Shown piece by piece: positions 1 to 64,000 of a DNA stretch of 64,000 bases. Made by a program: the position numbers and the translations under genes. Source of the DNA: Cymodocea nodosa (taxonomy: Eukaryota > Streptophyta > Magnoliopsida > Alismatales > Cymodoceaceae); the NCBI GenBank assembly GCA_036874045.1, contig CM072335.1, positions 9,382,001-9,446,000 of the forward strand, in the 5' to 3' direction. Under the pieces are notes generated by a model. It had not been told where the DNA came from. It did no database searches and saw nothing but the letters and a program-made list of their open reading frames with translations. Each line of letters begins with the position of its first letter. Position 1 is the first letter of the stretch.

Positions 1-1275
1 TTATCTTTACCTTCTAGTGTAGTTGATTTAAATTCATGTTTGTTAGTTGAAACTAGTGATGCATATCTATGGCATAGAAGGATTGGGCATATAAATATGA
101 GACTGTTGCATAAACTATCTAGAAAACATTTAGTGAGAGGTTTACCAAAGATTAAATACTCAAAGAACTTTATGTGTGATGCATGTGAGTTAGGTAAACT
201 TCACAAAAACTCTTTTAAATCTAAAACTGATATTTCAAGCAAGAGAGTCTTAGAACTTATACATATGGATCTATTTGGACTAACAAGAATCATGAGTCTT
301 GGTGGTAAACGGTATGTATTTGTTTTAGTAGATGACTTCTCTAGATACACTTGGGTATATTTTCTAGCATCTAAGACAGAAGTTTTTGAAAAATTTAAAA
401 TGTTTTGCAATTTTGTTCAAAATGAGCAAAGTGTCTCTATTCAAAAACTTAGGAGTGATCTTGGAACTGAATTTGATAATGATCAAATGGATAACTATTG
501 TAATGAACATGGCATTGATCACAGATTTTCTTTTCCAAGAGCACCGTGTCAAAATGGTGTTGTTGAGAGAAAGAATAGATCACTTCAAGAAATGGCCAGA
601 ACTATGTTGAATGAACATAAGTTACCTCAAAATCTTTGGGCTGAAGCAGTAAATACAGCTTCTTATGTTATTAACATAAGTCATTTAAGACCTCATGTTA
701 ATAAAACATCTTTTGAAATTATGTTTAATAGGGTTCCAAAAATTTCCTATATGAAACCATTTGGCTGCAAGTGTTTTATTCTTAATACTAAGGATAAAAG
801 GGATAAATTTCAAGCCAAATCGGATGAAGGAATTTTTGTAAGTTACTCTACTAGAAGTAAAGCCTATAGAGTATATAACAAGACTTCTAGGACTATTGAA
901 GAAACCCTCCATGTAAGCTTCAATGAAAATTCTCTTAGAGAATCTCAATCTAAAGCTGATAATGATGATATGATCAATTTTCCAAATGAGTTAGAGATCA
1001 ATAGAGAGATTGATGATTTATCTGAGAAAATCAAAAATATGAACTTCAATGATCAAACTAGTGATGAAAGTGATGGACTTTCAGATGTTGATGAGAATAT
1101 TGAGGAAAATCAGAGAAATTGGCGTTATTCTTCATCACATCCCATTACTCAAGTCATTGGTAATATTAATGAGGGAGTTAAAACTAGAGCTTCAGTAAAT
1201 TTAAATAGTATGTGTATGTTTGTTTCTATGGTGGAACCAAGGAATATACAAGAAGCATTATCTGATGAAAATTAG
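1..1275 (+). pseudogene. Copia retrotransposon pol fragment: GAG-pre-integrase and integrase (5' end outside window)
   Basis: This is the integrase part of a Ty1/Copia polyprotein, which inserts element cDNA into the host genome. The frame is open from base 1, so the fragment continues off the left edge and no start codon should be assigned. Numbering residues from base 1, the zinc-binding HHCC motif is H25, H30, C59, C62 (WHRRIGH ... CDAC). The catalytic triad is D90 (HMDLFG), D153 (RSDLGTEF) and E189 (NGVVERKN), with 35 residues between D153 and E189 as in the D,D-35-E family. The acidic, variable stretch after about residue 290 is the usual linker towards RT. The frame ends at a TAG (1273-1275) where Copia relatives normally have a conserved tryptophan codon; homology continues in the same frame, so the stop is a mutation inside the polyprotein. 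Family is certain; the lineage (possibly SIRE-like) is only a guess. Confidence 0.93.
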
Positions 1276-1692
1276 ATAGTGGCAATGCAAGAAGAACTAA
1301 ATCAATTCATCAAAAATGATGTATGGGAATTAGTCTCTCCACGAGAAAATCAGTCCATAATAGGTACAAAGTGGATCTTTAGAAACAAAACTAACGAAAC
1401 TGGTCAAATTATAAGGAATAAAGCTAGATTAGTTGCACAAGGGTATACACAGGAAGAAGGATTAGATTATGATGAAACATTTGCTCCTGTGGCTAGGTTA
1501 GAAAGTATTAGAATATTATTGGCCTATGCTTGTTATATGGATTTTAAATTATATCAAATGGATGTAAAGAGTGCATTTCTAAATGGTTTAATTAATGAAG
1601 AAGTCTATGTAAAACAACCACCTGGATTTGAAGATATTAAAAATCCTGACTTTGTGTATAAATTGAAGAAAGCCTTATATGGTTTGAAGTAA
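1276..1692 (+). pseudogene. Copia reverse transcriptase, N-terminal part
   Basis: Same frame as the integrase fragment, directly after its TAG stop. RT copies element RNA into DNA in the virus-like particle. The opening MQEELNQF and KWIFRNK motifs, then [24 protein letters not shown] and [11 protein letters not shown], are standard Copia RT landmarks in the expected order. The first catalytic aspartate is the GAT codon at 1561-1563. [12 protein letters not shown] follows, and the fragment stops in the conserved LYGLK block at a TAA (1690-1692), where relatives have glutamine. Homology resumes without a frame change after the stop. Two in-frame stops inside one polyprotein mean this copy cannot make a full product. 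Confidence 0.93.
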
Positions 1693-1949
1693 GCACCTAG
1701 ATCATGGTATGAAAGATTGTCTACTTTTTTAATAGAAAAAGGCTATATCATGGGAAAAGCGGATCATACTCTATTTATTAAGAGAGATAGTAAAGATCAG
1801 ATTGTTTTTCAAATATACGTGGATGATATAATCTTTGGAGCAACCTTTGATAAGTTGATAGAAATATTCTCTCAAGAGATGACTAATCAGTTTGAAATGA
1901 GTATGGTAGGAGAACTTTCATATTTTCTAGGACTTCAAATTAAGCAAAG
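1693..1949 (+). pseudogene. Copia reverse transcriptase, catalytic YVDD part, interrupted
   Basis: Continuation of the same RT frame after the 1690 stop. It begins APRSWYERL, carries the YVDD active site at 1816-1827 (YVDDIIFGAT), then FEMSMVGELSYFLGLQIKQ. Right after LGLQIKQ (about 1946-1950) similarity to RT stops abruptly, and after a few unrelated codons the frame closes at 1975-1977. The rest of RT is found 1.56 kb downstream, starting at 3514, so the gene is split by a foreign or displaced segment. The catalytic core itself looks intact. Confidence 0.92.
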
Positions 1950-1950
1950 T

Positions 1951-3272
1951 AGGACAAATCAGAAGAAGACGGCTTAGAAAACTCAGAAAAAGTTTTACAA
2001 CAAAAGCCTTTGAAGGTCACTTGGGATGACACGTCTGAAGAGTCTGAATCTGACGAATCAGCATCAAAATCTTCACATTCAGAAGGAGAACAAGAGTTAG
2101 AAGACGTTGCTCATGTGTGCTTCATGGCAGATGAGTTTGAGGTAATATCTGATCCAGAAAGTCATTCAGATTTCAAATTTGATGAATTATTATGTGCTTA
2201 TCATGCATTATTACAAAAACTTAAAGTATGTAAATTGGAAAATAAGAATATTAGAAAATTTTCATCCATTATGGAAGAAGAAAATTGTTTCCTGTCTACT
2301 ACTTTAGAAAAGTTTAAATGTGATAATGAAAATCATGCTAGAGATTTGCAAAAATTTAGATTTAATGAATGTATCTTGCATGAACAAATACAGAATATAA
2401 ATGCTGAAAAATTAAAAATAGAATCTGAAAATGAAATGTTGAGAAACAATATAAATAAACTTGAATTAGAGATAGATAAATTAAAACTAAGAGAGCAAGA
2501 TTTAAATTCTACATTTGAGAAATGGAATTTAAGTCAAACTAAGTTAGACAAACTAACTAGTACCCCTACGGTGTCTTATAAATTTGGCTTAGGATTTGAT
2601 TATCCTGAATATCAAGCCAATAAAGGATTTATTAGTTGCAGTTCAAGTAAATCTAAGACTAAAATTCCTTTTATTTTGAAACAAGGTAATAAATATGTAG
2701 AAGTAGGTACTTCAAGGGATGAATCAAGCAGTAATAATATAAATCAATGTGATTTGTCAAATTGTACTTCTAACATGACTATAAATGTTTCTAAAAATCT
2801 TGTTTCTTGTTCTGGAAATTCAGTTTCTAAAATTTCAGACAATTGTAGTAAACTGAAAATTCAGAAACCTGAGCATGTAATTCAATACATTGGTATTAGA
2901 CCAATTACTCATTTTGCATGTGATAAAACAAAAAATTCTTGTGTAGAAAAAGATTTTGTATGTACAAAAAGTGTTAATACAAGTACAAAATCTTGGTATG
3001 AACTTATAAAAATGTATAAGCATGACCAAAATAAATTAACATCTAATAAAAATATGTTTGGTCTTGATTATACTACATCTGAAAACAAAAAGAATGATTG
3101 CAAAAGCAATAATGCTATATGTGAGTATGAAGCTAATGATAAATCAATAGTACTTACAACTAATAAGAATATAAATGATGATGTTAAACTATTTTTAAAC
3201 AAAAAGAAGAAATATGCGTTTAATGAACTTGGTCCTCAACAACATTGGATACCAAGAAAAAGTTTTTCTTAA
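1951..3272 (+). pseudogene. Copia gag fragment (C-terminal, coiled coil), displaced into RT
   Basis: An open frame runs from 1953 to a TAA at 3270-3272, with no usable ATG near its start. It begins with an acidic, serine-rich stretch (TWDDTSEESESDE), the kind of sequence that follows the nucleocapsid in many plant Copia gags. A long charged, leucine-spaced region, about 2210-2540, looks like coiled coil. The remainder is Asn/Lys/Ser-rich and ends with WIPRK shortly before protease. I see no CCHC zinc knuckle, so the upstream capsid and nucleocapsid parts are missing. Gag would form the particle that encloses element RNA. The fragment lies between two halves of RT, out of normal element order. 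The 3270 stop is in frame with the protease that follows. The gag assignment rests on layout and composition rather than on a sharp motif. Confidence 0.75.
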
Positions 3273-3510
3273 TTTGTGTTGCAAGAGGAAACAACATCAA
3301 AATGGATCTTGGACAGTGGAGCGTCAAGTCACATGACCGAACAAAAAAGTCTATTACAAAATTTTACAAATACCATGAAAGGAAGTGTAACATTTGGAAA
3401 CAAAAGCAAAGATAAAATCATAGGTATGGGCAATGTTCAAATAACTCCTACTTGTGTTATTTCAAATGTACTATATGTAGAAAACTTAGGTTTTAATTTG
3501 CTGAGTGTCA
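3273..3510 (+). pseudogene. Copia aspartic protease fragment
   Basis: In the same frame as the gag fragment, just past its stop. The motif WILDSGASSHMT carries the catalytic Asp-Ser-Gly, with the Asp codon at 3312-3314. VTFGNKSK, the glycine-rich IIGMGNVQI and VLYVENLGFNLLSV follow in normal order for a Copia protease, which cleaves the Gag-Pol precursor. The fragment ends at LLSV; the linker that normally leads to the integrase zinc finger is absent. Immediately downstream comes the tail of RT in another frame. The similarity ends at about 3508-3510, which marks the right breakpoint of the displaced gag-protease segment. Confidence 0.9.
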
Positions 3511-3513
3511 TAA

Positions 3514-3790
3514 ATGGATAAAGGTATATTTCTAAATCAGGAAAAATATGCAGATGAAATGCTTAAGAAATTTAATTTTAATGATATAAGGATTCGAGGA
3601 ACTCCTATGAGTACTACTTTAAAGTTAGATATTGATGACATAGGAAAATCTATTGATCAAAGAAAATACAGAAGTATGATTGGTTCTTTACTTTATTTGA
3701 CTGCTAGTAGACCTGATATTATGTTTGTTGTGTGTGTTTGTGCTAGATTTCAATCTAATCCTAAGGAATCACACTTAATTGCAGTTAAAA
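3514..3790 (+). pseudogene. Copia RT tail and start of RNase H connection, truncated
   Basis: This is the direct continuation of the RT interrupted at about 1946: GIFLNQEKYADEMLKKF follows LGLQIKQ in intact Copia elements. It then shows KYRSMIGSLLYLTASRPDIMF and CARFQSNPKESHLIAVKR, the connection leading to RNase H. A TAA lies immediately before the ATG at 3514. Similarity ends at about 3790; the frame runs on to 3960 through lysine- and serine-rich sequence I do not recognise. The RNase H catalytic domain, polypurine tract and 3' LTR are therefore missing or unrecognisable. Confidence 0.9.
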
Positions 3791-4140
3791 GACAAAACAG
3801 CACACAAAACAAAAAATCTTTTCAAGGATCAAACCATCCCTGCACACCAAAAGGAAAATCTTTTTCAGGGATCAAAAACACCTTCTCGGGAAAAATCTCT
3901 CAAGTGGAAGAAAGTTCAGTGAAGCATAAAAAGGTAAGATTTTCGTCATTGAAAATTTGAAGTATCAGAAGAAAGCAAATTCGGTGAAGCATGAAAAGAC
4001 AAGATATTCGTCACCGCAGAATTGCTAAGGAAGAAAAAGAAGAAGAAGAAAGATCTCAAATAGGGAGAAATGTTTCAAATTCCGCAAATTAGTTTTCTCT
4101 ATATGTAGTTATGAAATTGTTTAGATGGTACATGGTATCG
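3791..4140. other. Linker between retroelement and satellite, with short direct repeats
   Basis: No gene recognised. Two pairs of imperfect direct repeats are visible. One pair is near 3813-3833 and 3855-3877 (AAAATCTTTT then CAGGGATCAAA or close variants). The other is 3914-3948 and 3979-4013, 35 bp each and 65 bp apart, sharing GTGAAGCAT and TTCGTCA. A purine-only tract of 27 nt lies at 4027-4053. The stretch could be retroelement untranslated or LTR sequence, but no TG...CA termini or second copy can be matched in the window. Confidence 0.5.
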
Positions 4141-4242
4141 ACAAAAGCACTGGATCTCATCAAAACACCTAAGTTAAATGAGTTTGGGCGAAAGTAGTAC
4201 TAAGAAGGGTGACATCTTGGGAAGTCCTTGTGTTACACTCCT
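4141..4242 (+). pseudogene. 5' truncated 5S-like copy at array edge
   Basis: The first 5S-like copy lacks about its first 18 nt; similarity begins at ACAAAAGCAC (4141). It is also the most altered copy: AACACCTAAG replaces AACTCCAAAG, and the A-box region reads TTAAATGAGTTTGGG. The 3' end and T-run are normal. The array edge therefore lies inside the 5S part, not at a monomer boundary. Confidence 0.8.
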
Positions 4243-4628
4243 TTTTGCATCATGGTAGGATGGTCTTTTTGTAAATCAAACTTCCACTAAGAGATGACCC
4301 TATTATTGATAATGGTTTCCAAAATTAATGTCATATATTGAATGACATCATGATCAAAATGTTTCATTATAACGGTGGTTGATATCGAAAGGGTTGTATT
4401 CTCTTACTAAAATTTTGCAACATCTTAACTTACAACAATTAGAGTACCATGAAATGAGAAACGTTTAAAATCCGTTGTGTCGTGTTTTTTTAAGAGAGTT
4501 GTAATCATTGCAAATGAGTTGAAATAATTGGATCTTCCTTTACAAACTTTAAATAATCTAATTTAACAAGTTTCTAGTATGAATTATCATAGTTTTCGAT
4601 CTTTCTATAATGATAAATTTAGATGTTT

Positions 4629-4748
4629 GTGTGCAACCATACCGACACAAAATAACAGGATCTCATCAAAACTCCAAAGTTAAATGTGTTTGGGTGAGAG
4701 TAGCACTAAGATGGGTGACCTCTTGGGAAGACCTTGTGTTGCACACTT
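4629..4748 (+). pseudogene. 5S rRNA pseudogene, first full-length copy
   Basis: Full 120-nt 5S-like sequence. GTGCAACCATACCGACAC replaces the array-typical GTGCGACCATACCAACAC, and AATAACAGGATC replaces AAGCACTGGATC. The C-box region (GATGGGTGACCTC) is intact. Confidence 0.85.
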
Positions 4749-6520
4749 TTTTGCATCATGGTAGGATGATCTTTTTGTAAATCAAACTTCCTCTAAGAGA
4801 CGACGCTGTTATTCATAATGGTTTCCAAAATAAATGTCATATTATTAATGACATCATGATCAAAATGTTCCATTATAATGTTGGTTGATATCGAAAGGGT
4901 TGTATTCTCTTACTAAAATTTTGTAACATCTTAACTTACAACAATTAGAGTACCATGAAATGAGAAACGTTTAATATCCGTTTTGTCGTGATGTTTTTTT
5001 AAGATAGTTGTAATCGTTGCAAATGAGTTGAAATAATTGGATATTCATTTACAAACTTTAAATAATCTAATTCAAGAAGTTTCTAGTGTGAATTATCATA
5101 GTTTTCGATCTTTCTATAATTATAAATTTAGAAATGTGTGTACGACCATACCAACACAAAAGCACTGGATCTCATCAGAACTCCAAAGTTAAATGTATTT
5201 GGGGGAGAGTAGTACTAAAAAGGGTGACCTCTTGGGAAGTCCTTTTCTTGCACTCCTTTTTGCATCATTGTAGGATGGTCATTTTGTAAATCAAACTTCC
5301 ACTAAGAGACGAACCTATTATTAATAATGGTTTCCAAAATAAATGTCATACATTGAATGACTTCATGATCAAAATGTTTCATTATAACGGAGGTTGATAT
5401 CGAAAAGGTTGTATTCTCTTACTAAAATTTTGTAACATCTTAACTTACAACAATTAGAGTACCATGAAATGAGAAACGTTTAAAATCCGTTGTGTCGTGT
5501 TTTTTTAAGAGAGTTGTAATCATTGCAAATGAGTTGAAATAATTGGATCTTCCTTTACAAACTTTAAATAATCTAATTCAACAAGTTTCTAGTGTGAATT
5601 ATCATAGTTTTCGATCTTTCAATATTGATAAATTTAGAAGTTTTTGTGCGACCATACCAACACAAAAGCACTGGATCTCATCGAAACTCCAAAGTTAAAT
5701 GTGTTTGGGCGAGAGTAGTACTAAGATGGGTGACCTCTTGGGATGTCCTTGTGTTGCACTCTTTTTTGCATCATGGTAGGATGATCTTTTTGTAAATCAA
5801 ACTTCCACTAAGAGAGGACCCTACTATTCATAATGGTTTCCAAAATTAATGTCATATTATTAATGACATCATGATCAAAATGTTCCATTATAACGTTGGT
5901 TGATATCAAAAGGGTTGTATTCTCTTACTAAAATTTTGTAACATCTTAACTTACAACAATTAGAGTACGATGAAATGAGAAAGGTTTAATATCCGTTGTG
6001 TCGTGATGTTTTTTTAAGATAGTTGTAATCATTGCAAATTAGTTGAAATAATTGGATATTCATTTACAAACTTTAAATAATCTAATTCAACAAGTTTTTA
6101 GTGTGAATTATCATAGTTTTCGATCTTTCTGTAACGATAAATTTAGAAATGTGTGTGCGACCATACCAACACAAAAGCACTAGATCTCAAAAGAACTCCA
6201 AAGTTGAATGTGTTTGGGCGAGAGTAGTACTAAGAAGGGTGACCTCTTGGGAAGTCCTTGTGTTAAACTCCTTTTTGCATCATGATAGGATGATCTTTTT
6301 GTAAATCAAACTTTAACTAAGAGACGACCCTATTATTCATAATGGTTTCCAAAATTAATGTCATATTATTAATGACAACATGATCAAAATGTTCCATTGT
6401 AACGTTGGTCGATATCGAAAGGGTTGTATTCTCTTACTAAAATTTTGTAACATCTTAACTTACAACAATTAGAGTACAATGAAATGAGAAACGTTTAATA
6501 TCTGTTGTATCGTGATGTTT

Positions 6521-9500
6521 TTTTAAGATAGTTGTAATCATTGCAAATGAGTTGAAATAATTGGATATTCATTTACAAACTTTAAATAATCTAATTCGAC
6601 AAGTTTCTAGTGTGAATTATCATAGTTTTCGATCTTTCTGTAACGATAAATTTAGAAATGTGTGTGCGACCATACCAATGCAAAAGCACTGGATCTCATC
6701 AGAACTCCAAAGTTGAATGTGTTTGGGCGAGAGTAGTACTAAGAAGGGTGACCTCTTGGGAAGTCCTTATGTTACACTCCTTTTCGCATCATGGTAGTAT
6801 GATCTTTTTGTAAATCAAACTTCCACTAAGAGACGACCCTATTACTCATAATGGTTTCCAAAATTAATGTCATATTATTAATGACATCATGATCAAAATG
6901 TTCCATTATAACGTTGGTTGATATCGAAAGGGTTGTATTCTCTTACTAAAATTTTGTAACATCTTAACTTACAACAATTAGAGTACGATGAAGTGAGAAA
7001 CGTTTAATATCTGTTGTGTCATGGTGTTGTTTTAAGAGAGTTGTAAACATTTCAAATGAGTTGAAATAATTGGATCTTCATTTACGAACTTTAAATAATC
7101 CAATTCAACAAGTTTCTAGTGTGAATTATCATAGTTTTCGATCTTTCTGTAACGATAAATTTAGAAATGTGTGTGTGACCATACCAACACGAAAGCACTG
7201 GATCTCATCAGAACCCCAAAGTTAAATGTGATTGGGGGAGAGTAGTACTAAGATGGGTGACCTCTTGTGAAGTCCTTGGGTTGCACTCCTTTTTGCATCA
7301 TGGTAGGATGGTCTTTTCGTAAATCAAACTTCCACTAAGAGACGACCCTATTATTGATAATGGTTTCCAAAATTAATGTCATATATTGAATGACATCATG
7401 ATCAAAATGTTTCATTATAACGGGGGTTGATATCGAAAGGGTTGTATTCTCTTACTAAAATTTTGTAACATCTTGACTTACAACAATTAGAGTACCAAGA
7501 AATGAGAAACGTTTAATATCCGTTGTGTCGTGGTGTTTTTTTAAGAGAGTTGTAATCATTGCAAATGAGTTGAAATAATTGGATCTTCATTTACAAACTT
7601 TAAATAATCCAGTTCAACAAGTTTCTAGTGTGAATTATCATAGTTTTCGATCTTTCTTTAACGATAAATTTAGAAATTTGAGTGCGACCATAGCAACACA
7701 AAAGCACTGGATTTCTTCAGAACTCCAAAGTTAAATATGTTTGGGAGAGAGTAGTATTAAGATGGGTGACCTCTTGGCAAGTCCTTGTGTTGCACTCCTT
7801 TTTGCATCATGGTACGATGGTATTTTTGTAAATCAAACTTCCACTAAGAGACGACCCTATTATTGATAATGCTTACCAAAATTAATGTCATATATTGAAT
7901 GACATCATGATCAAAATGTGCCATAATAACGGTGGTTGATATCGAAAGGGTTCTATTCTCTTACTAAAATTTTGTAACATCTTGACTTACAACAATTAGA
8001 GTTCCATGAAGTGAGAAACGTTTAATATCTGTTGTGTCGTGCTGTTTTTTTAAGAGAGTTGTAATCATTGCAAATGAATTGAAATAATTGGATCTTCTTT
8101 TACAAACATTAAATAATCCAATTCAACAAGTTTCTAGTGTGAATTATCATAGTTTTCGATCTTTCTGTCACGATAAATTTAGAAATGTGTGTGCGACCAT
8201 ACCAACACAAAAGCACTGGATCTCATCAGAACTGCAAAGTTAAATGTGTTTGGGCGAGAGTAGTACTAAGATGGGTGACCTCTTGGGTAGTCCTTGTGTT
8301 GCACTCCTTTTTGCATCATGGTAGGATGGTCTTTTTGTAAATCAAACTTTCACTAAGAGACGACCCTATTATTAATTGGATCTTCATTTACAAACTTTAA
8401 ATAATCTAATTCAACAAGTATCTAGTGTCAATTGTCATAGTTTTCGATCTTTCTTTAATGACAAATTTAAAAATGTGTGTATCACCATACCAACACAAAA
8501 GCATTGGATCTCATCAGAAATTCTTTGCTAAATGTGTTTTGGCGAGAGTATTACTAAGATGGGTGACCTCTAGGGAAGTCCTTGTGTTGCACACTTTTTT
8601 GCATCATGGTAGGATGGTCTTTTTGTAAATCAAACTCTCATTGAGAGACGACCCTCTTATTGATAATGGTTTCCGAAATGGTGGTTGATATCGAAATTGT
8701 TGTATTCCCTTACTAAAATTTTGTAACATCATAACTTACAACAATTAGAGTACCATGAAATGAGAAACGTTTAATATCCGTTGTGTCGTGATGGTTTTTT
8801 AAGAGAGTTGTAATCATTGCAAATTTGTTGAAATAATTGGATCTTAATTTACAAACTTTAAATAATCTAATTCAACAACTTTCTAGTGTGAATTATCATA
8901 GTTTTCGATCTTTCTTTAATGATAAATTTAGAATTGTGCGTGCGACCATATCAACTCAAAAGTACCGTATCTCATCAGAACTTCAAAGTTAAATGTGTTT
9001 GGGCGAGAGTAGTACTAAAATGGGTGACCTCTTGAGAAGTCCTTGTGTTGCACTTCTTTTTGCATCATGGTAGGATGGTCTTTTTGTAAATCAAACACAC
9101 ACTAAGAGACGACCCTATTATTGATAATGGTTTCCAAAATTAATGTCATATATTGAATGACATCAAGATCAAAATGTTCAATTATAACGGTGGTTGATAT
9201 CGAAAGGAATGTATTCTCTTACTAAAATTTTGTAACATCTTAACTTACAGCAATTAGAGTACCATGAAATGAGAAACGTTTAATATCCATTGTGTCGTGA
9301 TGTTTTTTTAAGAGAGTTGTAATCATTGCAAATGAGTTAAAATAATTTGATCTTCATTTACAAACTATAAATAATCTAATTCGACAACTTTCTAGTGTGA
9401 ATTATCATAGTTTTATATCTTTCTGTAATGATAAATTTAGTAATGCGTGTGCGACCATATCAATACAAAAGCACTGGATCTCATCAAAACTCCAAAGTTA

Positions 9501-9944
9501 AATGTGTTTGGGCGAGAGTAGTACTAAGATTGGTGACCTCTTTGGAAGTCCTTGTGTTGCACTCCTTTTTGCATCATGGTAGGATGGTCTTTTTGTAAAT
9601 CAAATACTCACTACGAGACGAACCTATTATTGATAATGGTTTCCAAAATTAATGTCATATATTGAATGACATCATGATCAAAATGTTCCTTTATAACGGT
9701 GGTTGATATCGAAAGGGTTGTATTCTATTACTAAAATTTTGTAACATCTTAACTTACAACAATTAGAGTACTAGGAAATGAGAAATGTTTAATAACCGTT
9801 GTGTCGTGATGTTATTTTAAGAGAGTCGTATTCTTTGAAATGAGTTGAAATAATTGGATCTTCATTGACAAACCTTAAATAATCTAATTCAACAAGTTTC
9901 TAGTGTCAATTATCATAGTTTTCGATCTTTCTGTAATGATGAAT
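6521..9944 (+). repeat. Long segmental duplication, left copy
   Basis: 5S-like starts: 6662, 7171, 7680, 8189, 8477, 8938, 9447. This segment recurs at 14903-18545 with shared private variants, such as the 48-bp shorter spacer after 8477/17077 and the TATATC in place of TCGATC before 9447/18047. The offset is about 8380 bp up to 8370 and 8600 bp afterwards, because this copy has lost about 221 bp of spacer near 8371 (step 8189 to 8477 only 288 bp). Similarity begins inside TTTTAAGATAG (6521) and ends near GATGAATT (9944). Confidence 0.85.
8477..8596 (+). pseudogene. 5S rRNA pseudogene with altered 5' end
   Basis: Reads GTGTATCACCATACC where other copies have GTGTGCGACCATACC, and AAATTCTTTGCTAAATG across the A-box, so this internal promoter element is badly damaged. 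The same changes occur in the duplicate at 17077, so they predate the duplication. Confidence 0.8.
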
Positions 9945-12900
9945 TCAATATTGTTTGTGCGACCATACCAACACAAAAGTACTAGATCTCATCAGAACTC
10001 CAAAGTTAAATGCGTTTGGCTGAGAGTAGTACTAAGATGTGTGACCTCTTGGGAAGTCCTTGTGTTGCACTCCTTTTTGCGCCATGGTAGGATGGTCTTT
10101 TTGTAAATCAAACACACACTAAGAGACGACCCTATTATTGATAATGGTTTCCAAAATTAATGTCAAATATTTAATGACATCATGATCAAAATGAGCCATT
10201 ATAACGTTGGATGATATCGAAAGGGTCGTATTCTCTTACTAAAATTTTGTAACTTCTTAACTTCCAACAATTAGGGTACCATGAAATGCGAAACGTTAAA
10301 TATCCGTTGTGTCGTGATTCTTTTTTAAAAGAGTTGCAATCTTTGAAAATGAGTTGAAATAATTGGAGCTTCATTGACAAACCTTAAATAATCTAATTCA
10401 ACAAGTTTCTAGTGTCAATTATCATAGTTTTCGATCTTTATGTAAAGATGAATTTAATATTGTGTGTGCGACCGTACCAACACAAAAGTACTGGATCTCA
10501 TCAAAACCCCAAAGTTAAACGTGTTTGGGCGAGAGTAGTACTAAGATGTGTGACCTCTTGGGAAGTCCTTGTGTTGCTCTCCTTTTTGCGTCATGGTAGG
10601 ATGGTCTTTTTGTAAATCAAACACACACTAAGAGACGACCCTATTATTGATAATGGTTTCCAAAATTAATGTCAAATATTCAATGACATCATGATCAAAA
10701 TGAGCCATTATAACGTTGGATGATATCGAAAGGGTCGTATTCTCTTACTAAAATTTTGTAACTTCTTAACTTCCAACAATTAGGGTACCAGGAAATGAGA
10801 AACGTTTAATATCCGTTGTGTCGTGATATTTTTTTAAAAGAGTTGTATTCTTTGAAAATGAGTTGAAATAATTGGATCTTCATTGACAAACCTTAAATAA
10901 TCTTTCAACAAGTTTCTAGTGTCAATTATCATAGTTTTCGATCTTTCTGTAATGATGAATTTAATATTGTTTGTGCGACCATACCAACACAAAAGCAGTA
11001 GATCTCATCAGAACTCCAAAGTTAAATGCGTTTGGCTGAGAGTAGTACTAAGATGGGTGACCTCTTTGGGAAGTCCTTGTGTTGCACTCCTCTTTGCATC
11101 ATGGTGGGTTGGTCTTTTTGTAAATCAAACACACATTAAGAGACGACCCTATTATTGATAATGGTTTCCAAAATTAATGTCAAATATTGAATGACATCAT
11201 GATCAAAATGTGCCATTATAAAGTTGGTTGATATCGAAAGGGTCGTATTCTCTAACAAAAATTTTGTTACTTCTTAACTTCCAACAATTAGGGTACCATG
11301 AAATGCGAAACGTTTAATATCCGTTGTGTCGTGATGTTCTTTTAAAAGAATTGTATTCTTTGAAAATGAGTTGAAATAATTGGATCTTCATTGACAAACC
11401 TTAAATAATCTAATTCAACAAGTTTCTAGTGTCAATTATCATAGTTTTCGATCTTTCTATAATGATGAATTCAATATTGTGTGTGCGACCATACCAACAC
11501 AAAAGCACTGGATCTCATCAAAACTCCAAAGTTAAATGTATTTGGGCGAGTGTAGTACTAAGATGGGTGACCTCTTGGGAAGTCCTTGTGTTGCACATCT
11601 TTATGCATCATGGTAGGATGGTCTTTTTGTAAATCAAACACACACTAAGAGATGACCCTATTATTGATAATGGTTTCCAAAATTAATGTCATATATTGAA
11701 TGACATAATGATCAAAATGTTCCATTATAATGGGGGTTGATATCGAAACGGTTGTATTCTATTACTAAAATTTTGTAACATCTTAACTTACAACAATTAG
11801 AGTACTAGGAAATGAGAAACGTTTAATATCCGTTGTGTCGTGATGTTATTTTAAGAGAGTTGTAATCATTGCAAATGAGTTGAAATAATTGGATCTTCCT
11901 TTACAAACTTTAAATAATCTAATTCAACAACTTTCTAGTGTGAATAATCAATGTTTTCGATCTTTCTGTAATGATAAATTTCGAAATGTGTGTGCGACCA
12001 TACCAACACAAAAGCACTGGATCTCATCAGAACTCCAAAGTTAAAAGTGTTTGGGCGAGAGTAGTACTAAGATGGGTGACCTCTTGCGAAGTCCTTGTCT
12101 TGCACTCTTTTTTGCATCATGGTAGGATGGTATTTTTGTAAATCAAACACACACTAAGAGACGACCCTATTATTGATAATGGTTTCCAAAATTAATGTCA
12201 AATATTGAATGACATCATGATCAAAATGTGCCATCATAACGTTGGTTGATATCGAAAGAGTCGTATTCTCTTACTAAAATTTTTTAACTTCTTAACTTCC
12301 AACAATTAGGGTACCACGAAATGAGAAACGTTTAATATCTGTTGTGTCGTGATGTTCTTTTAAAAGGGTTGTATTCTTTGAAAATGAGTTGAAATAATTG
12401 GATCTTCATTGACAAACCTTAAATAATCTAATTCAACAAGTTTCTAGTGTCAATTATCATAGTTTTCGATCTTTCTGTAATGATGAATTCAATATTGTGT
12501 GTGCGACGATACCAACACAAAAGTACTGGATCTCATCAGAACTCTAAAGTTAAATGTGTTTGGGCAAGAGTAGTACTAAGATGGGTCACCTCTTGGGAAG
12601 TCCTTGTGTTGCACATCTTTATGCATCACGGTAGGATGGTCTTTTTGTAAATCAAACACACACTAAGAGACGACCCTATTATTGATAATGGTTTCCAAAA
12701 TTAATGTCATATATTGAATGACATGATGATCAAAATGTTCCATTATAATGGTGGTTGATATTGAAACGGTTGTATTCTATTACTAAAATTTTGTAACATC
12801 TTAACTTACAACAATTAGAGTACTAGGAAATGAGAAACGTTTAATATCCGTTGTGTCGTGATGTTATTTTAAGAGAGTTGTAATCATTGCAAATGAGTTG

Positions 12901-14902
12901 AAATAATTGGATCTTCGTTTACAAACTTTAAATAATCTAATTCAACAACTTTCTAGTGTGAATAATCAATGTTTTCGATCTTTCTGTAATGATAAATTTC
13001 GAAATGTGTGTGCGACCGTACCAATACAAAAGCACTCGATCTCATCAGAACTCCAAAGTTAATGGTGTTTGGGCGAGAGTAGTACTAAGATGGGTGACCT
13101 CTTGGGAAGTCCTTGTGTTGCACTTTTTTTTGCATCATGGTAGGATGGTCTTTTTGTAAATCAAACACACACTAAGAGACGACCCTATTGTTGATAATGG
13201 TTTCCAAAATTAATGTCAAATATTAAATGACATCATGATCAAAATGTGCCATTATAACGTTGGTTGATATCGAAAGGGTCGTATTCTCTTACTAAAATTT
13301 TGTAACTTCTTAACTTCCAACAATTAGGGTACCAGGAAATGAGAAACGTTTAATATCCGTTCTATCGTGATGTTTTTTTAAAAGAGTTGTATTCTTTGAA
13401 AATGAGTTGAAATAATTGGATATTCATTGACAAACCTTAAATAATCTAATTCAACAAGTTTCTAGTGTCAATTATCATAGTTTTTGATCTTTCTGTAATG
13501 ATGAATTCAATATTGTCTGTGCGACCATACCAACACAAAACCACTAGATCTCTTCAAAACTCCAAAGTTAAATGTGTTTGGGCGAATGTAGTACTAAGAT
13601 GGGTGACCTCTTGGGAAGTCCTTGTGTTGCACATCTTTATGCATCATGGTAGGATGGTCTTTTTGTAAATCAAACACACACTAAGAGACGACCCTATTGT
13701 TGATAATGGTTTCCAAAATTAATGTCAAATATTAAATGACATCATGATCAAAATGTGCCATTATAATGTTGGTTGATATCGAAAGGTTCGTATTCTCTTA
13801 CTAAAATTTCGTAACTTCTTAACTTCCAACAATTAGGGTACCAGGAAATGAGAAACGTTTAATATCCGTTCTGTCGAGATGTTATTTTAAGAGAGTTGTA
13901 ATCATTGCAAATGAGTTGAAATAATTGGATCTTCATATACAAACTTTAAATAATCTAATTCAACAACATTCTAGTGTGAATAATCAATGTTTTCGATCTT
14001 TCTGTAATGATAAATTTCGAAATGTGTGTGCGACCATACCAACGCAAAAGCACTGGATCTCATGAGAACTCCAAAGTTGAATGTGTTTGGGCGAGAGTAG
14101 TACTAAGAAGGGTGACCTCTTGGGAAGTCCTTATGTTACACTCCTTTTCGCATCATGGTAGTATGATCTTTTTGTAAATCAAACTTCCACTAAGAGACGA
14201 CCCTATTACTCATAATGGTTTCCAAAATTAATGTCATATTATTAATGACATCATGATCAAAATGTTCCATTATAACGTTGGTTGATATCGAAAGGGTTGT
14301 ATTCTCTTACTAAAATTTTGTAACATCTTAACTTACAACAATTAGAGTCCGATGAAGTGAGAAACGTTTAATATCTATTGTGTCATGGTGTTGTTTTAAG
14401 AGAGTTGTAAACATTTCAAATCAGTTGAAATAATTGGATCTTCATTTACGAACTTTAAATAATCCAATTCAACAAGTTTCTAGTGTGAATTATCATAGTT
14501 TTCGATCTTTCTGTAACTATAAATTTAGAAATGTGTGTGCGACCATACCAACGCAAAAGCACAGGATCTCATCAGAACTCCAAAGTTGAATGTGTTTGGG
14601 CGAGAGTAGTACTAAGAAGGGTGACCTCTTGGGAAGTCCTTATGTTACACTCCTTTTCGCATCATGGTATTATGATCTTTTTGTAAATCAAACTTCCACT
14701 AAGAGACGACCCTATTACTCATAATGGTTTCCAAAATTAATGTCATATTATTAATGACATCATGATCAAAATGTTCCATTATAACGTTGGTTGATATCGA
14801 AAGGGTTGTATTCTCTTACTAAAATTTTGTAACATCTTAACTTACAACAATTAGAGTACGATGAAGTGAGAAACGTTTAATATCTGTTGTGTCATGGTGT
14901 TG
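9945..14902 (+). repeat. 'ACACAC' spacer block with 1018-bp dimers
   Basis: 5S-like starts: 9955, 10464, 10971, 11481, 11990, 12499, 13008, 13517, 14026, 14535. From 11481 to about 14025 two monomer types alternate. Type G has GTGTCAATTATC, CATTGACAAACCTT and GATGAATTCAATATTG before the 5S; type T has GTGTGAATAATCAATG, CATTTACAAACTTT and GATAAATTTCGAAATG. The alternation gives a 1018-bp dimer (11481, 12499, 13517). At 14026 the array switches inside the 5S-like part to the 'TTCCAC' family, of which a nearly identical monomer is present three times (14026, 14535, 15044). Confidence 0.8.
10464..10583 (+). pseudogene. 5S rRNA pseudogene retaining an ancestral A-box CpG
   Basis: Full-length copy with TTAAACGTGTTTGGG in the A-box, so the C at 5S position 57 that most copies have lost to T is still present. 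It has ACCGTACC instead of ACCATACC near the 5' end. Confidence 0.8.
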
Positions 14903-17900
14903 TTTTAAGATAGTTGTAATCATTGCAAATGAGTTGAAATAATTGGATATTCATTTACAAACTTTAAATAATCTAATTCGACAAGTTTCTAGTGTGAATT
15001 ATCATAGTTTTCGATCTTTCTGTAACGATAAATTTAGAAATGTGTGTGCGACCATACCAACGCAAAAGCACTGGATCTCATCAGAACTCCAAAGTTGAAT
15101 GTGTTTGGGCGAGAGTAGTACTAAGAAGGGTGACCTCTTGGGAAGTCCTTATGTTACACTCCTTTTCGCATCATGGTAGTATGATCTTTTTGTAAATCAA
15201 ACTTCCACTAAGAGACGACCCTATTACTCATAATGGTTTCCAAAATTAATGTCATATTATTAATGACATCATGATCAAAATGTTCCATTATAACGTTGGT
15301 TGATATCGAAAGGGTTGTATTCTCTTACTAAAATTTTGTAACATCTTAACTTACAACAATTAGAGTACGATGAAGTGAGAAACGTTTAATATCTGTTGTG
15401 TCATGGTGTTGTTTTAAGAGAGTTGTAAACATTTCAAATGAGTTGAAATAATTGGATCTTCATTTACGAACTTTAAATAATCCAATTCAACAAGTTTCTA
15501 GTGTGAATTATCATAGTTTTCGATCTTTCTGTAACGATAAATTTAGAAATGTGTGTGACCATACCAACACGAAAGCACTGGATCTCATCAGAACCCCAAA
15601 GTTAAATGTGATTGGGGGAGAGTAGTACTAAGATGGGTGACCTCTTGTGAAGTCCTTGGGTTGCACTCCTTTTTGCATCATGGTAGGATGGTCTTTCGTA
15701 AATCAAACTTCCACTAAGAGACGACCCTATTATTGATAATGGTTTCCAAAATTAATGTCATATATTGAATGACATCATGATCAAAATGTTTCATTATAAC
15801 GGGGGTTGATATCGAAAGGGTTGTATTCTCTTACTAAAATTTTGTAACATCTTGACTTACAACAATTAGAGTACCAAGAAATGAGAAACGTTTAATATCC
15901 GTTGTGTCGTGGTGTTTTTTTAAGAGAGTTGTAATCATTGCAAATGAGTTGAAATAATTGGATCTTCATTTACAAACTTTAAATAATCCAGTTCAACACG
16001 TTTCTAGTGTGAATTATCATAGTTTTCGATCTTTCTTTAACGATAAATTTAGAAATTTGAGTGCGACCATAGCAACACAAAAGCACTGTATTTCTTCAGA
16101 ACTCCAAAGTTAAATATGTTTGGGAGAGAGTAGTATTAAGATGGGTGACCTCTTGGCAAGTCCTTGTGTTGCACTCCTTTTTGCATCATGCTACGATGGT
16201 ATTTTTGAAAATCAAACTTCCACTAAGAGACGACCCTATTATTGATAATGCTTACCAAAATTAATGTCATATATTGAATGACATCATGATCAAAATGTGC
16301 CATAATAACGGTGGTTGATATCGAAAGGGTTCTATTCTCTTACTAAAATTTTGTAACATCTTGACTTACAACAATTAGAGTTCCATGAAGTGAGAAACGT
16401 TTAATATCTGTTGTGTCGTGCTGTTTTTTTAAGAGAGTTGTAATCATTGCAAATGAATTGAAATAATTGGATCTTCTTTTACAAACTTTAAATAATCCAA
16501 TTCAACAAGTTTCTAGTGTGAATTATCATAGTTTTCGATCTTTCTGTCACGATAAATTTAGAAATGTGTGTGCGACCATACCAACACAAAAGCACTGGAT
16601 CTCATCAGAACTGCAAAGTTAAATGTGTTTGGGCGAGAGTAGTACTAAGATGGGTGACCTCTTGGGTAGTCCTTGTGTTGCACTCCTTTTTGCATCATGG
16701 TAGGATGGTCTTTTTGTAAATCAAACTTTCACTAAGAGACGACCCTATTATTAATAATGCTTTCCAAAATTAATGTCATATATTGAATGACATCATGATC
16801 AAAATGTGCCATTGTAACGGTGGTTGATATCGAAAGGGTTGTATTCTCTTACTAAAATTTTGTAACATCTTAACTTACAATAATTAGAGTACCATGAAAT
16901 GAGAAACGTTTAATATCCGTTGTGTCATGATGTCTTTTTAAGATAGTTGTAATCGTTGCAAATGAGTTGAAATAATTGGATCTTCATTTACAAACTTTAA
17001 ATAATCTAATTCAACAAGTTTCTAGTGTCAATTGTCATAGTTTTCGATCTTTCTTTAATGACAAATTTAAAAATGTGTGTATCACCATACCAACACAAAA
17101 GCACTGGATCTCATCAGAAATTCTTTGTTAAATGTGTTTTGGCGGGAGTATTACTAAGATGGGTGACCTCTAGGGAAGTCCTTGTGTTGCACACTTTTTT
17201 GCATCATGGTAGGATGGTCTTTTTGTAAATCAAACTCTCATTGAGAGACGACCCTCTTATTTATAATGGTTTCCGAAATGGTGGTTGATATCGAAATTGT
17301 TGTATTCCCTTACTAAAATTTTGTAACATCATAACTTACAACAATTAGAGTACCATGAAATGAGAAACGTTTAATATCCGTTGTGTCGTGATGTTTTTTT
17401 AAGAGAGTTGTAATCATTGCAAATTTGTTGAAATAATTGGATCTTAATTTACAAACTTTAAATAATCTAATTCAACAACTTTCTAGTGTGAATTATCATA
17501 GTTTTCGATCTTTCTTTAATGATAAATTTAGAATTGTGCGTGCGACCATATCAACTCAAAAGTACCGTATCTCATCAGAACTTCAAAGTTAAATGTGTTT
17601 GGGCGAGAGTAGTACTAAAATGGGTGACCTCTTGAGAAGTCCTTGTGTTGCACTTCTTTTTGCATCATGGTAGGATGGTCTTTTTGTAAATCAAACACAC
17701 ACTAAGAGACGACCCTATTATTGATAATGGTTTCCAAAATTAATGTCATATATTGAATGACATCAAGATCAAAATGTTCAATTATAACGGTGGTTGATAT
17801 CGAAAGGAATGTATTCTCTTACTAAAATTTTGTAACAACTTAACTTACAGCAATTAGAGTACCATGAAATGAGAAACGTTTAATATCCATTGTGTCGTGA

Positions 17901-18545
17901 TGTTTTTTTAAGAGAGTTGTAATCATTGCAAATGAGTTAAAATAATTTGATCTTCATTTACAAACTATAAATAATCTAATTCGACAACTTTCTAGTGTGA
18001 ATTATCATAGTTTTATATCTTTCTGTAATGATAAATTTAGTAATGCGTGTGCGACCATATCAATAGAAAAGCACTGGATCTCATCAAAACTCCAAAGTTA
18101 AATGTGTTTGGGCGAGAGTAGTACTAAGATTGGTGACCTCTTTGGAAGTCCTTGTGTTGCACTCCTTTTTGCATCATGGTAGGATGGTCTTTTTGTAAAT
18201 CAAATACTCACTACGAGACGAACCTATTATTGATAATGGTTTCCAAAATTAATGTCATATATTGAATGACATCATGATCAAAATGTTCCTTTATAACGGT
18301 GGTTGATATCGAAAGGGTTGTATTCTATTACTAAAATTTTGTAACATCTTAACTTACAACAATTAGAGTACTAGGAAATGAGAAATGTTTAATAACCGTT
18401 GTGTCGTGATGTTATTTTAAGAGAGTCGTATTCTTTGAAAATGAGTTGAAATAATTGGATCTTCATTGACAAACCTTAAATAATCTAATTCAACAAGTTT
18501 CTAGTGTCAATTATCATAGTTTTCGATCTTTCTGTAATGATGAAT
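14903..18545 (+). repeat. Long segmental duplication, right copy
   Basis: 5S-like starts: 15044, 15551, 16059, 16568, 17077, 17538, 18047. Counterpart of 6521-9944. It keeps the full spacer after 16568 that is partly deleted in the left copy. Compared by eye the two copies differ at few positions, far fewer than neighbouring monomers do, so the duplication is recent relative to monomer divergence. Confidence 0.85.
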
Positions 18546-21500
18546 TTTATATTGTGTGTGCGACCATACCAACACAAAAGCATTGGATCTCATCAGAACT
18601 CCAAAGTTATATGTGTTTAGGCGAGAGTAGTACTAAGATTGGTGACCTCTTGGGTAGTCCTTGTGTTGCACTCCTTTTTGCATCATGGTAGGATGGTCTT
18701 TTTGTAAATCAAACACACACTAAGAGACGACCCTATTATTGATAACGGTTTCCAAAAGTAATGTCAAATATTGAATGACATCATGATCAAAATGTGCCAT
18801 TATAATGTTGGTTGATATCGAAAGAGTCGTATTCTCTTACTAAAATTTCGTAACTTCTTAACTTCCAACAATTAGGGTACCAGGAAATCAGAAACGTTTA
18901 ATATCCGTTCTGTCGTGATGTTATTTTAAGAGAGTTGTAATCATTGCAAATGAGTTGAAATAATTGGATCATCATTTACAAACTTTAAATAATCTAATTC
19001 AACAACATTCTAGTGTGAATAATCAATGTTTTCGATCTTTCTGTAATGATAAATTTCGAAATGTGTGTGCGACCATACCAACACAAAAGCACTGGAACTC
19101 ATCAGAACTCCAAAGTTGAAGGTGTTTGGGCGAGAGTAGTACTAAGATGGGTGACCTCTTGGGAAGTCCTTGTGTTGCACTCTTTTTTGCATCATGGTAG
19201 GATGGTCTTTTTGTAAATCAAACACACACTAAGAGACGACCCTATTATTGATAATGGTTTCCAAAATTAATGTCAAATATTGAATGACATCATGATCAAA
19301 ATGTGCCATTATAACGTTGGTTGATATCGAAAGAGTCGTATTCTATTACTAAAATTTTTTAACTTCTTAACTTCCAACAATTAGGGTATCAGGAAATGAG
19401 AAACGTTTAATATCTGTTGTGTCGTGATGTTTTTTTAAAAGAGTTGTATTCTTTGAAAATGAGTTGAAATAATTCGATCTTCATTGACAAACCTTAAATA
19501 ATCTAATTCAACAAGTTTCTAGTGTCAATTATCATAGTTTTCGATCTTTCTATAATGATGAATTCAATATTGTGTGTGCGACCATACTAACACAAAAGCA
19601 TTGGATTTCATCAGAACTTCAAAGTTAAATGTGTTTGGGCGAGAGTAGTACTAAGATGGGTGACCTCTTGGGAAGACCTTGTGTTGCACATCTTTATGCA
19701 TCATGGTAGGATGGTCCTTTTGTAAATCAAACACACACTAAGAGACGACCGTATTTTTGATAATCGTTTCCAAAATTAATGTCATATATTGAATCACATA
19801 ATGATCAAAATGTTCCATTATAATGGTGGTTGATATCGAAACGGTTGTATTTTATTTCTAAAATTTTGTAACATCTTAACTTACAACAATTAGAGTACTA
19901 GGAAATGAGAAACGTTTAATATCCGTTGTGTCGTGATGTTATTTTAAGAGAGTTGTAATCATTGCAAATGAGTTGAAATAATTGGATCTTCATTTACAAA
20001 CTTTGAATAATCTAATTCAACAAGTTTCTAGTGTCAATTATCATAATTTTTAATCTTTCTGTAATTATGAATTCAATATTGTGTGTGCGACCATACCAAC
20101 ACAAAAGCACTGGATCTCATTAGAACTCTAAAGTTAAATGTGTTTGGGCGAGAGTAGTACCTAAGATGGGTGACCTCTTGGGAAGTCCTTGTGTTGCACT
20201 CTTTTTTGCATCATGGTAGGATGGTCTTTTTGTAAATCAAACACACACTAAGAGACGACCCTTTTGTTGATAATGGTTTCCAAAATTAATGTCAAATATT
20301 AAATGACATCATGATCAAAATGTGCCATTATAACGTTGACTGATATCGAATTAATTGTATTCTCTTACTAAAATTTTGTAACTTCTTAACTTCCAACAAT
20401 TAGGGTACCAGGAAATGAGAAACCTTTAATATCCGTTGTGTCGTGATGTTATTTTAAAAGGGTTGTATTCTTTGAAAATGAGTTGAAATAATTGGATCTC
20501 CATTGACAAACCTTAAATAATCTAATTCAACAAGTTTCTAGTGTCAATTATCATAGTTTTCGATCTTTCTTTAATGATGAATTCAATATTGTATGTGTGA
20601 CCATACCAACACAAAAGCACTGGATCTCATCAGAACTCCAAAGGTAAATGTGTTTGGGTGAGAGTAGTACTAAGATGGGTGACCTCTTGGGAAGTCCTTG
20701 TGTTGCAAATCTTTATGCATCATGGTAGGATGGTCTTTCTGTAAATCAAACACACACTAAGAGACGACCCTATTATTGATAATGGTTTTCAAAATTAATG
20801 TCATATATTGAATGACATAATGATCAAAATGTTCCATTATAATGGTGGTTGATTTCGAAACGGTTGTATTCTATTACTAAAATTTTGTAACATCTTAACT
20901 TACAACAATTAGAGTACTAGGAAATGAGAAACGTTTAATATCCGTTGTGTCGTGATGTTTTTTTAAAAGAGTTGTATTCTTTGAAAATGAGTTGAAATAA
21001 TTGGATCTTCATTTACAAACTTTAAATAATCTAATTCAACAACATTCTAGTGTGAATAATCAATGTCTTCGATCTTTCTGTAATGATAAATTTCGAAATG
21101 CGTGTGCGACCATACCAACACAAAAGCACTGGATCTCATCAGAACTCCAAAGTTAAATGTGTTTAGGCGAGAGTAGTACTAAGATGGGTGACCTCTTGGG
21201 ATGTCCTTGTGTTGCACATCTTTATGCATCGTGGAAGGATGGTCGTTTTGTAAATCAAACACACACTAAGAGACGACCCAATTATTGATAATGGTTTCCT
21301 AAATTAATGTCATATATTGAATGACATAATGATCAAAATGTTCCATTATAATGGAGGTTGATATCGAAACGGTTGTATTCTATTACTAAAATTTTGTAAC
21401 ATCTTAACTTACAACAATTAGAGTACTAGGAAATGAGAAACGTTTAATATCTGTTGTGTCGTGATGTTATTTTAAGAGAGTTGTAATCATTGCAAATGAG

Positions 21501-24310
21501 TTGAAATAATTGGATCTTCATTTACAAACTTTAAATAATTTAATTCAACAAGTTTCTAGTGTGAATAATCAATGTTTTCGATCTTTCTGTAATGATAAAT
21601 TTCAAAATGTGTGTGCGACGATACCAACACAAAAGCAATGGATCTTATTAGAACTCCAAAGTTAAATGTGTTTAAGTGAGAGTAGTACTAAGATGGGTGA
21701 CCTCTTGGGAAGTCCTTGTGTTGTACTTCTTTTTGCATCATGGTGGGTTGGTCTTTTTGTAAATCAAACACACACTAAGAGACGACCCTATTATTGATAA
21801 TGGTTTTCAAAATTAATGTCAAATATTGAATGACATGATGATCAAAATGTGCCATTATAACGTTGGTTGATATCGAAAGAGTCGTATTCTCTTACTAAAA
21901 TTTTGTAACTTCTTAACTTCCGACAATTAGGTTACCAGGAAATGAGAAACGTTTAATATCCGTTGTGTCGTGATGTTTTTTTAAAAGAGTTGTATTCTTT
22001 GAAAATGAGTTGAAATAATTGGATCTTCATTGACAAACCTTAAATAATCTAATTCAACAAGTTTCTAGTGTCAATTATCATAGTTTTCGATCTTTCTGTA
22101 ACGATGAATTCAATATTGTGTGTGCGACCATACCAACACAAAAGCATTGGATCTCATCAGAACTTCAAAGTTAAATGTGTTTGGGCGAGAGTAGTACTAA
22201 GATGGGTGACCTCTTGGGAAGTCCTTGTGTTGCACTCTTTTTTGCATCATGGTAGGATGGTCTTTTTGTAAATCAAACACACACTAAGAGACGACCCTAT
22301 TGTTGATAATGGTTTCCAAAATTAATGTCAAATATTAAATGACATCATGATCAAAATGTGCCATTATAACGTTGGTTGATATCGAAATGGTCGTATTCTC
22401 TTACTAAAATTTTGTAACTTCTTAACTTCCAACAATTAGGGTACCAGGAAATGAGAAACGTTTAATATCCGTTGTGTCGTGATGTTTTTTTAAAAGAGTT
22501 GTATTCTTTGAAAATGAGTTGAAATAATTAGATCTTCATTGACAAACCTTAAATAATCTAATTCAACAAGTTTCTAGTGTCAATTATCATAGTTTTCGAT
22601 CATTCTATAATGATGAATTTCATATTATGTGTGTGACCATAACAACACAAAAGCAATGGATCTCATCAGAACTCCAAAGTTAAATGTGTTTAGGTGAGAG
22701 TAGTACTAAGATGGGTGACCTCTTGGGAAGTCCTTGTGTTGCACTCTTTTTTGCATCATGGTAGGATGGTCTTTTTGTAAATCAAACGCACACTAAGAGA
22801 CGACCCTATTGTTGATAATGGTTTCCAAAATTAATGTCAAATATTAAATGACATCATGATCAAAATGTGCCATTATAACGTTGGTTGATATCGAAAGGGT
22901 CGTATCCTCTTACTAAAATTTTGTAACTTCTTAACTTCCAACAATTAGGGTACCAAGAAATGAGAAACGTTTAATATCCGTTGTGTCGTGATGTTTTATG
23001 TATAAAGAGTTGTATTCTTTGAAAATGAGTTGAAATAATTGGATCTTCGTTGACAAACCTTTAATAATCTAATTCAACAAGTTTCTAGTGTCAATTATCA
23101 TAGTTTTCGATCTTTTTGTAATGATGAATTCAATATTGTTTGTGCGACCATACTAACACAAAAGCATTAGATTTCATCAGAACTCCAAAGTTAAATGTGT
23201 TTGGGCGAGAGTAGTACTAAGATGGGTGACCTCTTGGGAAGTCCTTGTGTTGCACATCTTTATTCATCATGGTAGGATGGTCTTTTTGTAAATCAAACAC
23301 ACACTAAGAGACGACCGTATTATTTATAATGGTTTCCAAAATTAATGTCATATATTGAATCACATAATGATCAAAATGTTCCATTATAATGGTGGTTGAT
23401 ATCGAAACGGTTGTATTCTATTTCTAAATTTTTGTAACATCTTAACTTACAACAATTAGAGTACTAGGAAATGAGAAACATTTAATATCCGTTGTGTCGT
23501 GATGTTATTTTAAGAGAGTTGTAATCATTGCAAATGAGTTGAAATAATTGGATCTTCATTTACAAACTTTAAATAATCTAATTCAACAACTTTCTAGTGT
23601 GAATAATCAATGTTTTCGATCTTTCTATAATGATAAATTTCAAAATCTGTGTGCGACCATACCAACGCAAAAGCACTGGATCTCATCAGAACTCCAAAGT
23701 TAAAGGTGTTTCTGCGAGAGTAGTACTAAGGTGGGTGACCTCTTGGGAAGTCCTTGTGTTGCACTCTTTTTTGCATCATGGTTGGATGGTCTTTTTGTAA
23801 ATCAAACACACACTCAGAGACGACCCTATTATTGATAATGGTTTCCAAAATTAATGTCAAAATGTGCCATTATAACGTTGGTTGATATCGAAAGAGTCGT
23901 ATTCTCTTACTAAAATTTTTTAACTTCTTAACTTCCAACAATTAGGGTACCAGGAAATGAGAAACGTTTAATATCTGTTGTGTCGTGATGTTTTTTTAAA
24001 AGTGTTGTATTCTTTGAAAATGAGTTGAAATAATTGGATCTTCATTGACAAACCTTAAATAATCTAATTCAACAAGTTTCTAGTGTCAATTATCATAATT
24101 TTCGATCTTTCTGTAATGATGAATTCAATATTGTGTGTGCGACCATACCAACACAAAAGCATTGGATCTCATCAGAACTCCAAAGGTAAATGTGTTTGGG
24201 CAAGAGTAGTACTAAGATGGGTGACCTCTTGGGAAGTCCTTGTGTTGTAAATCTTTATGCATCATGGTAGGATGGTCTTTTTGTAAATCAAACACACACT
24301 AAGAGACGAC
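18546..24310 (+). repeat. Mixed satellite block with G- and T-type monomers
   Basis: 5S-like starts: 18556, 19065, 19574, 20083, 20593, 21102, 21611, 22120, 22629, 23140, 23649, 24135. Spacing is 509-511 until 23649; the step to 24135 is 486, a 23-bp spacer deletion near 23858 that removes one arm of the conserved hairpin. G- and T-type monomers are interspersed without a clear higher-order period. Confidence 0.8.
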
Positions 24311-24700
24311 CCTATTGTTTTTTTAAAAGAGTTGTATTCTTTGAAAATGAGTTGAAATAATTAGATCTTCATTTACAAACTTTAAATAATCTAATTCAAC
24401 AACATTCTAGTGTGAATAATCAATGTTTTCGATCTTTCTGTAATGATAAATTTCGAAATGCGTGTGCGACCATACCAACACAAAAGCACTGGATCTCATC
24501 AGAACTCCAAAGTTAAATGTGTTTAGGCGAGAGTAGTACTAAGATGGGTGACCTCTTGGGAAGTCCTTGTGTTGCACTCATTTTTGATATCGAAAAGTTT
24601 GTATTCTATTACTAAAATAATCTAATTCAACAAGTTTCTAGTGTCAATTATCATAGTTTTCGACCATTCTGTAAGGATGAATAAAATATTGTGTGTGCGA
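24311..24700 (+). repeat. Deletion cluster in satellite
   Basis: Three spacer deletions close together: CCCTATTG joins a T-run at about 24317, CATTTTT joins GATATCGAAAAG at about 24586, and ACTAAAA joins TAATCTAATTC near 24618. 5S-like starts are therefore only 327 bp (24135 to 24462) and 231 bp (24462 to 24693) apart. Confidence 0.8.
24462..24581 (+). pseudogene. 5S rRNA pseudogene between two spacer deletions
   Basis: Full-length 5S-like copy whose spacer is cut on both sides, the shortest setting of any complete copy. Its sequence is array-typical except GTGTTTAGGCGAG in place of GTGTTTGGGCGAG. Confidence 0.8.
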
Positions 24701-26350
24701 CCATACCAACACAAAAGCATTGGATCTTATCAGAACTCCAAAGTTTAATGTGTTTGGGCGAGAGCAGTACTAAGATGGGTCACCTCTTGGGAATTCCTTG
24801 TCTTGCACAACTTTTTGCATCATGGTAGGATGGTCTTTTTGTAAATCAAACACACACTAAGAGACGACCCTATTATTGATAATGGTTTCCAAAATTAATG
24901 TCATATATTGAATGACATGATGATCAAAATGTTCCATTATAACGGTGGTTGATATCGAAAAGTTTGTATTCTATTACTAAAATTTTGTAACATCTTAACT
25001 TACAACAATTAGAGTACGAGGAAATGAGAAACGTTTAATATCTGTTGTGTCGTGATGTTATTTTAAGAGAGTTGTAATCATTGCAAATGAGTTGAAATAA
25101 TTGGATCTTCATTTACAAACTTTAAATAATCTAATTCAACAACTTTCTAGTGTGAATAATCAATGTTTTCGATCTTTCTGTAATGATAAATTTCAAAATG
25201 TGTGTGCGACCATACCAGCACAAAAGCACTGGATCTCATCAGAACTCCAAAGTTAAATGTGTTTGGGCGAGAGTTGTACTAAGGTGGGTGACCTTTTGGG
25301 AAGTCCTTGTGTTGCACTCCTTTTTGCATCATGATAGGATGATATTTTTGTAAATCAAACACACACTTAAAGACGACCCTATTATTGATAATGGTTTCCA
25401 AAATTAATGTCAAATATTGAATGACATCATGATCAAAATGTGCCATTATAACGTTGGTTGATACCGAAAGGGTCGTATTCTCTTACTAAAATTTTGTAAC
25501 TTCTTAACTTCCAACAATTAGGGTACCATCAAATGCGAAACGTTTAATATCCGTTGTGTCGTGATGTTTTTTGAAAAGATTTGTAATCTTTGAAAATGAG
25601 TTGAAATAATTGGATCTTCATTGACAAACCTTAAATAATCTAATTCAACAAGTTTCTAGTGTCAATTATCATAGTTTTCGATCTTTCTATAATGATGAAT
25701 TTCATATCGTGTGTGCGACCATACCAACACAAAAGCACTGGATCTCATCAGAACTCCAAAGTAAAATGTGTTCGGGCGAGAGTAGTACTAAGATGGGTGA
25801 CCTCTTTGGAAGTTCTTGTGTTGCACTCCTTTTCGCATCATGGTAGGATGGTGTTTTTGTAAATCAAACACACACTAAGAGACGACCCTATTATTGATAA
25901 TGGTTTCCAAAATTAATATCAAATATTGAAAGACATCATGATCAAAATGTGCCATTATAACGTTGGTTGATATCGAAATAGTCGTATTCTCTTACTAAAA
26001 TTTTGTAACTTCTTAACTTCCAACAATTAGGGTACTAGGAAATGAGAAACGTTTAACATCTGTTGTGTCGTGATGTTTTTTTAAAAGGGTTGTATTCTTT
26101 GAAAATGAGTTGAAATAATTGAATCTTAATTGACAAACCTTAAATAATCCAATTGAACAAGTTTCTAGCGTCAATTATCATAGTTTTCGATCTTTCTGTA
26201 ATGATGAATAAAATATTGTTTGTGCGACCATACCAACACAAAAGCACTAGATCTTATCAGAACTCCAAAGTTAAATGTGTTAGGGCGAGAGTAGTACTAA
26301 GATGGGTGATCTCTTAGGAAGCCCTTGTGTTGCACAACTTTTTGCATCAT
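24701..26350 (+). repeat. Satellite block
   Basis: 5S-like starts: 24693, 25202, 25711, 26220, evenly 509 bp apart. The copies at 24693 and 26220 are preceded by a GATGAATAAAATATTG variant, also seen at 34579, 38048 and 39991, which marks another monomer sublineage. Confidence 0.8.
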
Positions 26351-26728
26351 GGTTGGATGGTCTTTTTGTAAATCAAACACACACTAAGAGACGACCCTAT
26401 TATTGATAATGGTTTCCAAAATTAATGTCAAATATTGAATGACATAATGATCAAAATGTTCCATTATAACGGTTGTTGATATCGAAAAGTTTGTATTCTA
26501 TTACTAAAATTTTGTGACATCTTAACTTACAACAATTAGAGTACCAGGAAAAGAGAAACGTTTAATATCCGTTTTGTCGTGATGTTATTTTAAGAGAGTT
26601 GTAATCATTGCAAATGAGTTGAAATAATTGAATCTTCATTAACAAACTTTAAATTATCTAATTCAACAACTTTCTAGTGTGAATTATCAATGTTTTCGAT
26701 CTTTCTGTAATGATAAATTTAGAAATGT

Positions 26729-26848
26729 GTGTGGGACCATACCAACACAAAAGCATTAGATCTCACCAGAACTCCGAAGTTAAAAGTGTTTGGGCGAGAG
26801 TAGTACTTAGATGGGTAACCTCTTGGAAAGTCCTTGTGTTGCACTCCT
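26729..26848 (+). pseudogene. 5S rRNA pseudogene retaining ancestral CCGAAG
   Basis: Reads CACCAGAACTCCGAAGTTAA, keeping the G at 5S position 48 that other copies have changed to A. Its C-box has changed instead (TTAGATGGGTAACCTC). Confidence 0.8.
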
Positions 26849-27236
26849 TTTTGCATCATGTTAGGATGGCCTTTTTGTAAATCAAACACACATTAAGAGA
26901 CGACCCTATTATTGATAATGGTTTCCGAAATTAATGTCAAATATTGAATGACATGTTGATCAAAATGTGCCATTATAACGTTGGTAGATATCGAAAGAGT
27001 CGTATTCTCTTACTAAAATTTTGTAACTTCTTAACTTCCAACAATTAGGGTACCATGAAATGCGAAACGTTTAATATCCGTTGTGTCGTGATGTTTTCTT
27101 AAAAAGTTGTAATCTTTGAAAATGAGTTGAAATAATTGGATCATCATTGACAAACCTTAAATAATCTAATTCAACAAGTTTCTAGTGTCAATTATCATAG
27201 TTTTCGATCTTTCTGTAATGATGAGTTTCATATTGT

Positions 27237-27346
27237 GTGTGCGACCATAACAACACAAAAGTATTGGATCTCATTAGAACTCTAATGTTAAATGTGTTTA
27301 GGCGAGAGTAGTACTTAGATGGGTGACCTCTTGGGAAGTCCTTGTG
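27237..27346 (+). pseudogene. 3' truncated 5S-like copy
   Basis: The copy runs normally to GAAGTCCTTGTG and is then joined to spacer sequence ACGTGATG, losing its last bases, the T-run and about 240 bp of spacer. The duplicate at 31773 has the same join (CTTGTGTCGTGATG), so the deletion predates the duplication. The two partners share TGTG at the junction. Confidence 0.8.
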
Positions 27347-28516
27347 ACGTGATGTTTTTTTAAAAGGGTTGTATTCTTTGAAAATGAGTTGAAATAATTG
27401 GATCTTCATTCACAAACCTTAAATAATCTAATTCAACAAGTTTCTAGTGTCAATTATCATAGTTTTCGATCTTTCTATAATGATGAATTTAATATTGTGT
27501 GTGCGACCATACCAACACAAAAGCATTGGATCTCATCAGAACTTCAATGTTAAATGTGTTTGGGCGAGAGTAGTACTAAGATGGGTGACCTTTTGGGAAG
27601 TCCTTGTGTTGCATTTCTTTTTGCATCATGGTAGGATGGTCTTTTTGTAAATCAAACACACACTAAGAGACAACCCTATTATTGATAATGGTTTCAAACA
27701 TTAATGTCAAATATTGAATGACATCATGATCAAAATGTGCCATTATAACGTTGGTTGATATCGAAAGGTTCGTATTCTCTTACTAAAATTTTGTAACTTC
27801 TTAACTTCCATCAATTAGGGTACCAGGAAATGAGAAATGTTTAATATCCGTTGTGCCGTGATGTTTTTTTAAAAGAGTTGTATTCTTTGAAAATGAGTTG
27901 AAATAATTGGATCTTCAATGACAAACCATAAATACTCTAATTCAACATGTTTCTAGTGTCAATTATCATAGTTTTCGTTCTTTCTGTAATGATGAATTTA
28001 ATATTGAGTGTGGGACCATACCAACACAAAAGCACTAGATCTCATCTGAACTCCAAAGTTAAATGTGTTAGGGGGAGAGTAGTATTAAGATGGGTGACCT
28101 CTTGGGAAGTCCTTGTGTTGCATTTCTTTTTGCATCATGGTAGGATGGTCTTTTTGTAAATCAAACACACACTAAGAGACGACCCTATTATTGATAATGG
28201 TTTCCAAAATTAATGTCAAATATTGAATGACATCATGATCAAAATGTGCCATTATAACGTTGGTTGATATCGAAAGGGTCGTATTCTCTTAATAAAATTT
28301 TGTAACTTCTTAACTTCCATCAATTAGGGTAGCAGGAAATGAGAAACGTTTAATATCTGTTGTGTCGTGATGTTTTTTTAAAAGAGTTGTAATCTTTGAA
28401 AATGAGTTGAAATAATTGGATCTTCAATGACAAACCTTAAATAATCTAATTTAACATGTTTCTTGTGTCAATTATCATAGTTTTCGATCTTTCTGTAATG
28501 ATAAATTTAATATCGA

Positions 28517-28635
28517 GTGTGGGACCATCCAACACAAAAGCACTAGATCTCATCTGAACTCCAAAGTTAAATGTGTTTGGGAGAGAGTAGTACTAAGATG
28601 GGTGACCTCTTGGGAAGTCCTTGTGTTGCACTCAT
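28517..28635 (+). pseudogene. 5S rRNA pseudogene with a 1-nt deletion
   Basis: GGGACCATCCAACAC lacks one base compared with the array-typical GACCATACCAACAC. The change is shared with 33053 and 36522, tying these three copies to one ancestor. Confidence 0.8.
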
Positions 28636-28955
28636 TTTTGCATCATGGTAGGGTGGCCTTTTTGTAAATCAAACGCTCACTAAGAGACGATTCTATTATT
28701 GATAATGGTTTCCAAAATTAATGTCAAATATTGAATGACATCATGATCAAAATGTTCCATTATAATGGTGGTTGATATCGAAATGGTTGTATTCTATTAC
28801 TACAATTTTGTAACAACTTAACTTACAACAATTAGAGTACTAGGAAATGAGAAACGTTTAATATCCGTTGTGTCGTGATGTTATTTTAAGAGAGTTGTAA
28901 TCGTTGCAAATGAGTTGAAATAATTGTATCTTCATTGACAAACCTTAAATAATCT

Positions 28956-30886
28956 AATTCAACAAGTTTCTAGTGTCAATTATCATAGTTTTCGATCTTT
29001 CTGTAATGATGAATTTAATATTGTGAGTGCGACCATACCAACACAAAAGCATTGGATCTCATTAGAACTCCAAAGCTAAATGTGTTTGGGCGAGAGTAGT
29101 ACAAAGATGGGTGACCTCTTGGGAAGTCATTGTGTTGCACTTGTTTTTGCATCATGGTAGGATGGTCTTTTTGTAAATCAAACACACACTAATAGACAAC
29201 CCTATTATTGATAATGGTTTCCAAAATTAATGTCAAATATTGAATGACATCATGATCAAAATGAGCCATTATAACGTTGGTTGATATCGAAAGGGTCTTA
29301 TTCTCTTACTAAAATTTTGTAAATTCTTAACTTCCAACAATTAAGGTACCATGAAATGCGAAACGTTTAATATCCGTTGTGTCGTGATGTTTTTATAAAA
29401 GAGTTGTAATCTTTGAAAATGAGTTGAAACAATGGGATCTTCATTGACATACCTTAAATAATCTAATTCAACAAGTTTCTAGTGTCAATTCTCATAGTTT
29501 TCAATCTTTCTGTAATGATGAATTTAATATTATGTTTGCGACCATACCAACACAAAAACACTAGATCTCATTAGAACTCCAAAGTTAAATGTGTTTGGTC
29601 GAGAGTAGTATTAAGATGGGTGACCTCTTGGGAAGTCTTTGGTTGATGTCGAAAGGGTTGTATTCTATTACTAAAATGTTGTAACAACTTAACCTACAAC
29701 AATTAGAGTACCAGGAAATGAGAAACGTTTAATATCCATTGTGTCGTGCTGTTATTTTCAGAGTGTTGTAATTGTTGCAAATGAGTTGAAATAATTGGAT
29801 CTTCATTTACAAACTTTAAATAATCTAATTCAACAACTTTCTAGTGTGAATTATCAATGTTTTTGATCTTTCTGTAATGATAAATTTAAAAATGTTTTTG
29901 CGACCATACCAACACAAAAGCATTGGATCTCATCAGAACTCCAAAGTTAAATGTGCTTGACCGAGAGTAGTACTAAGATGGGTGACCTCTTGGGAAGTCC
30001 TTGTGTTGCACTCTTTTTTGCATCATGGTAGGATGTTCTTTTTGTAAATCAAGCACACACTAAGAGACGACCCTATTATTGATAATGGTTTCCAAAATTA
30101 ATGTCATATATTGAATGACACAATGATCAAAATGTTCCATTATAAAGGTGGTTGATATCGAAAGGGTTGTATTCTATTACTAAAATTTTGTAACATCTTA
30201 ACTTACAACAATTAGAGTACTAGGAAATGAGAAACGTTTGATATCCGTTGCGTCGTGATGTTATTTTAACAGAGTTGTAATCATTGCAAATGAGTTGAAA
30301 TAATTGGATCTTCATTTACAAACTTTAAATAATCTAATTCAACAACTTTCTAGTGTGAATAATCAATGTTTTCGATCTTTCTATATTGATAAATTTCAAA
30401 ATGTGTGTGCGACCATACCAACACAAAAGCACTGAATCTCATTAAAACTTCAAAGTTAAAGGTGTTCGGGTGAGAGTAGCACTAAGATGGGTGACCTCTT
30501 GGGAAGTCCTTGTGTTGCACTCTTTTTTGCATCATGGTAGGATGGTCTTTTTGTAAATGAGATACGTTTAATAGGAAATGAGATACGTTTAATATCTGTT
30601 GCGTCGTGATGTTATTTTAAGAGAGTTGTAATCATTGCAAATGAGTTGAAATAATTGGATCTTCATTTACAAACTTTAAATAATCAAATTCAACAACTTT
30701 CTAGTGTGAATAATCAATGTTTTCGATCTTTCTGTTATGATAAATTTCGAAATGTGTGTGGGACCATACCAACACAAAAGCACTGGATCTCGTCAGAACT
30801 CCAAAGTTAAAGGTGTTTGGGCGAGAGTAGTACTAAGATGGGTCACCTCTTGGGAAGTCCTTGTGTTGCACTCTTTTTTGCATCAT
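28956..30886 (+). repeat. Satellite block with several internal deletions
   Basis: 5S-like starts: 29025, 29534, 29896, 30405, 30756. Steps of 362 bp (29534 to 29896) and 351 bp (30405 to 30756) show two spacer deletions. A 21-bp tandem duplication (AAATGAGATACGTTTAAT at 30555 and 30576) lies at the second deletion. Confidence 0.8.
29534..29638 (+). pseudogene. 3' truncated 5S-like copy
   Basis: The copy ends at GGGAAGTC and joins directly to the spacer motif TTGGTTGATGTCG, losing the 3' end, the T-run and part of the spacer. Confidence 0.78.
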
Positions 30887-33491
30887 GGTAGGATGATCTT
30901 TTTGTAAATCAAACACACACTAAGAGACGACCCTATTATTGATAATGGTTTCCAAAATTAATGTCATATATTGAATGACATAATGATCAAAATGTTCCAT
31001 TATAACGGTGGTTGATATCGAAAAGTTTGTATTCTATTACTAAAATTTTGTAACATCTTAACTTACAAAAATTAGAGTACCAGGAAAAGAGAAACGTTTA
31101 ATATCCGTTGTGTCGTGATGTTATTTTAAGAGAGTTGTAATCATTGCCAATGAGTTGAAATAATTGAATCTTCATTTACAAACATTAAATAATCTAATTC
31201 AACAACTTTCTAGTGTGAATTATCAATGTTTTTGGTCTTTATGTAATGATAAATTTAGAAATGTGTGTGGGACCATACCAACACAAAAGCATTGGATCTC
31301 ACCAGAACTCCAAAGTTAAATCTGTTTGGGCGAGAGTAGTACTAAGATGGGTGACCTCTTGGAAAGTCCTTGTGTTGCACTCCATTTTGCATCATGTTAG
31401 GATGGTCTTTTTGTAAATCAAACACACATTAAGAGACGACCCTATTATTGATAATGGTTTCCAAAATTAATGTCAAATATTGAATGACTTGATGATCAAA
31501 ATGTGCCATTATAACGTTGGTAGATATCGAAAGAGTCGTATTCTCTTACTAAAATTTTGTAACTTCTTAACTTCCAACAATTAGGGTACCATGAAATGCG
31601 AAACGTTTAATATCCGTTGTGTCGTGATGTTTTCTTAAAAAGTTGTAATCTTTGAAAATGAGTTGAAATAATTGGATCATCATTGACAAACCTTAAATAA
31701 TCTAATTCAACAAGTTTCTAGTGTCAATTATCATAGTTTTCGATCTTTCTGTAATGATGAGTTTCATATTGTGTGTGCGACCATAACAACACAAAAGTAT
31801 TGGATCTCATTAGAACTCTAACGTTAAATGTGTTTAGGCGAGAGTAGTACTTAGATGGGTGACCTCTTGGGAAGTCCTTGTGTCGTGATGTTTTTTTAAA
31901 AGGGTTGTATTCTTTGAAAATGAGTTGAAATAATTGGATCTTCATTGACAAACCTTAAATAATCTAATTCAACAAGTTTCTAGTGTCAATTATCATAGTT
32001 TTCGATCTTTCTATAATGATGAATTTAATATTGTGTGTGCGACCATACCAACACAAAAGCATTGGATCTCATCAGAACTTCAATGTTAAATGTGTTTGGG
32101 CGAGAGTAGTACTAAGATGGGTGACCTTTTGGGAAGTCCTTGTGTTGCATTTCTTTTTGCATCATGGTAGGATGGTCTTTTTGTAAATCAAACACACACT
32201 AAGAGACGACCCTATTATTGATAATGGTTTCAAAAATTAATGTCAAATATTGAATGACATCATGATCAAAATGTGCCATTATAACGTTGGTTGATATCGA
32301 AAGGTTCGTATTCTCTTACTAAAATTTTGTAACTTCTTAACTTCCATCAATTAGGGTACCAGGAAATGAGAAATGTATAATATCCGTTGTGTCGTGATGT
32401 TTTTTTAAAAGAGTTGTATTCTTTGAAAATGAGTAGAAATAATTGGATCTTCAATGACAAACCATAAATACTCTAATTCAACATGTTTCTAGTGTCAATT
32501 ATCATAGTTTTCGTTCTTTCTGTAATGATGAATTTAATATTGAGTGTGGGACCATACCAACACAAAAGCACTAGATCTCATCTGAACTCCAAAGCTAAAT
32601 GTGTTTGGGGGAGAGTAGTATTAAGATGGGTGACCTCTTGGGAAGTCCTTGTGTTGCATTTCTTTTTGCATCATGGTAGGATGGTCTTTTTGTAAATCAA
32701 ACACACACTAAGAGACGACCCTATTATTGATAATGGTTTCCAAAATTAATGTCAAATATTGAATGACATCATGATCAAAATGTGCCATTATAACGTTGGT
32801 TGATATCGAAAGGGTCGTATTCTCTTAATAAAATTTTGTAACTTCTTAACTTCCATTAATTAGGGTACCAGGAAATGAGAAACGTTTAATATCTGTTGTG
32901 TCGTGATGTTTTTTTAAAAGAGTTGTAATCTTTGAAAATGAGTTGAAATAATTGGATCTTCAATGACAAACCTTAAATAATCTAATTTAACATGTTTCTT
33001 GTGTCAATTATCATAGTTTTCGATTTTTCTGTAATGATGAATTTAATATCGAGTGTGGGACCATCCAACACAAAAGCACTAGATCTCATCTGAACTCCAA
33101 AGTTAAATGTGTATGGGAGAGAGTAGTACTAAGATGGGTGACCTCTTGGGAAGTCCTTGTGTTGCACTCATTTTTGCATCATGGTAGGGTGGCCTTTTTG
33201 TAAATCAAACGCTCACTAAGAGACGACTCTATTATTGATAATGGTTTCCAAAATTAATGTCAAATATTGAATGACATCAGGATCAAAATGTTCCACTATA
33301 ATGGTGGTTGATATCGAAATGGTTGTATTCTATTACTACAATTTTGTAACAACTTAACTTACAACAATTAGAGTACCAGGAAATGAGAAACGTTTAATAT
33401 CCGTTGTGTCGTGATGTTATTTTAAGAGAGTTGTAATCGTTGCAAATGAGTTGAAATAATTGTATCTTCATTGACAAACCTTAAATAATCT
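30887..33491 (+). repeat. Second segmental duplication, right copy (offset 4536)
   Basis: 5S-like starts: 31265, 31773, 32035, 32544, 33053. Counterpart of 26351-28955. Its right end overlaps the start of the 3469-bp tandem duplication at 32931, so that later event reused part of this segment. Confidence 0.83.
31773..31882 (+). pseudogene. 3' truncated 5S-like copy (duplicate of 27237)
   Basis: Same truncation as 27237, with a TCGTGATG join. Small differences from its partner (AACGTTAAATG against AATGTTAAATG) show that the two have diverged since duplication. Confidence 0.78.
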
Positions 33492-34578
33492 AATTCAACA
33501 ACTTTCTAGTGTGAATTATCAATGTTTTCGATCTTTCTGTAATGATAAATTTAGAAATGCGTGTGGGACCATACCAACACAAAGGCATTGGATCTCACCA
33601 GAACTCCAAAATTAAATGTGTTTGGGCGAGAGTAGTACTAAGATGGGTGACCTCTTGGAAAGTCCTTGTGTTGCACTCGTTTTTGCATCATGCTAGGATG
33701 GTCTTTTTGTAAATCAAACACACATTAAGAGACGTCCCTATTATTGATAATGGTTTCCAAAATTAATGTCAAATATTAAATGACATGATGATCAAAATGT
33801 GCCATTATAACGTTGGTTGATATTGAAAGGGTCGTATTGTCTTACTAAAATTTTGTTACTTCTTAACTTCCAACAATTAGGGTACCATGAAATGCGAAAC
33901 ATTTAATATCCGTTGTGTCGTGATGCTTTTTTAAAAGAGTTGTAATCTTTGAAAATGAGTTGAAATAATTGGATCTTCATTGACAAACCTTACATAATCT
34001 AATTCAACAAGTTTCTAGTGTCAATTATCATAGTTTTCGATCTTTCTATAATGATGAATTTCATATTCTGTGTGCGACCATACCAACACAAAAGCATTGG
34101 ATCTCATTAGAACGTCAAAGTTAAATGTGTTTGGGCGAGAGTAGTACTAAGATGGGTGACCTCTTGGGAAGTCCTCGTGTTGCACTCCTTTATGCATCAT
34201 GGTAGGATGGTCTTTTTGTAAATCAAACACACACTAAGAGACGACCCTATTATTGATAATGGTTTCCAAAATTAATGTCAAATATTATATGACATCATGA
34301 TCAAAATGTGCCATTATAACGTTGGTTGATATCGAAAGAGTCGTATTCTCTTACTAAAATTTTGTAACTTCTTAACTTCCAACAATTAGGGTACCAGGAA
34401 ATGAGAAACCTTTAATATCTGTTGTGTCGTGATGTTTTTTTAAAAGGGTTGTATTCTTTGAAAATGAGTTGAAATAATTGGATCTTAAGTGACAAACCTT
34501 AAATAATCTAATTCAACAAGTTTCTAGTGTCAATTATCATAGTTTTCGATCTTTCTGTAGTGATGAATAAAATATTGT

Positions 34579-34698
34579 GTGTGCGACCATACCAACACAA
34601 AAGCACTGGATCTTATCAGAACCCCAAAGTAAAATGTGTTTGGGCGAGAGTAGTACTAGGATGGGTGACATCTTGGAAAGTCCTTGTGTTGCACTCCT
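34579..34698 (+). pseudogene. 5S rRNA pseudogene retaining ancestral TAGGATGGG
   Basis: Reads GTACTAGGATGGGTGAC, keeping the G at 5S position 81 that nearly all other copies have as A. The A-box is changed instead (AAAGTAAAATG). The partner at 38048 shares both states. Confidence 0.8.
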
Positions 34699-35087
34699 TT
34701 TTGCATCATGCTAGGATGGTCTTTTTGTAAATCAAACACACATTAAGAGACGACCCTATTACTGATAATGGTTTCCAAAATTAATGTCAAATATTGAATG
34801 ACATGATGATCAAAATGTGCCATTATAACGTTGGTTGATATCAAAAGGGTCGTATTCTACTACTAAAATTTTGTTACTTCTTAACTTCCAACAATTAGGG
34901 TACCATGAAATGCGAAACGTTTAATATCCGTTGTGTCGTGATGTTTTTTTAAAAGAGTTGTATTCTTTGAAAATGAGTTGAAATAATTGGATCTTCATTG
35001 ACAAACCTTAAATAATCTAATTCAACAAGTTTCTAGTGTCAATTATCATAGTTTTCGATCTTTCTGTAATGATGAATTCAATATTGT

Positions 35088-35125
35088 GTGTGTGACCATA
35101 CCAACACAAAAGCACTGGATCTCAT
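35088..35125 (+). pseudogene. 5S-like remnant, first 38 nt only
   Basis: After GCACTGGATCTCAT the sequence jumps to GATAGGATGGTC, which belongs just downstream of a normal 5S-like 3' end. All internal promoter elements are lost. CAT-GAT is present at both partners, so the deletion may be microhomology-mediated. Confidence 0.82.
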
Positions 35126-36399
35126 GATAGGATGGTCTTTTTGTAAATCAAAAACACTCTAAGAGACGACCCTATTATTGATAATGGTTTCCAAAATTAA
35201 TGCCATATATTGAATGACATAGTGATCAAAATGTTCCATTATAATGGTGGTTAATATCGAAACGGTTGTTATCTATTACTAAAATTTTGTAACGTCTTAA
35301 CTTACAACAATTAGAGTACTAGGAAATGAGAAACGTTTAATATCCGTTGTGTCGTGATGTTATTTTAAGAGAGTTGTAATCATTGCAAATGAGTTGAAAT
35401 AATTGGATCTTCATTTACAAACTTTAAATAATCTAATTCAACAACTTTCTAGTGTGAATAATCAATGTTTTCGATCTTTCTATAATGATAAATTTCAAAA
35501 TGTGTGTGCGACCATACCAACACAAAAGCACTGGATCTCATCAGAACTCCAAAGTTAAATGTGTTTGGGCGAGAGTTGTACTAAGGTGGGTGACCTTTTG
35601 GGAAGTCCTTGTGTTGCACTCCTTTTTGCATCATGATAGGATGGTATTTTTGTAAATCAAACACACACTTAGAGACAACCCTATTATTGATAGTGGTTTC
35701 CAAAATTAATGTCAAATATTGAATGACATCATGATCAAAATGTGCCATTATAACGTTGGTTGATATCGAAATGGTCGTATTCTCTTACTAAAATTTTGTA
35801 ACTTCTTAACTTCCAACAATTAGGGTACCATCAAATGCGAAACGTTTAATATCCGTCGTGTCGTGATGTTTTTTTAAAAGAGTTGTAATCTTTGAAAATG
35901 AGTTGAAATAATTGGATCTTCATTGAAAAACCTTAAATAATCTAATTCAACAAGTTTCTAGTGTCAATTATCATAGTTTTCGATCTTTCAATAATGATGA
36001 ATTTCATATTGTGTGTGCGACCATACCAACACAAAAGCACTGGATCTCATCAGAACTCCAAAGTAAAATGTGTTTGGGCAAGAGTAGTACTAAGATGGGT
36101 GACCTCTTCGGAAGTTCTTGTGTCGCACTCCTTTTTGCATCATGGTAGGATGGTGTTTTTGTAAATCAAGCACACACTAAGAGACGACCCTATTATTGAT
36201 AATGGTTTCCAAAATTAATGTCAAATATTGAATGACATCATGATCAAAATGTGCCATTCTAACGTTGGTTGATTTCGAAAGAGTCGTATTCTCTTACTAA
36301 AATTTTGTAGCTTCTTAACTTCCAACAATTAGGGTACCAGGAAATGAGAAACGTTTAATATCTGTTGTGTCGTGATGTTTTTTTAAAAGGGTTGTATTC

Positions 36400-39300
36400 T
36401 TTGAAAATGAGTTGAAATAATTGGATCTTCAATGACAAACCTTAAATAATCTAATTTAACATGTTTCTTGTGTCAATTATCATAGTTTTGGATCTTTCTG
36501 TAATGTTGAATTTAATATCGAGTGTGGGACCATCCAACACAAAAGCACTAGATCTCATCTGAACTCCAAAGTTAAATGTGTTTGGGAGAGAGTAGTACTA
36601 AGATGGGTGACCTCTTGGGAAGTCCTTGTGTTGCACTCATTTTTGCATCATGGTAGGGTGGCCTTTTTGTAAATCAAACGCTCACTAAGAGACGACTCTA
36701 TTATTGATAATGGTTTCCAAAATTAATGTCAAATATTGAATGACATCAGGATCAAAATGTTCCACTATAATGGTGGTTGATATCGAAATGGTTGTATTCT
36801 ATTACTACAATTTTGTAACAACTTAACTTACAACAATTAGAGTACCAGGAAATGAGAAACGTTTAATATCCGTTGTGTCGTGATGTTATTTTAAGAGAGT
36901 TGTAATCGTTGCAAATGAGTTGAAATAATTGTATCTTCATTGACAAACCTTAAATAATCTAATTCAACAACTTTCTAGTGTGAATTATCAATGTTTTCGA
37001 TCTTTCTGTAATGATAAATTAAGAAATGCGTGTGGGACCATACCAACACAAAGGCATTGGATCTCACCAGAACTCCAAAATTAAATGTGTTTGGGCGAGA
37101 GTAGTACTAAGATGGGTGACCTCTTGGAAAGTCCTTGTGTTGCACTCGTTTTTGCATCATGCTAGGATGGTCTTTTTGTAAATCAAACACACATTAAGAG
37201 ACGACCCTATTATTGATAATGGTTTCCAAAATTAATGTCAAATATTAAATGACATGATGATCAAAATGTGCCATTATAACGTTGGTTGATATCGAAAGGG
37301 TCGTATTCTGTTACTAAAATTTTGTTACTTCTTAACTTCCAACAATTAGGGTACCATGAAATGCGAAACATTTAATATCCGTTGTGTCGTGATGCTTTTT
37401 TAAAAGAGTTGTAATCTTTGAAAATGAGTTGAAATAATTGGATCTTCATTGACAAACCTTACATAATCTAATTCAACAAGTTTCTAGTGTCAATTATCAT
37501 AGTTTTCGATCTTTCTGTAATGATGAATTTCATATTGTGTGTGCGACCATACCAACACAAAAGCACTGGATCTCATTAGAACTTCAAAGTTAAATGTGTT
37601 TGGGCGAGAGTAGTACTAAGATGGGTGACCTCTTGGGAAGTCCTCGTGTTGCACTCCTTTATGCATCATGGTAGGATGGTCTTTTTGTAAATCAAACACA
37701 CACTAGGAGACGACCCTATTATTGATAATGGTTTCCAAAATTAATGTCAAATATTATATGACATCATGATCAAAATGTGCCATTATAACGTTGGTTGATA
37801 TCGAAAGAGTCGTATTCTCTTACTAAAATTTTGTAACTTCTTAACTTCCAACAATTAGGGTACCAGGAAATGAGAAACCTTTAATATCTGTTGTGTCGTG
37901 ATGTTTTTTTAAAAGGGTTGTATTCTTTGAAAATGAGTTGAAATAATTGGATCTTAAGTGACAAACCTTAAATAATCTAATTCAACAAGTTTCTAGTGTC
38001 AATTATCATAGTTTTCGATCTTTCTGTAGTGATGAAAAAAATATTGTGTGTGCGACCATACCAACACAAAAGCACTGGATCTTATCAGAACCCCAAAGTA
38101 AAATGTGTTTGGGCGAGAGTAGTACTAGGATGGGTGACCTCTTGGAAAGTCCTTGTGTTGCACTCCTTTTTGCATCATGCTAGGATGGTCTTTTTGTAAA
38201 TCAAACACACATTAAGAGACGACCCTATTATTGATAATGGTTTCCAAAATTAATGTCAAATATTGAATGACATGATGATCAAAATGTGCCATTATAACGT
38301 TGGTTGATATCAAAAGGGTCGTATTCTATTACTAAAATTTTGTTACTTCTTAACTTCCAACAATTAGGGTACCATGAAATGCGAAACGTTTAATATCCGT
38401 TGTGTCGTGATGTTTTTTTAAAAGAGTTGTATTCTTTGAAAATGAGTTGAAATAATTGGATCTTCATTGACAAACCTCAAATAATCTAATTCAACAAGTT
38501 TCTAGTGTCAATTATCATAGTTTTCGATCTTTCTGTAATGATGAATTCAATATTGTGTGTGTGACCATACCAACACAAAAGCACTGGATCTCATGATAGG
38601 ATGGTCTTTTTGTAAATCAAAAACACACTAAGAGACGACCCTATTATTGATAATGGTTTCCAAAATTAATGCCATATATTGAATGACATAGTGATCAAAA
38701 TGTTCCATTATAATGGTGGTTAATATCGAAACGGTTGTTATCTATTACTAAAATTTTGTAACATCTTAACTTACAACAATTAGAGTACTAGGAAATGAGA
38801 AACGTTTAATATCCGTTGTGTCGTGATGTTATTTTAAGAGAGTTGTAATCATTGCAAATGAGTTGAAATAATTGGATCTTCATTTACAAACTTTAAATAA
38901 TCTAATTCAACAACTTTCTAGTGTGAATAATCAATGTTTTCGATCTTTCTGTAATGATAAATTTCAAAATGTGTGTGCGACCATACCAACACAAAAGCAC
39001 TGGATCTCATCAGAACTCCAAAGTTAAATGTGTTTGGGCGAGAGTTGTACTAAGGTGGGTGACCTTTTGGGAAGTCCTTGTGTTGCACTCCTTTTTGCAT
39101 CATGATAGGATGGTATTTTTGTAAATCAAACACACACTTAGAGACAACCCTATTATTGATAGTGGTTTCCAAAATTAATGTCAAATATTGAATGACATCA
39201 TGATCAAAATGTGCCATTATAACGTTGGTTGATATCGAAATGGTCGTATTCTCTTACTAAAATTTTGTAACTTCTTAACTTCCAACAATTAGGGTACCAT

Positions 39301-39868
39301 CAAATGCGAAACGTTTAATATCCGTCGTGTCGTGATGTTTTTTTAAAAGAGTTGTAATCTTTGAAAATGAGTTGAAATAATTGGATCTTCATTGAAAAAC
39401 CTTAAATAATCTAATTCAACAAGTTTCTAGTGTCAATTATCATAGTTTTCGATCTTTCAATAATGATGAATTTCATATTGTGTGTGCGACCATACCAACA
39501 CAAAAGCACTGGATCTCATCAGAACTCCAAAGTAAAATGTGTTTGGGCGAGAGTAGTACTAAGATGGGTGACCTCTTCGGAAGTTCTTGTGTCGCACTCC
39601 TTTTTGCATCATGGTAGGATGGTGTTTTTGTAAATCAAGCACACACTAAGAGACGACCCTATTATTGATAATGGTTTCAAAAATTAATGTCAAATATTGA
39701 ATGACATCATGATCAAAATGTGCCATTCTAACGTTGGTTGATATCGAAAGAGTCGTATTCTCTTACTAAAATTTTGTAGCTTCTTAACTTCCAACAATTA
39801 GGGTACCAGGAAATGAGAAACGTTTAATATCTGTTGTGTCGTGATGTTTTTTTAAAAGGGTTGTATTC
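36400..39868 (+). repeat. 3469-bp tandem duplication, copy 2
   Basis: 5S-like starts: 36522, 37030, 37539, 38048, 38557 (truncated), 38973, 39482, each exactly 3469 bp after its partner. Only scattered substitutions separate the two copies, for example GACGTCCC near 33735 against GACGACCC near 37204, and CATATTCTG against CATATTGTG before the third 5S. Confidence 0.9.
38557..38594 (+). pseudogene. 5S-like remnant (duplicate of 35088)
   Basis: Identical truncation after CTCAT, joined to GATAGGATGG. Confidence 0.82.
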
Positions 39869-42818
39869 TTTGAAAATGAGTTGAAATAATTGGATCTTAA
39901 TTGACAAACCTTAAATAATCTAATTCAACAAGTTTCTAGCGTCAATTATCATAGTTTTCGATCTTTCTGTAATGATTAATAAAATATTGTGTGTGCGACC
40001 ATACCAACACAAAAGCACTGGATCTTATCAGAACTCCAAAGTTAAATGTGTTAGGGCGAGAGTAGTACTAAGATGGGTGTTCTCTTGGGAAGCCCTTGTG
40101 TTGCACAACTTTTTGTATCATGGTAAGATGGTCTTTTTGTAAATCAAACACACACTAAGAGACGACCCTATTATTGATAATGGTTTCCAAAATTAATGTC
40201 ATATAATGAATGACATAATGATCAAAATGTTCCATTATAACGGTGGTTGATATCGAAAAGTTTGTATTCTATTACTAAAATTTTGTAACATCTTAACCTA
40301 CAACAATTAGAGTACCAGGAAATGAGAAACGTTTAATATCCGTTGTGTCGTGATGTTATTTTAAGAGAGTTGTAATCATTGCAAATGAGTTGAAATAATT
40401 GAATCTTCATTTACAAACTTTAAATAATCTAATTCAACTACTTTCTAGTGTGAATTGTCAATGTTTTCGATCTTTCTGTAATGATAAATTTAGAAATTTG
40501 TGTGGGACCATACCAACACAAAAGCATTGGATCTCACCAGAACTTCAAAGTTAAATGTGTTTGGGCGAGAGTAGTACTAAGATGGGTGACCTCTTGGAAA
40601 GTCCTTGTGTTGCACTCCTTTTTGCATCATGTTAGGATGGTCTTTTTGTAAATCAAACACACATTAAGAGACGACCCTTTGTTGATAATGGTTTCCAAAA
40701 TTAATGTCAAATATTGAATGACATGATGATCAAAATGTGCCATTATAACGTTGGTTGAAATCGAAAGGGTCGTATTCTCTTACTAAAATTTTGTTACTTC
40801 TTAACTTCCAACAATTAGGGTACCATGAAATGCGAAACGTTTAATATCCGTTGTGTCGTGATGTTTTTCTAAAAGAGTTGAAATCTTTGAAAATGAGTTG
40901 AAATAATTGGATCTTCATTGACAAACCTTAAATAATCTAATTCGACAAGTTTCTAGTGTCAATTATCATAGTTTTCGATCTTTCTGTCATGATGAATTTA
41001 ATATTGTGTGTGCGACCATACCAACACAAAAGCACTAGATCTCATCAGAACTGCAAAGTTAAATGTCTTTTGGCGAGAGTAGTACTAAGATGGGTGACCT
41101 CTTGGGAAGTCCTTGTGTTGCACTCCTTTTTGCATCGTGGTAGGATGGTCTTTTTGTAAATCAAACACACACTGAGAGACGACCCTATTATTGATAATGG
41201 TTTCCAAAATTAATGTCATATATCGAATGACATAATGATCAAAATGTTCAATTATAACGGTGGTTGATATCGAAAAGGTTGTATTCTATTACTAAAATTT
41301 TGTAACTTCTTAACTTACAACAATTAGAGTACTAGGAAATGAGAAACGTTTAATATCCGTTGTCTCGTGATGTTATTTTAAGAGAGTTGTAATCATTGCA
41401 AATGAGTTGAAATAATTGGATCTTCATTTACAAACTTTAAATAATCTAATTCAACAACTTTCTAGTGTGAATTATCAATATTTTCGATCTTTCTGTAATG
41501 ATAAATTTACAAATGTGTGTGTGTCCATACCAACACAAAAGCACTGGACGTCATCAAAACTCCAAAGTTAAATGTGTTTGGGCGAGAGTAGTACTAAGAT
41601 GGGTGACCTCTTGGAAAGCCCTTGTGTTGCACTCCTTTTTGAATCATGGTAGGATGGTCTTTTTGTAAATCAAACACACACAAATAGACGACCCTATTAT
41701 TGATAATGGTTTCCAAAATTAATGTCAAATATTGAATGACATCATGATCAAAATGTGCCATTATAACGTTGGTTGATATCAAAAGGGTCGTATTCTTTTA
41801 CTAAAATTTTGTAACTTCTGAATTTCCAACAATTAGGGTACCATGAAATGCGAAACGTTTAATATCCGTTGTGTCGTGATGTTTTTTTAAAAGAGTTGTA
41901 ATCTTTGAGAATGAGTTGAAATAATTGGATCTTCATTGACAAACCTTAAATAATCTAATTCAACAAGTTTCTAGTGTCAATTATCATAGTTTTCGATCTT
42001 TCTGTCATGATGAATTTAATATTGTGTGTGCGACCATACCAACACAAAAGCACTGGATCTCATAAAAACTCAAAAGTTAAATTTGTTTGGGCGAGAGTAG
42101 AACTAAGATGGGTGACCTCTTGGGAAGTCCTTGTGTCGCACTCCTTTTTGCATCATGGTAGGATGGTCTTTTTGTAAATCAAACACAAACTAAGAGACGA
42201 CCCTATTATTGATAATGGTTTCCAAAATTAATGTCAAATATTTAATGACATCATGATCAAAATGTGCCATTATAACGTTGGTTGATATCGAAAGGGTCGT
42301 ATTCTCTTACTAAAATTTTGTAACTTCTTAACTTCCAACAATTAGGGTACCAGGAAATGAGAAACGTTTAATATTCGTTGTGTCGTGATGTTCTTTTAAA
42401 AGAGTTGTATTCTTTGAAATTGAGTTGAAATAATTGGATCTTCATTGACAAACCTTAAATAATCTAATTCAACAAGTTTCCAGTGTCAATTATCATAGTT
42501 TTCGATCTTTTTGTAATGATGAATTGAATATTGTGTGCGCGACCATACCAACACAAAAGCACTGGATCTCAACAGAACTCCAAAGATAAATGTGTTTGGC
42601 CGAGAGTAGTACTAAGATGGGTGACCTCTTGGGAAGTCCTTGTGTTGCACTCCTTTTTGAATCATGGTAGGTTGGTCTTTTTGTAAATCAAACATTCACT
42701 AAGAGACGACCCTATTATTTATAATGGTTTCCAAAATTAATGTCATATATTGAGTGACATCATGATCAAAATGTTCCATTATAACGTTGGTTGATATCGA
42801 AAGGGTCATATTCTCTTA
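39869..42818 (+). repeat. Satellite block, mainly ACACAC-spacer monomers
   Basis: 5S-like starts: 39991, 40500, 41008, 41517, 42026, 42535, regularly 508-509 bp apart. No higher-order repeat recognised. The block ends at an abnormal join (42818) where TATTCTCTTA runs into CACAATAAGAGACG. Confidence 0.8.
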
Positions 42819-43600
42819 CACAATAAGAGACGACCCTATTATTGATATTGGTTTCCAAAATTAATGTCATATATAGAATGACATCATGATCAAAATGTTC
42901 CACTATAACGGTGGTTGATATCGAAACGGTTGTATTCTATTACTAAAATTTTGTAACATCTTAACTTACAACAATTAGAGTACCAGGAAATGAGAAACGT
43001 TTAATATCCGTTGTGTCGTGATGTTAATTTAAGAGAGTTGTAATCATTGCATATGAGTTGAAATAATTGGATCTTCATTTACAAACTTTAAATAATCTAA
43101 TTCAACAACTTTCTAGTGTGAATTATCAAAGTTTTTGATTTTTATGTAATGATAAATTTAGAAATATGTGTGCGACCATACCAACACAAAAGCACTCGAT
43201 TTCATCATAACTTTAAAGTTAAATGTGTTTGTGCGAGAGTACTACTAAGATGGGTGACCTCTTGGGAAGTCCTTGTGTTTCACTCCTTTTTGCATCATGG
43301 AAGGACGATATTTTTGTAAATCAAATACACACTAAGGGACGACCCTATTATTTATAATGGTTTTCAAAATTAATGTCATATATTGAATGACATCATGATG
43401 AAAATGTTCCATTATAACGGTGGTTGATATCGAAAGGGTTGTATTCTATTACTAAAATTTTGTAACATCTTAACTTACAACAATTAGAGTACTAGGAAAT
43501 GAGAAACGTTTAATATCCGTTGTGTCGTGATGTTATTTTAAGAGAGTTGTAATCATTGCAAATGAGTTGAAATAATTGGATCTTAATTTACAAACTTTAA
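42819..43600 (+). repeat. Diverged partial relative of the 3718-bp unit
   Basis: From 42819 the sequence matches the HOR interior 1527 bp (three monomers) further on, 44346 to about 45127, including the rare GATATTGG and CATATATAGAATGAC variants. It holds the 5S-like copy at 43168. The 633-bp step from 42535 reflects about 124 bp of repeated spacer created at the 42818 join. Confidence 0.75.
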
Positions 43601-44185
43601 ATAATCTAATTCAACAACTTTCTAGTGTGAATTATCATAGTTTTCTATCCTTATGTAATGATGAATTTGATATTGCGTGTGCGACCATACCAACACAAAA
43701 GCACTAGATCTCATCAAAACTGTAAAGTTAAATGTGTTTGGGCGAGAGTAGTACTAAGATGGGTGACCTGTTGGGAAGTCCTTGTGTTGCACTCCTTTTT
43801 GCATCATGGTAGGATGGTCTTTTTGTAAATCAAACACTCACTAAGAGACGACCCTATTATTGATAATGGTTTCCAAAATTAATGTCATATATTGAGTGAC
43901 ATCATGATCAAAATGTTCCATTATAACGTTGGTTGATATCGAAAGGGTCATATTCTCTTACTAAAATTTTGTAACTTCTTAACTTCCAACAATTAGGGTA
44001 CCATCAAATGCGAAACGTTTAATATCCGTTGTGTCGTGATGTTTTTTTAAAAGAGTTGTAATCTTTGAAAATGAGTTGAAATAATTGGATCTTCATTGAC
44101 AAACCTTAAATAATCTAAGTCAAAAAGTTTCTATTGTCAATAATCATATTGTTCGATCTTTATGTAATGATAAATTTAGAAATAC

Positions 44186-44305
44186 GTGTGCGACCATACC
44201 AACACAAAAGCACTAGATTTCATCAGAACTTCAAAGTTAAATGTGTTTGGGCGAGAGTAGTACAAAGTTGGGTGACCTCTTGGGAAGTCCTTGTGTTGCA
44301 CTCCT
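44186..44305 (+). pseudogene. 5S rRNA pseudogene, HOR position 1
   Basis: Carries GTACAAAGTTGGGTGAC in place of GTACTAAGATGGGTGAC, so the C-box edge is altered. Preceded by the HOR-specific CAATAATCATATTGTTCG. Counterparts start at 47903, 51621, 55339, 59057 and 62775. Confidence 0.85.
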
Positions 44306-44694
44306 TTTTGCATCATGGTAGGACGTTATTTTTGTAAATCAAATACACAATAAGAGACGACCCTATTATTGATATTGGTTTCCAAAATTAATGTCATATA
44401 TAGAATGACATCATGATCAAAATGTTCCATTATAACGGTGGTTGATATCGAAAGGGTTGTATTTTATTACTAAAATTTTGTAACATCTTAACTTTCAACA
44501 ATTAGAGTACCAGGAAATGAGAAACGTTTAATATCCGTTGTGTCGTGATGTTATTTTAAGAGAGTTGTAATCATTGCATATGAGTTGAAATAATTGGATC
44601 TTCATGTACAAACTTTAAATAATCTAATTCAACAACTTTCTAGTGTGAATTATCAATGTTTTCGATTTTTATGTAATGATAAATTTAGAAATAT

Positions 44695-44814
44695 GTGTGC
44701 GACCATACCAACACAAAAGCACTGGATTTCATCATAACTTTAAAGTTAAATGTGTTTGTGCGAGAGTACTACTAAGATGGGTGACCTCTTGGGAAGTCCA
44801 TGTGTTTCACTCCT
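44695..44814 (+). pseudogene. 5S rRNA pseudogene, HOR position 2
   Basis: Reads CATCATAACTTTAAAGTTAA and GTGTTTGTGCGAGAGTACTAC, so both the A-box surroundings and the intermediate element are changed, and GTGTTTCACTCC at the 3' end weakens helix I. Counterparts: 48412, 52130, 55848, 59566, 63284. Confidence 0.85.
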
Positions 44815-45202
44815 TTTTGCATCATGGTAGGACGATATTTTTGTAAATCAAATACACACTAAGGGACGACCCTATTATTGATAATGGTTTTCAAAATTAA
44901 TGTCATATATTGAATGACATCATGATCAAAATGTTCCATTATAACGGTGGTTTATATCGAAAGGGTTGTATTCTATTACTAAAATTTTGTAACATCTTAA
45001 CTTACAACAATTAGAGTACCAGGAAATGAGAAATGTTTAATATCCGTTGTGTCGTGATGTTATTTTAAGAGAGTTGTAATCATTGCAAATGAGTTGAAAT
45101 AATTGGATCTTAATTTACAAACTTTAAATAATCTAATTCAACAACTTTCTAGTGTGAATTGTCATAGTTTTCTATCTTTATGTATTATGAATTTAATAAT
45201 GT

Positions 45203-45322
45203 GTGTGCGACCATACTAACACAAAAGCACTGGATTTCATTAGAATTTCAAAGTTAAATGTGTTTGGGCGAGAGTAGTACTAAGATGGGTGACCTCTTGG
45301 GAAGTCCATGTGTTGAGCTCCT
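45203..45322 (+). pseudogene. 5S rRNA pseudogene, HOR position 3
   Basis: Reads CATTAGAATTTCAAAG and GTGTTGAGCTCC at its 3' end; the latter breaks the terminal helix. The spacer just upstream lacks one base in this unit only (GTATTATGAATT near 45185). Counterparts: 48921, 52639, 56357, 60075, 63793. Confidence 0.85.
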
Positions 45323-45711
45323 TTTTGCATCATGGTAGGATGGTCTTTTTGTAAATCAAACGCACACTAAGAGACGACCCTATTATTGATAATGGTTTCC
45401 AAAATTAATGTCATATATTGAATGACATCATGATCAAAATGTTCCATTATAACGGTGGTCGATATCGGAAGGGTTGTTTTCTATTACTAAAATTTTGTAA
45501 CATCTTAACTTACAACAATTAGAGTACCAAGAAATGAGAAACGTTTTATATCCGTTGTGTCGTGATGTTATTTTAAAAGAGTTGTAATCATTGCAAATGA
45601 GTTGAAATAATTGGATCTTCATTTACAAACTTTGAATAATCTAATTCAACAACTTTCTAGTGTGAATTATCATAGTTTTCTATCATTCTGTAATGATGAA
45701 TTTAATATTGT

Positions 45712-45831
45712 GTGTTCGACCATACCAACACAAACGCACTGGATCTCATCAAAACTCCAAAGTTAAATGTGTTTTGGCGAGAGTAGTACTAAGATGGGTG
45801 ACCTCTTAGGAAGTCCTTGTGTTGCACTCCT
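45712..45831 (+). pseudogene. 5S rRNA pseudogene, HOR position 4 (reference map for the monomer)
   Basis: Useful for orientation: A-box region about 45761-45775, C-box region about 45791-45808, both recognisable. The 5' end is GTGTTCGACC and ACAAACGCACTGG replaces ACAAAAGCACTGG. Upstream of +1 there is only GATGAATTTAATATT; no TATA box near -28, no GC near -12 and no C at -1. Counterparts: 49430, 53148, 56866, 60584. Confidence 0.85.
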
Positions 45832-45835
45832 TTTT
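45831..45835 (+). terminator. Retained pol III-type T-run after a 5S-like 3' end
   Basis: Five T residues begin at the last base of the 5S-like sequence, with a second run of five at 45855-45859. RNA polymerase III stops at runs of four or more T. The same TCCTTTTTGC arrangement is seen after most full-length copies, so this part of the ancestral gene is well kept. Whether it is ever used is unknown, since the upstream promoter is missing. Confidence 0.6.
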
Positions 45836-45917
45836 GCATCATGGTAGGATGGTCTTTTTGTAAATCAAACACACACTAAGAGACGACCCTATTATTGATA
45901 ATGGTTTCCAAAATTAA

Positions 45918-45936
45918 TGTCATATATTGAATGACA
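45918..45936 (+). other. Conserved spacer hairpin (representative)
   Basis: Perfect 6-bp inverted repeat TGTCAT...ATGACA with a 7-nt loop (ATATTGA). The corresponding place in other monomer families has different loops (ATTATTA near 4843, or AATATTG with a 5-bp stem in G-type monomers), yet the arms are kept in most copies I inspected. Confidence 0.55.
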
Positions 45937-46286
45937 TCATGATCAAAATGTTCCATTATAACGGTAGTTGATAGCGAAAGGGTTGTATTCTATTACTAAA
46001 ATTTTGTAACATCTTAACTTACGACAATTAGAATACCATGAAATGAGAAACGTTTAATATCCGTTGTGTCGTGATGTTATTTTAAGAGAGTTGTAATCAT
46101 TGCAAATGAGTTGAAATAATTGGATCTTCATTTGCAAACTTTAAATAATCTAATTCAACAACTTTCTAGTGTGAATTATCATAGTTTTCTATCCTTCTGT
46201 AATGATGAATTTGATATTGTGTGTGCGAATTATTGTGTGAATTATCAAAAATTTTGATCTTTCTGTAATGACAAATTTAGAAATGT

Positions 46287-46406
46287 GTGTGCGACCATAC
46301 CAACACAAAAACATTGGATCTCATCAGGACTCCAAAGTTAAATGTGTTTGGGCGAGAGTAGTACTAAGATGGGTGACCTCTTGGGAAGTCCTTGTGTTGC
46401 ACTCCT
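46287..46406 (+). pseudogene. 5S rRNA pseudogene, HOR position 5, with abortive 5S start upstream
   Basis: The 5S-like copy itself is near the array consensus. 66 bp upstream, at 46221, an extra start GTGTGCGA breaks off and the preceding spacer is repeated, giving a 575-bp step. Counterparts: 50005, 53723, 57441, 61159. Confidence 0.85.
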
Positions 46407-46795
46407 TTTTGCATCATGGTAGGATGGTCTTTTTGTAAATCAAACACACACTAAGAGACGACCCTATTATTGATATCAGTTTCCAAAATTAAAGTCAAAT
46501 GTTGAATGACAACATGATCAAAATGTGCCATTATAACGTTGGTTGATATCGAAAGGGTAGTATTCTCTTACTAAAATTTTGTAACATCTTAACTTACAAC
46601 AAATAGAGTACCATGAAATGAGAAACATTTAATATCCGTTGTGTCGTGATGTTTTTTTAAGAGAGTTGTAATCATTGCAAATGAGTTGAAATAAATGGAT
46701 CTTCATTTACAAACTTTAAATAATCTAATTCAACAAGTTTCTAGTGTGAATTATCATACTTTTCGATCTTTCTGTAATGACAAATTTAGAAATGT

Positions 46796-46910
46796 GTGTG
46801 CGACCATACCGACACCAAAGCACGGGATCTCATTAGAAGACCAAAGTTAAATGTGTTTGGGCGAGAGTAGTACTAAGATGGGTGACCTCTTGAGAAGTCT
46901 TTGTGTTGCA
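46796..46910 (+). pseudogene. 5S rRNA pseudogene, HOR position 6, without T-run
   Basis: The copy stops at GTGTTGCA and joins ATTCAACAAGTTTC, deleting the T-run and roughly 325 bp of spacer. It also has ACCGACACCAAAGCACGGG and AGAAGACCAAAG, changes repeated in all HOR units. Counterparts: 50514, 54232, 57950, 61668. Confidence 0.83.
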
Positions 46911-46978
46911 ATTCAACAAGTTTCTAGAGTGAATTATCATAGTTTTCGATCTTTATGAAATGACAAATTTAGAAATGA

Positions 46979-47015
46979 GTGTGCGACCATACCAACACAA
47001 AGGCACTGGCTCTCT
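46979..47015 (+). pseudogene. 5S-like remnant, HOR position 7
   Basis: Only about the first 37 nt remain (to GGCACTGGCTCTC); then TTGGTAGGATGG from the 3' flank follows. All internal promoter elements are gone. It is similar in kind to 35088 but with a different breakpoint, so it arose independently. Counterparts: 50697, 54415, 58133, 61851. Confidence 0.82.
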
Positions 47016-47393
47016 TGGTAGGATGGCCTTTTGTAAATCAAACACTCACTAAGAGACGACCCTATTATTGATAATGGTTTCCAAAATTAATGTCAAGTAT
47101 TGAATGACATCATGATCAAAATGAGCCATTATAATGTTGGTTGATATCGAAAGGGTTGTATTCTATTACTAAAATTTTGTAACATCTTAACTTACGACAA
47201 TTAGAATACCATGAAATGAGAAATGTTTAATATCCGTTGTGTCGTGATGTTATTTTAAGAGAGTTGTAATCATTGCAAATGAGTTGAAATAATTGGATCT
47301 TCATTTGCAAACTTTAAATAATCTAATTCAACAACTTTCTAGTGTGAATTATCATAGTTTTCTATCCTTCTGTAATGATGAATTTGATATTGT

Positions 47394-47513
47394 GTGTGCG
47401 ACCATACCAACACAAAAGCACTAGATCTCATCAAAACTCTAAAGTTAAATGTGTTTGGGTGAGAGTAGTACTAAGATGGGTGACCTCTTGGGAAGTCCTT
47501 GTGTTGCACTCCT
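47394..47513 (+). pseudogene. 5S rRNA pseudogene, HOR position 8
   Basis: Full-length copy with CATCAAAACTCTAAAGTTAA and GGGTGAGAG; the latter loses the CpG in GGGCGAG that most copies keep. A slightly more diverged relative at 43677 marks the left limit of the HOR domain. Counterparts: 51112, 54830, 58548, 62266. Confidence 0.85.
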
Positions 47514-50500
47514 TTTTGCATCATGATAGGATGGTCTTTTTGTAAATCAAACACTCACTAAGAGACGACCCTATTATTGATAATGGTTTCCAAAATTAAT
47601 GTCATATATTGAGTGACATCATGATCAAAATGTTCCATTATAACGTTGGTTGATATCGAAAGGGTCATATTCTCTTACTAAAATTTTGTAACTTCTTAAC
47701 TTCCAACAATTAGGGTACCATGAAATGCGAGACGTTTAATATCCGTTGTGTCGTGATGTTTTTTTAAAAGAGTTGTAATCTTTGAAAATGAGTTGAAATA
47801 ATTGGATCTTCATTGACAAACCTTAAATAATCTAAGTCAAAAAGTTTCTATTGTCAATAATCATATTGTTCGATCTTTATGTAATGATAAATTTAGAAAT
47901 ACGTGTGCGACCATACCAACACAAAAGCACTAGATTTCATCAGAACTTCAAAGTTAAATGTGTTTGGGCGAGAGTAGTACAAAGTTGGGTGACCTCTTGG
48001 GAAGTCCTTGTGTTGCACTCCTTTTTGCATCATGGTAGGACGTTATTTTTGTAAATCAAATACACAATAAGAGACGACCCTATTATTGATATTGGTTTCC
48101 AAAATTAATGTCATATATAGAATGACATCATGATCAAAATGTTCCATTGTAACGGTGGTTGATATCGAAAGGGTTGTATTTTATTACTAAAATTTTGTAA
48201 CATCTTAAATTTCAACAATTAGAGTACCAGGAAATGAGAAACGTTTAATATCCGTTGTGTCGTGATGTTATTTTAAGAGAGTTGTAATCATTGCATATGA
48301 GTTGAAATAATTGGATCTTCATGTACAAACTTTAAATAATCTAATTCAACAACTTTCTAGTGTGAATTATCAATGTTTTCGATTTTTATGTAATGATAAA
48401 TTTAGAAATATGTGTGCGACCATACCAACACAAAAGCACTGGATTTCATCATAACTTTAAAGTTAAATGTGTTTGTGCGAGAGTACTACTAAGATGGGTG
48501 ACCTCTTGGGAAGTCCATGTGTTTCACTCCTTTTTGCATCATGGTAGGACGATATTTTTGTAAATCAAATACACACTAAGGGACGACCCTATTATTGATA
48601 ATGGTTTTCAAAATTAATGTCATATATTGAATGACATCATGATCAAAATGTTCCATTATAACGGTGGTTTATATCGAAAGGGTTGTATTCTATTACTAAA
48701 ATTTTGTAACATCTTAACTTACAACAATTAGAGTACCAGGAAATGAGAAACGTTTAATATCCGTTGTGTCGTGATGTTATTTTAAGAGAGTTGTAATCAT
48801 TGCAAATGAGTTGAAATAATTGGATCTTAATTTACAAACTTTAAATAATCTAATTCAACAACTTTCTAGTGTGAATTGTCATAGTTTTCTATCTTTATGT
48901 ATTGATGAATTTAATAATGTGTGTGCGACCATACTAACACAAAAGCACTGGATTTCATTAGAATTTCAAAGTTAAATGTGTTTGGGCGAGAGTAGTACTA
49001 AGATGGGTGACCTCTTGGGAAGTCCATGTGTTGAGCTCCTTTTTGCATCATGGTAGGATGGTCTTTTTGTAAATCAAACGCACACTAAGAGACGACCCTA
49101 TTATTGATAATGGTTTCCAAAATTAATGTCATATATTGAATGACATCATGATCAAAATGTTCCATTATAACGGTGGTCGATATCGAAAGGGTTGTATTCT
49201 ATTACTAAAATTTTGTAACATCTTAACTTACAACAATTAGAGTACCAGGAAATGAGAAACGTTTTATATCCGTTGTGTCGTGATGTTATTTTAAAAGAGT
49301 TGTAATCATTGCAAATGAGTAGAAATAATTGGATCTTCATTTACAAACTTTGAATAATCTAATTCAACAACTTTCTAGTGTGAATTATCATAGTTTTCTA
49401 TCATTCTGTAATGATGAATTTAATATTGTGTGTTCGACCATACCAACACAAACGCACTGGATCTCATCAAAACTCCAAAGTTAAATGTGTTTTGGCGAGA
49501 GTAGTACTAAGATGGGTGACCTCTTAGGAAGTCCTTGTGTTGCACTCCTTTTTGCATCATGGTAGGATGGTCTTTTTGTAAATCAAACACACACTAAGAG
49601 ACGACCCTATTATTGATAATGGTTTCCAAAATTAATGTCATATATTGAATGACATCATGATCAAAATGTTCCATTATAACGGTAGTTGATAGCGAAAGGG
49701 TTGTATTCTATTACTAAAATTTTGTAACATCTTAACTTACGACAATTAGAATACCATGAAATGAGAAACGTTTAATATCCGTTGTGTCGTGATGTTATTT
49801 TAAGAGAGTTGTAATCATTGCAAATGAGTTGAAATAATTGGATCTTCATTTGCAAACTTTAAATAATCTAATTCAACAACTTTCTAGTGTGAATTATCAT
49901 AGTTTTCTATCCTTCTGTAATGATGAATTTGATATTGTGTGTGCGAATTATTGTGTGAATTATCAAAAATTTTGATCTTTCTGTAATGACAAATTTAGAA
50001 ATGTGTGTGCGACCATACCAACACAAAAACATTGGATCTCATCAGGACTCCAAAGTTAAATGTGTTTGGGCGAGAGTAGTACTAAGATGGGTGACCTCTT
50101 GGGAAGTCCTTGTGTTGCACTCCTTTTTGCATCATGGTAGGATGGTCTTTTTGTAAATCAAACACACACTAAGAGACGACCCTATTATTGATATCAGTTT
50201 CCAAAATTAAAGTCAAATGTTGAATGACAACATGATCAAAATGTGCCATTATAACGTTGGTTGATATCGAAAGGGTAGTATTCTCTTACTAAAATTTTGT
50301 AACATCTTAACTTACAACAAATAGAGTACCATGAAATGAGAAACATTTAATATCCGTTGTGTCGTGATGTTTTTTTAAGAGAGTTGTAATCATTGCAAAT
50401 GAGTTGAAATAAATGGATCTTCATTTACAAACTTTAAATAATCTAATTCAACAAGTTTCTAGTGTGAATTATCATACTTTTCGATCTTTCTGTAATGACA

Positions 50501-53500
50501 AATTTAGAAATGTGTGTGCGACCATACCGACACCAAAGCACGGGATCTCATTAGAAGACCAAAGTTAAATGTGTTTGGGCGAGAGTAGTACTAAGATGGG
50601 TGACCTCTTGAGAAGTCTTTGTGTTGCAATTCAACAAGTTTCTAGAGTGAATTATCATAGTTTTCGATCTTTATGAAATGACAAATTTAGAAATGAGTGT
50701 GCGACCATACCAACACAAAGGCACTGGCTCTCTTGGTAGGATGGCCTTTTGTAAATCAAACACTCACTAAGAGACGACCCTATTATTGATAATGGTTTCC
50801 AAAATTAATGTCAAGTATTGAATGACATCATGATCAAAATGAGCCATTATAATGTTGGTTGATATCGAAAGGGTTGTATTCTATTACTAAAATTTTGTAA
50901 CATCTTAACTTACGACAATTAGAATACCATGAAATGAGAAATGTTTAATATCCGTTGTGTCGTGATGTTATTTTAAGAGAGTTGTAATCATTGCAAATGA
51001 GTTGAAATAATTGGATCTTCATTTGCAAACTTTAAATAATCTAATTCAACAACTTTCTAGTGTGAATTATCATAGTTTTCTATCCTTCTGTAATGATGAA
51101 TTTGATATTGTGTGTGCGACCATACCAACACAAAAGCACTAGATCTCATCAAAACTCTAAAGTTAAATGTGTTTGGGTGAGAGTAGTACTAAGATGGGTG
51201 ACCTCTTGGGAAGTCCTTGTGTTGCACTCCTTTTTGCATCATGATAGGATGGTCTTTTTGTAAATCAAACACTCACTAAGAGACGACCCTATTATTGATA
51301 ATGGTTTCCAAAATTAATGTCATATATTGAGTGACATCATGATCAAAATGTTCCATTATAACGTTGGTTGATATCGAAAGGGTCATATTCTCTTACTAAA
51401 ATTTTGTAACTTCTTAACTTCCAACAATTAGGGTACCATGAAATGCGAAACGTTTAATATCCGTTGTGTCGTGATGTTTTTTTAAAAGAGTTGTAATCTT
51501 TGAAAATGAGTTGAAATAATTGGATCTTCATTGACAAACCTTAAATAATCTAAGTCAAAAAGTTTCTATTGTCAATAATCATATTGTTCGATCTTTATGT
51601 AATGATAAATTTAGAAATACGTGTGCGACCATACCAACACAAAAGCACTAGATTTCATCAGAACTTCAAAGTTAAATGTGTTTGGGCGAGAGTAGTACAA
51701 AGTTGGGTGACCTCTTGGGAAGTCCTTGTGTTGCACTCCTTTTTGCATCATGGTAGGACGTTATTTTTGTAAATCAAATACACAATAAGAGACGACCCTA
51801 TTATTGATATTGGTTTCCAAAATTAATGTCATATATAGAATGACATCATGATCAAAATGTTCCATTGTAACGGTGGTTGATATCGAAAGGGTTGTATTTT
51901 ATTACTAAAATTTTGTAACATCTTAACTTTCAACAATTAGAGTACCAGGAAATGAGAAACGTTTAATATCCGTTGTGTCGTGATGTTATTTTAAGAGAGT
52001 TGTAATCATTGCATATGAGTTGAAATAATTGGATCTTCATGTACAAACTTTAAATAATCTAATTCAACAACTTTCTAGTGTGAATTATCAATGTTTTCGA
52101 TTTTTATGTAATGATAAATTTAGAAATATGTGTGCGACCATACCAACACAAAAGCACTGGATTTCATCATAACTTTAAAGTTAAATGTGTTTGTGCGAGA
52201 GTACTACTAAGATGGGTGACCTCTTGGGAAGTCCATGTGTTTCACTCCTTTTTGCATCATGGTAGGACGATATTTTTGTAAATCAAATACACACTAAGGG
52301 ACGACCCTATTATTGATAATGGTTTTCAAAATTAATGTCATATATTGAATGACATCATGATCAAAATGTTCCATTATAACGGTGGTTTATATCGAAAGGG
52401 TTGTATTCTATTACTAAAATTTTGTAACATCTTAACTTACAACAATTAGAGTACCAGGAAATGAGAAACGTTTAATATCCGTTGTATCGTGATGTTATTT
52501 TAAGAGAGTTGTAATCATTGCAAATGAGTTGAAATAATTGGATCTTAATTTACAAACTTTAAATAATCTAATTCAACAACTTTCTAGTGTGAATTGTCAT
52601 AGTTTTCTATCTTTATGTATTGATGAATTTAATAATGTGTGTGCGACCATACTAACACAAAAGCACTGGATTTCATTAGAATTTCAAAGTTAAATGTGTT
52701 TGGGCGAGAGTAGTACTAAGATGGGTGACCTCTTGGGAAGTCCATGTGTTGAGCTCCTTTTTGCATCATGGTAGGATGGTCTTTTTGTAAATCAAACGCA
52801 CACTAAGAGACGACCCTATTATTGATAATGGTTTCCAAAATTAATGTCATATATTGAATGACACCATGATCAAAATGTTCCATTATAACGGTGGTCGATA
52901 TCGAAAGGGTTGTATTCTATTACTAAAATTTTGTAACATCTTAACTTACAACAATTAGAGTACCAGGAAATGAGAAACGTTTTATATCCGTTGTGTCGTG
53001 ATGTTATTTTAAAAGAGTTGTAATCATTGCAAATGAGTTGAAATAATTGGATCTTCATTTACAAACTTTGAATAATCTAATTCAACAACTTTCTAGTGTG
53101 AATTATCATAGTTTTCTATCATTCTGTAATGATGAATTTAATATTGTGTGTTCGACCATACCAACACAAACGCATTGGATCTCATCAAAACTCCAAAGTT
53201 AAATGTGTTTTGGCGAGAGTAGTACTAAGATGGGTGACCTCTTAGGAAGTCCTTGTGTTGCACTCCTTTTTGCATCATGGTAGGATGGTCTTTTTGTAAA
53301 TCAAACACACACTAAGAGACGACCCTATTATTGATAATGGTTTCCAAAATTAATGTCATATATTGAATGACATCATGATCAAAATGTTCCATTATAACGG
53401 TAGTTGATAGCGAAAGGGTTGTATTCTATTACTAAAATTTTGTAACATCTTAACTTACGACAATTAGAATACCATGAAATGAGAAACGTTTAATATCCGT

Positions 53501-56500
53501 TGTGTCGTGATGTTATTTTAAGAGAGTTGTAATCATTGCAAATGAGTTGAAATAATTGGATCTTCATTTGCAAACTTTAAATAATCTAATTCAACAACTT
53601 TCTAGTGTGAATTATCATAGTTTTCTATCCTTCTGTAATGATGAATTTGATATTGTGTGTGCGAATTATTGTGTGAATTATCAAAAATTTTGATCTTTCT
53701 GTAATGACAAATTTAGAAATGTGTGTGCGACCATACCAACACAAAAACATTGGATCTCATCAGGACTCCAAAGTTAAATGTGTTTGGGCGAGAGTAGTAC
53801 TAAGATGGGTGACCTCTTGGGAAGTCCTTGTGTTGCACTCCTTTTTGCATCATGGTAGGATGGTCTTTTTGTAAATCAAACACACACTAAGAGACGACCC
53901 TATTATTGATATCAGTTTCCAAAATTAAAGTCAAATGTTGAATGACAACATGATCAAAATGTGCCATTATAACGTTGGTTGATATCGAAAGGGTAGTATT
54001 CTCTTACTAAAATTTTGTAACATCTTAACTTACAACAAATAGAGTACCATGAAATGAGAAACATTTAATATCCGTTGTGTCGTGATGTTTTTTTAAGAGA
54101 GTTGTAATCATTGCAAATGAGTTGAAATAAATGGATCTTCATTTACAAACTTTAAATAATCTAATTCAACAAGTTTCTAGTGTGAATTATCATACTTTTC
54201 GATCTTTCTGTAATGACAAATTTAGAAATGTGTGTGCGACCATACCGACACCAAAGCACGGGATCTCATTAGAAGACCAAAGTTAAATGTGTTTGGGCGA
54301 GAGTAGTACTAAGATGGGTGACCTCTTGAGAAGTCTTTGTGTTGCAATTCAACAAGTTTCTAGAGTGAATTATCATAGTTTTCGATCTTTATGAAATGAC
54401 AAATTTAGAAATGAGTGTGCGACCATACCAACACAAAGGCACTGGCTCTCTTGGTAGGATGGCCTTTTGTAAATCAAACACTCACTAAGAGACGACCCTA
54501 TTATTGATAATGGTTTCCAAAATTAATGTCAAGTATTGAATGACATCATGATCAAAATGAGCCATTATAATGTTGGTTGATATCGAAAGGGTTGTATTCT
54601 ATTACTAAAATTTTGTAACATCTTAACTTACGACAATTAGAATACCATGAAATGAGAAATGTTTAATATCCGTTGTGTCGTGATGTTATTTTAAGAGAGT
54701 TGTAATCATTGCAAATGAGTTGAAATAATTGGATCTTCATTTGCAAACTTTAAATAATCTAATTCAACAACTTTCTAGTGTGAATTATCATAGTTTTCTA
54801 TCCTTCTGTAATGATGAATTTGATATTGTGTGTGCGACCATACCAACACAAAAGCACTAGATCTCATCAAAACTCTAAAGTTAAATGTGTTTGGGTGAGA
54901 GTAGTACTAAGATGGGTGACCTCTTGGGAAGTCCTTGTGTTGCACTCCTTTTTGCATCATGATAGGATGGTCTTTTTGTAAATCAAACACTCACTAAGAG
55001 ACGACCCTATTATTGATAATGGTTTCCAAAATTAATGTCATATATTGAGTGACATCATGATCAAAATGTTCCATTATAACGTTGGTTGATATCGAAAGGG
55101 TCATATTCTCTTACTAAAATTTTGTAACTTCTTAACTTCCAACAATTAGGGTACCATGAAATGCGAGACGTTTAATATCCGTTGTGTCGTGATGTTTTTT
55201 TAAAAGAGTTGTAATCTTTGAAAATGAGTTGAAATAATTGGATCTTCATTGACAAACCTTAAATAATCTAAGTCAAAAAGTTTCTATTGTCAATAATCAT
55301 ATTGTTCGATCTTTATGTAATGATAAATTTAGAAATACGTGTGCGACCATACCAACACAAAAGCACTAGATTTCATCAGAACTTCAAAGTTAAATGTGTT
55401 TGGGCGAGAGTAGTACAAAGTTGGGTGACCTCTTGGGAAGTCCTTGTGTTGCACTCCTTTTTGCATCATGGTAGGACGTTATTTTTGTAAATCAAATACA
55501 CAATAAGAGACGACCCTATTATTGATATTGGTTTCCAAAATTAATGTCATATATAGAATGACATCATGATCAAAATGTTCCATTATAACGGTGGTTGATA
55601 TCGAAAGGGTTGTATTTTATTACTAAAATTTTGTAACATCTTAACTTTCAACAATTAGAGTACCAGGAAATGAGAAACGTTTAATATCCGTTGTGTCGTG
55701 ATGTTATTTTAAGAGAGTTGTAATCATTGCATATGAGTTGAAATAATTGGATCTTCATGTACAAACTTTAAATAATCTAATTCAACAACTTTCTAGTGTG
55801 AATTATCAATGTTTTCGATTTTTATGTAATGATAAATTTAGAAATATGTGTGCGACCATACCAACACAAAAGCACTGGATTTCATCATAACTTTAAAGTT
55901 AAATGTGTTTGTGCGAGAGTACTACTAAGATGGGTGACCTCTTGGGAAGTCCATGTGTTTCACTCCTTTTTGCATCATGGTAGGACGATATTTTTGTAAA
56001 TCAAATACACACTAAGGGACGACCCTATTATTGATAATGGTTTTCAAAATTAATGTCATATATTGAATGACATCATGATCAAAATGTTCCATTATAACGG
56101 TGGTTTATATCGAAAGGGTTGTATTCTATTACTAAAATTTTGTAACATCTTAACTTACAACAATTAGAGTACCAGGAAATGAGAAACGTTTAATATCCGT
56201 TGTGTCGTGATGTTATTTTAAGAGAGTTGTAATCATTGCAAATGAGTTGAAATAATTGGATCTTAATTTACAAACTTTAAATAATCTAATTCAACAACTT
56301 TCTAGTGTGAATTGTCATAGTTTTCTATCTTTATGTATTGATGAATTTAATAATGTGTGTGCGACCATACTAACACAAAAGCACTGGATTTCATTAGAAT
56401 TTCAAAGTTAAATGTGTTTGGGCGAGAGTAGTACTAAGATGGGTGACCTCTTGGGAAGTCCATGTGTTGAGCTCCTTTTTGCATCATGGTAGGATGGTCT

Positions 56501-59500
56501 TTTTGTAAATCAAACGCACACTAAGAGACGACCCTATTATTGATAATGGTTTCCAAAATTAATGTCATATATTGAATGACATCATGATCAAAATGTTCCA
56601 TTATAACGGTGGTCGATATCGAAAGGGTTGTTTTCTATTACTAAAATTTTGTAACATCTTAACTTACAACAATTAGAGTACCAAGAAATGAGAAACGTTT
56701 TATATCCGTTGTGTCGTGATGTTATTTTAAAAGAGTTGTAATCATTGCAAATGAGTTGAAATAATTGGATCTTCATTTACAAACTTTGAATAATCTAATT
56801 CAACAACTTTCTAGTGTGAATTATCATAGTTTTCTATCATTCTGTAATGATGAATTTAATATTGTGTGTTCGACCATACCAACACAAACGCACTGGATCT
56901 CATCAAAACTCCAAAGTTAAATGTGTTTTGGCGAGAGTAGTACTAAGATGGGTGACCTCTTAGGAAGTCCTTGTGTTGCACTCCTTTTTGCATCATGGTA
57001 GGATGGTCTTTTTGTAAATCAAACACACACTAAGAGACGACCCTATTATTGATAATGGTTTCCAAAATTAATGTCATATATTGAATGACATCATGATCAA
57101 AATGTTCCATTATAACGGTAGTTGATAGCGAAAGGGTTGTATTCTATTACTAAAATTTTGTAACATCTTAACTTACGACAATTAGAATACCATGAAATGA
57201 GAAACGTTTAATATCCGTTGTGTCGTGATGTTATTTTAAGAGAGTTGTAATCATTGCAAATGAGTTGAAATAATTGGATCTTCATTTGCAAACTTTAAAT
57301 AATCTAATTCAACAACTTTCTAGTGTGAATTATCATAGTTTTCTATCCTTCTGTAATGATGAATTTGATATTGTGTGTGCGAATTATTGTGTGAATTATC
57401 AAAAATTTTGATCTTTCTGTAATGACAAATTTAGAAATGTGTGTGCGACCATACCAACACAAAAACATTGGATCTCATCAGGACTCCAAAGTTAAATGTG
57501 TTTGGGCGAGAGTAGTACTAAGATGGGTGACCTCTTGGGAAGTCCTTGTGTTGCACTCCTTTTTGCATCATGGTAGGATGGTCTTTTTGTAAATCAAACA
57601 CACACTAAGAGACGACCCTATTATTGATATCAGTTTCCAAAATTAAAGTCAAATGTTGAATGACAACATGATCAAAATGTGCCATTATAACGTTGGTTGA
57701 TATCGAAAGGGTAGTATTCTCTTACTAAAATTTTGTAACATCTTAACTTACAACAAATAGAGTACCATGAAATGAGAAACATTTAATATCCGTTGTGTCG
57801 TGATGTTTTTTTAAGAGAGTTGTAATCATTGCAAATGAGTTGAAATAAATGGATCTTCATTTACAAACTTTAAATAATCTAATTCAACAAGTTTCTAGTG
57901 TGAATTATCATACTTTTCGATCTTTCTGTAATGACAAATTTAGAAATGTGTGTGCGACCATACCGACACCAAAGAACGGGATCTCATTAGAAGACCAAAG
58001 TTAAATGTGTTTGGGCGAGAGTAGTACTAAGATGGGTGACCTCTTGAGAAGTCTTTGTGTTGCAATTCAACAAGTTTCTAGAGTGAATTATCATAGTTTT
58101 CGATCTTTATGAAATGACAAATTTAGAAATGAGTGTGCGACCATACCAACACAAAGGCACTGGCTCTCTTGGTAGGATGGCCTTTTGTAAATCAAACACT
58201 CACTAAGAGACGACCCTATTATTGATAATGGTTTCCAAAATTAATGTCAAGTATTGAATGACATCATGATCAAAATGAGCCATTATAATGTTGGTTGATA
58301 TCGAAAGGGTTGTATTCTATTACTAAAATTTTGTAACATCTTAACTTACGACAATTAGAATACCATGAAATGAGAAATGTTTAATATCCGTTGTGTCGTG
58401 ATGTTATTTTAAGAGAGTTGTAATCATTGCAAATGAGTTGAAATAATTGGATCTTCATTTGCAAACTTTAAATAATCTAATTCAACAACTTTCTAGTGTG
58501 AATTATCATAGTTTTCTATCCTTCTGTAATGATGAATTTGATATTGTGTGTGCGACCATACCAACACAAAAGCACTAGATCTCATCAAAACTCTAAAGTT
58601 AAATGTGTTTGGGTGAGAGTAGTACTAAGATGGGTGACCTCTTGGGAAGTCCTTGTGTTGCACTCCTCTTTGCATCATGATAGGATGGTCTTTTTGTAAA
58701 TCAAACACTCACTAAGAGACGACCCTATTATTGATAATGGTTTCCAAAATTAATGTCATATATTGAGTGACATCATGATCAAAATGTTCCATTATAACGT
58801 TGGTTGATATCGAAAGGGTCATATTCTCTTACTAAAATTTTGTAACTTCTTAACTTCCAACAATTAGGGTACCATGAAATGCGAGACGTTTAATATCCGT
58901 TGTGTCGTGATGTTTTTTTAAAAGAGTTGTAATCTTTGAAAATGAGTTGAAATAATTGGATCTTCATTGACAAACCTTAAATAATCTAAGTCAAAAAGTT
59001 TCTATTGTCAATAATCATATTGTTCGATCTTTATGTAATGATAAATTTAGAAATACGTGTGCGACCATACCAACACAAAAGCACTAGATTTCATCAGAAC
59101 TTCAAAGTTAAATGTGTTTGGGCGAGAGTAGTACAAAGTTGGGTGACCTCTTGGGAAGTCCTTGTGTTGCACTCCTTTTTGCATCATGGTAGGACGTTAT
59201 TTTTGTAAATCAAATACACAATAAGAGACGACCCTATTATTGATATTGGTTTCCAAAATTAATGTCATATATAGAACGACAGCATGATCAAAATGTTCCA
59301 TTATAACGGTGGTTGATATCGAAAGGGTTGTATTTTATTACTAAAATTTTGTAACATCTTAACTTTCAACAATTAGAGTACCAGGAAATGAGAAACGTTT
59401 AATATCCGTTGTGTCGTGATGTTATTTTAAGAGAGTTGTAATCATTGCATATGAGTTGAAATAATTGGATCTTCATGTACAAACTTTAAATAATCTAATT

Positions 59501-62500
59501 CAACAACTTTCTAGTGTGAATTATCAATGTTTTCGATTTTTATGTAATGATAAATTTAGAAATATGTGTGCGACCATACCAACACAAAAGCACTGGATTT
59601 CATCATAACTTTAAAGTTAAATGTGTTTGTGCGAGAGTACTACTAAGATGGGTGACCTCTTGGGAAGTCCATGTGTTTCACTCCTTTTTGCATCATGGTA
59701 GGACGATATTTTTGTAAATCAAATACACACTAAGGGACGACCCTATTATTGATAATGGTTTTCAAAATTAATGTCATATATTGAATGACATCATGATCAA
59801 AATGTTCCATTATAACGGTGGTTTATATCGAAAGGGTTGTATTCTATTACTAAAATTTTGTAACATCTTAACTTACAACAATTAGAGTACCAGGAAATGA
59901 GAAACGTTTAATATCCGTTGTGTCGTGATGTTATTTTAAGAGAGTTGTAATCATTGCAAATGAGTTGAAATAATTGGATCTTAATTTACAAACTTTAAAT
60001 AATCTAATTCAACAACTTTCTAGTGTGAATTGTCATAGTTTTCTATCTTTATGTATTGATGAATTTAATAATGTGTGTGCGACCATACTAACACAAAAGC
60101 ACTGGATTTCATTAGAATTTCAAAGTTAAATGTGTTTGGGCGAGAGTAGTACTAAGATGGGTGACCTCTTGGGAAGTCCATGTGTTGAGCTCCTTTTTGC
60201 ATCATGGTAGGATGGTCTTTTTGTAAATCAAACGCACACTAAGAGACGACCCTATTATTGATAATGGTTTCCAAAATTAATGTCATATATTGATTGACAT
60301 CATGATCAAAATGTTCCATTATAACGGTGGTCGATATCGAAAGGGTTGTATTCTATTACTAAAATTTTGTAACATCTTAACTTACAACAATTAGAGTACC
60401 AGGAAATGAGAAACGTTTTATATCCGTTGTGTCGTGATGTTATTTTAAAAGAGTTGTAATCATTGCAAATGAGTTGAAATAATTGGATCTTCATTTACAA
60501 ACTTTGAATAATCTAATTCAACAACTTTCTAGTGTGAATTATCATAGTTTTCTATCATTCTGTAATGATGAATTTAATATTGTGTGTTCGACCATACCAA
60601 CACAAACGCACTGGATCTCATCAAAACTCCAAAGTTAAATGTGTTTTGGCGAGAGTAGTACTAAGATGGGTGACCTCTTAGGAAGTCCTTGTGTTGCACT
60701 CCTTTTTGCATCATGGTAGGATGGTCTTTTTGTAAATCAAACACACACTAAGAGACGACCCTATTATTGATAATGGTTTCCAAAATTAATGTCATATATT
60801 GAATGACATCATGATCAAAATGTTCCATTATAACGGTAGTTGATAGCGAAAGGGTTGTATTCTATTACTAAAATTTTGTAACATCTTAACTTACGACAAT
60901 TAGAATACCATGAAATGAGAAACGTTTAATATCCGTTGTGTCGTGATGTTATTTTAAGAGAGTTGTAATCATTGCAAATGAGTTGAAATAATTGGATCTT
61001 CATTTGCAAACTTTAAATAATCTAATTCAACAACTTTCTAGTGTGAATTATCATAGTTTTCTATCCTTCTGTAATGATGAATTTGATATTGTGTGTGCGA
61101 ATTATTGTGTGAATTATCAAAAATTTTGATCTTTCTGTAATGACAAATTTAGAAATGTGTGTGCGACCATACCAACACAAAAACATTGGATCTCATCAGG
61201 ACTCCAAAGTTAAATGTGTTTGGGCGAGAGTAGTACTAAGATGGGTGACCTCTTGGGAAGTCCTTGTGTTGCACTCCTTTTTGCATCATGGTAGGATGGT
61301 CTTTTTGTAAATCAAACACACACTAAGAGACGACCCTATTATTGATATCAGTTTCCAAAATTAAAGTCAAATGTTGAATGACAACATGATCAAAATGTGC
61401 CATTATAACGTTGGTTGATATCGAAAGGGTAGTATTCTCTTACTAAAATTTTGTAACATCTTAACTTACAACAAATAGAGTACCATGAAATGAGAAACAT
61501 TTAATATCCGTTGTGTCGTGATGTTTTTTTAAGAGAGTTGTAATCATTGCAAATGAGTTGAAATAAATGGATCTTCATTTACAAACTTTAAATAATCTAA
61601 TTCAACAAGTTTCTAGTGTGAATTATCATACTTTTCGATCTTTCTGTAATGACAAATTTAGAAATGTGTGTGCGACCATACCGACACCAAAGCACGGGAT
61701 CTCATTAGAAGACCAAAGTTAAATGTGTTTGGGCGAGAGTAGTACTAAGATGGGTGACCTCTTGAGAAGTCTTTGTGTTGCAATTCAACAAGTTTCTAGA
61801 GTGAATTATCATAGTTTTCGATCTTTATGAAATGACAAATTTAGAAATGAGTGTGCGACCATACCAACACAAAGGCACTGGCTCTCTTGGTAGGATGGCC
61901 TTTTGTAAATCAAACACTCACTAAGAGACGACCCTATTATTGATAATGGTTTCCAAAATTAATGTCAAGTATTGAATGACATCATGATCAAAATGAGCCA
62001 TTATAATGTTGGTTGATATCGAAAGGGTTGTATTCTATTACTAAAATTTTGTAACATCTTAACTTACGACAATTAGAATACCATGAAATGAGAAATGTTT
62101 AATATCCGTTGTGTCGTGATGTTATTTTAAGAGAGTTGTAATCATTGCAAATGAGTTGAAATAATTGGATCTTCATTTGCAAACTTTAAATAATCTAATT
62201 CAACAACTTTCTAGTGTGAATTATCATAGTTTTCTATCCTTCTGTAATGATGAATTTGATATTGTGTGTGCGACCATACCAACACAAAAGCACTAGATCT
62301 CATCAAAACTCTAAAGTTAAATGTGTTTGGGTGAGAGTAGTACTAAGATGGGTGACCTCTTGGGAAGTCCTTGTGTTGCACTCCTTTTTGCATCATGATA
62401 GGATGGTCTTTTTGTAAATCAAACACTCACTAAGAGACGACCCTATTATTGATAATGGTTTCCAAAATTAATGTCATATATTGAGTGACATCATGATCAA

Positions 62501-63792
62501 AATGTTCCATTATAACGTTGGTTGATATCGAAAGGGTCATATTCTCTTACTAAAATTTTGTAACTTCTTAACTTCCAACAATTAGGGTACCATGAAATGC
62601 GAGACGTTTAATATCCGTTGTGTCGTGATGTTTTTTTAAAAGAGTTGTAATCTTTGAAAATGAGTTGAAATAATTGGATCTTCATTGACAAACCTTAAAT
62701 AATCTAAGTCAAAAAGTTTCTATTGTCAATAATCATATTGTTCGATCTTTATGTAATGATAAATTTAGAAATACGTGTGCGACCATACCAACACAAAAGC
62801 ACTAGATTTCATCAGAACTTCAAAGTTAAATGTGTTTGGGCGAGAGTAGTACAAAGTTGGGTGACCTCTTGGGAAGTCCTTGTGTTGCACTCCTTTTTGC
62901 ATCATGGTAGGACGTTATTTTTGTAAATCAAATACACAATAAGAGACGACCCTATTATTGATATTGGTTTCCAAAATTAATGTCATATATAGAATGACAT
63001 CATGATCAAAATGTTCCATTATAACGGTGGTTGATATCGAAAGGGTTGTATTTTATTACTAAAATTTTGTAACATCTTAACTTTCAACAATTAGAGTACC
63101 AGGAAATGAGAAACGTTTAATATCCGTTGTGTCGTGATGTTATTTTAAGAGAGTTGTAATCATTGCATATGAGTTGAAATAATTGGATCTTCATGTACAA
63201 ACTTTAAATAATCTAATTCAACAACTTTCTAGTGTGAATTATCAATGTTTTCGATTTTTATGTAATGATAAATTTAGAAATATGTGTGCGACCATACCAA
63301 CACAAAAGCACTGGATTTCATCATAACTTTAAAGTTAAATGTGTTTGTGCGAGAGTACTACTAAGATGGGTGACCTCTTGGGAAGTCCATGTGTTTCACT
63401 CCTTTTTGCATCATGGTAGGACGATATTTTTGTAAATCAAATACACACTAAGGGACGACCCTATTATTGATAATGGTTTTCAAAATTAATGTCATATATT
63501 GAATGACATCATGATCAAAATGTTCCATTATAACGGTGGTTTATATCGAAAGGGTTGTATTCTATTACTAAAATTTTGTAACATCTTAACTTACAACAAT
63601 TAGAGTACCAGGAAATGAGAAACGTTTAATATCCGTTGTGTCGTGATGTTATTTTAAGAGAGTTGTAATCATTGCAAATGAGTTGAAATAATTGGATCTT
63701 AATTTACAAACTTTAAATAATCTAATTCAACAACTTTCTAGTGTGAATTGTCATAGTTTTCTATCTTTATGTATTGATGAATTTAATAATGT

Positions 63793-63912
63793 GTGTGCGA
63801 CCATACTAACACAAAAGCACTGGATTTCATTAGAATTTCAAAGTTAAATGTGTTTGGGCGAGAGTAGTACTAAGATGGGTGACCTCTTGGGAAGTCCATG
63901 TGTTGAGCTCCT
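63793..63912 (+). pseudogene. Last 5S rRNA pseudogene in the window (HOR position 3)
   Basis: Complete copy with the HOR-specific GTGTTGAGCTCC end; its spacer runs off the window at 64000, showing that the array continues. Confidence 0.85.
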
Positions 63913-64000
63913 TTTTGCATCATGGTAGGATGGTCTTTTTGTAAATCAAACGCACACTAAGAGACGACCCTATTATTGATAATGGTTTCCAAAATTAATG

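What the first reader, a model, noticed from the sequence alone, without database searches (positions are those of the whole stretch)
4141..64000. A 60-kb satellite made of decayed 5S rRNA genes
Every monomer is a 120-nt 5S-like sequence plus spacer, 125 copies by my count, all one way. Unit size equals ordinary plant 5S rDNA, but the gene part is uniformly changed at about 15 of 120 positions, shared across copies. So it is a 5S-derived family that was amplified after decay, not a set of working genes. 5S-derived satellites are known in some animals; a plant one with this size and layered higher-order structure would be worth describing.
Basis: partly seen in the sequence, partly recalled or inferred. 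Interest (0 to 1): 0.82.

Follow-up and report, generated by a model that had tools for sequence, protein, structure and literature searches.

The report
Plant satellite from old 5S genes
A plant chromosome carries a large tandem repeat built from copies of the small ribosomal RNA gene 5S that no longer look like working genes; such satellites are known, but here the changes common to the copies still respect the RNA's fold while later changes hardly do.

Summary
From 4141 to 64000 lies one head-to-tail array: 125 5S-like matches (115 near full, 3 partial, 7 stubs), modal unit 509 bp, all on the + strand, with recent higher-order repeats (3718 bp, 99.8%). It is a slice of a larger family: 2,357 matches to a spacer probe in the 374.6-Mb genome, none in the control; the 100 listed places lie on contigs C1 and C16. 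It does not look like working genes: the 5S part varies at least as much as the spacer in 6 of 6 sampled stretches. They keep 5S pairing better than chance (P 0.002 to 0.012 by measure), against a 5S reference that I recalled. Changes between copies hardly do (37 of 142 distinct changes kept, 19% expected). So the founder was probably a divergent but structured 5S gene, multiplied and then left to drift. The species' own 5S could not be compared: no ordinary 5S was found in this assembly, and 5.8S gave one weak match. A Cassandra-retroelement origin was tested without support. 5S-derived satellites are in print: a new member of a known kind.

The parts
4141..64000 (+). 5S-derived satellite array, 509-bp modal monomer (119-nt 5S-like part plus about 390-nt spacer), runs to the window's right end
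45391..63859 (+). Higher-order repeat of 3718 bp, about 5 copies at 99.8% identity; each holds 7 near-full 5S copies and one short stub, two of its intervals lengthened (575 and 598 bp)
   Evidence: spacing; stubs
32891..39860 (+). Tandem segmental duplication, lag 3469 bp, 99.2% identity
26891..33427 (+). Segmental duplication, lag 4536 bp, 98.9% identity (copies 26891-28891 and 31427-33427)
8391..18241 (+). Duplicated segment, lag 8600 bp, 99.4% identity (copies 8391-9641 and 16991-18241)
37539..37657 (+). Best 5S match of the window (106.2 bits), example of a near-full 5S-like part
46169..46294 (+). Duplication of a 66-bp unit across the spacer/5S junction that lengthens one interval of the 3718-bp repeat; recurs at 49887, 53605, 57323, 61041
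1..1974 (+). Flank: broken Ty1/copia fragments (GAG-pre-integrase, integrase, SH3, RVT_2) with internal stops
   Evidence: pieces between stops; stops: and the sequence

Best explanation
A divergent 5S rRNA gene unit (gene plus spacer, about 509 bp) was copied as a block and spread by tandem duplication and unequal exchange into a satellite of more than two thousand units, mainly in one chromosome region. Before that spread the founding gene had gathered about 14 substitutions that still allowed the 5S fold (shown by comparison with a recalled reference). After the spread little or no selection on the RNA is visible: gene and spacer drift alike, paired sites change more often than unpaired ones, and blocks of several units have been re-copied recently as higher-order repeats (shown). 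That the exchange was unequal crossing-over, that the excess of C-to-T and G-to-A changes comes from cytosine methylation, and that the copies are silent, is inference.
For: 5S diversity is not below spacer diversity in the window (0.0927 against 0.0904, 94 monomers) and is above it in 6 of 6 sampled stretches. The 5S match covers the whole 119 nt and is followed by a run of at least 4 T within 12 nt in 97 of 115 near-full copies, as expected of rDNA (recalled). Shared changes keep the structure: in the ancestral-like version 33 of 34 pairs are good against 28.9 expected (P 0.0027), and 3 pairs changed on both sides (P 0.012), all 3 still pairing (P 0.005); in the window consensus 32 of 34 against 28.0 (P 0.0066), 4 pairs changed on both sides (P 0.002), 3 of them pairing (P 0.008). 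Between copies 37 of 142 distinct pair changes keep pairing against 19% for random single changes, and changes per site are 0.071 at paired and 0.045 at unpaired sites (111 distinct gap-free 5S sequences of 161 monomers). 11 of 16 consensus changes are C>T or G>A; 4 of 6 canonical CpG are lost that way. Higher-order repeats at 98.9-99.8%; a 2034-bp repeat at 98.7% in L072. Family size: 2,023 + and 334 - probe matches, control 0.
Against: The canonical 5S reference is from my memory; two searches found no record to check it against. Counted by cells instead of distinct changes, 182 of 457 changed pairs still pair (40%); this counts inherited changes many times, but it is not the low figure. The internal promoter region 50-97 (position recalled) is less variable than the rest of the 5S part: 0.067 against 0.111 in the window (rank 24 of 500 windows) and rank 30 of 500 over all 161 monomers; the other five stretches rank 95 to 421 singly and 87 pooled. 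Upstream signals usual for plant 5S genes (recalled) are rare: TATA at -35 to -18 in 14 of 115, C at -1 in 13 of 115, which leaves open whether the founder was a working gene.
Confidence: 0.75

Rival explanations
1. The array is a long tandem array of a Cassandra TRIM retroelement: each unit is one LTR (which carries a 5S promoter) plus the internal region.
For: Cassandra tandem arrays are in print, up to 12 units shown (PMC7215508), and the predicted tandem unit is 509 bp in Garcinia mangostana and 508 bp in maize (its Table 2). The Cassandra box A consensus of that paper allows pyrimidines at two of the positions changed here (57, 61), though not the change at 56.
Against: The primer-binding site TGGTATCAGAGC is not seen: 10 matches with up to 3 mismatches in the window against 31.6 by chance, none at a fixed place shared by the monomers; the piece next to the 5S end shares 7 of 12 letters by my count. 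No GGGTGAC followed by the exact site within 25-55 or 55-85 nt anywhere in the genome; longer spacings and diverged sites were not tested. Array edges fall at different monomer positions. Of 14 dispersed box-C places sampled, 14 carry all or part of a SINE-like element and none shows the site.
Confidence: 0.12
2. These are the plant's working 5S genes; the species' 5S rRNA has changed.
For: No canonical 5S was found in the assembly: 34-mer core with up to 3 mismatches 0 hits, exact box-C 18-mer 2 hits, both inside satellite. Shared changes keep the fold. Three high-scoring copies still fold 5S-like.
Against: 5.8S gave only one weak partial match (39 of 8,173 candidates scored), so ribosomal arrays seem to be left out of the assembly. 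The 5S part is more variable than the spacer in 6 of 6 stretches, and 79 distinct 5S sequences among 115 copies is unlike a homogenised working locus.
Confidence: 0.08
3. The satellite comes from the genome's 5S-derived SINE.
For: The SINE head consensus shares 6 of the 14 ancestral-like satellite changes, 3.0 expected, P 0.04 (the 20 copies were picked by an exact box-C match, which fixes 13 sites).
Against: The SINE head differs from the satellite consensus at 35 to 48 of 119 in the 20 heads aligned in register, its body looks unrelated by eye, and the satellite consensus has no poly-A tail.
Confidence: 0.02

Closest known systems
5S-related satellite of the Plantago lagopus B chromosome (PLsatB)
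   Same: Plant satellite said to originate from amplification that includes 5S rDNA fragments (passages of PMC6410184; the original, Kumke et al. 2016, was not read)
   Different: The passages give a 325-bp monomer for cluster CL4, which I take to be the same repeat; B chromosome. Here 509 bp, on a 28.9-Mb contig, whole 119-nt 5S kept, layered higher-order repeats
PcP190 satellite of frogs
   Same: 120-bp conserved part similar to the transcribed 5S region plus a hypervariable part (start of the abstract of PMC11675491 in the listing)
   Different: Animal, about 190-bp unit; here the 5S part is not the conserved part
Hoplias malabaricus 5S-derived satellite
   Same: 5S-derived tandem repeat with a weaker predicted fold than working genes, on average 28 against about 50 kcal/mol (passages of PMC5437419)
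   Different: Fish; here, of 5 copies folded, 3 keep a 5S-like fold at -34.0 to -36.8 and 2 low-scoring ones give -28.1 and -31.4, against -43.9 kcal/mol for the recalled canonical 5S
Cassandra TRIM tandem arrays
   Same: 5S-spacer-5S pattern, unit near 509 bp in some species (PMC7215508)
   Different: No primer-binding site found, array edges at different phases; thousands of units instead of up to 12 shown

Membership tests
5S rDNA-derived satellite | Tandem monomers that contain a 5S-like stretch | tested here: met
   118 RF00001 matches, period 509
5S rDNA-derived satellite | Copies not under the constraint of working 5S genes | tested here: met
   5S diversity not below spacer diversity (6 of 6 stretches); a lower value in 50-97 in the window and pooled sets is the exception
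5S rDNA-derived satellite | Spacer derives from the species' own 5S spacer | not testable with these tools
   No ordinary 5S unit found in the assembly
Working 5S rDNA locus | Homogeneous gene part, spacer more variable | tested here: not met
Working 5S rDNA locus | Transcribed and found in ribosomes | not testable with these tools
   no RNA data here
Cassandra TRIM | Methionine-tRNA primer-binding site after the 5S-bearing LTR | tested here: not met
   Window. Genome: exact site and spacings of 25-85 nt after GGGTGAC only
Cassandra TRIM | LTR termini and target-site duplication | tested here: inconclusive
   Array edges at different phases, some bordered by other elements
Cassandra TRIM | 5S similarity region with boxes A, IE and C inside the LTR | tested here: inconclusive
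   Box C consensus is matched and box A misses by one letter (my comparison of the consensus); no LTR was shown
Cassandra TRIM | Polypurine tract before the 3' LTR | not tested
   no LTR boundary to place it
5S-derived SINE | 5S head, body and poly-A tail | tested here: not met
   The satellite consensus has no poly-A; the dispersed element does

The most novel reading that the evidence does not exclude
The satellite is a fossil of a real change in this plant lineage's 5S rRNA: the roughly 14 shared, pair-keeping substitutions were once, or still are, those of a working 5S gene type (a second 5S type or the species' own 5S), and the repeat preserves it in thousands of drifting copies. The partial overlap with the 5S head of the genome's SINE (6 of 14, P 0.04) would then be the same lineage signal.
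Probability: 0.2. Interest if true: 0.7.

Novelty: new member of a known kind. Interest (0 to 1): 0.42.

Why it matters
5S rRNA is highly conserved, and a passage read here says 5S variants and pseudogenes rarely occur in angiosperms (PMC7025596). A satellite with the whole gene kept lets one separate two phases, change that respects the fold and drift after amplification, within one genome. It also warns that FISH or read counts with a 5S probe could count thousands of non-genic copies as 5S rDNA.

Tried and rejected
Working 5S genes: rejected on diversity. Cassandra origin: tested by primer-binding site, genome-wide patterns and array edges, not supported; spacings above 85 nt, diverged sites and most dispersed loci were not tested. 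Functional 5S in the same genome: not found by RF00001 (47 of 10,838 candidates scored, all on C1), by the recalled 5S as DNA query (40 of 667 scored, best 88%) or by patterns; the one exact core 18-mer and the two box-C 18-mers lie in satellite. The weak 5.8S result points to rDNA left out of the assembly. Confirming the recalled 5S in viral contigs and genome contigs gave 0 hits. L075 (C1:9.65 Mb) holds no satellite.

Rows dropped before counts: one search kept 94 monomers of 490-520 bp out of 117 intervals; one search kept 161 monomers of 480-520 bp; the pair counts used 111 distinct 5S sequences without gaps; one search kept 20 SINE heads with fewer than 55 ungapped differences and so dropped L087 and L089. 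Differences are ungapped, so copies with an indel are overcounted (three reach 84).

Paper searches and papers: (listings). Passages only were seen of PMC8621578 and PMC9866396 (not relevant), PMC7025596, PMC11899658 (65, reference list only), PMC5437419, PMC6410184, PMC12046899 and PMC12692304.

Full report
What is there. The window's left part holds broken Ty1/copia fragments: the piece 1-1275 matches GAG-pre-integrase, integrase and SH3, and two pieces between stops (1279-1689, 1693-1974) match RVT_2. From 4141 to the right end runs one satellite array on the + strand. Rfam reports 118 5S matches over its gathering score; BLAST with the array's own consensus reports 125, of which 115 are near full length, 3 partial and 7 short stubs. 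The modal unit is 509 bp (78 of 117 intervals). Mean identity between the 97 window monomers aligned is 90.9%.

How far it extends. The window is C1:9382001-9446000 of a 374.6-Mb genome in 28 contigs. A 32-nt probe across the start of the spacer, with up to 3 mismatches, has 2,023 forward and 334 reverse matches and none in the control; 100 places are listed, on C1 and C16 only. The same probe finds 104 matches in the window, where 125 5S matches lie, so the family may hold about 2,800 units, about 1.4 Mb; this is extrapolation. The stretch at C1:9.65 Mb (L075) has none, so the region is interrupted.

Layered structure. Repeats of 3718, 3469, 4536 and 8600 bp lie in the window at 98.9 to 99.8% identity (bins over 96% only), and a 2034-bp repeat of four units at C1:10.30 Mb (98.7%). 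The identity at lag 509 is 72% without gaps. This is the usual sign of recent re-copying of blocks in a satellite (general knowledge).

Genes or not. In working 5S rDNA the gene is uniform and the spacer varies (general knowledge). Here nucleotide diversity is 0.0927 in the 5S part and 0.0904 in the spacer (94 monomers). In six stretches it is above the spacer in 6 of 6: window 0.094/0.084, L070 0.171/0.059, L071 0.120/0.103, L072 0.062/0.034, L073 0.067/0.045, L074 0.182/0.100 (97, 6, 9, 19, 17 and 13 monomers). One result goes the other way in part: positions 50-97 (the internal promoter, position recalled) vary less than the rest of the 5S part, rank 24 of 500 in the window and 30 of 500 pooled; the other five stretches rank 95 to 421 singly and 87 pooled.

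Two phases of change. Against a canonical plant 5S that I recalled, the window consensus has 16 changes, 11 of them C>T or G>A. The consensus of the stretches at C16, C1:10.85 and C1:11.36 Mb lacks the change at position 9, and at position 2 has the canonical G in two and an A in one, so about 14 changes are older. Among them 17-61 GC to AU, 29-48 CG to UA and 21-57 to AU are double changes that pair, and 68-107 becomes G-U; the window's 2-117 U-U is the one break that the window consensus adds. With changes dealt out at random over sites of the same base, the ancestral-like version keeps 33 of 34 pairs against 28.9 expected (P 0.0027) and has 3 pairing double changes against 0.53 (P 0.005); the window consensus keeps 32 against 28.0 (P 0.0066) and has 3 against 0.55 (P 0.008). 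Between copies the picture is close to neutral: 37 of 142 distinct pair changes keep pairing (26%) against 19% for random single changes without transition bias, and paired sites change more often than unpaired (0.071 against 0.045); counted by cells, 182 of 457 keep pairing, a figure swollen by shared descent. So the shared changes look selected for the fold, and the later ones hardly do.

Why the species' own 5S is not decisive here. The core 34-mer of the recalled 5S with up to 3 mismatches has no match in the genome, the exact 18-mer around box C has 2, both inside satellite, and the best match to the recalled 5S is 88% identical. But 5.8S gives only one weak partial match (39 of 8,173 candidates scored), so ribosomal arrays seem to be missing from this assembly; no conclusion about the functional 5S is drawn.

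Cassandra. PMC7215508 (abstract, introduction, results 2.1-2.4 and the start of 2.5, discussion, the first part of the methods, tables and legends) describes tandem arrays of Cassandra, a retroelement with 5S in its LTR, with up to 12 units, and a predicted 509-bp unit in Garcinia. PMC10853983 (abstract and results) reports a methionine primer-binding site and polypurine tract for its 81 Cassandras. The site is not found at a fixed place in the satellite, nor as an exact match within 25-85 nt after GGGTGAC anywhere in the genome. I therefore do not file it as Cassandra, while noting that longer spacings were not tested.

What is known. 5S-derived satellites are in print for fish and frogs and for one plant, Plantago lagopus (passages of PMC5437419, and PMC6410184; listing only for PMC11675491). 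In the listings I noticed no plant satellite of this unit size with the whole 5S kept, but the library lacks most subscription papers, and most listed papers were not opened.

In passing. The canonical box-C 13-mer has 174 matches in the genome, control 0; of the 100 places listed, 19 lie in the satellite region of C1. Of 14 dispersed places that I picked, 14 carry by eye all or part of one SINE-like element with a 5S-like head (L087 only the part from box C on), and 9 of 14 have a run of 8 or more A. At four places 14 to 52 kb from a contig end, its copies sit inside CCCTAAA-type telomere repeats, in 8 of 8 copies with poly-A joined to the repeat; beside one of them lies a LINE-type reverse transcriptase fragment (PF00078). 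These four were picked because two matches lay close together, so they are not a random sample.

Noticed in passing
L081-L094 (14 places on C1-C9 and C11, 801 bp each): A dispersed SINE-like element with a 5S-derived head (consensus of 20 heads differs from the recalled 5S at 35 of 119), a body of about 280 nt and often a poly-A tail; 14 of 14 picked box-C places carry all or part of it by eye. In the listing I noticed no 5S-derived SINE of a flowering plant; the papers were not opened.
   Followed up: partly
L077, L078, L079, L080 (C7:13.1 kb, C10:51.3 kb, C1:28.838 and 28.846 Mb): Copies of this 5S-SINE lie in CCCTAAA-type telomere repeats, poly-A joined directly to the repeat in 8 of 8 copies, beside other poly-A-ended pieces; a reverse transcriptase fragment (PF00078) follows in L077. 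It resembles telomere-repeat-targeted non-LTR elements such as silkworm TRAS/SART (recalled).
   Followed up: partly
L070 and L074, left edges of the satellite pieces (2623 and 2943 in the orientation; L070 reverse-complemented): By eye the same LTR-like end borders both pieces, so an LTR element seems to have inserted into the satellite.
   Followed up: no
G000:C11:13249238-13249344: Only 5.8S match reported for the assembly (39 of 8,173 candidates scored), partial, 52 bits; 35S rDNA seems left out of the assembly.
   Followed up: no
window 46169-46294 and four further copies: A 66-bp duplication across the spacer/5S junction, repeated in each 3718-bp repeat.
   Followed up: no
window 1975-4140: Further AT-rich retroelement-like pieces between the copia fragments and the satellite, seen by eye, not tested.
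   Followed up: no
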